From Ptychodera flava (Eukaryota; Hemichordata; Enteropneusta; Ptychoderidae): a stretch of 64,000 nt of DNA. Position numbers and translations under genes: made by a program. The notes under the pieces were generated by a model. It searched no databases. It worked only from the letters and a program-made list of their open reading frames with translations, and was not told the origin of the DNA. Where the stretch lies: the NCBI RefSeq assembly GCF_041260155.1, contig NC_091944.1:11969272-12033271 (forward strand), given 5' to 3'. Below are positions 1 to 64,000 of the stretch, one piece after another (position 1 is the first letter of the stretch; each line of letters starts with the position of its first letter).

Positions 1-1963
1 CCGGGTACGAAAGTGGTACTGCCGTCCATCCGTAGTCCGGCACAGTCTTTGCCAACTTCGCGAGTGACCCAGACATCAACTGAGCACTGTCCATAAACTT
101 TATAGAAAAGAAACGTGTCACTGCCTCCCTCCCCCCTCCGGCGACAACAATTGAGGCGTGAAAAATAAATGTTTTCGTGAGACACATAATTCCACCATTG
201 CCCGTCTTAGCTATGATATTTGGCTCTGGTCTGGTGCCGCGTTCCCCTACCGGAACAGAAGGATCGATTTCATGTAACTTATTCAAAATACAAGAACCAT
301 CGTATCCCTTGAGGTTGTGAAAGTAGATTGGAATGGTTCTCGACAGGCGGCACTTTTCACAATAAAAAGTCGTAGGATCGTCACCACCCACTATTCGGTA
401 TCCGGCTTCATCTCCACATGCAATACAGACTGGATCGTTGTAATTAGATCTATCTTTAATCGGTTTTACTTTCCAATAATATGATTTCGAATAATACTCG
501 GCCCTTTTCTTCATATCTTTTAGAAATTCTGTAACACAGGAGAGACCCGTGAATGTTCTTTTACTATAAACTTTCGGCTTACTGTCCAGTCCCCATCGTT
601 CCACCATAACATACGAAATACAAATTGGAATGTGTCGGCCGCTGCCCCGCTCAATAATTGCTTCAGTATCTGCGTAGACGACGAAGGGACAGGGCACCGT
701 TTTCCGATGTCCTTCAAATTGACACACTTCCTTAGGAAAAACTGGCTGAGCCATGTCTGTTCCACAGCATACCTGATGTTTTTCTAATTCTTCTGTTGAC
801 GCAAATCCTTTTCCACAAACCGTACAAATACACTTCCGTCTGTGCCCATTCTTACGATTTTTATTAGAATTAAGAAGGCGATTTTCCGCAGTAATTGGTA
901 CGAAGTGGCACCTTCGGGACGCGTCTTCGCCGACTATTAGTAAAATCTTCGCTGTCTGCACCGTTCCGATACGGCCACTATAAAACACAGTTATGCCGGA
1001 CGGATCGGGATCATTCTCGTAGATCTGAAATACTTTAAGTCGGACGCCCGGATTTTGCTGCTCGAAGCGATCGAAAATAGTATCATCGGCGGGCGTGGGA
1101 AATGGAATGCCGTCCCAACAGTAGTCGGCAACAAATGGGGTGTACGTCTTCCAGCTCCTCCTTACCTGACCACATTTCTTTTTACAAAACGCGGGGTCGG
1201 CCAACTTTATACTTGCTACGACGGCATACTGAAAGCAGCGGCCGGCGCTGAGTAGAACCAGATCGCTCACACATTTCTTATTTTTTAACCATCCCGGAAG
1301 TTGGACTGCGCCAGCCCCAAGTAGAACTTCTACCAGTCTTACTTTAAAATAAAGTATCTCCTCGAGAACTAGGCCGGATCCCTCAACAGCTTCAGCTTTA
1401 TCAAACAATTTTTTGTAGTCTTTTACTAATTGTTCTTTCACAGCCAATTCCGCCCCTCCCTTCTCTTTTGTATACATACCCCCCCTCATAGTTAACATAG
1501 TATGTGCGAGTTTGCACACTTTGATCTTTTGGATTTTTGAATTTGACTTCCATTTCTGTATAAACACGGTACATCTTTCGTTCCGCTGCCATACCTTCGA
1601 TATCAATCTTGACGATGTCCTCGACTCGCTTGACTTCGGAGGAAAAATCTTTTTCTATAAATACACCTTGGAATGCCCTCCGTAAGCGACGTTTTTTTAT
1701 GCTGTAATGCACAGTAAGTCTCCTTGGAATAAACTGCGGCGGCGCCTCCCATTTCTTCACCAATTCTTCTCTAAGATCATTGAAATCTATCCTCGGTTTT
1801 TTACTGAAGGGATTTCTAGAGTAAAACCTTGACCTGAAGAATCTGTTAAATCGGCTCGAGTCATGGTATACAGGTAATTCTGAGTGTCTAGCCCTCTATT
1901 TAAATCGAGGTCAAGTATATCGGCCAATTGGCTTATCTTATATTCATTCACGACTGGCTCCAT
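1..1963 (-). pseudogene. Polinton protein-primed DNA polymerase B, N-terminal and exonuclease part (fossil)
   Basis: The reading runs leftward from an ATG near 1963 and leaves the window before the polymerase palm. Seen directly: an Exo I-type motif (VVYADTEA) near 655-690 and an Exo II-type motif (YFHNLKGYDG) near 295-340. Two cysteine-rich clusters lie between the N-terminus and the exonuclease: a CxxCGKGF finger-like motif near 790-830, and a pair of CxxC motifs near 350-430, directly before Exo II. The YFHNLKGYDG form is typical of protein-primed polymerases of Polintons and their viral relatives. The gene would copy the element using a terminal protein primer. It is not open throughout and is treated as a fossil. 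Its ATG lies about 50 bp downstream of the stop of the next minus-strand gene. Confidence 0.85.
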
Positions 1964-2013
1964 TGTACTGTCCTATATATAACATAGATAATTTTTTTCT
2001 TAAAAGAAAATAT

Positions 2014-2748
2014 TTATTCTAAATTATCAAAATCCACTATAATATTTTTGGCAGCATTTATTTGTTTATATATCTCGCCTAATCTTTCTAAGTCGACTAG
2101 TTCTTCCACATCTTGAATTTCTGGTTTATTAGGCGCAGCACAAAATAACCTCTCAACAGTGAAAGAAAGAGCACGTTTATTTAAGCGCGGTTTAAATGCT
2201 AAGAATTCTATCTTACTACCTTTCCGAATATTACGAGGTACAATAGCAGGATTTTCTCTGGCTGGCAATGGGCTCACTGCTTTAAAACCACAGTCGATTT
2301 CTTGAACCATATCAATACATGTAGTGAAATCGTGAGGTCCTCTTTTAAACCGAAATTTAAAATACTTTATCTGCGCCCCGCTCCCTCGCTTCTGATAAAC
2401 TTTAGATGGATTGTAAAATCCGATAGAATTCTTGGAGTGAGCGGCCAGGCTTGCAGCATAACTTTTAGCGGTGCTTGCATCAAAACTTTCACCTAAGGTA
2501 CGGAATACTATTAAATCAGTAAACTTTTGAAGACTCGGTAGCCAACGGACACACATTTCATCACATGTAGCAGGATCTTTAGAACCGTACTTAGGTCCGA
2601 TGTTGAAAACTACTTCTAGCTCACTGTCTACGTATATGAAAGGATCTACCAAAGATTCACCAAATATGAGTTTGCCGTCACTGATTTGAATATTGTTTTC
2701 TCCGGTTTCAAGTATTTTTATTGCATCTGAAATAGAAAGAATTGCCAT
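2014..2748 (-). CDS. uncharacterised 244-residue protein of the Polinton
   Basis: An open frame of 244 codons lies between the polymerase gene and the short P-loop frame and runs in the same direction as the polymerase. I do not recognise the family. It starts MAILSISDAIKILETG, is rich in charged and aromatic residues, has no obvious signal peptide or membrane span, and ends in an acidic tail (IIVDFDNLE). The middle contains a basic, aromatic stretch (KYFKFRFKRGPHDF) that could bind nucleic acid or pack against a capsid. Its position beside the polymerase would suit a replication accessory or terminal-protein role, but that is only a guess from context. Confidence 0.6.
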   Translation of the reverse strand: MAILSISDAIKILETGENNIQISDGKLIFGESLVDPFIYVDSELEVVFNIGPKYGSKDPATCDEMCVRWLPSLQKFTDLIVFRTLGESFDASTAKSYAASLAAHSKNSIGFYNPSKVYQKRGSGAQIKYFKFRFKRGPHDFTTCIDMVQEIDCGFKAVSPLPARENPAIVPRNIRKGSKIEFLAFKPRLNKRALSFTVERLFCAAPNKPEIQDVEELVDLERLGEIYKQINAAKNIIVDFDNLE

Positions 2749-2799
2749 TGTCTTATTGTAATATATCTTAATAAAAATAATTTTAAAAATTTTTTTCCT

Positions 2800-3036
2800 A
2801 TGATATATAGCACAAAAATGTCATACATATTCATAAATGGTCCAACTGGAAGTGGTAAGAGTTACGATGCAGTAAATTTGACGGCGTCTCACGTACCAGA
2901 ATTTGACACTACTTTTTCTAGCAACATTGCCGACTTTTATAATGGGTGTGTCGTTTCGATCAACGATTTTCAGAATCAGTTTATAGAACATACTCTTAGT
3001 TTACAATGTAAGGCTGTGAGGCTTTCAAGAAATTAA
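2800..3036 (+). CDS. short P-loop (Walker A) protein, possible Rep-type helicase fragment
   Basis: This 78-codon frame is on the opposite strand to its neighbours. It has a Walker A motif, NGPTGSGKS, within the first 25 residues. About 35 residues later comes a hydrophobic strand ending in NDF (VVSINDF), preceded by F..N.ADFYNG. The order and spacing resemble the start of superfamily 3 helicase domains of Rep proteins from circular single-stranded DNA viruses, where a Walker A is followed by a G-E-V-V-x-x-D-D-F Walker B. The helicase is incomplete and I treat it as a fossil. A generic P-loop ATPase remnant is the alternative. The divergent start is close to that of the 244-residue gene; about 50 bp of A+T-rich DNA between them could hold a shared promoter. 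Confidence 0.45.
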   Translation: MIYSTKMSYIFINGPTGSGKSYDAVNLTASHVPEFDTTFSSNIADFYNGCVVSINDFQNQFIEHTLSLQCKAVRLSRN

Positions 3037-3069
3037 GACTTTTTCCATGGTACTTATTGAATAACTTTC

Positions 3070-3117
3070 GTAAATACTTACGTTAGTACTTGCGTTAGTA
3101 CTTACGTTAGTACTTGA
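3070..3117. repeat. short tandem repeat, 14-bp unit ACGTTAGTACTT-type
   Basis: About three to four copies of a unit like TACTTACGTTAG lie between the converging P-loop frame and the integrase gene, inside the Polinton. The core is nearly palindromic. It fills the gap between two gene ends. Confidence 0.7.
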
Positions 3118-3136
3118 CAAGTACCAGCACAGGTAC

Positions 3137-4257
3137 TTATGAAGTTCTAATAACATTTTCCTCTGGCTCCCAACTATTGAAACTTTCTGGATAACCTTTC
3201 CATTTTATCAGATAATATTTCTTTCCTCTAATTTTTTTCGTCTTCAAAATTTGTTCTACTCTGTACACCTCGTCGGCACGTTCCGAAAGGGCGCTCTGAA
3301 GTTCATCAGAGTAGAAAGTGCCAAGTATTTCCTCTCCATTCAGATCTTTTATTTTGTAGACTGGCGGAGTACCCAGTCAAGCTGTTTACACAACTTTTGA
3401 AACTACGAAAATCTCCTCAGTCCAATTTGGTAAATATCCTTTCTTGAAAGTGGTCTTGTATTTTGTAATTCGAACCCGTTCTCCCGGCTTGAATTCAGGG
3501 TTAGCTCCCCCCGCGGCTGCCAACTCAGGACCGTAAAGTGTATAAAATGCCTGCCAATCATTGTCCTCTGTTACGTCGACGGGTTTCATTTTGATACTTC
3601 CATGAACGGTGTTATTGTAATTCTCGAGAAGTTGTGGTAGAATGGGGAGCCAGGAACGTGTCTGTTTATATGTAAAGTATTTCCACATCATCGTCTTGAG
3701 GGTCCGATTAAAACGTTCAACGACGCTAGCTTTTTTGTCACTGTAGGTGTGAAACCAGTGAATTCCCGCCTCCTCCAACCACCCCTGCATTTTTCGGTTA
3801 GTAAATTCCAGCCCCTCATCTGTCTGAAGTTTGTCAGGTTGCCTCCCGGATTTCTTAATTATGTCTTGTAGTGCCTGCAACGTATCATCAGCCGTTTTTG
3901 ACTGTATCGGCCTGGCCCATGCATATTTGCTGAGCACATCGATTACTGTTAGCATGTATCGAATGTTACGATTCTCTTTTGCGAATGGTGAAGGGAATTC
4001 CACGAGATCAGCTGCCAAAACTCGTCCACCGATGTTACGAAAATGCGCCGGCCCCTTCCGAACCCGCCACGAGTACGAGGTACCAGTTTATGTAGATTAT
4101 AAGTTAGCTGAGTTTTTAACCACTCCTGCACCTCTTTCTTAGTAACGGACAGGAGTCCACTGGCGCGTGCTGCGTCATATAATTTTTGTACACCTCCAAA
4201 CCCAGTTTTCGGGTTGTAATATAATTCTCTAAGAGTACCTTCCGTAGAGCCTTCCAT
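3137..4257 (-). pseudogene. Polinton integrase (RVE core) with C-terminal chromodomain (fossil)
   Basis: The catalytic DDE triad is visible in its usual contexts: AADLVEF, then QTDEGLEF, then VVERFNRTLK about 35 residues later. The N-terminal part near 4,080-4,257 has the helical region that precedes the core (LRELYYNPKTGFGGVQKLY). After the core comes an SH3-like segment (KPGERVRITKYKTTFKKGY), and near 3,140-3,260 a chromodomain with the signature YYLIKWKGYP followed by NSWEPEENV. Chromodomain-tailed integrases are typical of Polintons and chromoviruses, where the tail guides insertion to chromatin. The gene has about two interruptions and is treated as a fossil. Confidence 0.88.
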
Positions 4258-4259
4258 GA

Positions 4260-4873
4260 TTAGCTATATTGAACGAAAAATTGAATGTCGTACGGATGCC
4301 GTAAATGAAATACTAGTTTACTGAATGGTGTATTTTTTAATTGCTTGATTAGGTCCGTGACCTCCCGTTCTGACACCTCCATTCCATATTCTTTTATAAT
4401 AGTCTTGTTGTCTGTCTTGCTCGATGTGTAAAAAGTACTAACATCTGTATGTTTTCCCTAAATGGTTTACTAATACTAGTATATTGTTGGGTCACAACCC
4501 AGACAGATAATCCGTCGTGTCTTGCGCTGAAACCAAGTTTGACTAAAACGTGGCTGCGCTTCTTCATATCTTTGGATGAGGCGCAGTCGTCGAGGATTAT
4601 TAGAGTGTTAGTGCCGGCCCATTCGTCCCGCACGAAGGCTAGTGTATCATCCACAGCATCGAGTCCGACCGGAAACACAAATACGTTGTCATCGGTGAAG
4701 ATGAATCTTTTATTATACGTTTTATTGTTCATGAATGTCAGACATATGAAAATTATATATTCAAATTTTCCTAGGTACGGACCGGTGAGGAGACCCATCA
4801 CATATTCCGTCTTGCCAGAATTTGTTGGCCCAGTTACAATCATGTTGAATGGCGGGGTCGCGTACATTGACAT
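4260..4873 (-). pseudogene. Polinton FtsK/HerA-type packaging ATPase (fossil)
   Basis: The protein starts MSMYATPPFNMIVTGPTNSG and carries Walker A (GPTNSGKT, about residues 15-22) and Walker B (TLIILDDC, about residues 90-97). A downstream WVVTQQY segment fits the sensor/Q motif of the HerA/FtsK branch. This small ATPase is the A32-like genome-packaging motor conserved in Polintons and related viruses. It ends just before the integrase gene starts, with essentially no gap, and follows a small membrane-type frame. The last part is not in the same open frame, so the gene is listed as broken. Confidence 0.85.
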
Positions 4874-4878
4874 CGGAT

Positions 4879-5091
4879 CTATATACTGTACATAAATGTA
4901 ATGAATATTGCTAAAGATAACAAACCAATTTTGCCATATTCGTGAATAGGGTCTGCGCAGGTCACGGCTGCTGCCTTCCGTTCCCGTTCCGAAGGCGATA
5001 GGGGAATCCGACTTGTGTCATTGTTAGGTGACGACCCTCCGGGATGCGTTAGCTCGTCCTGCCACTTCACGGGATCCTCCCCCCCTTCCAT
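4879..5091 (-). CDS. small protein with C-terminal hydrophobic segment
   Basis: This 70-codon frame lies between the 389-residue gene and the ATPase gene. The first two thirds is hydrophilic and rich in Pro, Ser and Glu. The C-terminus is a hydrophobic helix (IGLLSLAIFITFMYSI) long enough for a membrane span or a virion-internal peptide. Its start overlaps the end of the upstream gene by about 25 bp, a common arrangement in compact viral gene blocks. I do not recognise the family. Confidence 0.45.
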   Translation of the reverse strand: MEGGEDPVKWQDELTHPGGSSPNNDTSRIPLSPSERERKAAAVTCADPIHEYGKIGLLSLAIFITFMYSI

Positions 5092-6236
5092 CTCGTGTAC
5101 AGCACTTTCTGGAACTTCCGTGCGTATTGCAATTCATTATTATAACCTGAGATCGCCGGGCCCGAAAGAATGACCATCTCAGACGGTAAGAGAAGTAAAT
5201 TGGGCGAAACTGCCATATCAAGTTTGACACCAGTATTCATTATTGTGTCTTGATATCGTCTATAACTAATTACTTTGTTGGTATTGCGAATTTCATCTTC
5301 GAGGAGAACGCCGAATTCTTTTCGGACTTGCTCTGCACTGACAGTATCGCCCACAATGGTACTGCGAATATTTGCTTGTGCACCGAGTATGCAATATACG
5401 TAGGCTTCAAGGCTTTCATTGAGGCGGGCGAGACCGGCCTTTGTTAGTCCGGAGTCTCCCTTCAGAGGAATAAAACTATTATATTGTCCCTCTGATCCAT
5501 CATTTCGGAAGAAATAATAGTGTGGTCGGTCTTTGTCGGGCAGTACATGTTTTTTCTTTCCAAAAATTGTATGTGTGTAATAAACGCCTCCGTCGGCGGA
5601 GAGGAAAAAGTCGTGACCATTGTATATTGCTTTTGGCTGACGAACTGGCCCACGATTAGTATAATATTCATAACCATAACCAAGACCTGAGTTTTGACCT
5701 TTTCGATAACGAAAGTCGGACTTTGTTGGGCTTATATTTCCAAATTCTGTACATAGAAGTTCATATTGGACGAGATTGTACGGATTGTCGCCCGCTTTGA
5801 AGGTGGGGGTATCGTCTGGAAGTGCAACGTCCATTTCATGAAGGATCCTACGTATTGTAAAATATACATGGAAACGGCAGAATGATCGTATTTGGGGCGG
5901 AAATTTTCCTTCGGAACCGAAGAGATGGGCGAATGATATACCACAACCAGTCGTGCTGCACCATACGGCGAAATTTAATTGCTGGTCCCAGTATTTCATG
6001 TGTGGGCCGCCCAGCCAGACATTACTTTCTTTAGCTGATTGATGAGTGATTACATTATCTTTAAATATATCCCGTGGATGAAAAGTAAATTTATCTGTCG
6101 GCGTTACATATATTTCTAAGTCCATGAGAATAGGTTTTACTCCCCCGTTCGGTTTGGAAGGAATATCAGCATGCTGTACTGTTGGTGCGCTCGTCTTATT
6201 CAATTGAAAAGCAACTGGGAATGCGTCTGTACTCAT
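5067..6236 (-). CDS. 389-residue candidate structural protein of the Polinton
   Basis: A long open frame begins MSTDAFPVAFQLNK and lies upstream of the small membrane-type frame and the ATPase, the usual position of virion genes. Visible features include WDQQLNFAVWCSTTGCGISF (about residues 85-104), RSFCRFHVYFTIRRIL, a glycine and tyrosine-rich middle (GLGYGYEYYTNRGP), and LEAYVYCILGAQANIRSTI near residue 280. From memory, similar proteins occur in polymerase-bearing elements of cnidarians and other invertebrates, but I cannot name the family and I do not see an obvious double jelly-roll signature. A capsid or penton-like role is plausible from context. The frame is uninterrupted. Confidence 0.6.
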   Translation of the reverse strand: MSTDAFPVAFQLNKTSAPTVQHADIPSKPNGGVKPILMDLEIYVTPTDKFTFHPRDIFKDNVITHQSAKESNVWLGGPHMKYWDQQLNFAVWCSTTGCGISFAHLFGSEGKFPPQIRSFCRFHVYFTIRRILHEMDVALPDDTPTFKAGDNPYNLVQYELLCTEFGNISPTKSDFRYRKGQNSGLGYGYEYYTNRGPVRQPKAIYNGHDFFLSADGGVYYTHTIFGKKKHVLPDKDRPHYYFFRNDGSEGQYNSFIPLKGDSGLTKAGLARLNESLEAYVYCILGAQANIRSTIVGDTVSAEQVRKEFGVLLEDEIRNTNKVISYRRYQDTIMNTGVKLDMAVSPNLLLLPSEMVILSGPAISGYNNELQYARKFQKVLYTRWKGGRIP

Positions 6237-6404
6237 TATTCGTGTTTCTATATACAGATAGATTTAAATGGAGGAGAATTTTCCATACTTCGGAATCCCT
6301 ACGGAACGGTACTAACATTCCAGACTATGTTAATACTTTATTTCGGATACAGGTTTAAACGAATTTTTTATTTTTTACTAAGAATAGATAACATACTGCA
6401 AACA
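6237..6404. promoter_or_regulatory. divergent promoter region of the Polinton
   Basis: About 170 bp of A+T-rich DNA separates the minus-strand gene starting at 6236 from the plus-strand gene starting at 6405. Both gene blocks read away from it, so it should contain promoters for both. No motif was recognised with confidence. Confidence 0.4.
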
Positions 6405-6749
6405 ATGGAGAATTTAATAAAGTCATCGGCAGCGGCAAATACGACAGAGGCACTACCAACCGCAGGGTCGGACGCTCGATCCATAATAGACACGAAACGT
6501 GAAAAGGTACTCTGTGTCATTGCAAGTGGTCAAAGTAAGTTATTTTTTGGTAAGGAGTTTACAGTTAGAGAAGTGGAAACGTGGAAAGATGAATTCATAA
6601 CACGAGCCTTCAAAATGTATGAAGCGAAATACAGTTCTCTTATAAGTGATACCATCACTCAAAGTTTCATAGATCTAGGAGCCCGCGCAATAAGTCAGGT
6701 AGTTCCAATCGATGATCGAGATAACTATGCCACTGATCTTAAACAGTGA
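6405..6749 (+). CDS. uncharacterised 114-residue protein of the Polinton
   Basis: This is the first gene of the plus-strand block. It starts MENLIKSSAAANTTEALPTA, a low-complexity Ala/Thr leader. A predicted alpha/beta region follows (IDTKREKVLCVIASGQ, KLFFGKEFTVREVETWKDEF) and then an amphipathic helix near ITQSFIDLGARAISQV. The downstream frame beginning near 6,727 overlaps its end and encodes a short hydrophobic segment (YTWGPVIALVSTGLITG) that may be a separate small membrane protein. No family was recognised. Confidence 0.5.
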   Translation: MENLIKSSAAANTTEALPTAGSDARSIIDTKREKVLCVIASGQSKLFFGKEFTVREVETWKDEFITRAFKMYEAKYSSLISDTITQSFIDLGARAISQVVPIDDRDNYATDLKQ

Positions 6750-6877
6750 AATAAAACGATTATCAGGACGGATAGCCTACACGTGGGGGCCCGTAATTGC
6801 TCTAGTTTCCACCGGTTTAATTACGGGTAAACATTTAGATTTAAAAAAAATCGGGCTTAATATAATACCCGAAATAA

Positions 6878-7279
6878 ATGGATTCAACTTGGCAAGCACC
6901 GACTCAGCAAACGACTCCGTTAGGGGCCCCGCCAACGACTCTACCACCGACACCGACTACGCCACAGTGCAACATAGAGAAAATTACGTTACCGACGAAG
7001 CATCCAGGGAGAGTTGCTGCAGGGAAGCGACTTGCGGAATGGAACAGGCAAAACAAGAAGATGAAGCGGGAAGCAATGATTAATGCGTTCCGAGGGGATA
7101 GCGATGCGGTAGAGGCAAACTGTATAGGTCTACCACCACCACCTACAACGAAAGAACAATGTGATAGCTGGTATAATAAATGTTATCTTGTTTTAGGAAT
7201 TGTGGGAGTTTCATTGACTGCATTAGGACTATATTGGGGGCTTGCTCGTCATACCCCCTGTCCCGTTCGGCCTCCCTAG
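6878..7279 (+). CDS. 133-residue Pro/Thr-rich protein with C-terminal membrane span
   Basis: The N-terminus is rich in Pro, Thr and Gln. A basic block follows (KHPGRVAAGKRLAEWNRQNK, about residues 42-61). From memory it resembles the K-x-P-x-R-V-A-A-G-K-x-L-A-E-x-N-R motif of small proteins in Polinton-like elements of other invertebrates. After a second Pro-rich linker comes a hydrophobic helix (LVLGIVGVSLTALGLYWGLA, about residues 105-124). The layout suggests a membrane-anchored or virion-associated protein. Just beyond the stop is a G+C-rich stretch that can fold into a hairpin (AACCCCT with AGGGGTT, near 7,310-7,345). Confidence 0.5.
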   Translation: MDSTWQAPTQQTTPLGAPPTTLPPTPTTPQCNIEKITLPTKHPGRVAAGKRLAEWNRQNKKMKREAMINAFRGDSDAVEANCIGLPPPPTTKEQCDSWYNKCYLVLGIVGVSLTALGLYWGLARHTPCPVRPP

Positions 7280-7449
7280 AAAGCGAAAAAAACAGAGCCC
7301 ATAGCGGCTCCCTCCAGAACCCCTACCGGAACCGTTCCGAAAGGGGTTCCGGGGGGAGGGGAACCCAGCTCCTCTACATTGTATGAGATGGATTAACTCC
7401 CCCATATTTTTTATTTTTATTTTTCTATTTTATATGCGTGTCAGCAATC

Positions 7450-7757
7450 ATGGATACTAAAACAGTTGTAAACACAATGTACGATGGTATTGTAATCGCT
7501 GGACTTACGATGGGATATCTAATGATCTCTATACTAAAACAGTTGTAAACACAATGTACGATGGTATTGTAATCGCTGGACTTACGATGGGATATCTAAT
7601 GATCTCCAGCAAATTTCTAAAAATAGAGGTGGGCGATCCAAGTCGTCCAAATTTAACTCGATTGGCAAAATTAGGCGGTGCGACTGCTGCCGCGGTTGCA
7701 ACCAAAGATCTTCTTGAACAGAAAAATATTATTCCTGCAGAACCTTATACTTTGTAA
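7450..7757 (+). pseudogene. small hydrophobic Polinton protein (fossil)
   Basis: The recognisable protein has a hydrophobic helix (GIVIAGLTMGYLMIS), a short basic linker and a second Ala-rich hydrophobic stretch (LGGATAAAVATKDLL). From memory, similar short proteins of about 70-80 residues with an AGLTMGY core occur in Polinton-like elements of cnidarians and hemichordates, beside the basic AAGKRLAEWNR protein, as here. It may be a virion membrane or internal capsid peptide. It is not intact and is treated as a fossil. Confidence 0.45.
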
Positions 7758-7839
7758 TGGACACCTTCGGAATGGAGAGTCGAATAATAATATTCATCGA
7801 ACACTTATACTTAGTAATATATACATACAACGTACAACG

Positions 7840-8564
7840 ATGATCATTTGGATTGAAAGCAAAACAGGCAAACCGGTTACTGTTAATTTTGACCCTTGCA
7901 TTGACATGACACAGTTTACGAAGATAAGACTTTTACAGTGTTCACTCTTTAATTCATGGTATAACATATCGAGAACAAATACTATAAAAAATATCAAGAA
8001 AATGGGCAACCGAAGAAGACTAAATCAATACGTCCAGGTAACTACAATATTGATACACTCAATAAAGAAATTGGGTTGCAGCCGAAAATCAAATTTGAAA
8101 AACATCTGCCGACAAACCGCGTTCTTCTAACTTTGGCTAAAGATGTTAAAGTATTTTTTAATGCTACAGGTAACTTCGCTAACCTCGTCGGTTTTTCAGA
8201 TAGAGGAGATGACAATCCCGTGGAAAAAAGTACTATGAGTTCGAAGACAACAGATTTCTTAACAGTTACTAAATACATAGTTCATTCAGATGTCGTTGAT
8301 GTTACTGGAAATTATGTTTCATTTGGCTCTGGCGAATACATACAGGGGAAAGTATTGGACTGTTTACAAATACTTCCCATCCGGGATACAAAACAAATAA
8401 GTGAAAAGGTCACCTATGATTTTAAAAACGGGGGCGCACTTTCCATGCCATTGAGAAAAGGTTCAGACCATATGAGTTCAATGCATATTTGGATAACAGA
8501 TCAGGATGGAAAAATGATCAATTTCAATAACTGGCCAACTAGCTTTTGTATTGAATTATTGTAG
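7840..8564 (+). pseudogene. Polinton structural-type protein with IESKTGKPVTVNFDP start (fossil)
   Basis: The N-terminus MIIWIESKTGKPVTVNFDPC and the following KIRLLQCSLFNSWYNIS are characteristic. From memory, this kind of protein in invertebrate Polinton-like elements starts with a beta-strand, then ESKTGK, then F(S/N)xWYNIS, and ends with TDQDG.xxxFN; here the end is WITDQDGKMINFNNW. The strand-rich pattern suggests a jelly-roll or fibre-like virion protein, but no functional assignment is firm. It lies directly before a minus-strand gene that starts at its end. It is broken, with about two interruptions. Confidence 0.5.
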
Positions 8565-8987
8565 TTAACGCAACATAAACCATCCCACGACCAATCCTCC
8601 AGCAATATAAATCATTTCATATTTCTTTTGCTCAGGACTGGGCTGGTAATAATCTGAGAATTGCGCTAACGCTTGCGCTGGCCTTGACGTAGAGTTGGCC
8701 ACCGCTTCTGCTTCTTCCAGGATTTCTGCATCTGTATCTCTTAACTCAGCCGCAGCATGCGCGTCCTTTGCCCGATTTTCTCTTTCCCAGTCAGCCTGGA
8801 GTAATCTTTTTTCTGACCAGACGTTGCGATCATGTTCAAATTTTTCTAATGCTTTATCATGTCAGACCCTCTCTTCAATAAGAGCGTCATCATTACCGCT
8901 AAGCTTTTGTCCGATAATATTTCCTCCTGTGAATGCCATTGCATTTAATACAGCACCGAGAACTGTCATTCCTATAGCTGAAGCCAT
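8565..8987 (-). pseudogene. Polinton protein with hydrophobic N- and C-termini (fossil)
   Basis: Reading minus, the start is MASAIGMTVLGAVLNAMAFT, an Ala/Gly-rich hydrophobic segment with GGNIIGQKLSG after it. A long charged helical middle follows (rich in Glu, Arg, Asp and Ala), and the C-terminal hydrophobic segment is IYIAGGLVVGWFMLR. From memory, proteins with an MASAI...NAxAFTGGN start occur in related invertebrate elements. It is tail-to-tail with the 7,840-8,564 gene and head-to-head with the gene at 9,051. It has about one interruption. Confidence 0.5.
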
Positions 8988-9050
8988 GATTGTGTATTGT
9001 ATATTACAAGGTATTATTTATTTTTCACTGTATATAGGTCCCTACGGTGT

Positions 9051-10102
9051 ATGTCTGGTCCAAGTAACTTCGGTCAAGGTACAATTCACGTACAAAATCT
9101 TGAGCTTGAAGATCTGAGTGATGTTAAAGTTAACAATAATACTAAGATAGCAGGTAATCATAATAAGGATTACGTCCTTTGTTATAAGGACCGCGAGAAA
9201 CAATTCGTGTTATCACCAGCGACAGCACAGAAACACGAACATGCTGTAGAATTTTCCGAACTTAAAGACATTGATGAGTCCATAATAGACGCTACAAAGG
9301 CTTCAAATGATCCTACTCCTTTTGCTCTGACGTGGGATGGGGATAGTCAGAAATTCATGCCTTATAATGTACCGCGTAACATCTTAGATATATTGGATAG
9401 TGAAATTGTAGGTGGAGTTGATGAACTGCCTGGGACTCCGAATGTGATTTATTTTGATAGCAATGTAAACAAATATAAATTGTCCGATTTTCGCCTTTAT
9501 CTTAAGCCTAATAACCCCCACATTACACTACTCGGTATACCGGTTCACCTTAAAATTAGTCCTCTTAATACAATAATGAAGGCAGATAATACACTGCGAA
9601 GGTGGATAAACGAGGGGGAGAATTATTGTTCATATACAGCTAGCAGGGTTCCAGTAAGATTATTTTGGGACACCACTTTAAAGAAACTGGGTCTGAAAAG
9701 TGTGGGGGAGGAGACAGCTGAATTAAATTTACAGACAGTCAATCAACAGATGACTGATAATATGAAAATAATTGAGCATGGTACAGTTGTTATCAAATGT
9801 ATAAAATTAGGTACAGGAGACGAGTTTGATGATTTAGTGGAAATATTGCTTTAAAAACAGATTCAAGAACGAGTTGCACTATTTTCATAACTATTGATAA
9901 AGATCGAAAAGATTTAGATATTTTTACTCATACTCAGGAAGAAAGTAGTTCCAACAACATTTCATTTGTTAAAAAAGATACAACTACTTACACTTTAGAT
10001 ATCAGTACCATTTATCTAAAACGTCTCATATTGTTTGAAGTAATGGTCTTCCGGCATATTTTAAGTTCAGAGGAAAATTCTAAAATTTTATCTATCGTGT
10101 GA
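9051..10102 (+). pseudogene. last structural-type gene of the Polinton (fossil)
   Basis: The protein starts MSGPSNFGQGTIHVQNLELE, a glycine-rich leader followed by a strand-rich body. Recognisable pieces are DYVLCYKDREKQFVLSP, NVIYFDSNVNKYKLSDFRLY and VRLFWDTTLKKLGLKSVGEE. I know no family for it. The alternating hydrophobic pattern, length and position after the other virion-type genes suggest a capsid, spike or fibre component. Coding-like sequence of the same character continues to about 10,102, where the gene block ends. The divergent start faces the minus-strand gene at 8,987. Confidence 0.45.
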
Positions 10103-10232
10103 ACAAGTTCGTACCGATAGGAACGAGAGTCGTTCAGACCTCAGTTATGCAGTCACATCAGCTAGACTCCGTCGACCGGCCGGCCGGACTGACAACATGA
10201 GGTAAAAGCTTCTTTATATAGACTGCGCATGG

Positions 10233-10325
10233 ACCTTCGGAACGTGTTTATACATGTTGTGTGTTTATAAATAGGTTAGACAGCTGTGTGTGACGCGGCT
10301 GCATGTATAGACACGTTCCGAAGGT
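10233..10325. repeat. 24-bp inverted repeat near Polinton right end
   Basis: The left arm at 10,233-10,256 begins ACCTTCGGAACGTGT and the right arm at 10,302-10,325 ends ACACGTTCCGAAGGT. The arms match at 23 of 24 positions around a 45-bp loop. Two further CGTTCCG(G)(C/T)AGGTGT copies follow near 10,394 and 10,432. The block lies between the last gene and the presumed terminus and may belong to the terminal inverted repeat. Confidence 0.75.
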
Positions 10326-10505
10326 GTCAGAGAATTCCCCACTAAGTTCAGGACAATGCACTATATGGCACATCGCCAGCTGACGCGGTCACCCCGTTCC
10401 GGCAGGTGTATGTTAACTCACGTACGCACAAACGTTCCGGTAGGTGTCATTTTAGCTATATGGAGGGGTTTCGAATGAGGGGAAATGGGGGAAAATATAA
10501 TACGT

Positions 10506-11070
10506 GGCACAGAAAACAATAAAAACTAACTACTCACATTTTTGTACCAATACCTCCCGCAAAGGGATATCTATTTGGCATTCCCTCCTGCAGATGAAAC
10601 ACGGCTTAAAGCATGAACCCCTCTTGACCTTAAAGTTGTGCATGCTCCCCCTGCACTTGCGACCGCAGAGCTCCATTGAGCGTGGCTTAAGTCACCTGCT
10701 TGTGTTTTTTGGTATTTTCATGCTTACTTTATATCATTATACACATTATCACCAATGTCTAAAAGGATTTGCCGTGCTGGGCCTTATGCGTGTTTTGGCG
10801 AGAGTTTAGTGTTTTGCGATAGTTGGGTGTTGTGAGCCTCCTGGGTGAAATGGAGGCTTAGAGAGGGGGTGGTCCAGAACCCTGAGTTTGTATACTACTC
10901 CGGTTACTTTTAAATGATCATGAAGCTTCATTAGCATATCATTATTTAGACCTATCAACGCATTCCCTTTGGTCTTTCTAAAGTCTGTCTTGCTTCTTGA
11001 GATAATGATTACACGATATTTCTTTACTACTAACTCTTGTACAAACGAGTCTGGTAGATTAGGTGGTCGA
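10506..11070. other. stretch without a recognised gene, right of the Polinton
   Basis: No gene or clear repeat was recognised. Two modest open frames (10,504-10,809 plus and 10,806-11,165 minus) have no recognisable domain, and the second runs into sequence that is duplicated as non-coding flank near 36.3 kb. Confidence 0.4.
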
Positions 11071-13558
11071 GAAATACGACATCCTCTTTTCGGACCCTTA
11101 ATTTGTGGCCTTCTGAGTCCGATTCTATAAGTTTGGAGTGGGTCACAAACAGGTTTTAGTCGCAAATTCTGCTCGTGATGCTCTATACTTTATTCTCTAC
11201 TTACCCTCTGATTTTGAGCAATGCCGGTAGGTCAAGGATTTAGGACAGATCTAGAATCCTTTATGATTTAAATCTCTCTGTAATCTGAGTTCGGGGGATG
11301 CCGCATTAAAAGCCAGGGACAGAAATATTATTCAGAATGGGCGACAAGAGTGACTTTTTCTTAAAATGTACAACATTTTTCCCAATTGTTCCACGTTCGG
11401 GGAGTCAGCTTTCTGGTTAAATGAGCATATACGCACGTGCGTAGTACTAACTTTGTCACCGCTCTTCCTAATCGGAGGAAGCAGGAAATATTTATCAATT
11501 AGATTGACGGCGTGCCAAACTTGGGTAACGGAACGCACATGGAAATATAACAACTCAAAAACAAGTCAGCGATGATTGAGTCATGTCATATGACCTACGA
11601 AACCAGTTTGTGTTTTAATGTCTGTGTGTCATTTTTCGTTGGTTTTAATTGAAAGTCTGAATTTTTTTGCATTATGTATCTAAACAATACCGTATTTTGT
11701 CATCTTTATGAACCATGTGCGCTACAATTTTGGACAGAAAGTCATAGTTATTTTCAACTTTCATTTTGATTTGGACAGACAAGCCCTATTACAAAGCCTT
11801 TCCCAACACCTGGCACACATCCAAACTAATATTAAACTATATAGCAGGCCGGGGAGATGAAAGACAGATTAACCCCAAACATTGGGCGCTTTAGATGACA
11901 GGTACGACAAGCACTGTAAACATTATAAGGAAAAATAATCAATTGCATTGTTCGCTTTTTAGCGGACAATATAAATTTCATTTCAAGTGGGGTATAAAAT
12001 CTTAACAACACGATTATTTTCAGAGTGGGTAAATAAGTTCAGCATGTGACCTCGCTCTAGATACTGTATGTCTCAAATGTAGAGTTTGTACGCAAACTCC
12101 CAAGGACGCTTAAATGCGTCATTCAAAAAGCGTTTCTTTCAAAGACAGCCACTTTACGATTTCTACTTTGTTTAAAACTGCCGCTTTTTAATCTGTCCCC
12201 TGACCCTTTCTGTCTCGTTTTCATCTTCCTTCTCTGCTACACTCCAGCATTGATATAATTCTATTGTGTTTCCTCAGAGGTAGCGCAGTTAGCATATATA
12301 AAATTCTCCGCTATCAATTCACAATTAATTTTGACAGTGAAATGCATTCAACACATCTGCTGCACTTTGACGATGTCATACAAAAGCTAAATATTGTTTC
12401 TCATTTTTACAACTACCGATTAAAAAGAATCATTTACCCTGCACTCCCTGTTTAAGATAAGCAAGTTACCAGGCGCTATACTATAATTTGAGATTGGATA
12501 TTATTGGTAAATTCATTACATTTCATCACTACTACTATTTAATACATCTACTTCAAAAGTTCTAGAGATATTAGTGCGTTTCAATCGTCGTAGGAAGGCG
12601 TTCCTGTGTTTCAAATATCTTGATTTTATGAGACTGTTCTCTGCTCAAAGTGTGAATGAAACGTACCTCTTATTACAATATAAAACTATGTCAGTAGCTT
12701 CTTCTTTTGCCTTAGCAAATCGTATGCGACGATTTTAACGGAAATTTTATTACATACTAGCCAACTTTCGTTTTGAATTTCAATAGCAAGCCTAACTGTC
12801 AACAGAGCTGCAGAGCATATGCCAGGGCTTGACAATGATCTAGATACCATTCATATCACACTGGATGAAATACAAATTAACCATTCACAACGGGCACACT
12901 AACACATAGATGACATGGTATCGAGTACTGTAAACATGTTTTCGAAAGGTTCCTTAATTTGAACGGTTTACCTGTGGGTAGACAATAATGACGTTTAGAG
13001 GGAATTTATACAATGTTAATATATCCATAGAATTAAAGTAAAATAATGTAGTTTGTAAGTTGTAAGCTATTCAGGAGACCTTCTTCTTCTTCTTTATTTA
13101 TATCTAAGACGTAGATATGGTGTTTTAACCATACCGGAATCCCTAATGAGTGACATCGCAAAGATGTTAAGTGTTGGACTGTTTGAATCCGTCTGAACGA
13201 ATCGGTCCTGTTGCCTGATCCCACTTCTTGCTCCTGCACCTTTGTACATTTTTGTCATATATGCCATCGATCGACCTCACAGAATTTTCCTTTAAAGTCA
13301 CGTACCTACTGTAGTTACCCCTTCTCTGGCGAGATGCTAAGATTTCACAATTCAAACATCGTACGGAAATGTGTTTGTTTCAAAAACTAAGCCTCGATAT
13401 CGTTATTACATCCCACCTTGTAAAGCAATGTTGTGTCACATATCTACTGGTTACAAATTGACTATTTTTGTTGACCAAGTTTCCTGTTAAACAAATGTTA
13501 CTTTGCATCTCTCTGTGTCTCTGTATCTGTCTCTGTCTCTTTCCCTCTCACACACTCT

Positions 13559-13637
<79 letters not shown>

Positions 13638-16600
13638 ATATGAATGTTTGGAAGTTGTTAACCCCTATTTGGTGTTTTAATATACTGACAGTGACGTACC
13701 CTTCAATATTCTGAATTAATTAAGACGCTAGTAGATATCGGCAAATTATTGAGTCTAAATTTTGCAACAGTTGTCTGTATAAAACGCTAATCAACAGAGA
13801 CGCTAAAGAACATAGGAGAAAGAATTAATGTAGGAATTTCCATTGTCAATGAATATCATGACACGGTAGTGAATATATGGCGATAATGTTTGTTCATTTG
13901 CGTTACAACCAAACGACCGAAAGGTCATCCACAGGTCATGCTTGATGAATGGTTGTTTTGTCAGTTTCTATATTAACGTTATCGTGCTCTTGCAGGCAGC
14001 AGAAATGCCATGGACTGGGGATTAAATTATGACGTGACGACTGAAAAATTATTTATCCGTAAATGTACAACACATTGGTTGTCGGACAGAAAGAACAAAA
14101 CGGCGACTTAAACAGCTATAACTGACAATATCTCGTAGGTAGTGCGAGTTTCTACCTATTTGACATCTGATAATTGTTTTTGATGTACTGACAGTGACAG
14201 TCCCTGCAACAAATTCGAATGTGTCATCCTACGAGTTTATAGGGAAAATGAGTTTTGACAAATTTATTTATACTTAATACACATAATAGCATTTGTATCT
14301 TGCTAAACTCGAGTAACTGGAAACCTATCTAAGTGAAAGCGATTTCAGTCCCAAACATATCAATTCAGTACTAGTAGATCTGTTTGTCTGTCACTCTTTT
14401 TGTCTTCTCTTCATTTCTAGTTCTTTACACGCTCTAAGATTAAGGTCATTGATCGACCTCATACGTTGTCGTTTTACATTTAGTACAGCTATACCGTAGC
14501 TACAGCGCTAGTTGAAGATTCCACGATCGTTCGGATTATTGTTGTTTATTTGTTCTCTGTTGAAGAAATCGGTGCCGATTTTTATTCATAATCGTCTAAC
14601 AGGAATATTATTGAAGAGTCGGATTTTTGCTCGTAGAAATGCCTGTTTTTAGAAAGTTGCGTTAGTCGTGATCTTATGCGCTAATAATTAAATCTGTCCG
14701 AAAATAAAATGAAAAAGCTGTCACTAGTGCCAAAATATAAAACGATACCGATAGGACGTTTTCATGCAAAATTTAAAAACTAACCAGCGGGCGGGGAGAA
14801 AAAAATCAACATTTACACCGAGCGGGGAAGAAATTTCAGGTTTTTGTCTAGTGGTCGGGTAGAAAGTTTCTGGCAGTGGGGTAGAGGGGGGATGTCGTAG
14901 GAAAATCAAACGCCTAACTCATAGAGGAGCAGTGTCCAAAGCGTGAAATGCTTGAACAGATTTGCGTTGATCATCGTTGCCACACACGCATGTCTGATTA
15001 AAAGATAATGCTGCGGCCAGGCTTTAACTGCTGCTCATGCTCATGAAAAGCCAAAGACTACGGGCAGTCTTTTAACATTCCGGTAGCTTTACACTGAACA
15101 AGAATGTACATTTAATATTGCATCCATATACTGAACGAACACACAGTGGGGGATAAATAAATGGTTGATAAAATGAAATATACATGTGGGAATATGTACA
15201 TCTAGTGGGCAATGGGAAATTTCAGTGGTGAGGGAGAGAGCAGTGGGGAGCTTGAACTGTTTTGGGGGTGGGGCGCGGCAGACCATATTACTGGAGGGCA
15301 GTGGGCGCTATTGTTAGTTACTCCTATTGCAGATGTTGAGAAGATAATTTCTGATTGAAGATGTTGGGAACGGGCTTCATGAAGGTAATATGCATTTCTG
15401 ATATGAGTTCAACTGTAGGGGAAAACTATTGAGTTTCATGGCCCAATTTCCCCATCGTCTAAAGCTCGTCAACGAAGAAATGCACACTAAGAGATTGTTT
15501 TGACTTACTTGCTGTTCCTACTGTTCAGCTAGCCTTTGCTGAGTGTTGTAGGCATTAATCACTTACTGACAAAACTGGTCTTTGGTTCATATTGATTTTG
15601 ATTGCCATCAACCGTCACCGTTCTGTGACATCGTATTGTAAAACAAATGCCAGAGTTAATAAACAGGGAACCATACTATACACGTTTATTGTTATTTGCG
15701 CGTTTGCTTTACTCATGTGTTGTCTGCGTCACCATATGCCGAACAGCGCCGTACGAAATGTCTTGTAATCGCGTAATGATGATGGAATTCAGTCCAGAAC
15801 GTAACTTAGTAACTTAGTAGGATTTCCTAAAATAAACTTGCACTTGAAGATATTGGACATTCCAAAAGCCAATGTTTTAGGTATTAAAGCATGTGGTACT
15901 TCTTCACTGAAAACATTTTGTTCTATATCTAATATTTTTCGATAGTCTAATGCGACCGAAGATTTTCTTTACAGCAATATTTACAGTAACTGCAGACACG
16001 AAGAGTTTTAAATCAGTGTAAAAGAAACACAAATATACGCACTCACCATATCAGCTTAAATGTTTTAAATGATTATCGTTTCGTAACCATATGTCAATAT
16101 GCACTTAATAAGTTTAAGGCTTGTAACCAAATAATATATTTCAGAAGATGCAGAACGACATTTATATTGCACGAGGGAGATATAAAACTGTTTCTTCGTT
16201 CCCTGATATGATATGAAAGACCTTACATTGCCTTTACAATCAGCCATGTCTCTCTGATTCTCTCTAGGTATAATGATCATCATCTATATTTTTATATAGT
16301 TCATTACACATTAATATCTCAATGTGCTTAGTAAAAACATGTACAACTCTTTTTACCATGAAATTTGGTCCCCCTTTTTTCTTAAAATCTCAAAATTTTT
16401 TCTGAAATGTAACGTTATAGCATTCACCTAGAATTAATAGTAGGAGCAATACTAACGTTTTACAACTTTATTACCTTCAGCACAGTTTCTACATTTCAAG
16501 AAGTTAAGCTGAGCATAAACAATATGTATACATTGGCTAACATATGCAGTAAACGAAAACGCTGCTTTACATTTATCAATACACTCTTTATCAAATTATT

Positions 16601-16980
16601 ATGACAAAAGGTAAACGGCTAGTTACGCTGGCACCGTTAGAGGCCCAAGGAGTAGCTTAAGATGGTATGAATTTATTGTAAGTGTCCCTAGAACAATTTA
16701 TCGATAAAATCATTACGAATGTTTTTCTCTTTACTTTTTAAGTTTAACCTGAATAGGAACAAGAATTCTGAATAATTATTTTATTTTTGGACTACACAAT
16801 TATTTTGAGTACGGAAGATTTATGATATCATAACACTAAAACCCTAAACAATTATATCAGAATTAGACAAAAACTATGTCATTGGATGTAACATCCTCAA
16901 CCGTAAACATATGATTAATTTTCTAATAGTATGCGTGTAAATCAATGAAAGTCTGGCGAGAGAGTCTGGACTGCTGTGAT
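11070..16980. repeat. duplicated 3' flank of GTPase gene A (copy 1 of segmental repeat)
   Basis: Sequence from about 11,070 reads closely alongside about 36,270 onward (for example CTATAAGTTTGGAG followed by GGGTCACAAACAGG or GGGTCGCAAACAGG). Further matches occur at 11,580 with 38,845; 12,200 with 39,280; 15,430 with 40,765; and 16,440 with 42,640. It is non-coding in both copies apart from scattered short frames. The matching stretch downstream of gene C is missing, but the central part recurs at 62,560-63,250. Confidence 0.75.
13564..13638. repeat. (TC)n microsatellite
   Basis: A nearly pure CT dinucleotide run of about 75 bp, with a looser CT/CA-rich leader from 13,505. The Leu-Ser repeat frame across it is an artefact. 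Confidence 0.95.
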
Positions 16981-17011
16981 TTTGCTTTTTTTATTTCCGT
17001 TGAGATAATTT

Positions 17012-20000
17012 TTATCGGATACTAACATCTCCACCTTTTTTGTAATTTTCTGCTGCAGACAACAGGGCGAGAAGAACCCGCAGGATGTGAACGTCTTGTG
17101 CTGACGTTTCCTTGTTAATAGGCACGTTTTCCAGGTGATCCAAATTGGATACTCTGAAGATGCGCGAATTGTCTATTCCCATGGCGTCTGATATCTTTTC
17201 CACTTCTTCATCGACATCCTTTTTAGACTTTTTATCAATATGGGTGATTATTGCAAACACTGGAATTCCACGCCCTACGGGAATATCATTGTTAGAAAAT
17301 CAGGTACACCATGTTATAAAATTTTAGTCGACATTGATAGGGAACGAAGAATAGACCAGACAAAAATATAAACATAGAACCCCAATATGAAAATAGAAAA
17401 CAAACAAAACTTTGAGTTGGCGACAAGAAAGCTCGCTTGTTTTACTGACATCTAAAGAGTTACACGTTCATATCCTCACCTTTCTTCTGTGCAACCTCTA
17501 CAACTGTGACACCAAGTTGGTCCAGCTCCGTTGCTGTTGCCTTGTGTACAAAAGCAACAGCATGAACTACTCCAGCACTGAACTTCAAGCTTTTTACCCA
17601 AGCCTTTGGTGAATACCACGCCCAGTAGGTCAACTCTTCGTTTGCAGGATATTTGCCGTCAAAAATATCACTGATTACTTTGGATGACTTTCCCCTTCCT
17701 CCCTCCCTCTGGTATTTCTGGAGTGCACCACCAGGAACATCGATGCACTTGAAACTCTTTCCTTTGACATTAATTTTGTATGGAGTTAGGGCAGCTGTAC
17801 CAGTCGATACTCCTTTCCACGTGGAAGCCAAAGGCGTATGTAGATAAGACAATGCCTAAAGCAGACCAAATACACGCATGTTACCTATTATGTAAACTCA
17901 TACTGTTTAGTGTACCATTGTTTTTTCCCTATTTTCGTTGGCAATTTGTGTAGCTGAGAAGAAGATATTATTTTAATTTCAAAAACTGCTGCAAATAGAT
18001 TTCATTCAACATTACAGGTTGAGGTACCGTGACTTATAACAAATGTACATTATTGATTGAACACATAGTCTAAGTATGGGATGGAAATGCTGTCATGCTC
18101 CTTTCTGGTTCCATAGTTCATACCCTGTGTATGCAGACGGAAGTGCGGGTGTTACGTGCCTTTGGATGGTCAATGAAGTTTGCTGAGTAACGCAAAAGAG
18201 AAAACTTTTAAGACTTCTGTGTTTATTTTTCATATTCATGAAAACAAAAAATGAGATAAACTAAAACCTGTAACTGCAAAATGCGTCATGATATTTCACA
18301 TTTTCTTTTGTTGGTGTAGTGATGCAGTATTGCTTTAAAATGAATTTCATGTACGATGGCCGTGAAATACGACCTCAAATTATAAATAAGGTGGAGCTGC
18401 CTGTTACCAATACATTTTTTCAAAGCAATATTTCTCATCAAAGATACAAGAAAACCCCTTAATACTATATGTTTTCAAAAACCAGACACTCTAAAGTTTA
18501 GTATGGTAGCGGTAATTTACTCGAAGGATGAAGTGGCTGTATATTTTGGGTAAAAATATCAATTTTGGTATTAACGATGAAAATTATTTTAAGTCAAAAC
18601 CTTGATGCTATTTTCTGAAATGTAATATTTTACTTGAAAGAATAGTATGTGTAAAAACGACTATTTTATTTTGCATTACCTCTCCTCATTCTACAATGGC
18701 AAGGGTTGAAAGGCTGACACTAAAAAAAGTGATTAAAATCATGATTGGCAAAATTAAAATGCCTTTTATTCAAAATGCCAAACAAAACAGTAGTTATAGC
18801 ATTTACAGAACATGTGAAAATTTCAGAAAATTTGACGCAGCCAGTGTGGAGTTTAATTCTTTGGCACTTTTGAAATTGGGAGGAAAAACAAGGCAGAAAA
18901 GCGGGTGATTTGCATATATTTACATAATTTACGCTAAATGGTGAACTCGACAAATATTCTAATCTTGGGTTGACAAAGTAATTAAAATTGAATGAATATT
19001 TGCAAAATAGTTATTTTTTAGCAAAACACACTGTATTTGGTGCAGCGCCCCCTTAAATGTGTGTCATTTGAGTTACCCTTCCTTGACTTTTCCATTGCAG
19101 TGCGCCATATTACTCTCTAAACAAGACATTGGCAATGACATAGTGCACCCTTGTAATTGGTAATTTGTCACTGGACGTGACTAAAAATTGAAGACATTAT
19201 AATGCTCATGAAAAAAGAAATGCTGGTACCAAAGCCCTGTCTGTGAATAATGTCCATATGTGATTTTATTGCAAACAAGTAGACATTAGAAATAGTATAA
19301 ATGGCGCTGGTTTATGTCCTTGCACCGAGTTGCACAGAATTAGTATGTCATACCGTGGCTCGTAAAATTCTACTGATCTACAAAAAACCTGTCAAGACAT
19401 GTCTGAGAAATGGCTTTTGACGTAAAAAGTCAGAATGCTTGTTGGAAACAAAATGCTCCCATGTTCAGTGAAGAAGAAACTTCCTATAATTAGCCTTTAT
19501 TGACTGTTAAATCTTTGTATTATCAACATCTGCAGCAAGCGTAATCAGATTTAGTTCAGTTATTCATTATATAGATCTCTAGTTGCAAACATTGTTTCCC
19601 TGTTTAGCCAATCTGAACTGCCACCCTAACCACAAAAGGTCATTTAATAAGTAAATTATTATGCATCAACAGAATGTCGCTATACACTTTTACACTACTG
19701 AACGATCCACATCTGTACCACGCTTAGTCAAATTTGGCGCAGTACTTCTGGACATATCACACTAATTAGGACAGTTCATCAAATATGCAAATACGCAATT
19801 AATTGCCATCATACGACTAATTTCTTCACCTGCTACTACAACACTTTAAGATCAACTTCTGTACCAAGTTTCATCAAATCTGCTGCTGTATTTCTGGACA
19901 TAGCACAGGAATTGTTACACTTATGCAATTGTTGCAATATGCAAATGAGCAATAAATTGAAAATATGCTACTATGACTTTCTTTGCTATTGCAAGACTTT

Positions 20001-22675
20001 GAGATCAACATCTGTACCAAGTTTCAATAAATTTGTTGCAGTATTTCTTGACATATCACACTTATTATTAAAGTTCATTAAATATGCAAATGAATAATTC
20101 ATTGACATAATACTACTCAATTGCCTTACTGTAATTGTGTAGTTAATTGCCATATGCAATAGTGTATTATCCTGGTTTGAAAGGAATTGGCTTAGGCATA
20201 TCTGAGATATCTGCGTGGATGCATGGACGGACGCACGAACGGACGCACGGAGCCACAGTCCCCTAGACTTCGTCCGGGGTACTAATTAATCACTGAAGGA
20301 GTTCGGGTTGTTAGTTTAGTCGTTCTGGTGACCATTGGCAACGGACCGTGCTACACTCCTTTGGCCGACATGTTTCGTTAATGCCTCTTTTTAAATTCTA
20401 TGCATTGATTGGTCATCCAGATCGAGACATGTAATACGTCCAAAGCAACATGACTTGTAAAGGGACAAAGCACCATTCTCGACGCCCAAGCTCTACGTCC
20501 TCTTATATTGGATACGTTGCCATGGGTCTGATACTATGGTCACGAACATTCCCATCTTAAGTCGGGCACCCTCCCTACTGGACTAATTTACGATGCTTTT
20601 TTCAAAACAACTGCTGACGTAAAAATAATCATTAATAATACTGTTAATGAATTCCGTTTGACTTACTTGTATAATGGTATTAATTGAGGATGATTTGCCA
20701 TGTCCAGGTGCACCGATGAAAGCAATGTTCACATTGTTACACTTTTCCTTGATGTCATCTAGATAAACGAGAAATAACTTAAACTGAGAAACTACGGAAT
20801 AGCTTTTTAATGACTATTTCAAACGAAAATTGCAACATTCATGCTAAATAGATGAGCGAACGCAATTTAACGTTAAACTTAGAAGTCAGTAACATTACTT
20901 AATCACCAGAACATTGTTTTACTACTACGACCAAAGCGTGATGAGTTTTTAGGATAACCATATGTGGTTTAATAATAAAATATCGACGTGAAAATAAAGC
21001 TCGACTGTTTGAATTCAGCATGCCATACCAATTGTTATAATCCTCATTTGTCTTGTTTCTATTGAAAATTCGAATCTTCTCGGGTTAATATCGATGATCT
21101 TTTCAGTAGTCTCCAAAACCCGGGACATATCTCCTGGTTTGGAAGCGATTGTCTTCAAAGTGATTTCATTGCCTTTCTTCTTCACTTCCTTGACGTAATC
21201 ATCAGTAAGATTGAAATCAGCAATTTTCTCCTTTATTTTTTCAGCCAAATCAGAAACCTCAACTTCATCAGAACACTCGAATCGAATTGGGTGCCTCGTC
21301 GTCTTATGTTTAATGAACACTTCAACTCCTGTTGTATTATTTAATGCAATCATAGCAAGAGTTTTGATCAGAAAAATAATCGCATTCATACAAATCCATA
21401 ATCTAATGACATTAGGTCAGAATTCGTAAGACAATAGTTGTAAACATAGACACAAAACAGCACAGAATAGACAGTAAATAGACGGTACACAAACAAAGTC
21501 ATATTCATGAAATAAACTGTCGCATATTATAGTGACATAGGGCAAAAATCAACTGAGCCAACTGACAATTATACATTTCTTAAATACGATACGCGTGCTC
21601 GCACACAAATCGATCAGACAAGCACACGAGAAAATATGTAGAATTGTAGTGGTCGAGCCTCTGACTACTGACAGAGAAACGTTAGATTTGTACTTGACTT
21701 CCATCATGCGAGTTTGAGTCCGTTTTATGGAAGATGTGTTGAAATAAGGTTCTGTATTACATTTAAATTACAGTTTTAAAAAGTTTTTTCAAAGTTGTGG
21801 CTAGCTATCTAAGAAAACTCGGAATACCCAGGGTGCTAGCGATTAATGCAAAATATGGACTCTGTGTCCTCTCCGATGTATTGTGAAAATAATATCAGCT
21901 TTGCACGGCATGAAAATAGATATACCTGATAGTAATAACCAAAACCATCCCATGCATATTTTATAATATATATTTTGTACGCACCTGCATGATGTGATTT
22001 GATTTTGAAGGTGACATCTGAGCCTTCTAAGCTACGGGCAGTTGTATTTGGACTTAACTCCTCTGATTTATTTTCGTCAACTGTCTGCATCAATACCACT
22101 TCACTTCCATCTTGTTGCGCTCTTTCAGTGATCTTTGTGGCAAGTCTGAAGTCTGCTATATTTTTTTGTATGTCTATTGCTAAGTCAGAAACCAAAGTGC
22201 TCTCCCTGCATGATATTCTTATTGGATTGACTGATTTAAAATACTTGACAGAAATACTATAAGCTGTAAAAGAAAAGCAAACAGTTACGCTACTTGTTGT
22301 TTGATAGCAGCACAATTGCACATAACTTGGCGTATCTTACTTTATCGTTACACATTCATCTCGAAAATCAAGCTTAATAAGATTAGTTGTGCACTTACTG
22401 GGTTCTTGTTCCTCGATAAATTCAACCGTGTAATCCTTCTGTATGACAGATATCGGTTCAGAGAACTCAAGTTTCCGAGATTCTCCTCTATCATCTCTTA
22501 AGAAGAGGCGGATCTTGTTTATCTTGATGACGCCACTCTTCAGATCAAATAATTCAGCATTGTCTTGTACGGCCTTTGCTAGCTCATGGACGGTGTCAGT
22601 CTCTAGACACTGCAATGGTAGCAGATTTCCCTCAGATCGAGCGTGACGCACATCTATTTTCTTTCTTCCGCTCAT
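17012..22675 (-). CDS. GTPase gene A: three ubiquitin-like modules plus IFI44-like GTPase (six exons)
   Basis: Exons, read minus: 22,675-22,399; 22,263-21,985; 21,328-21,029; 20,758-20,667; 17,855-17,480; 17,274-17,012. All introns are GT...AG with phases 1,1,1,0,1, giving 528 residues. Exons 1-3 each encode one module of about 93-100 residues with a shared pattern: beta-strand, (H/P)xx, DT/V-S/H-D/E-LA helix, L/F-x-L, then strands ending in (V/F)-x-F. I read these as beta-grasp, ubiquitin-like folds (inference). The GTPase follows: G1 GAPGHGKSS (301-309), G3 DVPG (355-358), G4 THID (452-455), then VHILRVLLALLSAAENY. The order and C-terminal pattern match IFI44/IFI44L GTPases, which are interferon-induced in vertebrates. 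No signal peptide or membrane span is seen, so it is probably cytosolic. The 2.8-kb intron 4 carries a repeat insertion. The start is MSGRKKIDVRHAR, shared with genes B and C. Confidence 0.9.
19110..20281. repeat. repeat insertion in intron 4 of gene A with ~150-bp internal repeats
   Basis: Gene B's intron reads continuously from the TCTTGACCTTTCCATTG-type sequence to TTAATCACT, whereas gene A has about 1.2 kb between these points. Inside are about three imperfect copies of a unit of about 150 bp (CTGTACCA-type starts near 19,712, 19,859 and 20,013, each followed by TTTCTGGACATA-like and ATATGCAAAT-like sequence). It ends with GGACGGACGCAC-type short repeats and CCCTAGACTTCGTCCGGGG. Class unknown; non-autonomous. 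Confidence 0.6.
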
Positions 22676-22800
22676 AGCTGCAATGTCTGTGTTTCACCTT
22701 TAATGCAGTGTCGCAAAAATATAAAATTATCTAACCAGGGCTTGACAAAGTTCAGATTAACATAAGTTACAGGGTTGGTCAATATATTGCGCATGCTCAT
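22676..22800 (-). promoter_or_regulatory. conserved 5' region of gene A with NRF1-like site
   Basis: Immediately before the ATG, GGTGAAACACAGACATTGCA is conserved in all three genes. About 113 bp upstream of the ATG, TGCGCATGCTCA (plus-strand reading, 22,788-22,799) corresponds to TGCGCAAGCTTA in gene B and TACGCATGCGCA in gene C. The last is close to the NRF1 consensus GCGCATGCGC. No clear TATA box or interferon-response element was seen. Confidence 0.4.
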
Positions 22801-24055
22801 ACAAACGTCAGAATTAATAACTGATTGATATGGGGTGATTACAGACTTCATGGAGTAAAAACAAAAATTACAGGACTATCTATACGATAAAGAATGAACA
22901 ATCAACTTTGACTTTGAAAGACTGGTCAGCCAAAAAGGTTATTATCTTAATCACTGATCACTGAGTAAATGTAACTGCTGGTGTCTGCTTGTGGCGACAG
23001 ACAGTGGCATCGCAGTGTTTGATATACTTATTAACATTATTAGCTCTCCTTGTTCGATGGAATGTGGTCAGAAGTCATTGATTATTTACATACATCTGTT
23101 ACTTGAGCTGCACAAAAGTAGTTGAAAAAAAGGATCCTGCATATCGTCGCTTGTGTTTTTATCCGTAGAAACCATCTGGTTCAGAAGTTACTAAGTAGCG
23201 GCGTTATCTCAAAAAACTTCAGGGCTCTCCCTATGTCAATAATAAGTGGCCTCACATTACAGCCATGCAAGTGTTCACATTTAGTTAATCATTTGAAGCG
23301 GCCATATACATAATCACATGTCAACAGCTACCGATGGCGCACTCATATATTCTTATTTGATGTGCAGACTAAGTTGTCCAGGCAAACTGTTGTTTAATAT
23401 TGTGAAAGACAAGAACAAATTACTGAGGTAAGACCAAAATATACATTGTCCTCAGCGTAAAACCACAAGTTTGTCCGGTTCGTCTAGTATGCAGTCGCTT
23501 CTAGTGATTATTGAGCATTACAGTTACACTATGCGACTTCACTAAAGCCTATCAATGAATCTCAAACGAAGAAAAGCAATTGAAGACATGATGATTTCGA
23601 AAATTGTTCAGAGGACGAATTGTGTAACCTGTGTCCAGTATGAACACGCCGTACAGTATACTAACGTTTCCAACTTGGAAAAAAGGCTCAGCTCTCAGCT
23701 AACGTAACATGGCATCAGCAAATAGACAAAATTCCATGCATAGGTAGCACTTTTTCACTCAAAAGAGCAGCACACGATTAAAGCAACAAACAATATGAGT
23801 CAACTTCTTGTGACTGTGTGATTCAAACTCTCTCGCATTAACTCAACAGCTATTGGCTCATTTGAAATGCTTATTCACTACACTGGTATTTCTTGAACGG
23901 AGTGAAATGAACTGTTCAAAAGTATGATTTCCAAACACAGAGCATAACCAGTATGCACGCCATAGAATTGCCATTTTGGATACCAAGATCCCGATATAAT
24001 AGATTCTGTAATATAGTATACACCTGATAATATTATTTCTCAAGACATGTAATTA
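22801..24055. other. upstream flank of gene A, shared with B and C for about 0.8 kb
   Basis: No gene seen. Sequence to about 23,640 is homologous to the upstream flanks of gene B (47.2-48.18 kb) and gene C (60.8-61.5 kb), for instance GGATCCTGC, GTGGCCTCACA and ATCACATG followed by ACCGATGGCGCACTC. Beyond this no feature was recognised. Confidence 0.6.
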
Positions 24056-24255
24056 TTCATCGTACTTTTCTACCAAACTGAAATGCAGCACTAATGAATA
24101 CGTACAGGGTACGAGACGCCAAATGTAAAAAAAATAATTTACACAATCACACATTATTTCAGAGATAGAACAGATGGAAAATGTATACAGAGAGGAAATT
24201 GGAATAACATTCATACATCCATACAAACAAGCATACACCCAAACATACATCCAAA

Positions 24256-24365
24256 TATACATACATACATACATACATACATACATACATACATACATAC
24301 ATACATACATACATACATACATACATACATACATACATACATACATACATACATACATACATACA
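24256..24365. repeat. (ATAC)n microsatellite
   Basis: About 27 tandem copies of a tetranucleotide. The sequence just to its left (GCCAAATGTAAAAAAAA at about 24,118) is also found left of the larger ATAC array at 27.6 kb. Apparent Tyr-Val-Cys-Met or His-Thr-Tyr-Ile proteins across it are artefacts. Confidence 0.95.
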
Positions 24366-24372
24366 TCTACAT

Positions 24373-24620
24373 CTAGTCCGCGGTAGATCTACAATAGACT
24401 TTATTTAATTCGTCTGTAGATCAACTGCTTCATCTACTTTTGTGCATACTAATTAGGTCATAGGTCAGCTTATAGATTATATGTGGACATAGTGTTGACG
24501 ATGATGTAGACAAAAATTAGACGAAACAGTAGATCTTCAGCTTCATCTACTAGCTCATTAGTATGCACAAAAGGAGATGAGACACCTTGTAGATCTACAG
24601 TAGATCTACAGAAGATCACT
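24373..24620. repeat. fold-back element, GTAGATCTAC-rich
   Basis: TCATCTACTTTTGTGCATAC near 24,429 is the inverse of a sequence near 24,552-24,580 (GTATGCACAAAAGGAGATGA), matching about 24 of 27 positions. GTAGATCTACA palindromes lie at both outer ends. This looks like a small non-autonomous DNA transposon or a degenerate hairpin. Confidence 0.55.
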
Positions 24621-25503
24621 CATGTAAATCAACAGTTGATGAAATTACTTACAAGATGTGGCTTACACAAAAGAACAAGTAGATTAATTATGCATGGAGA
24701 TCATTCAAAATTGTTGAATATGAGACTGCAAGTATGTTAACATGTCAATGAAGTTTTGGGCATTAAAAACTGACCAATGGCAATGATTTGACGCAGCAGG
24801 ATATAGGGCTTCACAAACCTAGGAGTATAACAATATTGGAATTTGGAACAGACCAGCTTTCACCCTACATGCAGTATTGCATGCTGTGTGAAAAGATGAT
24901 GTAATTTCGTGGCAACTTCACAGAAGACCGTGCTATCAGTTTATGTACCTTATCATAACATGAAATATTTCACTCTGCAAAAAGCAATCATTCAAAACCG
25001 ATGAGAGGTATTCAATTCGAAATAGAGAGTAGTAACATCGTGCCGGCTTACTCAAAACTTTCAGATATATACAACTTGAATCATTTCTGTACATTTCTTA
25101 AGCTTCATTCAAAAATTCAGAACTGGAATTTCTACATATTACACAATCAAAATTCGTTCGGTAATCTGTTCGGTAGATTTCATTTTCGAATGCTGCGTAC
25201 GCGTACGGTACACTGCACTACACTACATATACAGAACACGATGATTGGCAAAGCCGATAGAATTAGAAAGGGTGAACGTTCGCGTCTGACGTAAACACAA
25301 AATTGGTCGGTCTTCGCTCTATGGGCAATCACATACACGATCCCTCAGACAGGAGACACTACAAAAGTTTTTGTGATCAGTTTATTGATTTCCATTTTCA
25401 CAGATCACGATTCGAGCGCCTGAATTACTATACCACTCCGGTCGGGAGTCGCCATATTGATTTAAGAAAGCGTGCGCAAAGGACTGTGGGATCGGCCGAA
25501 AAT

Positions 25504-26012
25504 AATTCGAGCAAACACATATAATTAATTCGAGCAAACACATATAATTAATTCGAGCGAACACATATAATTAATTCGCTCAAACACATAATTAATTCCA
25601 GCGAACACACATAATTACTTCGACCGAACACAAAATTAATTCAAGACACTAGTAGAAATTAATTCTAGCACACATTAAATTAATTGCAGCACGTGAAAAC
25701 ATTTTGAACCCAAAATCAATTGAAGGAATTAGTATATTAAATCTAGATTACATAAAATTAATTCCGGCACATAAAAACATATGAATAATTTGAAATGTTG
25801 GCAAAATTAATTCTAGACTACATAAAATTAATTACACCAAAGATAAGCAGAAATAATTAATTGGAACACATAAAATTAATTCGGCATGACTACACAAAAT
25901 TAATTAAAGCATATAAAAATTAATTAAAAGAAACATACAATTAATTCGAGGTGCTAGTAAATTAATTCCAGTCTACATAAAATTAATTCTAACATACTAA
26001 AATTAATAAAAC
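25504..26012. repeat. degenerate minisatellite with AATTAATTC every 21-24 bp
   Basis: About 20 units. The first units read ATTCGAGCAAACACATATAA then TTA; later units keep only the AATTAATTC junction and lose the middle. Copies are nearly identical at the left and progressively diverge rightward, with two longer spacers. No spacer-repeat structure of CRISPR type. Confidence 0.85.
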
Positions 26013-26436
26013 ATAATTTTGACTAGAACGGGCCCCATACCACACACCACTGTATGCTGGGCTCCTACTAGCACTACATGGTGGCAGGCCGTCTAATGCC
26101 GGTAACACACAGCTCTGCCGCGAAAAGCTAGGCTACTACGGTCCTTCTATGGTATTGTGAAACACACAAGCCCTGCTGTGTGCAGCCCTGTGAATGCAAT
26201 GTTTTTTTTTGTTAATCCAGTTAGTTGCGACCAACATTATATGGACATTTGGAAGTCACTATCTTGTTTCGAAAGCAAGGATGTATAGGTATAACATTTT
26301 CCGAATCCCAGCTGTCGAGTTTGTATATAAAATTTTGCAGTTGTATTACAAAAGCTAGGCCCTATGTATATACAATTTGTACAGCTCTATCTGAACGAGG
26401 CCCTATATTTTTTGCAGTTATATCATATATCAGAAT

Positions 26437-26472
26437 GTTTTGATGCAGCTGCAAAATTATATATACATACAT

Positions 26473-26552
<80 letters not shown>

Positions 26553-26568
26553 GCAGCTGCATCAAAAC
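26437..26568. repeat. inverted repeat flanking an (AT)n run
   Basis: GTTTTGATGCAGCTGCAAAA at 26,437 is repeated in exact inverse at its right counterpart ending at 26,568, separated by an AT-dinucleotide run of about 75 bp. The whole block can form one long hairpin or cruciform. Confidence 0.9.
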
Positions 26569-27589
26569 GAGGTTGAATGTAAATGTTTTCAGCTGTATGT
26601 CTCCAAGCGAGGCTAAGTGTAAATTTTCGACCTTTCGCAAAATGGAAGCTCTATGTACGTATGCATGTATGTGTGGTCACCAAAGGTGCAAGCTAGGACA
26701 AATAGAATGGTTATAAGTCTACTATTTACAGCAAGTTCTCCTTCATCATGTAAAATAATAGAGTAGAGCATGATTATCATAATGAGATTCATGATACAAG
26801 GTGTCAAATGAGGACCTCGTTGAAATCGAAGCTCGAACACTGATACCCAACCCGTTTAGGTTGCGTTTACAAAAATATGGTGGGGGGGGGGGGCTGGAGG
26901 AATTCAGTCGGATTCGAAAATTTTAGGGTTTATTTGTAGAGGGGGACTTGAAATTTTTTCGGTTCCCTTTTATGCTTTACATTTTCCATTCCAAGTTTTT
27001 GTAGGTGATTCAATGAAAATGAATACCATTATTATGTCATCAAGTTGTTGTAATGTTAGTAATCATTAACAAAATCTAGAACCATTTTGTCACATTTCAT
27101 GACTTTAATCTCTCAAAAAATGTAAACATATGCGATTTGTCATAAAAAACAAACGAGCCTAGTAACAGGGCAGAAGCTGCAACTGTTGATGATTTTTGCA
27201 ATATTTCTATGTTTACTAATATATCAACTACAGTGTCTTGCTATCTCCCAACAGCGTAATCAAACACACAATATTAGTTTTTCGACAAAGCCTGTACATA
27301 TAAATATGTATTAGGTGATAATTTAATCAGTGGCAGTCAGTTGTCTGTGATAACAATGCATGCTACACATACACAGGCTGTGATAGCAAACTGAATACTG
27401 GACAGTTCAACACACTGTAGGGAGTAGCACAAGAGCGCAGTTGTATAAACTGAACAAAAATATTGTCAAAGTTATTACAGCTACTGCCTACGGGCAGTGT
27501 CACTATCAGATACTGCCCTGCTATTGCACTGTCAGTGTCAGTGTCACTGCATACCTGTACAAGCCGCCAAATGTAAAAAAAAGTAATTA

Positions 27590-27714
27590 AAATACATACA
27601 TACAAACATACATACGTTCATACATACATCATACGTATATACGTACACACATAATTTCGCACAAACATGCATAAACACACACACAACACATACATACATA
27701 CATACATAAGTACA

Positions 27715-27748
<34 letters not shown>

Positions 27749-28238
27749 CATCCATACATAAATATATACATCCATCCATACATACATACATACCTACATA
27801 CATACATACATACATACATACATACATACATACATACATACATACATACATACATACATACGTACGTACGTACATGCATACATACATACATACATACATA
27901 CATACATACATACATACATACATACATACATACATACATACATACATACATACATACGTACGTACGTACGTACGTACGTACGTACATGCATACATACATA
28001 CATACATACATACATACATACATACATACATACATACATACATACATACATACATACATACATACATACATACATACATACATACATACATACATGCTTG
28101 CTCGCACACATGCAGGCGCTCGCGCACACACGCACGCACCCACACGCAACCACGAGCACCCACACCCCTCCCCCCACACACATACATACATACATACATA
28201 CATACATACATACATACATACATACATACATACATACA

Positions 28239-28268
<30 letters not shown>
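27590..28268. repeat. large ATAC/ACGT microsatellite array
   Basis: About 680 bp of (CATA)n with patches of (CGTA)n and a central CA/GC-rich interruption near 28,095-28,175. It is open in several frames on both strands, which is a property of a 4-bp repeat and not evidence of a gene. Confidence 0.95.
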
Positions 28269-28270
<2 letters not shown>

Positions 28271-29170
28271 ATGATAACATTTTCCAGTGTTATTCATTTA
28301 TTATTATTTATTTACTATTTATTTAGTTATTTATATATTTGAAATGTAATTGCCTGTGTCCTTTTTTGTTTTTTGTTTGTTTTAACCAATAGAAAAGAAT
28401 AAGATCAGTAAGCGTATACAGGAGGTTATACTCGATACCTCGCAAAATTGATCTAATCTACCGGCACCTGAGTACTCATTACCGTATGAAGATCTTGGGA
28501 GACCGTGTATACGCTCAAGTAATGATATACTTTTTATTTAAGACGCTACGTGTCTCAGTGACATAATATGAAGACTCTTAAACTTATACCTTTCATTTTA
28601 AGTCTACCACCTGTTTTGAGCTCATTTTAAAATTCATTGGGTAAAAATATTTTTCAATAGTTATTGATTTGTTGTATTTTTTCTATATATTGTTGTTTTT
28701 TAAATCATTGTAATATTCTATTTTCCAATGTACGATAAACGCAAAGATAGCGTTAATTTTGAAGTTCGAATGTCGGCAATATAGCATGATTTATTTCCGT
28801 AATACTGAAATTTTTAACATTGACTCTGTCTTCTTTATATTTGTTTTCGAAAGAAAATTGTTTAAAGTCTCCTCAAGGAATCTTGGGCATAAGTTTAAGG
28901 CTTTTAATTTCGAGGATCGAACGATGTTCAAATCAGTTCATGTGAAGGGCAACTTTTGTACAGAATCATATTAGGTATAAAGTGCATGTAATTCCTTCAT
29001 TCAACCAGCTACTTTTATCACCTTGTGTCGTGAAATTTTAATCATGTACTCCACCGCCTTATAACGTCCTTCAAATAAAATATGAACAGGCCATAGTCTA
29101 CCGAGACGACAATGAAACAAAAGGCATGCCACGTTGCTAGTCTGTCTTTCTATTTGTCTGTGCTTAAACA
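28269..29170. other. stretch without recognised gene
   Basis: A+T-rich sequence with no recognisable exon. A short imperfect inverted pair around GTATACGCT-like words lies at about 28,410 and 28,506. Nothing else was identified. Confidence 0.4.
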
Positions 29171-29177
29171 CATAATT

Positions 29178-29560
29178 TCACAGACGGCATACAGAAAATG
29201 AAACACGATTATAAAATGGACTGTTGAAGTCAACAGGGGTAAAAACATTACATGAAGACCTGGGAAATAGACATGTTTTCAGTGTACGTTTAAATGAGTG
29301 AACTAAATGTGTAGAACTGGTATCAACAAGAAGGAAATACCAAATTTTTGGAGCAGCAAAAGAAAAAGCTCTGTCGTTGGCCGATGTTGTCACACGTGGC
29401 ATGGAGAAGAACATTTGAGAACTTGAACGAAGACCGCGGATTGGATTGTGCAGTGATATTAGTTCCATGATATAAGATGGGGACTGTCCGTTTAAAGTCT
29501 TCCAAGTTGATAGCAAAATTTTGTAGATGATACATTGCCTTAAACTGCATTAAGCAGTAA
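29178..29560 (-). mobile_element. 3' tail of a LINE reverse transcriptase ORF (CR1/L2-type)
   Basis: The minus-strand frame ends with the typical C-terminal tail of CR1/L2-like non-LTR retrotransposons: LNGQSPSYIMELISLHNP, then RGLRSSS, then RAFSFAAPKIW, then HSFKRTLKTCLF. In full elements the pattern is hxxLNGxxPxYLxxLL...LRSS...G.RAFSxxAPxLWNxLP...FKxxLKTxLF. The polymerase domain is absent, so this is a 5'-truncated copy. The start is slightly frame-shifted at about 29,520. Confidence 0.8.
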
Positions 29561-29589
29561 CTGGACTAGTTCACACACGTAAGCACATG

Positions 29590-30450
29590 TCGCAGCGATG
29601 TCTGTCTGTCTTTCTTTCTGTCTGTCTGTCTGTCTATGTGCTCGATATCTCAGAAGCGGCTCATCAGAATCAAATCTGGTGCATAGATTCAGTTTGTAAT
29701 GGCAAGAACTAATTTTGTTTTGGCGGGTGTGGCTTGCTTACTCTTTGCTCATTTGCATAAGTAAGGATTTTAGAAAAAAAAGGATATACATTGAGAATGA
29801 CTGAACACAATCAGATGAGATTTACTACAAATGTTGATCACACCAAGCTGTATAAGCCGTGAAAGATATGAAGGTTTACATGAAAGATAACTACTAATTT
29901 CCATATTTAATGAACTTTCCTAATTAGGGATATATATATATGAATTGGCTACATTAAAATTGACGGAACTTTGTAAGTATATTAAATATACTATGATGTA
30001 CATTAATGATACTATGATAAAACATTATTGAAAGTCATTTAACATATTTATTTCAGCCAATTCCTTATTTGCATATTTAATGAGAATATTTCAGTCAATT
30101 CCTAATTTGCATATTTAATGAACTTTCCTAATTAACGATAGATACTGGGATTTGCTTGATCATAGTTGGCAAAACATGATATGTGTATGGATGTTTATAC
30201 CAGGTAAGCTTATACCAGGTTATAACATTATTGAAAGTCATTTCGCATTTTCCTGTCAGCTAATTTATAAGTTGCATATCTGATGTGCTTTCACTGTTTG
30301 GCATATATAGCTTGAAGGACTTGACCAAAGGCAAGTACACGTGGTATATTAATTGGTGATACAATGACAGTACCCAAATAAATTAATCATTGTCATTTCA
30401 GCTAATTACACATTTGAATACTGAATGACCTTTAGAATTGATCTGTGGTG
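29590..30450. repeat. repeat region with GTCT microsatellite and imperfect ~150-200-bp units
   Basis: It begins with a CTGT/TCTG run near 29,601-29,634, followed by TCGATATCTCAGAA. Recurrent pieces are ATTTGCATATTTAATGA (about 29,903, 30,065 and 30,102) and AACATTATTGAAAGTCATTT (about 30,023 and 30,226). It resembles the intron insertion of gene A in style and may be the same class of non-autonomous repeat. Confidence 0.6.
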
Positions 30451-30539
30451 AATATTGTTCATTATGTAGATCGTAACACTTTCAATTAAGTTGCAAACAA
30501 GTGGCAAAGGTTCAAATTGCCACATAAATGCAATATATT

Positions 30540-31763
30540 ATAAAACATGTGAGCACTTCCACTTCATATCTGGTTCTACCGGAGTGATTGGTCATTTTAC
30601 CGGTAATAACGGCGGCGGCGGTCATTTTGCTCATCAAATTGCCAAGTGTATTAACGCTGATTTTACTGCATTTAAACTACGCCGGGTCTCCTGTCTTTTC
30701 ACTGTAGTCGATTGCAATATAATAGTCGGAGTCCTGTATTAGAAGAGTTCGTTCCGGTCGGTGTTGTCGAAAGATCTTGTGCATGTTTACTGGGCATCGA
30801 GAGGGGTCCTCTGTCGCGAACATGACTGGTTTAAACGGCCGTTTGTTGTTTACTTGCCCGGATCTTGTTTTCGTGTCACGTCCAATATATTCCAGATATT
30901 CTCCGCCTTCTGTATTTTTTTTCAGTTCCGCATCACCCCATTTCATTTTGTAGTGTTTGTTCCTACCTCGCAGACCGAAACACTTGGTGTTATAATAGTA
31001 CCATAATGTGCTGAGGAGAGACTATGCGTTGTGACCACCAAGTAAGTCGACCGCTCTACCAAAGTAGCTCTTTTTCCGTAGCAGTAAGTGCTTCAGCTTT
31101 ATTCGGTCTGTTTCCTTTCCCTTCCTTCTTGAGACTTTTTCTTTTTGCACTCAAGATTTCTCTGGACTTGGCAAACTCTCCATTTTATGTGATGGAACGT
31201 AGTGATTTTCCGTGCGAAATCGCTCAATACTTCTGTGATGAGATGACAGGGTATCGGTTCGTAGAGGTCGCCGTTAGACTTCCTCGACAAATAGAAATAA
31301 CGCTGAAGATTTGAATCTAACGGAGATGGGGGATAGTGTTGATTTCTCTGAAATCGTTGTTCTGCTGCAGAAAACGTCGGAATATATTTAGTTCATATTC
31401 TGTCTTTTTCTTTGCGTTCTCGCTTTTCTGTCCGTCAACAAACTTACGGATATCTTCGTCTACTCGGGTTTCTTTGGGTGGAATATTAGCTATATCTTTG
31501 GTTAGGCGGAATATCTCCTGCATATTTTTATCGGCGACGGAATCAGATGAAGTTTGCTGAACTTGAAGTGGACGCGATGGCAAGGTTGCTGGTTCTGACC
31601 GTGGGTTCTGACTCTGGTCGGTGTTCACTGTGCTGACGGTTGCAGGGTACATCGCTCGATCCATCATTGTCGCTGTCGTAGTAAAATGCGTCCCGTTTGT
31701 AACTCAGCCACTCTGTGAATCCCAATCATACTCGCCATCATCAGAGTAATTAACACCACTCAT
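30540..31763 (-). pseudogene. Crypton-type tyrosine recombinase gene (KIAA1958/DUF3504-like), broken
   Basis: Reading minus from an ATG near 31,763 (MSGVNYSDDGEYDWDSQSG). Near 31,430 a segment FVDGQKSENAKKKTEYELN followed by FRRFLQQNNDFREI matches the N-terminal SAM-like DNA-binding part of KIAA1958/ZMYM-type proteins derived from Crypton recombinases. Next comes RKSNGDLYEP (about 31,270), then NTKCFGLRGRNKHYKMKWGD (about 30,960), then TGDPA and TLGNLMSKM...TNHSGR near 30,580, where the H-x-x-R of the recombinase active site is present. The copy has at least one frameshift near 31,317, another before 31,000, and an in-frame stop near 30,677 where Trp is expected. A DNA transposon remnant is more likely than a domesticated host gene. 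Confidence 0.78.
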
Positions 31764-33170
31764 GCTTTTTAGTCGCTGACAGGAGTATAACAAATTGAGC
31801 TCTGAAAACAAGATTTGTGTTCGAGAAACGTTCACAGCAGCTTGACGTGTGTTGCAAGTCTGATCGACCGACTGATGGAGCTCGAGCTCGCGCAGTTACG
31901 TCATTAAATTAAAAATCGCCGTTAAGTAGTACTTTTCAAAATAAAATCTGTTTCATTTTTAAATGAAATAAAATCTAAATATATTTTTATCAAGAATTTT
32001 GTCAATCTACGTCTTGTTATTTTGCATATCCATCTGTCGTCGCGACGCTCTGTTTCATTTTCGTGGCGGCAGACATATTTGTTTACATGTAGTGTGGGTC
32101 CCTCGAAACCGTTCTTGTGATTGCGCGGAAATAGGACTAATCGAGGGCTTATGGATTACTACTCTGAACGCCTCGAAACTATCTGTTACGGAACGGGCGT
32201 TCCGTACGGATTTTTAGGTAACACAAAATTCTGTTGTTCTCGATGGTAAATGTATAATAAATATAAGTACAGACATAACTTGTTTTGTCACAGGGGAAAG
32301 ATGAAAGTCCCCTGGGGTGGGGAGGAGGGTTTTTGTGCAATGGTTTACCTTATTTGATTTTATTAATGTTGACTGTGATATTTCAAAGAAAGAGCAACAC
32401 CACACAGTCTGACTGCTTTATATATTACCGACAAGTCCTTCTCTCCTCTGCAACTTGTGTATACACCACTGTAATTGCTCCGAAAACATTGCCAACTTGC
32501 TAATCCGCTGTCCGTATCAGCGGATTAAGTGATTGAGTCAACACTACTGCCGTATCTTCAAATAGTTTCCCCAAAGATTAACACTTCCCCGAAGGCATGT
32601 CTGAAATTTCATGACCCTTCAAAACGACTTGCGTAAACATCTGCGACCCACTCCAAAAAACACTAGCCCTCCCTTATAATTTCTGTCCAGTCCCTTACAC
32701 AACTCATTAATACGTGACCCTTCCCCTAGGGCAAGTTAAAAAAAAAAACTTTGTAAAAATGTGACCTTCCTGAATTCCTCTGGCCCTGAAGGCTCCCTAA
32801 TTGATTGATAACGACCCTTTCCTGGACAGTTGCATAATACGATGATCTTTTCTGTCTATCGGTTCCAATAAAATGTATATTTTTGTTGACGTTTGGCCAT
32901 TGCACTGCAGGAATAAAATAACCTTTGCTGTACAACGGTTACTTCATCTGGAAAATGTGTGAAGTCGAGGACAGGCACGGATCGGTACAATAGGATGTTA
33001 AATATGTACATGATATGAAAACAGGAACAACAGATTTTTTTACTTTATCGTTATTTTTATCTTGGCGAAACTCCGATAAAAAACTTGCTCGGTAGAGGTA
33101 AATTAAGTTATACTTCGCGGGCTCATGTGTCTCTGTCACAGAATTGAAGAGGGCTTCATTCATCAGAAGT
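31764..33170. other. intergenic stretch with a solo Harbinger-like right end
   Basis: No gene seen. A right terminus reading AATTTCTGTCCAGTCCC followed by TTA (32,678-32,697) matches the right terminal inverted repeat of the element at 48,286-50,194, and the preceding 150 bp have the same ATGACCC/GCGACCC-type words. No matching left terminus was found, so it appears truncated. Confidence 0.5.
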
Positions 33171-33171
33171 A

Positions 33172-33175
<4 letters not shown>

Positions 33176-33256
<81 letters not shown>
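33176..33256. repeat. (TC)n microsatellite
   Basis: About 80 bp of CT dinucleotides ending in a C run. The Arg-Glu repeat frame on the minus strand is an artefact. Confidence 0.95.
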
Positions 33257-33258
<2 letters not shown>

Positions 33259-33344
33259 CCCCATGCCAGGACACAATTATTGTGCTATATGTAAATTAAT
33301 TGTTAAAGCTGAAAGTATACAATTTTGTCTTGAATCATCCAATG

Positions 33345-33630
33345 GTGAGAATCAACCAAACTCATTGTTCACTGGTGAGAATTAACCAGATTGTCTCACA
33401 CCAGTGAACAAGAAGTCTGGCTGATTCACGCCAATGAATGGTGAGTCTGTTTGATTCTCTCACCCTAAAAATTATCATTTTCACAGTGCTTGGTGAGAAT
33501 TTCCATTATCACCGGTGAAAATTTATTATCTCACCAAGGAGTGCATTTCTCACTGCTCACCGGTAACAATTTTTGAATTCTCACCGGTAGCTGTGAGAAT
33601 GACAAGAGATTCTCACCAATCCAGTCTCGC
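33345..33630. repeat. cluster of GGTGAGAAT / ATTCTCACC words in both orientations
   Basis: Within about 285 bp there are about ten copies of the core TCACCGGTGA, GGTGAGAAT or the inverse, spaced irregularly at 20-45 bp. Several form perfect short palindromes. Not a simple tandem array. Confidence 0.6.
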
Positions 33631-34403
33631 ATTTTTTTCCCATAGTGAAAGTAGATGACATATCTTTAAAAGATAAACGCAAAACTGGAACAAGAAAACA
33701 ACAAGAAGCGTATGAAAAAAGAAGATGAGGCCTTTTTTCGAATTTTATAAATACACAAAATAATAACAGACCTTTCACATTACAATGCGAGTGTACATGA
33801 TGCCAGTTGCAAAATGAAACCTCACGTACGTAAAGCTGCTGTCAGAAAGCCAATGATAAGAAACACACTGAGTTTGAGAAATGTTGGCTGAAATATGAGT
33901 ACACCATGGCTGACTATGAAACATTAAATATTTAAAGATATCGCTAACATGTGACATTTGTATCGTATATAGTAGAGCGATTGGATTATTAAAATGAAGT
34001 ACATGTAACAAGGTACGTGACCCCCTCATGTAAAATATGTGGACATGAAATTAGAAGATCGATTTCAGTGGAAAGTAACGAAGCTGTTGGAAAAGATAAA
34101 GTATTAACCTTGTAAGGTAGTGTGCTTGATACAAAATACCCATTGACAAGTATCCAAATAACCTGAATAAATGGCAACGTATGATTTTTGATTTGTTTGC
34201 TTCATTTTTTGCAAATAGATTGGCTGAGCTTAACTGAAAAAAGACACGTACACATAGCCGCTACACTTTCAGAAAGAAGTAATCGGCAAAAACGATTCTG
34301 AAACGATTGTTTTCAGCCTAATAATTGTCATATGATTATGACTGTAATTTGAACCGGTGTTTAAATTAGATATATTCAGTTTGAAATTGATGATTTTGTT
34401 TAC

Positions 34404-34674
34404 CTTGGTATGTTTCAAACTTTACAATGCATGGGTCGTTCACAACTACCTTACTGTTGAATTCCAGTCGCCGTCTACAATTCCAATTAGCGTAACAATG
34501 TCAAAGTTTAACGTCATTGTCAGAAACTTGATCAGCATAAATATTGAACAAATGACATCGTTTATTGATTTGTTTTGCAATTTCATATACATCATCGCTT
34601 GTTCGACACCTAAATTGAACCGCGTTACTATGGTTACCGGCGTGACAAACAAGAACATAGACGTTGCCAGACAT
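34404..34674 (-). pseudogene. orphan exon 1 of the GTPase family (fourth copy, in-frame stop)
   Basis: Reading minus, ATG at 34,674 gives MSGNVYVLVCHAGNHS, then VQFRCRTSDDVYEIAKQI, which aligns with MSGRKKIDVRHA and DTVHELAKAV of exon 1 in genes A-C. The frame carries one TGA (34,503-34,501), then continues to RRRLEFNSKVVV, matching SRKLEFSEPISV, and ends FETYQG before a GT donor (CAAG/GTAAAC) at 34,403. Its length is 271 nt, leaving phase 1 exactly as in the intact genes (277 nt). No further exons of the family were found downstream to 28 kb, so it is an isolated, decayed or highly diverged copy. Confidence 0.7.
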
Positions 34675-35084
34675 GATTGAAACGATGACCTGCCATAGCC
34701 TAACCGTCGTTGTAACAAATGTCCACATTCGATTCAAAATCCCAGCTGCAAAGTGGAACCTGTGAATTATGGTGTATATTTCTTATATTACTGACTAAAA
34801 CCTTTTGATAAATAATGCTTGTATGATTTTGAAATCGTTACAATTAATTGGTACAGTTAATAATACCCTAATAGTGTACCAAAATAAAAAAACAAAAACA
34901 AAAACAAACCGCTTTATATGATGAATGAAAGTGGATGAAATAATCTTACCAATTTCAAAATACAATTATTTGACCAACTTAAAGTATAATTTGTGATGAA
35001 TGATTTGGGTGAAAATGGTACACACAATAAATAAACAAGTAAGGGTTTTAGGGTGCGCCTATTGTTTCAAAATATTTAAAATAT

Positions 35085-35520
35085 TTGTGAGGATCCAGAA
35101 AAAAAATCGTTGAGGTAAAAAAGCGAAGGGGGTCATCCAAGATAAAAAAATCGCTAGCGGTAAATAAAAAAGGTAGAGGGTACTGCGGTAGATAGTGAAA
35201 AAAAATCGCCGAGGTTAATAAAGAAGAGGGGAGTTCATCCAGAAAAATCTGGGATATTGAAAAAAACGAGGGGGGGGGGGGCGGGGTAACCTCCAGAGAA
35301 AATCGCTGGGGTAAAAAAGGAGTACTATTGTAGTGGGAGATTCAAATTATAGAAAATCGTTTGTGTCATTAAAAAGCCCAGGGGTGGGGGTTTAGCGCTG
35401 GTGTAAATAAAAAACGGGTTTGTTAAATATTTGTGAGATCCCGAAAAAATTGAAGGGTGAGAGAATAGAGTTTCAAAATTATTTTAGATATTTGTGGTGA
35501 ATTCGGGAAAAGGGATTCGG
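35085..35520. repeat. degenerate ~50-bp tandem repeat, AAAATCGCTGGGGTAAAAAAG-like
   Basis: About six to seven decayed copies of a purine-rich unit whose most conserved core is AAAATCG(C/T)TG(A/G)GGTAAA, with G runs between. No coding potential. Confidence 0.55.
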
Positions 35521-36750
35521 CAAATAAAATTGGGAAGATCAAGAAAAAGACACTGGGGAGAGAAAAACGGATGTTATGTCATTCACTTCAGTACTACTAT
35601 GAATGTCAGAAAAAAGAAGAGATATAAAAGGATGCTGAGAAAAAAAACGAGCCGTGCTTGTTGAAAATGTGGAGTACTTGTTTTGTTTGAAAATCAAGAT
35701 ACGGGTCGCTACCACATAAAATTTGTAGGGTGGGTGGACAAAGTTTACGGGGTCATGATATCTCGATTTTTCAGTGAGCATTTCGTAAACTGCAAAGAAG
35801 GGGGGATTATCCTTTAGCTCTCTCATTATTTTTGGTCAAGTAAAAAAGTGAAGGGGTGGTATTCGCACAGCTCACTCATTGTTTCCAATATAAAATCGAT
35901 GGTGTACTTTACAATGACCGAAGAAAGTTGATAACAAGGTAACCAAACTCGAAAAAGCTAAATTCCTTATAATTTAACGAGCAAATTAGGTCGTGTATTA
36001 AGAAAGTGAAGGGTTATCAATCGTTTGTATCCGGACGTTTCGTGTTTTATTTCTCTCCGTACTGCAAGGCAGGCGGCCATATTAATCACTTACATTAGTT
36101 GTATGCGATGCATCAGTGACTGATAGTCACAGATTGCCGAGATCCGATGATTAGGGACTCGCATAGGTTTCTCAACGCCGATGCTCATCGTATTGAAAGC
36201 TGATGTAAATACAATTCGATCGATGCAAGTCGCATGAAAATCGGGCTTGATTTGATAGAGTTTGATAAATACAATCTCCTCTTTTTTCCCTTCCGAAATT
36301 CATGACCTTCTATGACCAATTCTATAAGTTTGGAGAGGGTCGCAAACAGGATTTAGTCGCAGATTGTTCTCTTGATGCTCTCCATACTGTATTCGCTACT
36401 TCCCTACTTAACCTCTGATTTTGGGCAATACCCGTAGGTCGGGGATTTATGATTTAACATTTTGTAATTCTTTGACAGTAATCTGCGTTTGGAGGGTGCT
36501 ACATGAAAAGCCCAGGACAGACTAATTATTTAGAATGGACGCGACAAGAGCAACTTTTCTGTAAAGCGTACAACATTTTTCCGAACTGTTTCACGTTTGG
36601 AGAGTCAGCACGTGCGCAATGCTACCCTTGTCAGCGCTTTTCCTAACCGGGGGTAGCAGGAGATATTTATCAATTAGACTGACGTCGTGCCTAGCTTTGG
36701 TAACAGAAAGCACACAAAAATGTAGCAACTCCGAAACAAGTCGGCGATAA

Positions 36751-38838
36751 GGGCGCATTCGTTTTTGTTTATGGGCAGGGAGGGGTTGGAGAGGGGGGTC
36801 GGTCGAACTTAAGCTACAAATGAAATGCAAAAAGCACCCCTCTAAATTATATTTCTTAAGGTTCCAAGACAAGAAATGTGACCTTTTTAATCTAACAATT
36901 CTCTAACGGTTAATAAACTCAGAACCCCGTAAAGTATACATTTTCTGAAAGCCTACATATATGGGAACATTTTGGTAACCACAGTGTCACCATTGTTTAC
37001 ATAACTATCACGTGACAAGATAATTTGCATAACCTTTCAAAAGTCGGTTTTCCCTATGTTTTGTCTCAATACTTCATAATATCTGACTCAAACTTGCTGG
37101 AATGCAAGCTGTCACAATGTTCTTTCAAAGTGTGTCTCAGATTTTTTATATCTTGCTTAGTTTTTTGGAGCACAATTTTAAAGAAATCAACTATGGTAAA
37201 ATTCACTGCTCTGGAAGTTTTTCTGGCATAAAAACTGTTTAAGAAGGTTTAAAAAAATTCTGAGACACACTTTTGAAGGCCTGTAGGATAGCTTGCACTC
37301 ACATGAATTTCAGCCACATATCTCAAAGCATTGAAACAAAACATAGGGAAAACCGATTTTTGAAAGGTTATGCAAATTACCTGTCACGTGATAGTTATGT
37401 AAACAATGGTGACACTATGGTAACCAAAATGTTCCCCTATATCTAGGCTTTCCGAAAATATACAATTTATGGGGGTTCTGAGCTTATTAAACACTAGAGA
37501 ATTGTTAGTTTAAAATGGTCAATTTCTTGTCTTGGAACCTTAAATTTGACCCCCGCCCCTATTCATCTATTGTAAAACGTGACCAAAAATTATCAGATTC
37601 GATTCATTAAACCCAAGGACATGCCATGAAAAACGATGTCCCTTCAAAAGTGTTTGCAAGAAAAACAGTGACCCTCCTAAAATTTTCATGACCAAAATAC
37701 AGTGACCCCAACATGTCAGAGTTTGTGTCAATAGTATATTAATTAACATATAATTTCTCATTTGATCTTTTAAACTTTACAAATAATCAATTGGGTGAAA
37801 TTCCAATATAATATTTGTTGTTCACATCTACTTTTTCAAACAATTTATTCTCATCACACATTTATATCAGTTGTTAAACATTTACAAAAGCACAGATTTA
37901 GCTAGTTTTGTGTTGGAAAAAAAATATTCATAGTTTCTACAAAGAATACAATGTATAGTAAATCAACATTTTGTTGAAATTTCAAAATCAAATTTCTTGC
38001 ACATACATACACCTGTATGAAAAAGCACTCATAGTTTTCTCATAGACTACCATATAGGGAATCAACATTTCGATGAAATTCTAAAATCAAATTTCCGGCA
38101 CACACATGCAGCTGTAACCACTCTAGTACAATCAAGTACATTAATATCGATAATCCACCGCCTCTACACATATTAAGCCACTGTTTTTTTTGGAAAAATT
38201 ATTCACAGATTTCTTATAGATTGCAGTGTATAGCGAATCAACATATCGGTGAAGTCAAGTCTGGTCAAGTACATTAATATCAATAATGAAGTATCTATAA
38301 ATTCACTGATTTAGCAAGTTTTATATTGGAAAAACATTGTTCATAGTTTCCCCTTAGTCTACATAACGACTTTAAATAGTGAATCAGTGAAAGCCAAAAA
38401 TCAATGTCTTGTTTAAATGTAAGCAATTACAAAGCACAAATATCTTTGCAAACACTTCACATACCACATTTTCAAAATTTTGTGCTCTCCTTCTCCGTAT
38501 TCAAAGTGTCATAAAAGTTACTTCGTGAACATGGCATGACGCTTATTTCTCTTGGTCAACTTGAAAATTGTATTTTGTTTGGACAAAGTGCTCTTTTGTA
38601 GCTCTCATCATATGTTCAGACAGAATAAAGCCATGTTCGTCTTCTGTTTTATATATGTTTTGGGTCGATTTTGTTGATTTTGCCATAATTCCATACAAAC
38701 CTTTGTAACACTTAACACCCGCCTCCAATCATTGATTGTAAAAATTGACCGACTTAAAATGGTTTTGTAAAAGTCAACCCCTTCCCTGATTTCCACCGCC
38801 GCCCCTCCTCCCCCCCCCCGTAAAGAGTGAATGCTCCC
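36751..38838. mobile_element. Harbinger-like non-autonomous element with TAA target duplication
   Basis: Left terminus GGGCGCATTCGTTTTTG; right terminus, read inverted, GGGAGCATTCACTCTTT. TAA flanks both ends (36,748-36,750 and 38,839-38,841). The duplicated flank near 11,570 lacks the element and reads straight across (GCGATGATTGAGTC against GCGATAA...TAATGGAGTC), giving an empty site. The interior holds a nested fold-back element and several copies of the same satellite of about 180 bp found in the elements at 48.3 and 51.2 kb. No transposase gene. TWA target duplications and GGG termini fit PIF/Harbinger. Confidence 0.8.
36860..37539. mobile_element. 680-bp fold-back element with TTAA borders, nested
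   Basis: Left arm starts GGTTCCAAGACAAGAAAT and the right arm ends with its inverse (ATTTCTTGTCTTGGAACC). TTAA lies at both borders (36,856-36,859 and 37,540-37,543). The arms are about 290-300 bp each and cover nearly the whole element, including GATAATTTGCATAACCTTTC and its inverse. The 4-bp TTAA duplication is used by piggyBac and Kolobok transposons; no transposase is present, so the superfamily cannot be fixed. Confidence 0.8.
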
Positions 38839-41800
38839 TAATGGAGTCATGCCATTTGATCTACGAAACCAATGTTGTGTTTCAAAGTCTGGCAGTCATT
38901 TTGCTTGATTTCTATTGTTCTATTGAAAGTGTGAAATTTTATACATAATATCTCTGAAAAATATCGCATTTTCGTCACCCTAATAAATCATGTGTGCCAC
39001 AATTTTTGAAACAGACACTGACAGTCATAGATATTTTCAACTTCCATTTTAATTTTAATGGGTTTTTAATCTTAACAACACGACTTTTTCAAACTTAGAA
39101 GTATGTAAATGTTTAGTTCAGCAGGTGACCTCATTCCAGATACTGTATGTCTCTACTATAAAGTTTGCACTCAAACTAACAAGGACGCCTTATTAAATGA
39201 GTCTTGCAGAGTAACTGTTTTTCTTAAAGACAGCCACTTTGCGATTTCTACTACATTTAAATCAGTCGCTTATAAATATGTCCCCTAACTCTTTCTGTCT
39301 CTTTTTCATCTTCCCTTTCTGCTATACCCCTGTATTGATCAAATCGTTTGTTGTTTCCCCGAGGTAGCGCATTTACCTACCTGAACTCTCTGCTAATAAT
39401 TCACAATTAATTTTAACAGTGGAATATACACAACACCTCTGCTGCACCTTAGATGATGATGTAAGGTTACCGTAAAAGTTAAATACTAGTTTCTCATCTT
39501 TAAAGTTATCGAACGGAAAGGAATCATTTATTCTACACTGCAAGCTGAGTTACACTTCCAAGTCGTAATATTAAGATTTCATATTGAATATCAAGATAAA
39601 CATTATCATATTTCCTTATTATTTCTAACATAGAAATATGTCGTTATCGTACTAAACTTCAACAGTCATTCATCGTTGGAAGTCATTGATTTATGTATTT
39701 TATGAGTCTGTTCTTTGCTCATGTATTTTCATTACACTCTAATATACATTTTTCTCTTTCGCCTGTAAACAGAATGCGGCGATTTTCACGGGAATAATAT
39801 TGAATATTCATTTTTCGTTTTGTAATTGAATGGGGCCGAACTGTATACAGGCCAGCAGAGCTTATGCCAGGAATTGGCAACGTTTCAAATATGCTTCATA
39901 TCAGGATTGATGAAAGACAGATTAACCATTGTCAACGGATACTTTGACACTTAGATAAGAGGATATCAAATAGTGTAAACAGGCTTTTGAAGTTCCTTTA
40001 ACCATGAATGGTTCGCCTATGGATAGACAATAAAGAAATCTAAGGGGGATTTTATATTATCTTAACATGTCCATCGTGTTTAGGTAAAGTAACATAGTAT
40101 GTAGGTTGTATATTTCATAGTTTAGACACAGATATAATGTTAACACCATCCCCGCACATTTTAAGTGTTTCTAGACCAACACTATGAGTGTTTGATTTTG
40201 TCCAACATAAAGCAAGCCGTTGAAAAATGTATTAAAAGTGAGTTAATACACAGAACAAGATTACTCTCATGCTAAACTCGGGTGTCTAATGGAAAGCGAT
40301 TTCTGCCCGATAAAATCAAGTGCGTACATCTGTCTTTCAATAGTCTAGGACTCTCTTCTCTTCTCATTCCCTACACTCTTTAACATTAAGGTCAATGATT
40401 GATAGTGATTTAAAGTGCATTTCAACAATAATACCTCCCTCTTCGAATAGTGTGTTGTAAACTTTTATATGGATATGAAATTCACTCATTAAAATGGTCG
40501 TCGTTAAGGAACCGCGACCAGTTATGTATCAAAGACATTATTGCTTTATATGATTTTCTGTCTCACAGGACACTATTGAATTATCAAATTTTGCTTTAAA
40601 TTTAACTAACAAGCCAAATAAATCAGGCCTGAACCACCTATGACATGGTTAAGCAAGGTCACAAATACCATTAATATCAGGCATGATGACATTGTGTAAA
40701 CATTGCTGTGCTCTATGCTATTTGCTTACTTGCAGACAATAAACATACTAATGTTGTGTTTCATGGCCCCATTTCCCCTTTTTTTTAGAATGTGGTACCA
40801 TAATTATGTCCTTTGACACCGGAATGCACACTTCATGATATTTTGACTGACTTGCTGTTATGCTATTCAGCTAGCCTTAGCTGAGTATTGTAAGGCATTA
40901 ATCACTAGCTGGCGTTACTGGTCTTTGATTTATACGGATTAGGATTGCTAATCCTTCACCTTTCAGTGACATTAATTATTTTTTGTAAGAGTTACATAGA
41001 GGGAACCAAAGAATAAGATTTTTATCGTTGTTTGCGAGTTTCTCTTCATAATCCTTATATCATTTCTTTCTGTGCGACAGATTAATTGATGATAGCGTCG
41101 CACTCAAAAATTTGAGGCAGAGATGCTATATTAATGTCAAAGTAGCTCTTTCTTTAATTGCATATCGTATTATAATTCATGAAACTCCAATGAGTAGATC
41201 CGAGGTTAAAATTTGACTTTGGCTTACTTTTGTGTAGTTGTCTGTGTCGTCTGTACATCTGTGTACTATGACAAGTCTCTAACCATAAAGCAGAAATAAA
41301 CAATTAGCAAATGACATAATGTGCTGACCAGCGCCGTAAGAACTGTTTTAATTGTGCAGTGATCATGTAATTCAGTCCAAACCGTAATTTTGCAAGGGCC
41401 TTTTCTGAAACAGAACTCTCAAGATATATATATTTCATTTGAATCCTCTGCTTTCTACTTGCTTCATTTTCGTCCCATGTCTAAAATTTCGGGAAATTGT
41501 CTACTTCGAGAATATTACCTTAATCTTAACGGTAAACTAAGACATGAAGAGTTGCAAATAAATGTAACAGAAACGCACATATACGATATATTAGGTAAAT
41601 AGTTTTGATTAGTAACGATATGTATATGTGCACTTGATAAATTTTATGCTGGTATCCAAATAATGTGAGATTTCAAAAGACGCGGAACAAAATTTTGATT
41701 GCATGAGGGAGATATGAAACTGTTTCCTCGTTCCTTTAACACTAGGATACAGCTACAATGATCGGAATTTTCCTTGCATTGCTTTTAAACGAAGACCACC

Positions 41801-43274
41801 ACCAACAACAATAACAAGTGATATTAATACAGTAATTTCTGAGCCTTTAGCAACTCATGCAAAGCATTCTTGTTATTCGAATTTGCCAATCACATATATG
41901 CAAATAGAATCATGTGGCTGAAAATTTGTAATTTTTGAGAATTAAAACTCACGTTAACATAAGAAAGCTATAGATTTTAAAACTACACTTGGTGAATTTG
42001 TTATCGTATCTGAGGTTACACCATTACTAACGCTGAACCTACTAAAATTACTATAGTCATATCAGCCCGATAATATATTATGGTGGAATTGTTTGCAATG
42101 AGCCAAGTCTAAGTACAGAATTCAATTTTTCGAGACGAAAACCAAATATTTGAACATCTATTAGAGAAAATAAACAAGATTATCTGATAAAAAAATGAAG
42201 GCTGCCTCTTCCCTTTTTCGTTGTTGATACGATCTCGGTATATGACTGGACTAATATGTCTAAAGTTTGCTTCAGTAAGAGAACTAGTTTACAAATACCG
42301 TTCCGGAAAATTGTGCACCAACTAAACTGTACTGTATATGGCTAAGGCGAAGCTGATATATTCATTGTCTAGGGAATAATGACTAAACACTAGCAGCAGG
42401 TTCTCATCCAAAGTTGCCATTCAGTGGGTTTATACCTCCTATTTCCAATTTCTCTCTGAGTCTCTCTAGGTATAATAATCATAATCTTTACTTCTTACAT
42501 AGTGCCTTACACACTTGAATATCTGAATGCGCTTTGTAAGTACTTGTGTATCTATTTTTACAATGACTTTTGGTCCTCCTTTTTACTTTCACTTCTCACG
42601 AAATTTTCCTGAAACGTTACGGTGTATTATTCACCTAACATTACTAGTTGTGAGAATACTAACATTTCACAACCGAGGTACTTTCAGCAAAGTTTTGCAT
42701 TTCAAGCAGTTAAGCTATAAAAAATCGTTATGTATAATGTACGACAACCGAATCACTGCTTAAAATTGCACCTTTTTTACAACCTATTGTAAAATTTAAC
42801 GCATCCGCATATAAGTACATATATAATCTCTTTATCAAATCATTGTAATGAAAGGAATTCAGTTACACAAGTTGGCACCATTAGAGGCCCGAGGAGTAAC
42901 TTGAAGGTGGTATCAATTTCTCATAAATTTCCTTTGCACATTTTGTCGATTAAATGATTACAAACGTTTTATCTGTACATTTAAGATTAACCTGCTTTAG
43001 TAAGCAAGTTTTAATATTTAACCCCCCCCCCCAACCTTTTCAAAATCACAATACTTTTTAAGTAGACAAATTATAACAGCTTAAAAGTAAACATAAAACA
43101 ATTAAAAACTCACTTCATCCGAATAAAACTATAACTACTGCATCTGATGTAATATCTTTAACTATAATGTATGTTAAATTTCAAAAACATATGATGAAAA
43201 TCAATGGAAAAATGGCATGGGAGTGGATCTGGACTGCTGTAATTTTACTTTTTTTCCTTTCTTTTGAGATAATT

Positions 43275-46200
43275 TCATTTGATTCTAACATGACCATCCT
43301 TTTTGTAATTTTCTGCCGCAGACAACAGTCTGAGGAGAACACGCTGGATGTAAACGTCTCCTGCTGAAGTATCATTGTTGCCGGCTACGTGTTCCTGGTG
43401 ATCTAAATTGGATACTCGGAAGATGCGCGAATTGTCTATTCCCATGATGGTTGATATATTCTCCACAGCTTCATTTACACCTTTTTCAGACTTTTGATCA
43501 ATATGAGTGACTATTGCAAACACTGGAATTCCACGCCCTACAGGAATATCAATTTTATAACATCAGGTATAACACAAGTCGACACGGATAGGGAACAAAG
43601 TATAAATTATACGAAAAACATTAACATATGACCCAACTATGAAAAAGAAAAAGCAACAAAACTTTGAGTTAGTGACCTGAAAGCCTAGTCGTTTAACTAG
43701 CATCATAATGAGTTACCTTTAGTCTGTGCGACTTCTATAACTGTGATACCAAGTTGTTCCAGTTCCGTAGCAGTCGCCATGTGTACGTAAGCTACAGCAT
43801 GAACTACTCCAGCACAGGGCTTTAAGATTTTTCCCCACGTCTTCGGTGAATACCAAGTCAAGTAGTCCAACTTTTCGTTTGCGGGATATTTGCCATCAAA
43901 GATATTACTGATCACCTTAGATGACTTGTGTTTTCCTCCCTCCTTTTCATATTTTTGAAGTGTACCACCAGGAACATCGATGCACGTAAAACACTTTCCC
44001 TGGACATCAATTTTGTATGTGGTTAAGGCTGATGTACCTGTCGATACTCCTTTCCAAGTTGAAGCCAAAGGTCTATGTAGACGAGACAATGCCTAAGCAG
44101 ACAAATGCATGCATGTCACCTGTTAGATTGACTCCTGTTGTTTTGTGCATCATTGTTTGTTTCAGTAAGCTTATTTGCATTAGCATTTTATGCAGCTGAG
44201 AAGAATATTATCAAAGATATTACTTAAATTTTTGATATAATATTAAAGTAATATACCGAAAAAATATATTTGATTTGAAATTACAGGATTAGGTACCCAC
44301 GACTTATAACAAATGTACATCATTGATTGAATACAGGGTCTAAGTATGGCATGCAAATGCTCTCATGCTACCTCTTGAGCTTCGTAGTCCGTAACTTGTG
44401 TATGCAGGCAAACGTGTGTTTACTACATGACTTTTGATGGCTAATGAAATATGCTAAGTGTTGCAAAGGAGCTAAATGTTAAGACTCTTGTGATTATCTT
44501 TTAAATTCATGAAAAGCAGAAATTAGATAAACTAAAATCTTGGACTGCAAAATAATATTTCAAATTCTGCAATTATTGGTGTAGCTAATAGTATAACTGT
44601 GAAATTGATTTCATGTGCTATAGCCGTGAAATACGAACTCCAGTTATTTTGACTTGTCTTTTGATTAACTCTTCTTGACCTTTCCATTGAAATAGTGAAC
44701 TACAGTATTATTTTGATTAATCACTCAAGGTGTTGGGTTCTTAGTTTAATTGTCGTGGTGATCATTGGCAACGGACCTGTGGAATACTCTTTTGACTGAC
44801 ATAGTTCCGCTGAGGCTTCTATTTTAATTCTTTGCATTGACTTGGCATCAAGATCGAAGCATCTAATAAATCTAAATGCAACATGGCTTCTACAGGGACT
44901 CAGCACCATACTCGACGCCCAAGCTCTTTGTCTTCTTGTATTGCACACGCTGCCATGGGTCTGATACTCTTTTTAGTATGGAGGTCTAAAACTCTAGATC
45001 ATTCCTATCTCAAGTCGAGTACCCTACCAACTGCACAACTATACAATGCCTTCTCCAAAGAAATTGTGACGTAAAAATAAGAATCAATAATACTGATAAT
45101 GAATTAAATTTGACTTACTGTTATTATGGTATTGATTGTCGATGATTTGCCATGTCCAGGCGCCCCAATAAAAGCAATGTTAACATCGTTACACTTTTCC
45201 CTGATGTCATCTGCAACAAAAGAAAAGACTTAAGCTGAGAAAGAAGAGAATAGCTCCTGTAATTGTAATGACAAGTTCAAACGAAATTTGCAACATTCAA
45301 GCTGAATAGATAATACAATATAAATTTAACTTTAATGTAAGTCAGTAACATTATGTCACAACTAGAACATCACTGCAGTGATTCAAGAACGATTAGTTTT
45401 CAGGGGATACATACACAGAATGGGAATTTGGTGTGATGATTGAATTTAAATGTGAGAACGACACTCGACTGCTTGATTTCAGCATACCCTACCAAGTATT
45501 ATTATTCTCATTTGTCTTGTTTCAATTGAAAATTCAAATCTTCTCGGGTCAATATCGATGACCTTTTCAGAAGTGTCCAAAACCCTGGACTTATCTCCTG
45601 GTTCTGTAGCGATGGTCTTTAGAATGATTTCATTTCCTGTCTTCTTCACATCCTCTGTGTCACGATCGGTAAGATTGAAATCAGCAATTTTCTCCTTTAT
45701 TTTAGTAGCCAAATCAGAGACCCTATCGTCTTCAGAGCACTGGAGTCGAATTGGATGCAACGTCGTACTGTGTTTTATAAACACAACTCCTGTTGTATTA
45801 TGTAATGCAATCATATAAAGAATTATGATCAGGACTTGATCCCACACATTTACAAAACTTGCATACATATATAATAGTGACAAAAAGCATAATCCCGAGC
45901 CTCATGTTGATTCCTAGAATGGATGATTCAAGGCCCACTTGTAATTAGTAATTTGAAAATATTATTGATCAGTGCTTAGGTAAAGGACACATTCTCGCAC
46001 AAATATATGTCAGACAAACACACAAGAAATTATGAAAAAATGTAGAGGTTGTACCTTTGACGCTTGACAGAGAAATGGTAGCTTTGTAATTATTCCCGTC
46101 ATGCGAATTTGTGTCCGTTTAGGTAAGGCATGTTGAAATACGTTTCTGTTAACTATTAATTTACAGTTTTAAAAAAGTTTTGAATTTTTCAAAATTGTGT

Positions 46201-47039
46201 TGAGCTACCGAAGACTCGGAATACCTTGGTTACCTGTGACTAATGCAAAACGCGGACTCTATCTCCTCTCCACTGTAGTTTGAAGACAATATAAACTTTG
46301 CACGGCATTAAAATAGAAATACGTCATACACTGTATAATAATTAAAACCATTCCAAATATACTTTTATTGAATGTATTTTGTACACACCTGTATCTAATT
46401 TGATTTTGAAGGCAACATCTGAGCCTTCCAAGCTACGGACAGTTGTATTTGGATTTAACTTTATTTCTTTTCCGTCATCTATCTGCATTAATACCACTTC
46501 ACTTCCATCTTGTTGCGCTCTTTCAGTGACCTCTGTGGCAAGTTTAAAGGCTGATATGTGTTCTTGTATGTATCTTGCTAAGTCGGAAACCAGATAGCTC
46601 TCTCTGTAGGGTATTGTGATTGGATTGACTTTGCTGATATACCTTACAGAAATACCATAGGCTGTAAAATAATCGAAAAGAGTTATGCTTCTTTCTATTT
46701 GTTAACACGTAGGCATACATAACTGTGTTACATTCATGAAGCCCCAGATTTTGCAGACTTACTGAGTTCTCGTTCCTCGTTAAATTCAACTATGTCATTT
46801 TTCTTTATGACAGATATCGGCTCACAGAACTCCAACTTCCGAGAATTTCCTTTGTCGTCTTTCAGAATCAGACAAATCGTGTTGATTTTGATATCGTCAC
46901 TCTTGAGGTCAAATAATTCAGCATTGTCTTTTACGGCTTGTGCCAACTCATGGATGGTGTCAGTCTCTGGACACTGCAATGGCAGGAGATTTCCCTTGAC
47001 TCGAGCATGACGCACATGTATTTTCTTCTTTCCGCTCAT
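43275..47039 (-). CDS. GTPase gene B: three ubiquitin-like modules plus IFI44-like GTPase (six exons)
   Basis: Exons, read minus: 47,039-46,763; 46,661-46,389; 45,789-45,493; 45,210-45,119; 44,092-43,717; 43,537-43,275. Phases 1,1,1,0,1, giving 525 residues. Same layout as gene A: three modules (starts MSGKKKIHVRHAR; YGISVRYISKVNPI; VVFIKHSTTLHPI), then GTPase with G1 GAPGHGKSST, G3 DVPG and G4 THID. All exon borders are intact and no stops lie inside exons, so the gene looks functional. Relative to gene A, exon 2 is two codons and exon 3 one codon shorter. The 5' region has the GGTGAAACGCAGACATTGCA block and TGCGCAAGCTTA (47,156-47,167) at about 117 bp. IFI44-like assignment is from motif order; the ubiquitin-like reading is inference. 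Confidence 0.9.
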
Positions 47040-47170
47040 AGTTGCAATGTCTGCGTTTCACCGTTCATGCAATGCTGCAAATAAATCACGTCATCTCACA
47101 GGGCAACGTTGAGAACAGAGGGACAGCCAGCAAATAACTGGCTTGGTTAATACATTGCGCAAGCTTATAC
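47040..47170 (-). promoter_or_regulatory. conserved 5' region of gene B
   Basis: Same blocks as upstream of gene A and C: GGTGAAACGCAGACATTGCA directly before the ATG and TTGGTTAATACATTGCGCAA farther up. The NRF1-like palindrome is weaker here (TGCGCAAGC). Confidence 0.35.
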
Positions 47171-47462
47171 ATACACCAAAATAAATATTTGGTTGACGTG
47201 AGGTGATTAATGACAACAAGGAAATCAAATCACAATAACAAGACTATGTACATTAGATACACCTAAATTACCTGTCTGAGAGCTGAAGTCGAAACGATTG
47301 GTCAATCAAAAAGGTTAATTTCTTAAATAACAGCATTTCTTAAATAATGTTTTTTTTCAGTATAAAGTTTTCTTCCAGAATTATTTTTAATGTAAATATA
47401 ACTGTAAATGTTGTTTTACTCGACTCTGTGTGAGAAGAGCCTCAGGCTCAACAGTTTTTCGA

Positions 47463-47496
47463 GTCTAAATAAAGTCTAATAATTAATAACAATAAT

Positions 47497-47534
<38 letters not shown>

Positions 47535-47580
47535 TAACAATAATAATAATAATAACATAATAATAATAATAATAATAACT
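47463..47580. repeat. (AAT)n microsatellite
   Basis: Imperfect run of AAT trinucleotides with AAC interruptions, about 115 bp, in the upstream flank of gene B. It is absent from the equivalent place of genes A and C. Confidence 0.9.
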
Positions 47581-48285
47581 TGTTTATAACTGAATAAACG
47601 TGACTAATAGTATCTGTATCTGGCGACAGTGGCTTGGCAGTTTTTTATATACTTCTGTACGCTATTAGACGTCCTGGTTCGACGGAATGTGAAGTCATGG
47701 ATTACTTTCATGTATTTCTTACTTAAGCTGCAGTTATGAGACAAAATAAAAAGAAGGGATCCTGCGTGTCCTTGTTCGTGTTAATATTTGTAATAATTAT
47801 TGGACTAGGAAGCTACGAAATGGCGTTATCTGAAAACATCCTGCGTGATTTCAATATGTCATATATAAATGGCCTCACATGACAACCACGCAAGAGTTCA
47901 CAGTGTTACTAGTAATCATTTGAAGTCGCCATACTGTTATACATGATCATATGTTACGTGCTACCGATGACGCACTCGTATACATTGTTTGTTACTTGAC
48001 ATGTGGGCTAACTTACTCAGGCAAACTATTGTTATATCAGGAAAGAGAGGAATAACGACTGAAGACATCATGATTTTAAAAATTCTCCAGGGGACGAATT
48101 GTGTAACATGTGGCGGCATGAACGCACCGTACAGTACACTAACGTTTGCGATTTGTTAAAAATCTAGCTTTGAGCTACCAAAATATAAATAGAAAATTGA
48201 CAGTAGTAACTTTATCGTTTTTTCTATATCTTATATATATTTTAGGTATTTCATTTCTGAAATTTCTGATTATTCGTTTACATTA

Positions 48286-50194
48286 GGGACTGGACATAAA
48301 TTACAGGGGGGTCGCCATTTTTAGCGCAAGCATTTTTGAAGGGTCATAAAATTTTGTGCAAGCCTATGGGGGACGGTCACCTTTTTCATGCATCAAAGCT
48401 GAAATTGCATTTGCACGTATTGAAGAATATGGGATACAGGAAAAAGAAAATATACCTCCTGGCATTTTCATTTTCTGCCATTTCCATTTTTGGCGTGCCC
48501 TTCAGGCGCAAGTTCAAGGGTATAATAAACAATGTATTGATGATCCAAGCAGCCACATTGATTTAGATTATCATAATTTCTTATCCAACTCCTCTATTGT
48601 GCATAACTGTCCCCTATAATGACTCTTTCATTAACGATTTGGGAGATCACTTATTTGATATCATTCTCCCATTGACAATACATTGGGTATAGGTCGGTGT
48701 CAAACGTTCATGTCGCTGTATGTACATTTTCATTTTGTGAGGACCTTGAAAGAATACAACTATTCAGAATAGTGCATAGTGTCATCAATAACAACTGGAA
48801 GCTTCAGGTCGAACAACTTTTGAATAACAATTTAGGATCAGATAACCTATTGAGTTATTTGTAGTTTCCTCGTAGCCTATATAATGTATAGTGAATCAAC
48901 ATTTCGGTGAAATTCCAAAATCAAATTTCTTGCACAACCATTGACTTGAAACCACTCTAGTCTAATCATGAACATTAAAACTAATAATTGGGTGTACATA
49001 AATTCACAGATTCACCTAGTTTTGTATGTATTGGAAAAAACATATTCATAGTTTCATCATAGACTGCCATGTACAATGAATCGACATTTCAGAGAAATTC
49101 CAAAATATAATTTCTTGCACAACCATTGACTTGAAACTACTCTAGTCTGATCATCAACAGTAATACCAATAATCGAGTATACATAAATGCACAGATTTTC
49201 CTATTTTTGTATTGGAAAAATATTATTCATAGGTTTTCATCATAGACTGCCATGTATAATGAATCAACATTTCGGTGAAATTCCAAAATCAGATTTCTTG
49301 CACACACATGGACTTGTAACCACTCTAGTCTAATCAAGAACATAAATATCAATAATCAAGCATACATAAATACACAGATTTGCCAAGTTTTGTATTTAAA
49401 AAAAATATTCATAGTTTCGTCTTAGACTACAATGTATAATGGATCAATATTTTATGCGAAATTCCAAAAACAAAGTTCTTGTACACAATTGCATGTGTTA
49501 CCACCCTCTTCTAATCAAGTACAATTATGCCAATTATTCAGGGTCCATATATGCACAAATAGTGCATATTTTTAATTGTGAAAACAAATTTTACAGTTTT
49601 GTTGTAGACTCCCATCTATAGTGGATCAACATTTTGAGCGAAATTCAAAAATCAAATATCTTGTTCACATGTGCACTTGTGAACAACCCATGCTAATCAA
49701 GTGTATTTATATCAGTTATTAAACATCTATAGATGAACAGATATGCTAGTTTTATATTGGAAAATACACGTTCATAGTTTTCTTATAGTCAACTACCATG
49801 TATAGTGAATCAACATTATCGATGAAATCTGAAAATTACATTTGTTGTACACGCATGCACTTTTTACCTGCCACTTCAAGCAAAGCACATTTACATGAAT
49901 TATCACACACATATGACTTGATATTTTTTGGACAAAACGTTATATCGGCCACATTTTGCCTTCCTTTTGGGAGGGGAACTTCAAGAGTATAGCAAGTCAG
50001 AGGGCGGACTTGAACACATTGCCGGTTTGTTTCGGAGTATTAAGTAGCAGGGGAGGGTGACTTTTTTTCATGCACGGATAAGGGGGAGGGTCACTAATTT
50101 TTGTGCATGAACTTTTGACGGGTCACTATTTTTGATGCAACGGTGTTTCGAAAAACACCGGCACACCCAACCCCTTTAATTTATGTCCAGTCCC
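48286..50194. mobile_element. Harbinger-like non-autonomous element with six 182-bp internal repeats
   Basis: Termini GGGACTGGACATAAATTA and its inverse TAATTTATGTCCAGTCCC; TTA at both flanks (48,283-48,285 and 50,195-50,197). The interior carries about six copies of a unit of about 182 bp, recognised by GAATCAACATTTCGGTGAAA-like sequence at about 48,893, 49,079, 49,260, 49,440, 49,622 and 49,806. No transposase. The short frames at 48,336-48,619 show no known domain. Confidence 0.8.
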
Positions 50195-50427
50195 TTAGAA
50201 CTCAGATTGATCGTGACAGTGCCATGGTAATGCTGTCTGCACAGCTGTACATTATGTCGCCATTTTAAGTCGTCCCTTTCCATTGCAGCTATGTTTGATA
50301 TCTAGTTATTGACACTAAAGTTGGAGGGGGTGGTTGCTTTGAAAGATCTAGCAAATGTACATGAACAATGTTGATCTGACAAAAGACTGACAATTCTGTG
50401 ACGATTCATCTGTTGGCACGCCATCTT

Positions 50428-51055
50428 ATGGAAAACCATGACTGACTTAAGTGGTCTGATATCATGTTGTGCTGGGCATTTGATATATTGTGATGGGCAT
50501 TCGATATATGATGCTGGGCATTCGATATGTTGTGCTGGGAATTCAATATGCTGTTCTGGGCATTTAATACGCTGTGCTGGGCATTCAATATATTGTGCTG
50601 GGCATTAAATATATTTTCCTAGGCATTCAATATGTTGTCCTGGGTATTCAATATATTGTCCTGGGCATTCAATGTATTGTCCTTGGCTTTCAATATATTG
50701 TCCTAGGCATTTAATATGTTTTCCTGGGCATTCAATTTATTCTGGCATTGTTATATGGCATTTGATTCGTCTGGATATTTGATATGTTGTGCTGGGCATT
50801 CAATATATTGTCATGGGCATTCCATATGTTGCGCTGGGCATTCAATATATTGTCCTGGGCATTCAATATATTGTCCTGGGCATTCAATATATTGTCCTGG
50901 GCATGGCATTCAATATGTTTTCCCTGGCATTCAATTTATTCTGCTAGGCATTTGACATGTTGCTGAGTATTAAATATGTTGTCCTAGGCATTTTATATGT
51001 TGCACTGGGTATTTGATATGTTGTCCTAGGCATTAAATATGTTGTTCTAGGCGTA
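50428..51055. repeat. 20-21-bp minisatellite, unit TGGGCATTCAATATATTGTC
   Basis: About 30 copies with drift (GTGCTGGGCATTTGATAT at the left, GTCCTGGGCATTCAATAT in the middle). It begins after GACTGACTTAAGTGGTC. An inverted copy with the same flank lies at about 53,935-54,175. The Trp-Ala-Phe-Asn repeat frame across it is an artefact. Confidence 0.9.
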
Positions 51056-51230
51056 ATCTTTTTCGCCTTGTGAAAGGACCATGTCTTTTATTGATTCAGC
51101 GTGATTCGCGACTTTGGAGGAATTCTCTGAGGGAAAGTAACTTAAACGGTGAGGCACTTACTCAAATTAGGGGAAAGAATGTACTCCAAGGCTTAATAGC
51201 CTGCCAAACTTCAAAACCCAGGCCTAGTTA

Positions 51231-52807
51231 GGGAGCGTTCAGTTATTATGGCCGGGGGTAGGCCGGCAAATTCTTCCTGCGCATCAGTCAAAATAAGTGA
51301 ACCCCCCTACCCATTGTACCAAAAAATTGATGACCCCCCCTTTCAACATGACAAAAATTCCAGAAATTACTGGTGGATCGCAATATTTTTGCGCAAGCGT
51401 GTGTGTACAAAATTTTGATATTTGGATTTAATTAAAAATCAGCTGTTGATAATGTTGATTCACCATACATGGTATACATATATTTTCTCATACATGTATG
51501 AGAAATATATGTAATACTTTTTCAATGCAAAACTATATCTGTGCATTTATAGATATTTGATAATTTACATAAATGTACTTAAATGAAATAGGTTGTTACA
51601 ACTGGCATGTGGACAAAAAGTTTGACCTTAGAATTTCACCAACAATGTTCATCCACTTTACATGGGAGTCAATGATAAAATTGTGAATAATTTTTTTTCC
51701 AATGAAAAACTTGGTATACTTGTGCATATACAGATGTTCAATAATTAACATAATTTTACTTGATTAGAATATGATGGTTAAAGGTGCATATTATGTGTAC
51801 AAGAAATCTGATTATGGAACTTCACTGAAATTGTTCATCCAATATACATGGGAGTCAATGAGGAAAGTATGAATATTTTTTTTTACAATACAAAAATAGG
51901 TAAACCCATGTATTTATGTACTCTCGATTATTGATATCAATGTACTTGATTAGATTAGGGTGGTAACAAATGGATGTGTTCGCCAGAAATTGGATTTTTG
52001 AATTATACCAAAATGTAGATTCACTGTACATGGGAGTCTATGAGGAAAATGAATAATTTTTTTCCAATACAAAAATCTGTGTATTTATAGACATTTGATA
52101 ATTCATTTTAAAGTACTTGGTTAGCCTAGGATGGTTAAAGGTTGATATGTGTGCAAGAAAATGGATTTTGGAATTTCACCGTAATGTTGATTCACTATTG
52201 GAGTCTATGAGAAAACTAAGTATAATTTTTTACAATGCTAAACTAAATTAATTTGTGCTTTTATAGGTGTTAGATAATTGATACAAATGTACTTGATTCA
52301 AATAGGGCATTTAAAAGTTAAGATGTGGACAACAATTATGATATTGGAATTTCACCTAAAAGTATTATTTAACTTTTCACGGTACTAGTAGTCTCAGTAC
52401 AGGTAACTGTTAAATAATTTCCCTGACAAAACTTGCTATATCTCTAATATGTAAGTAATAGGAATTGTTCATCTCCCTCAGTGCAGTTAGCTTGATTTAC
52501 AATAAGACAAGCCTCAGAGTTGTCAAGTCAAGATGTTCGTGTGACAGATAATTATACATTTGTTCAGATTTACAGGTGAATAACTTCAGAGAATGAAATC
52601 AAGCAACGAATCATTTTTATCTCCCAGAATATTTCTGAACACTGAAACTGTGTTTTTTTTTGACGGGACGGATACTTATGAAAATCAAGTGACCCCCCTC
52701 TGAGCTGTTTGAAAAATACGTGCCCCCCCCCTTGCAGTTTTCAAATTTGAGGTGACCCCCCCTGGATTTTGCCGGCCCATCCCCGGCCATAATAACTGAA
52801 CGCTCCC
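51231..52807. mobile_element. Harbinger-like non-autonomous element with inverted 182-bp satellite
   Basis: Left end GGGAGCGTTCAGTTATTATG and right end its inverse; the match extends through GGCCGGGG and GCCGGCAAA-like sequence. TTA at both flanks (51,228-51,230 and 52,808-52,810). Four to five copies of the 180-bp unit, recognised by ACATGGGAGTCAATGA at about 51,660 and 51,845 and the variant ACATGGGAGTCTATGA at about 52,028, run in the opposite orientation to those at 48.9-49.8 kb. No transposase seen. Confidence 0.8.
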
Positions 52808-52810
52808 TTA

Positions 52811-53930
52811 CGCATAGCCTAGCCCAAGCCAATATATTATCTGATTTAAATCTGATGTTGACATGGGTAGTAATTATTACGGTCTTTTTCATCTTCAGTC
52901 ACACCCTCAATGAGGGATGTACTGCAGTTTAATATGATTGAGCCGGGCCTAGCCCAGACAACAAACACCGGGGCTTCTCGAAGCGCCGAGCCACGTACCT
53001 GAAAACAACTTGAACAGCAAAGCCAAACCAAAGGCTACACTGTTTGTCTGGTAGACTTACAATGACTGTGGCGAGCAGATTTGACGTTTAAGTAGAGCTG
53101 GGGATTGATAAGATTGTAGTATATATTACCTACTCTATTAATAAATGTAAACCACTTGTTCCAAATATTGCTTCACTAGCGGCAGGTTCTCAAAGACAAA
53201 AATAATAAACAGTACACAAGCTCTTTTCACACTTAACAACCACTTTCTTATTTAATTATCCACAGGCTTGTCTCATCAGTGACAGCTTATTACTGTTGTG
53301 TATGAAATCTCAGAACGCACTGGAAATTACAAATCCTCAGACTAATACAGCCTTTACGTGACTTTATTTGTCCCTATACTATGGCTAATCGACCACGTTC
53401 ATTCAACATTTATCCGATGCACAGTCAGTCGCCTGTCATTAGTGAAATGAGAAAGCCCTCCTGAACTTGCGCCCATCAAGTCATGTTTTCTTGCTGTTTT
53501 TTCACCATATTTTGACTCTAGCAATACTTGTTTTCACACTTTATACCCAGCTTGCTGTGTTGTGCGGCAGTGTGTAAAACAGTAGAGCAGTGAGGTGAAG
53601 CTGCACAGGCAAGTGGATATTGGATTGTGTTGCGTCATTTTTTTCCAGGGGGGACGCTGCGTGAGAGCGGAATCGGTTTGGTATTTAATTGCTTAGGAAC
53701 CGCTCAGTTTCTAAAGGGAGGGGCAAGTTTGCGTTATTAGTTTTCAAAAGTAGATAGACCCCGACCTTTCAGGACCAAAACTTGTGACCCTTTTTTGTCA
53801 AGCGAAAAGATATGATGACATTGCCCACGCCCAAAAAAGTTGAATAAGCAAGAATAGAATACTAGAAACACCTAAAAATAACACAAGCCCATACTATTGC
53901 ATCATGGGTATACAAGTAATCACCATTATA
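52811..53930. other. stretch without recognised gene
   Basis: No exon of the GTPase family and no other domain recognised. Around 53,640-53,830 there are words resembling interior ends of the Harbinger-like elements (GACCTTTCAGGACCAAAACT, GTGACCC), but no termini were found. Confidence 0.4.
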
Positions 53931-53934
53931 CAAC

Positions 53935-54175
53935 CAACACATCAAATGCACAGGAAAACGTATAAAATGCCAAGGACAATATATTGAATTCCCAGGACGA
54001 CATATCAAATGCCCAGCACAACATATTGAATGTCCAGCACAATGCATTAAATGCGCAGGACAATATATTGAATACCCAGCACACCTTATCAAATGCCCAG
54101 CATAATATATTGAATGCCCAGGGCAACATATCAAATCCATAGCACAGCATGATATTCGACCACTTAAGTCAGTCA
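53935..54175. repeat. inverted copy of the 20-bp minisatellite
   Basis: About eleven units reading AATATATTGAATGCCCAG and variants, the inverse of the array at 50.4-51.05 kb. It ends in GACCACTTAAGTCAGTCAT (about 54,158), the inverse of the sequence that starts the other array, so the two are related inverted duplicates about 3 kb apart. Confidence 0.9.
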
Positions 54176-54315
54176 TTGCTTGCCATACCATCCCCCTCTC
54201 AACATGACTATAGGTCCATCTACCAAAGGTAAATCTGGTCTCTTTAATTTCGCATGATCTGTACAGAGCCTACTTGGTTTAATAGTTAGAAAAGAGGAAA
54301 AAAGACTAAGTTTGT

Positions 54316-54316
<1 letters not shown>

Positions 54317-54359
<43 letters not shown>
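54317..54359. repeat. (TC)n microsatellite
   Basis: About 43 bp of CT dinucleotides. Confidence 0.95.
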
Positions 54360-54361
<2 letters not shown>

Positions 54362-56100
54362 AAAACATCAAAATTACAACAGTTTGACCTATGACACGTA
54401 AATTTAAGTACTTTAGTTAAATGCAGTTACTGTTTAAGTATCCTTATCATTCCATAGTATCATAGCCAGCTTGAATAGCATGACATTGTTTACTTTACAA
54501 CTAGTATGGTATAATATAGGTTCCCCAAAGTGGCATTTGATAAAAGAAAAGAATCACTATTGAGGCGGAAAAGTGTTTCCTAGTGTATAATTTACACGAC
54601 ATCGAATAAAATTAAAAATGATCAAGGTCGTCTGTAAATAATCATCCACTTTTGTGCGTTTGTTGATTGCCGCTGCACTCCAGAGAGCGATAAAATCCAG
54701 CACGTACCAGAGCTGTTTTTATCACAAATTGGTAAGACCGAGACAGGCACAGACCTTTGTCATCTATGTGAGGGGTTTTCAATGCCAATATGAAAATCAG
54801 CAGTTCAAAGGACAGTTGCACATAGAAGAAAAGAAATACGTTTCTACGAAACACAAATTATGTTTGCCTTCTGCTTTCATTTTATTATTCTTACAATAAT
54901 GTGGTGTTGATGAAGTATCACAGTCTTTGCAGCCAAAACTGAATGCAAAGGCGTTATTTTATTGTCTGCAGCTACTATGATATAGACTGTAATATAGTTG
55001 GAAAAAATTGCAAAGCTGAACAAAAATCTAGATTCCACGCCCACGCGACAATTAATTGCGCCTATGTAGTCATATGTTATGCTTGACTGTTTGACCAGAC
55101 CCATTGTAATAGAATCGTCAGTTTACAAAAAACGTCAATAAAACGAACATTCAGTTTGCATCCGATAATCTCTGTCGAGTTTCGTACATGCAATTTTGAC
55201 TAATCAATTATTCTAGAAGTTGGGATAAAGAAAGAAAACTGACCTTAAATAATGTTTAGAGGTATATTTATTTATTTAAGTCATCTACTGATGTATCCGT
55301 AAAGCACAATTTTATATGTTTTCCCGTATTTAATCAAATTTCGATCGTGATTATTCAGCAAATTTTACCAAGCGCACCAGACATAAATGAGAGAACTTTA
55401 GTTACACTTTTGTGACCCATAATGCATCTTGAAGTGCAAGTTCAAAGTATCTGGTACTTGCACTTTATTCTCTTTGCGTTTTAAAGCAACACTTCGGTGG
55501 CGTATTTGGTGCACAGATGAAAAGACTACTAGACGTATCGTTCATTTATATTGTAACCCTTGCTTTCACGAAAACTTCGAAGTTTAGAAAAAAGTATATA
55601 TCTCTGCCAATCAATCATTTTTCATAAGGTATTCCACAAACACCAAGTGCCGCGAACAGAAGTTCGAGACACTTGCTCTTGATTTTAATATCAACAAGGT
55701 ATTCTTTATGGAAAGCATTTATCGCAAAAAGGAAGTCACCTTTTAGATAATATTAGAAATAAATCTTAATTTTACTTAAATCAATGGTATCAAAACCAAA
55801 ACAAAACACTACTTTGCTTTGGGAAAGTTTGAGCAAAATTTTATGTCAATCTTTTTTCCGGTCGCAACCGTGGAACTCCTAAAATAACAGAGAATATCGC
55901 ATTTTAATGATGTCGGAAAATGTACATCTTTTAAAACTTCAGCTTTAAGATTTCTGCATTCAACGGCAGTAACACTCATTGCCCACAAAATCTTCAACTC
56001 TAAAGAAATATCTACACTGCCATGCCTGTACATCAATGCGGTAAAAATGATCAATCTGAATGAATTTTATATTGATTATAGGATTTTTGTTTTTTTGTTT
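54360..56100. other. 3' flank of gene C, unrelated to flanks of A and B
   Basis: No gene recognised. The sequence does not match the flanks of genes A and B except for the last few tens of bases before the stop exon, so a duplication boundary lies close to the 3' end of gene C. Confidence 0.5.
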
Positions 56101-56123
56101 GCTTGAATTTTAAAACATTGATT

Positions 56124-59100
56124 TCATTCGATGCTGACATGTCCATCTTGTCTGTAATTTTCTCCCGCAGACAACAATCCAAGGAGAACACGCTGGACGT
56201 AAACGTCTTCTTCTGAAGTACACCTTGTCTCAGCTACTTTTTGCTTGTGGTCGAAATTAGCAACTCGGAATATCCTTGCATCGTCAATTCCCATGGTGTG
56301 TGATATTGACTCCACTGCTTTGTCGACATCTTCTGCAGACATTTTATCAACATGCGTAATAATGGCAAACACAGGAATTCCACGCCCTATAAGAAGAAAA
56401 GTATGAGGAACATTAGTTTTTTACTCAGCTTTATGCAGTTCGTTTCTATCACATTATTTGCCAAGTCCACATATTAAGACTTATTGCACGTGACAAGTTA
56501 GCTATAAAAATTTTGAGTTGATCACAGCTGATCAAATATCAAAATCACAACATCATTAAGTTGTACAAGCACACTGATTCAGTGCAAATATTTACCTTTC
56601 CTTTGTGCAACCTCTATGACAGTGTTACCAAGTTTGTCCGGTTCTGCAGTACCCTTGTGTACATAAGCCACAGCATGAACTACTCCAGCACTGGACGTCA
56701 AGGTTTTTGCCCACGCCTTCGGTGAATACCACGCCCAGTAATCCAACCTTTCGTTTTCGGGATATTTGCCGTCAAATATATCAGCAATCACTTTAGATGA
56801 CCTGTCCTTTCCTCCCTCATTTTCACATTTTTTGAGTGCACTACCAGGAACATCGATACACGTGAAACTCTTTCCTTTGACATCAATTTTGTATGTAGTT
56901 AAGGCGGCTGTACCTGTCGCTGCTCCTTTCCACGTTGAAGCCAAAGGCGTGTGAAGACGAGACAATGCCTGAAGTAGACGAATTATATCAAATTAACTAA
57001 ATACGTTTTGTGCCATTGTTTCTTTCGGTATTTGCGCTGGTTACTCGTGCAGTTGTGAAGAAGTTACATAATGGTCGATAATGGAAGTGAAAAAAATAAA
57101 TTTATTTGGACGTTACAGGAAGGGGTAGCCACTTCTGATAACAAATTGACATTTATCAATAAAGAGTCTAAGGAATGCAGATGCCCTCATGCTACCCCCT
57201 GGACAACGTAGTTCATAACCCATGTATGCAGACAAAGGTACTTTTATTATAGTGTACAATTGATTGTCAATGAAGTCTGCAAGGTAGTGCAAAAGAGCAA
57301 AGATTCTTCTGTTTATTTTTTATATTCATAAAAGGCAGAAAATAAACAAGCAGCTTAAACTGTAAGATGCATGTGTGCTGATATTTCACATGTTTTATTT
57401 CAAATTTTGTTGATGTAGCCATGCAATATTCCTGAGAAATGGATTTCATCTCCCATGGCCGTAAAATACGAACTCCAATTATTTCGAATTTCGACATTTG
57501 ATTTACTTGACTTTTTATGGAAATAGTGAACTAAATTACTTTCCCAGTTATACACAAAAGGAGTACAGCGTAATAATCCTGGTAACTTTTGGCAACGGGA
57601 TTGTACAACACCAATCTTACCGACATATTCTGTTGACGCCACTATTTAAAGTCTGTGCATTGACTGGGCATCAAGATCATGGCATGTAAAATGACTTGTT
57701 AAGGGATAGAGCACCATGCACACCGCCCACGTTATCCAAACTGTCATAATAAGTACACTCCCATGGATTTGATTGAACTGGCAATCATTCCTATCGCAAG
57801 TTGGGTACCCTGCCCACTGTACTACTAAAGGGTGCGTTCTTCAAAAGAACTGGTGACGTAAAAATAAAAATCAATACTGATAATGAATGCAGTTTGGCTT
57901 ACTTTTATAATGGTATTGATTGTCGATGATTTACCGTGTCCAGGCGCTCCGATGAAAGCAATGTTCACATCGTCACACTTTTCTTTGATATCATCTGAAA
58001 ATAAAAGCGATAACCGAAATTGAGAAATGACAGAATACCTTCGGTGGTAACAATTTCAAACGAAATTTGCAAGTTCACGCTAAATATACACGACATCGAA
58101 TATTTAACTTAAAGATTAAGTCAACAACATCATTTGACATCGAAATTAGAAGATTAATAAGAAGACACATGAACGAATAGCATTTGATCAGGAGACCAAC
58201 ATTTAGAATTTGACAATGTTGTGAAATAATCAAAATTCCAATGAAAACGACGTGTTCACCTACCAAGTGTTATGATTCTCATTTGTTTTGTTTGTACTGA
58301 AAACTCGAATCTTCTCGGGTCGATATCGATGACCTTGTCAGAGGTGTTCAAAACCCGACACACGTCCCCTGGTTTGGAAGCGATTGTCATCAGTATGATT
58401 TCGTTGCCTTTCTTCTCCACTTCCTTGACGTCATCATCGGTAAGATTGAAGTCAGCAATTCTCTCCTTTATTTTCCCAGGCAAATCAGAGATCTTATCTT
58501 CTTCAGAACACTGGAATCGAATTGGGTGCACCGTCGTCCTGTGTTTTATGAATACTTCGATTCCTGTTGTATAAATCCAATGTAATGAATATAAACAAAT
58601 ATAATTGGAACTTGATTCCAAAACACTCACAGAATTGTTGCATAAAAAAGAGACAAAGAGTAAAAATAACTGAGCCTCATATCTATCTTTCAAGACCTAA
58701 TGTAATTTGAAATGACTTTTGCACAATGCATATTGCCGGGATACAACACGCGCACAATCAATCAGACCATATGATCAGACACACCCGAAATTATGTAGAA
58801 CTTGGGAGCAGGTCCTCTTACCCTTGACAAAGAAACCTTATGTTTGTCATGCAAGTTGATGTTATTTACGATAGGCGTATTGAAAAGTGTCCTGTATTAC
58901 AATTAACTGTACAGTGTTTTAAATTTTTAAAGGAGCGGTTAGCTACAGCCTACGTTGCTATTCACTGTACAGACTTGCCCGAGTCTGTTGCCTTTTGTCT
59001 GGTTTATGCGGTGATCACTTATAAGCCAAGCGACTGGTGCACCTCACGAACGCCCTCAACTAGTGTTACGAGCTTTTGTGGTAGTCTGTTGACATAATCG

Positions 59101-60628
59101 TACCAGGGTACAACGTATCTATGACAACCTAGTTGCAAAACCGCGCTTATCTAACAAAAAGCATTTACTAGTAGCCAAAGCAGTCTTTTTACCAAACTGC
59201 TGCAGCTTGATGAAATGCAGCACTGCATTGCATTGCATTTGTGGATATTTTCCCCGTAGCTTTCTCTCCAATGATACAATTATAATGTTAACGCTCTTGT
59301 TATAAGTGTGACATCAAAAAGTAACTATGGTGAAGAACTATAACTTCAGACGCGATCGATTTATCACAAGAAACGTTCTTTATTCGCAGCTGGTAGTGCT
59401 CAAAATTCGTTAAGTTGTCTATGCTCTGAGACTAGAAAGGGTGTGCAGAATACCAGTAAATTAGACCTTGCATGGACACAACACTCACAGTACACAACTC
59501 AGTGGTGAGTAGGTTTTCATCATAAACTCTCAGGTGGCTTCATGACCCCTGGGTATAGAGTATTTTAGCCCCGTCTCAGCCCCACTCGATCAAGTTTATA
59601 ATTTATCTAATGTGGCAAACAAGAGTACACAGTAGCCACTTTGAACTTCCTCAGAACGTAGACCACGAATTATGCAAGACGTGGACCCTTATGCCTTCCC
59701 CTCCGTCCTGCTGAGAAAAACAATAGAAACACTTTCAATGCACGAAAACATATGATGGTAAAAATCAAAACTATCTTAAACATATTTCATTAAATTTACT
59801 GTGTACATACCTGCATCCGGATCTGTCGGCGTGTTTAGTAATTTTTTGGATGATTTGATTTTGAAGGCAACATCTGAGCCTTCCAAGCTACGGACAGTCG
59901 TATTCGGATTTAACTCTGTTTCTTTTCCTTCAACTCTCTGCATTAATACCACTTCACTTCCAGCTTGTTGTGCCCTTTCAGTGACCTCTTCGGCAAGCCT
60001 GAAGGCTGATATGTTGTCTTGTATGTATCCTGCTAAGTCGGAAACCACATTTCTCTCTCTGTACGGTATTCTGATTGGATTTACCGATTTGATATACCTG
60101 ACAGGAATACCAAATGCTGTAAAAGAAAAGCACACAGTGAGGCGACTTGTTGTTCCATATAAGGCCCACGACCAGGCATCGTACAAAGATTCATTACACT
60201 GTTTGTTTACCCAATTCATATCACGGACACTTTGTACTAATGCTGTGGAAAATGATCCTACATAAATCTTATAACAATCGTGTTCTGTATGATTTCCCAA
60301 GTGATATTACCTTTCATGAAAATCAGTTTATTATTGAGTTTGTGAACTTACTGAGTTCTTGCTCCTCGTTAAATTCAACCGTGTAATTCTTCTGTATGAC
60401 AGATATGGGCTCAAAGAACTCTAGTTTCCGAGATTCTCCTTTATCATCTCTTAAGAAGAGGCGGATCTTGTTTATCCTGATGTCGTCACTCTTTAGGTCA
60501 AATAGTTCAGCGTTGTCTTTTACGGCTTGTGCCAGCTCATGGACGGTGTCACTCTCCAGACACTGCAATGGCAGGAGATTTCCCTCGACTCGAGCATGAC
60601 GAACATATATTTTCTTTTTTCCGCTCAT
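56124..60628 (-). CDS. GTPase gene C: three ubiquitin-like modules plus IFI44-like GTPase (six exons)
   Basis: Exons, read minus: 60,628-60,352; 60,116-59,811; 58,563-58,264; 57,994-57,903; 56,968-56,596; 56,386-56,124. Phases 1,1,1,0,1, giving 536 residues. The first module starts MSGKKKIYVRHAR. The second is longer than in A and B because about nine to eleven extra codons (SSKKLLNTPTDPD) precede its donor. The GTPase has G1 GAPGHGKSST, G3 DVPGS and G4 THVD; exon 5 is one codon shorter than in A and B. All exons are open and all borders GT/AG. Intron 2 is about twice as long as in A and B. Same IFI44-like assignment and same inferred cytosolic, possibly immune role. Confidence 0.9.
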
Positions 60629-60775
60629 AGTTGCAATGTCTGTGTTTCACCGTTATTGCACTAAATGGTACAGGAAGCCTAAGTCGTCTAACAAGAGACT
60701 GAAAACAGTCCGAACAATTTTAACGAAAGCTAGCAAATAAATGGCTTGGTTAATACACTACGCATGCGCACAAAA
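60629..60775 (-). promoter_or_regulatory. conserved 5' region of gene C with NRF1-like palindrome
   Basis: GGTGAAACACAGACATTGCA directly precedes the ATG. TTGGTTAATACACTACGCAT leads into TACGCATGCGCA (60,759-60,770), 131 bp upstream of the ATG, the best match of the three genes to an NRF1 site. Confidence 0.4.
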
Positions 60776-62560
60776 CACCGGGATTAATAATTTGTCGATG
60801 TGAGGTGATAACTAAATTCGACGAATTCACAGTAAAAATGCCTGGGCAGTCTAAATTACCTGTCTCAGAGTCGATATTGAACGTATGGTCACCTAAAAAG
60901 CTTAATTTCTTAAATAACAACTTGCTTGTCACCGAACAAACGTGACTACCTGTCTATGATTGTGCGACAGAGGCTGAGTACTTAATATTCTTTTGCACGC
61001 AACGAGTAGTTCTGTTTCCATGCAGTATGCCCAGAATAGATTTATTACGTGACGTCGTGACGTACTCTCACTCGAGCTCCATAAAGGCACAATAGAAAAC
61101 AAATGGTCCCGTGTATCGTTGCTTATGTTTTTATTCGTATATTTTGAATAAAGATATTATAAAATATAGTGTTATTCGAACAATTCAGTGTACTCTTTAT
61201 CTCATCATGCATGACCTCACACGGCAACCATCAAAGTGATCATTAAGTTAATCATTTACATATAAAGCTGCCATACTGTTATACATGATCACATGTCCCG
61301 TGATACCGATGACGCACTGGTCTGCAGGGTAATTCAGGCAGACTGCTGCTATATTGTGAAAGAGAAGTTACTGTACAGAATTACTGAGGTAGGACCTAAA
61401 ATGTTATGTGTTATCAGCCCAGACCACAAGTTACATTTCAAAGGCTTTAGAATGCCTTAGGTTATGTGCATTTGTTCGGGTAACCTGTTTCCAAATTGCT
61501 TTTTCTCCTTTCTATTCATTTGTCGTGATTCTTACAGCATTACGTCATCTCCTAAGAATCATAGAACATATTAGCTGATTGCAACCATAAGATATTCGAC
61601 TGAAAATGTAAACTTCGGTAAAAGCAGGGCTACTTTCAGGGCATTCAGGGCCCATTTCAACTACAGACTATACAGGAGGACTCAACGGTACATATTAAAA
61701 CTTACTGTGCACAAGAATAATATAGCTTCATACAGTAAAGAAGTGACCGAAAATTGTTCCTAAATGTTGTTTACAGTATCAAACCCAGGGTATTGTATTG
61801 ACAAAGGCAAAAATATGAAAATTTTGTTAAAAAGCTATCATTTGTAACTAGCCTTAAATGTGTTTTTCCGATGTTGATCTAATTTAATATGATAGAGTCT
61901 CTGTGACCATACAACAACAACTGTGACTAGGTTGCGATAATTTGTTATGCGCAGAACAGAGGCGCACTCACCAAAGGCCATTGTGACGAATCGCAAGTTC
62001 GTGAGGAGACAATGCCGTATCCAAGAAAGCAACCTGAAAGATAATTTCGCCGTCAATGTCTGCGAAAAAGTGACCTTCAACGATCATGAGTTTACACACT
62101 CTTGTGCAATCACGAGCCTACTAAATCATGTTAATATTTACCAGCCAGTCATGATGACGAAATTTCATAACTCGTTCAGATGATGACCTTTGATCGAAAC
62201 TGGGGTCAGGTACTGGTTCATAAACCTCGTTCTACATGCCGAGCACTTCAGCTTTTAACCATGATTTTAGATTACTGTGAAGGGTTATGTTTGTGACGAG
62301 ACAATTCTGTTCCCAAGAAAGTAGCCCTAGAGATAATTTCGTCGACAGCGTCAGAGAAGCAATTACCTTCAAATGTTAAAATCTGAAATATACTCCACGG
62401 GGAAAATGAAATTCAGCCAGCGCCGGATTATGCATCTGTCAGCATTCTTTCTTTTAACCTCAAAGTCTGGAGTATTGCATTTCAGGACGACTAGACTTTG
62501 TCCAATTACAGCACGCACACTTTGAGGTCCGCTACAATTTCAATTACGAAGTTAAACTAC
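60776..62560. other. upstream flank of gene C
   Basis: No gene seen. Up to about 61,500 it is homologous to the upstream flanks of genes A and B (ATCACATGTC followed by ACCGATGACGCACT near 61,290). The rest is not recognised. Confidence 0.5.
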
Positions 62561-63250
62561 CTTTCACATGCTATCATCATCTACTCCTATTGAAGAGGCT
62601 GATAAGAGAATTTCTGGTTAAAGGTACTGAAAACGGGCTTCATGATTGCAATAAGCATTTCGATGTGATTTCAGCCGTAAGGAAATTGTAAAGTTTCACT
62701 GCCGGATTTCCCCCATCTTCTCCAGCACGTAATAACTTGATTAAACTCGTTGACTTAGGAATGCACACTAATAAGTTATTGTTTTGACTGGCTTGCTGTC
62801 CTGCTATTCAGCGAGCCTTTGCTGGGTATGTAAGGCATTAGTCACTTACTGGCATTATCGGTCTTTGATTTATACAGTCAACCCTCACCCTTTGTTGACA
62901 CCCATTAGATTTGCAAAACAAGTACGAGAGTCTGCACAAAGAAGGAACCATAGAGTGAAACTTTTATCGTTGTTTGCGCGTTTCACTTCATTATACTTGT
63001 TTTGTTTCTGCTTGTCACGTTGATGGAGGACAGTGTCGAATAGGTCAATAACTTGAGGCAGAGACGTCGTACTAATGCTAAAGTTGACTTTCTTGCCGTT
63101 GCATATTCATGAAATGCCAGTGATTGTAGCTGAGATGAAAATCTGACAATGGCCTACTCATTTGCTGTAACAATTGTTGGCGTAGCCTGTCCTTCTGTGT
63201 ACTATAGACATATCTCTGACCTTAAAGAGAAATAACCAATCATTATGTCA
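62560..63250. repeat. third copy of the duplicated 3' flank, announcing a further unit
   Basis: Matches 15,310-15,720 of the gene A flank and 40,740-41,310 of the gene B flank (AACGGGCTTCATGA, GGAATGCACACTAATAAGTT, GTAAGGCATTAGTCACTTAC, TTGTTTGCGCGTTTC). In A and B this lies 1.7-2.4 kb beyond the 3' end of the gene, on the side away from the promoter. Its presence upstream of gene C therefore marks the start of another unit. Confidence 0.7.
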
Positions 63251-64000
63251 GTATCATTTATTAAATAGGATTGTAAACAAAAAAGCAAATGAAAACGAAT
63301 AAACGAATAAAGAAACACTGTTAATGACAAACTTTATGACTTTAATGACAAAATTTTTACAAATGCAAGTACTCAATGGCTCGTTATTGTATATTATAAG
63401 AGAAAATCATACATAAGTAATAAACAAACACGCATAGATAAACAAACAAAAAATCAAGGAGTACCTGCTGAGTTTGGTGGATTCCCACTCAGTCTTCTGA
63501 CAATAAAACAGACTATTGTTTAGGTAAACGGCAGGTCACATAGCAAACTGCTCAGCTAAGTTACTGGGTAATTACCAAAAGCCATTATAGAAAAATCTTT
63601 GTTTTCCGTCCTCAGATGTTTAAAAAACCCAGCAGCCAGCCAGCAAAAAAAACCACACACAGAAAAATATACAACATAGATCAACCCCCTAAACTTTAAG
63701 TTTCCAATCGGTTTATTGGACACAAGTATAAAAACTTATCTATTTACATTTACAATACATTGTTTCCCGTGCTATTAGGACGTTGAAAGCAATGCTTGGA
63801 AAGTTTAACACAGTCATACAAGTATAAGTACAACAAGCGCAGCAAAGTGACTGTGAGTCTGAACAAAAACCCGGACTTATAAGCTGACCAAATCGCTTGG
63901 TCGCAGAAAATATGTCCAAAGTAAGAGCAACGCGGATTTGAATCGATTGTTGTTCACGTCGTTCTGGCCTGCGATGAAAAGCGCTTAAAGGCATGGTTCG
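63251..64000. other. right edge, no recognised gene
   Basis: A+T-rich sequence without match to the duplicated flanks. A minus-strand frame at 63,740-63,994 has no known domain. Confidence 0.35.

Follow-up and report, generated by a model that had tools for sequence, protein, structure and literature searches.

The DNA analysed here, from the hemichordate Ptychodera flava, holds three animal genes that are intact, arose by tandem duplication, are under purifying selection and encode predicted GTP-binding proteins; their products appear to be of an unusual build, three ubiquitin-like modules being joined to a GTP-binding switch domain. The genes (A, B and C) lie on the minus strand of the window, the whole 64,000-nucleotide stretch, and span exactly the positions of the original prediction, 17012–60628, reaching from the final base of gene A's stop codon as far as the ATG that opens gene C. 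Gene A (22675–17012) has a spliced open frame of 528 amino acids, the length already proposed for it, with 525 for gene B (47039–43275) and 536 for gene C (60628–56124). Each comprises six exons, all 15 introns are of the GT-AG type, and the intron phases (1,1,1,0,1) are common to the three; the earlier observation of these genes is confirmed. A chance origin is excluded by three frames of 525–536 codons, all free of in-frame inner stops and spread over 15 introns, by 73–74% protein identity between gene pairs, and by pairwise dN/dS values below 1 (0.29–0.33 overall; 0.13–0.58 for the individual modules and the G domain, each below 1).

Working from the N-terminus, the first three exons encode one module each in every copy, a layout that had been foreseen. 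Exon 1 (277 bases in all three genes) carries module 1, at 22399–22675 in gene A, where it includes the ATG, at 46763–47039 in gene B and at 60352–60628 in gene C. Module 2 lies on exon 2 (273–306 bases; 21985–22263, 46389–46661 and 59811–60116, in the same gene order), and module 3 on exon 3 (297–300 bases; 21029–21328, 45493–45789 and 58264–58563). The G domain is then encoded by exons 4, 5 and 6: the P-loop by exon 4 (20667–20758, 45119–45210 and 57903–57994); the DVPG motif by exon 5 (17480–17855, 43717–44092 and 56596–56968), accompanied in gene A by a VHAVAFV stretch; and the G4-like motif, the C-terminal tail and the stop codon by exon 6 (17012–17274, 43275–43537 and 56124–56386), with RVSN also present in gene A. 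All of these positions come from the gene models; module homology adds to the case for exons 2 and 3, and AF2 and Foldseek to that for gene A exon 1.

The motifs listed for the GTPase in the original prediction are present in all three genes: GAPGHGKSS (G1), DVPG (G3) and a G4-like TH(I/V)D, read as THID in A and B and THVD in C, matching the patterns GxxxxGK[ST], DxxG and [NT][KH]xD, respectively. The tail motif VxILRxLLxLLSAAENY is literal in gene A alone, genes B and C carrying the variants VYIQRVLLRLLSAAENY and VYVQRVLLGLLSAGENY. Pfam MMR_HSR1 matches the G domain of each gene, above its cut-off for gene A (28.4–29.6 bits; cut-off 21.9), and exons 4–6 can be assigned securely to a P-loop, TRAFAC-type GTPase domain. 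Two further candidates were set aside. FtsK/EccC ATPases headed the lists when the PDB was searched with the product or the G-domain profile (E 0.056–0.31), and at the P-loop Pfam FtsK_SpoIIIE narrowly missed its cut-off (23.1 against 24 bits); we read both as a resemblance of the P-loop itself, because DVPG and THxD come after it. Likewise, the LeoBC model of PADLOC is matched by the P-loop half of every G domain (best E 9.6e-6; for gene A, E 6.6e-4 at residues 5–73, with other PADLOC rows weaker), which we attribute to shared GTPase likeness. No prokaryotic or viral relative was found in viral_contigs or genome_contigs with two narrow peptide patterns each, nor among 50,697 phage records.

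The nearest named relative of the G domain is probably IFI44/IFI44L. Human IFI44 and IFI44L, taken in unverified sequence versions for this and all other comparisons, align over positions 7–237 of the G-domain profile, from P-loop to tail (hhalign P 2.4e-8 and 3.7e-7; 2.6e-9 as a pair), and of seven GTPases compared they alone do so over the whole length; the controls IIGP1, GIMAP2, SEPT2 and HRAS match just 21–23 columns at the P-loop, and bacterial EngB 139 columns, stopping before the tail. This difference in extent speaks against the strongest alternative, a G domain from some other or unnamed family of TRAFAC/septin-like GTPases that resembles IFI44 only generically; on that view the proteins would lack a particular link to interferon-type immunity and could act in trafficking or in organelles. 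Even so, we would give that alternative a little less than an even chance: MMR_HSR1 and YsxC/EngB are the top Pfam and NCBIfam rows, EngB equals IFI44L in bit score against the profile (13.7 and 13.3), LeoBC recognises the domain in every copy, and the IFI44 queries are unverified sequences. Furthermore, a reciprocal profile of these IFI44 sequences scores the genes at shuffle level (6.3–7.9 bits; shuffle maximum 6.8, GIMAP2 10.7), and tblastn with the same sequences against the window left genes A–C unmatched at E up to 10. The proposed IFI44-type G domain thus has in IFI44/IFI44L its best whole-length match among the seven, on unverified letters, but fails in the reciprocal profile and tblastn comparisons.

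Continuing with IFI44/IFI44L as the probable relative, the sequences used share with genes A–C the P-loop, the C-terminal tail and alignment along the entire G domain; THxD is found in IFI44, whilst IFI44L reads TKVD, and the G3 motif differs (DVPG here; DSLG/DTMG in IFI44/IFI44L). The principal difference lies at the N-terminus, where IFI44 has a TLDc domain and genes A–C carry the three ubiquitin-like modules. A search for Pfam TLD in the 528-residue gene A product and in each of the nine modules (E up to 10), as well as in 7 of the 50 ORFs lying upstream (E up to 0.1), gave no row, in agreement with the earlier suggestion that TLDc has been replaced; as a control, the same model scored the IFI44 sequence used above its cut-off (35.2 bits) and that of IFI44L below it (17.9 bits). 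EngB/YsxC resembles the domain as its best NCBIfam match, but falls far below the equivalog cut-off (28.7 against 124.45 bits, gene A) and has no modules. IRG (IIGP1) and GIMAP proteins are also P-loop GTPases of immune families, but their match extends no further than the P-loop, over 21 and 23 columns, with Pfam IIGP and AIG1 below cut-off for gene A (12.5 and 13.3 bits; cut-offs 24 and 27) and giving best E values of 0.018 and 0.0015 in genes B and C; we know of no ubiquitin-like array in either family.

Sequence comparison shows clear homology between modules 2 and 3 (z 13.9–15.1 across genes A–C, a score that none of 500 shuffles reached in any gene), and by the same measure module 1 is homologous to module 3 in genes B and C (z 5.7 and 7.4) and weakly so in gene A (z 1.7; 34 of 500 shuffles as high). 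Structure models were made on two single exons. That of gene A module 1, of moderate confidence (mean pLDDT 61.4, pTM 0.52), has the order strand-strand-helix-strand...strand, and its best Foldseek match has E 6.5e-4 and probability 1.00; entries whose titles name ubiquitin, one of its variants or some UBL protein account for 41 of the best 50 of 1321 matches (E up to 10). A beta-grasp fold for module 1 is thereby supported by the model, and we infer that modules 2 and 3 share it, because of the sequence homology between modules. The model of gene C module 3 was itself poor (pLDDT 48.6), with nothing below E 1 in Foldseek, although its top row was again an N-terminal ubiquitin fragment (E 1.2). 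The triple beta-grasp array of the original prediction is therefore supported for module 1 through its fold model and would extend to modules 2 and 3 by way of homology, the module-3 model being too poor to decide.

Profile searches were expected to place the modules among ubiquitin-like families. Against the PDB, the module profile put polyubiquitin first, weakly and in a score summed over repeats (E 0.008), and 6 of 10 rows were ubiquitin or ubiquitin-derived, the others being non-ubiquitin and led by Lmo2241 (E 0.014). None of the nine modules, each searched singly at E up to 10, matched a Pfam ubiquitin-like family; their two sub-threshold rows were NTP_transf_7 (E 0.021) and DUF7283 (E 0.23). 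In favour of such a fold, a weak RA-domain row (RA_3, E 0.12), also below cut-off, lies on gene A module 3. For the modules, phmmer against the PDB gave no named family. Nor was the module profile significantly similar to the letters of ubiquitin (score 18.1; 1 of 60 shuffles as high), NEDD8 (top alignment just 3 columns) or CRAF-RBD (20 of 60 shuffles as high). These results, the absence of any Pfam family above cut-off, the non-significant test against ubiquitin and the poor module-3 model, are what exons 1–3 would give if they encoded repeats of a different small alpha-beta fold specific to the lineage; set against the predominance of ubiquitin-type entries among the module-1 structural matches, and the ubiquitin fragment that heads even the module-3 search, we consider such a fold unlikely. 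As for the type of ubiquitin-like domain, the modules do not look like conjugated modifiers, and would rather be built in, because the array lacks Gly-Gly: none occurs in the first 285 residues of any of the three products, or in the last 9 residues of the gene C array.

That exons 1–3 are spliced to GTPase exons 4–6 is strongly supported, the fusion originally proposed being backed at the level of sequence by identical phases in three copies. Separate transcripts for the two halves, with the fusion an artefact of joining neighbours, are very improbable: exon 4 requires a phase-1 upstream exon, which exon 3 supplies 269–282 bases away in all three copies, and no copy has an ATG within the 25 residues before the P-loop.

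Between genes A and B, and not listed in the original prediction, lies an orphan, divergent module-1-like stretch on the minus strand (34674–34504), which begins MSG before an in-frame stop and is probably the relic of a fourth gene copy. It matches the full profile at E 8.3e-6 and the module profile at 2.9e-5, and by tblastn at just 0.14–0.44; no modules 2–3 or G exons were found near it by profile, and Pfam gave no match to it. The window also contains a Polinton-like element and microsatellites. Although this relic and these elements might suggest that the gene copies themselves are decaying or borne by mobile elements, without function, the unbroken frames and dN/dS well below 1 in every module and G domain leave that reading very little room.

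The products of genes A–C may have a role in immunity. In oyster and cnidarians, genes annotated as IFI44 are responsive to virus or dsRNA (PMC4111845, PMC13319465), and OASL, by means of its two ubiquitin-like domains, can replace K63-polyubiquitin on RIG-I (PMC4446440); an IFI44L review (PMC11682996) gave no useful passage on GTP or structure. OASL, which belongs to an immune family that binds nucleotides, is also a parallel in build, carrying ubiquitin-like domains in tandem as part of the protein (PMC4446440), but there two such domains lie C-terminal to an OAS-like domain, whereas here three modules lie N-terminal to a GTPase. The idea of immune-type induction at the promoter was dropped: none of the copies has an ISRE-like or kB-like site within its 600 upstream bases, and GAAANNGAAA, found 12 times in the whole window (5.4 expected), is absent from these upstream regions. 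A ubiquitin-like/IFI44 fusion is unnamed in the titles and abstract openings among the literature matches listed; since eukaryotic protein databases lay outside the scope of the search, this does not establish a lack of earlier description.

Putting these elements together, we see about an even chance that the three ubiquitin-like modules, in tandem, and the TRAFAC G domain, probably near IFI44, make up a scaffold that is switched by GTP and perhaps acts in immunity. The G domain would serve as a switch or an oligomeriser under nucleotide control, and the three modules, in a fixed linear array, would dock partners that ordinarily recognise ubiquitin chains, much as those of OASL can. A more specific version is considerably more doubtful: an invertebrate IFI44-type immune GTPase whose TLDc has been swapped for a fixed tri-ubiquitin-like chain, which, gated by GTP, would mimic linear or K63 polyubiquitin and set off innate signalling in parallel to OASL, amplified in tandem and with its second module evolving fastest. 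If the overall reading is right, it would be a second, independent case of a ubiquitin-like chain fixed onto an immune nucleotide-binding protein; it would mean that the IFI44-type G domain can exchange its N-terminal partner, and the ubiquitin-like array would be a guide to the partners through which the family signals in animals that have no interferon.

Genes A, B and C, the three copies in which exons for ubiquitin-like modules precede those for a GTPase, were modelled by hand on the minus strand, their exons being joined by script; each has six exons, with gene A (22675-17012) encoding 528 aa, gene B (47039-43275) 525 aa and gene C (60628-56124) 536 aa. All 15 introns have GT-AG boundaries, and the same series of intron phases (1,1,1,0,1) recurs in each copy. 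The original prediction that exons 1-3 (modules 1-3) belong to the same gene as the GTPase exons (exons 4-6, the G domain) is supported by these phases and by the placing of start codons: exon 4 requires a phase-1 donor, which exon 3 provides 269-282 bases away in all three copies; the ATG of exon 1 is conserved, its open frame opening just 18 bases upstream in each gene; and no ATG is seen in the 25 residues ahead of the exon 4 P-loop in any of them. From the gene structure, we strongly infer that the two sets of exons are joined in one product.

The three products are 73-74% identical in pairwise comparison. Some introns can be aligned at 66-76% across hundreds of bases, others not at all, and alignment of the upstream 600 bases shows identical blocks that are most dense close to the ATG; this alignment of upstream and some intronic sequence suggests that the copies arose by duplication of whole genes. 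Between copies, dN/dS (Nei-Gojobori) is 0.29-0.33 for the whole frame, 0.13-0.22 for module 1, 0.29-0.40 for module 3 and 0.29-0.31 for the G domain, with module 2 highest among the parts measured (0.43-0.58). The C-terminal end of module 2 also differs in length among copies (21985-22263, 46389-46661 and 59811-60116). Between genes A and B, a module-1-like stretch on the minus strand (34674-34504), in a frame starting MSG and then running to an in-frame stop, matches the family profile over its first 57 positions (E 8.3e-6) as well as the module profile (E 2.9e-5), single-sequence tblastn giving just E 0.14-0.44. When window ORFs of at least 18 aa were scanned with profiles, neither modules 2-3 nor G exons turned up nearby; we take the stretch as the probable remnant of a fourth copy of the gene, its divergence suggesting that the family is old.

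The array was originally predicted to comprise three beta-grasp folds. An AlphaFold model of module 1 from gene A, based on an alignment of nine sequences from the window (mean pLDDT 61.4, pTM 0.52), has strands at residues 4-11, 19-24, 52-58 and 83-88, and a helix at 29-38. In a Foldseek search of the PDB, 1321 entries matched with E no higher than 10 (four at E 0.001 or better); among the best 50 of these, with query TM-scores mostly of 0.5-0.6, 41 are titled ubiquitin, ubiquitin variant or UBL protein, the other nine being three tubulin-cofactor chains, four superantigen-type chains—which also contain a beta-grasp domain—and two others. Module 1 is thus likely to be ubiquitin-like. For modules 2 and 3 the same assignment follows only by homology: modules 2 and 3 resemble each other strongly (z 13.9-15.1 over shuffles; 0/500 as high in each gene), module 1 resembling module 3 at z 1.7, 5.7 and 7.4, and module 2 at z 3.5, 2.1 and 2.5, in A, B and C respectively. 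The model of gene C module 3 is poor (pLDDT 48.6) and has no PDB match below E 1 in Foldseek, many of its match rows being 34-36-residue N-terminal pieces of ubiquitin. No Pfam family reaches its cut-off on any of the nine modules (just NTP_transf_7, E 0.021, and DUF7283, E 0.23, appear at E up to 10), and a scan of the whole 528-aa product of gene A places RA_3, a Ras-association-type family, on module 3 below cut-off (E 0.12). Tetra-ubiquitin and polyubiquitin are the top PDB matches of the nine-module profile (E 0.008); at 3.8 bits per ubiquitin repeat, and with an unrelated protein next at E 0.014, we read this as a hint. Direct comparison of the module profile with the ubiquitin sequence gave no significance.

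GAPGHGKSS, DVPG and TH(I/V)D are found in all three genes, and all three G domains match MMR_HSR1 (29.6 bits against a cut-off of 21.9 for gene A); in gene A, Septin, AIG1 and IIGP fall below their Pfam cut-offs, and the best NCBIfam rows, YsxC/EngB and the small-GTP domain, fall below theirs. The IFI44 and IFI44L queries were provisional versions of the human sequences, not drawn from a database record; at 444 and 452 aa they have the lengths of the human proteins. With hhalign, the three-gene profile aligns with both end to end, from position 7-9 through 234-237 (P 2.4e-8 for IFI44 and 3.7e-7 for IFI44L). Of the controls, EngB gives an alignment of 139 columns (P 2e-7), with the bit score of the provisional IFI44L, and four others give 21-23 columns: SEPT2, HRAS and, with sequences verified against PDB chains, GIMAP2 and IIGP1 (P 6.5e-6). 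Against 1000 shuffles per protein, 475-835 of which scored, the provisional IFI44L reaches 13.3 bits (best shuffle 2.5) and the provisional IFI44 8.7 (best shuffle 6.5). A reciprocal profile of the two provisional IFI44 domains gives 7.9, 7.0 and 6.3 bits for B, C and A, level with its top shuffle (6.8; 1096 scored of 1500), and 10.7 for GIMAP2 via the P-loop end; tblastn of the provisional sequences against the window returned five rows elsewhere (E 2.4-8.2) and none in A, B or C. The originally predicted kinship of the G domain with IFI44 is therefore slightly favoured, though unproven. A TLD domain is recognised by Pfam in the provisional IFI44 sequence; scans of gene A's product, of the nine modules and of 7 among 50 ORFs upstream gave no TLDc. 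The putative TLDc of IFI44 is itself described as just 15% identical to other members (PMC5614904).

The window resembles animal DNA, with spliced genes, 34-42% GC, microsatellites and, in 1-10000, what we take to be a Polinton/Maverick-like element. On the minus strand this element has ORFs that match an integrase core (rve; 3386-4087, Pfam E 6e-14) and a Pox_A32 packaging ATPase (4394-5017, E 3.6e-11), whereas Pfam gave nothing for six other ORFs there at a limit of E 0.01. A search of 1-12000 for inverted repeats of at least 60 bases was negative, so the element may have its ends beyond the window. Long ACAT/ATGT-type microsatellites (24053-24388 and 27544-28342) generate spurious long ORFs on both strands. 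A minus-strand ORF at 29178-29549, without a match in a Pfam scan, looks like the C-terminus of a reverse transcriptase from a non-LTR retrotransposon.

None of the papers listed in searches of the open-access literature describes a ubiquitin-like array joined to an IFI44-type GTPase, which is weak evidence of novelty; other sources may carry A, B and C already under an IFI44-like or uncharacterised label. Promoter motifs upstream of the genes lend no support to an immune setting. GAAANNGAAA is absent from the upstream 600 bases of all three. It occurs 12 times in the window against 5.4 expected (0/100 shuffles reach 12), including a pair at 48440 and 48466, ~1.4 kb above gene B. An immune setting is suggested by analogy with IFI44-annotated genes, which are reported as upregulated in oyster after herpesvirus (PMC4111845; named also among the upregulated transcripts of PMC8917759). 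In Nematostella such genes are reported to rise in RLRb-high cells, and they are among those common to the antiviral responses of Nematostella and Stylophora (PMC13319465). Our working parallel is OASL, with two built-in ubiquitin-like domains described as able to replace K63-linked polyubiquitin and bind the RIG-I CARDs (PMC4446440). The array of the A, B and C products lacks Gly-Gly, and so would probably be read in place rather than conjugated; most likely, these proteins would act as a GTP-dependent switch coupled to a fixed array of ubiquitin-like modules.
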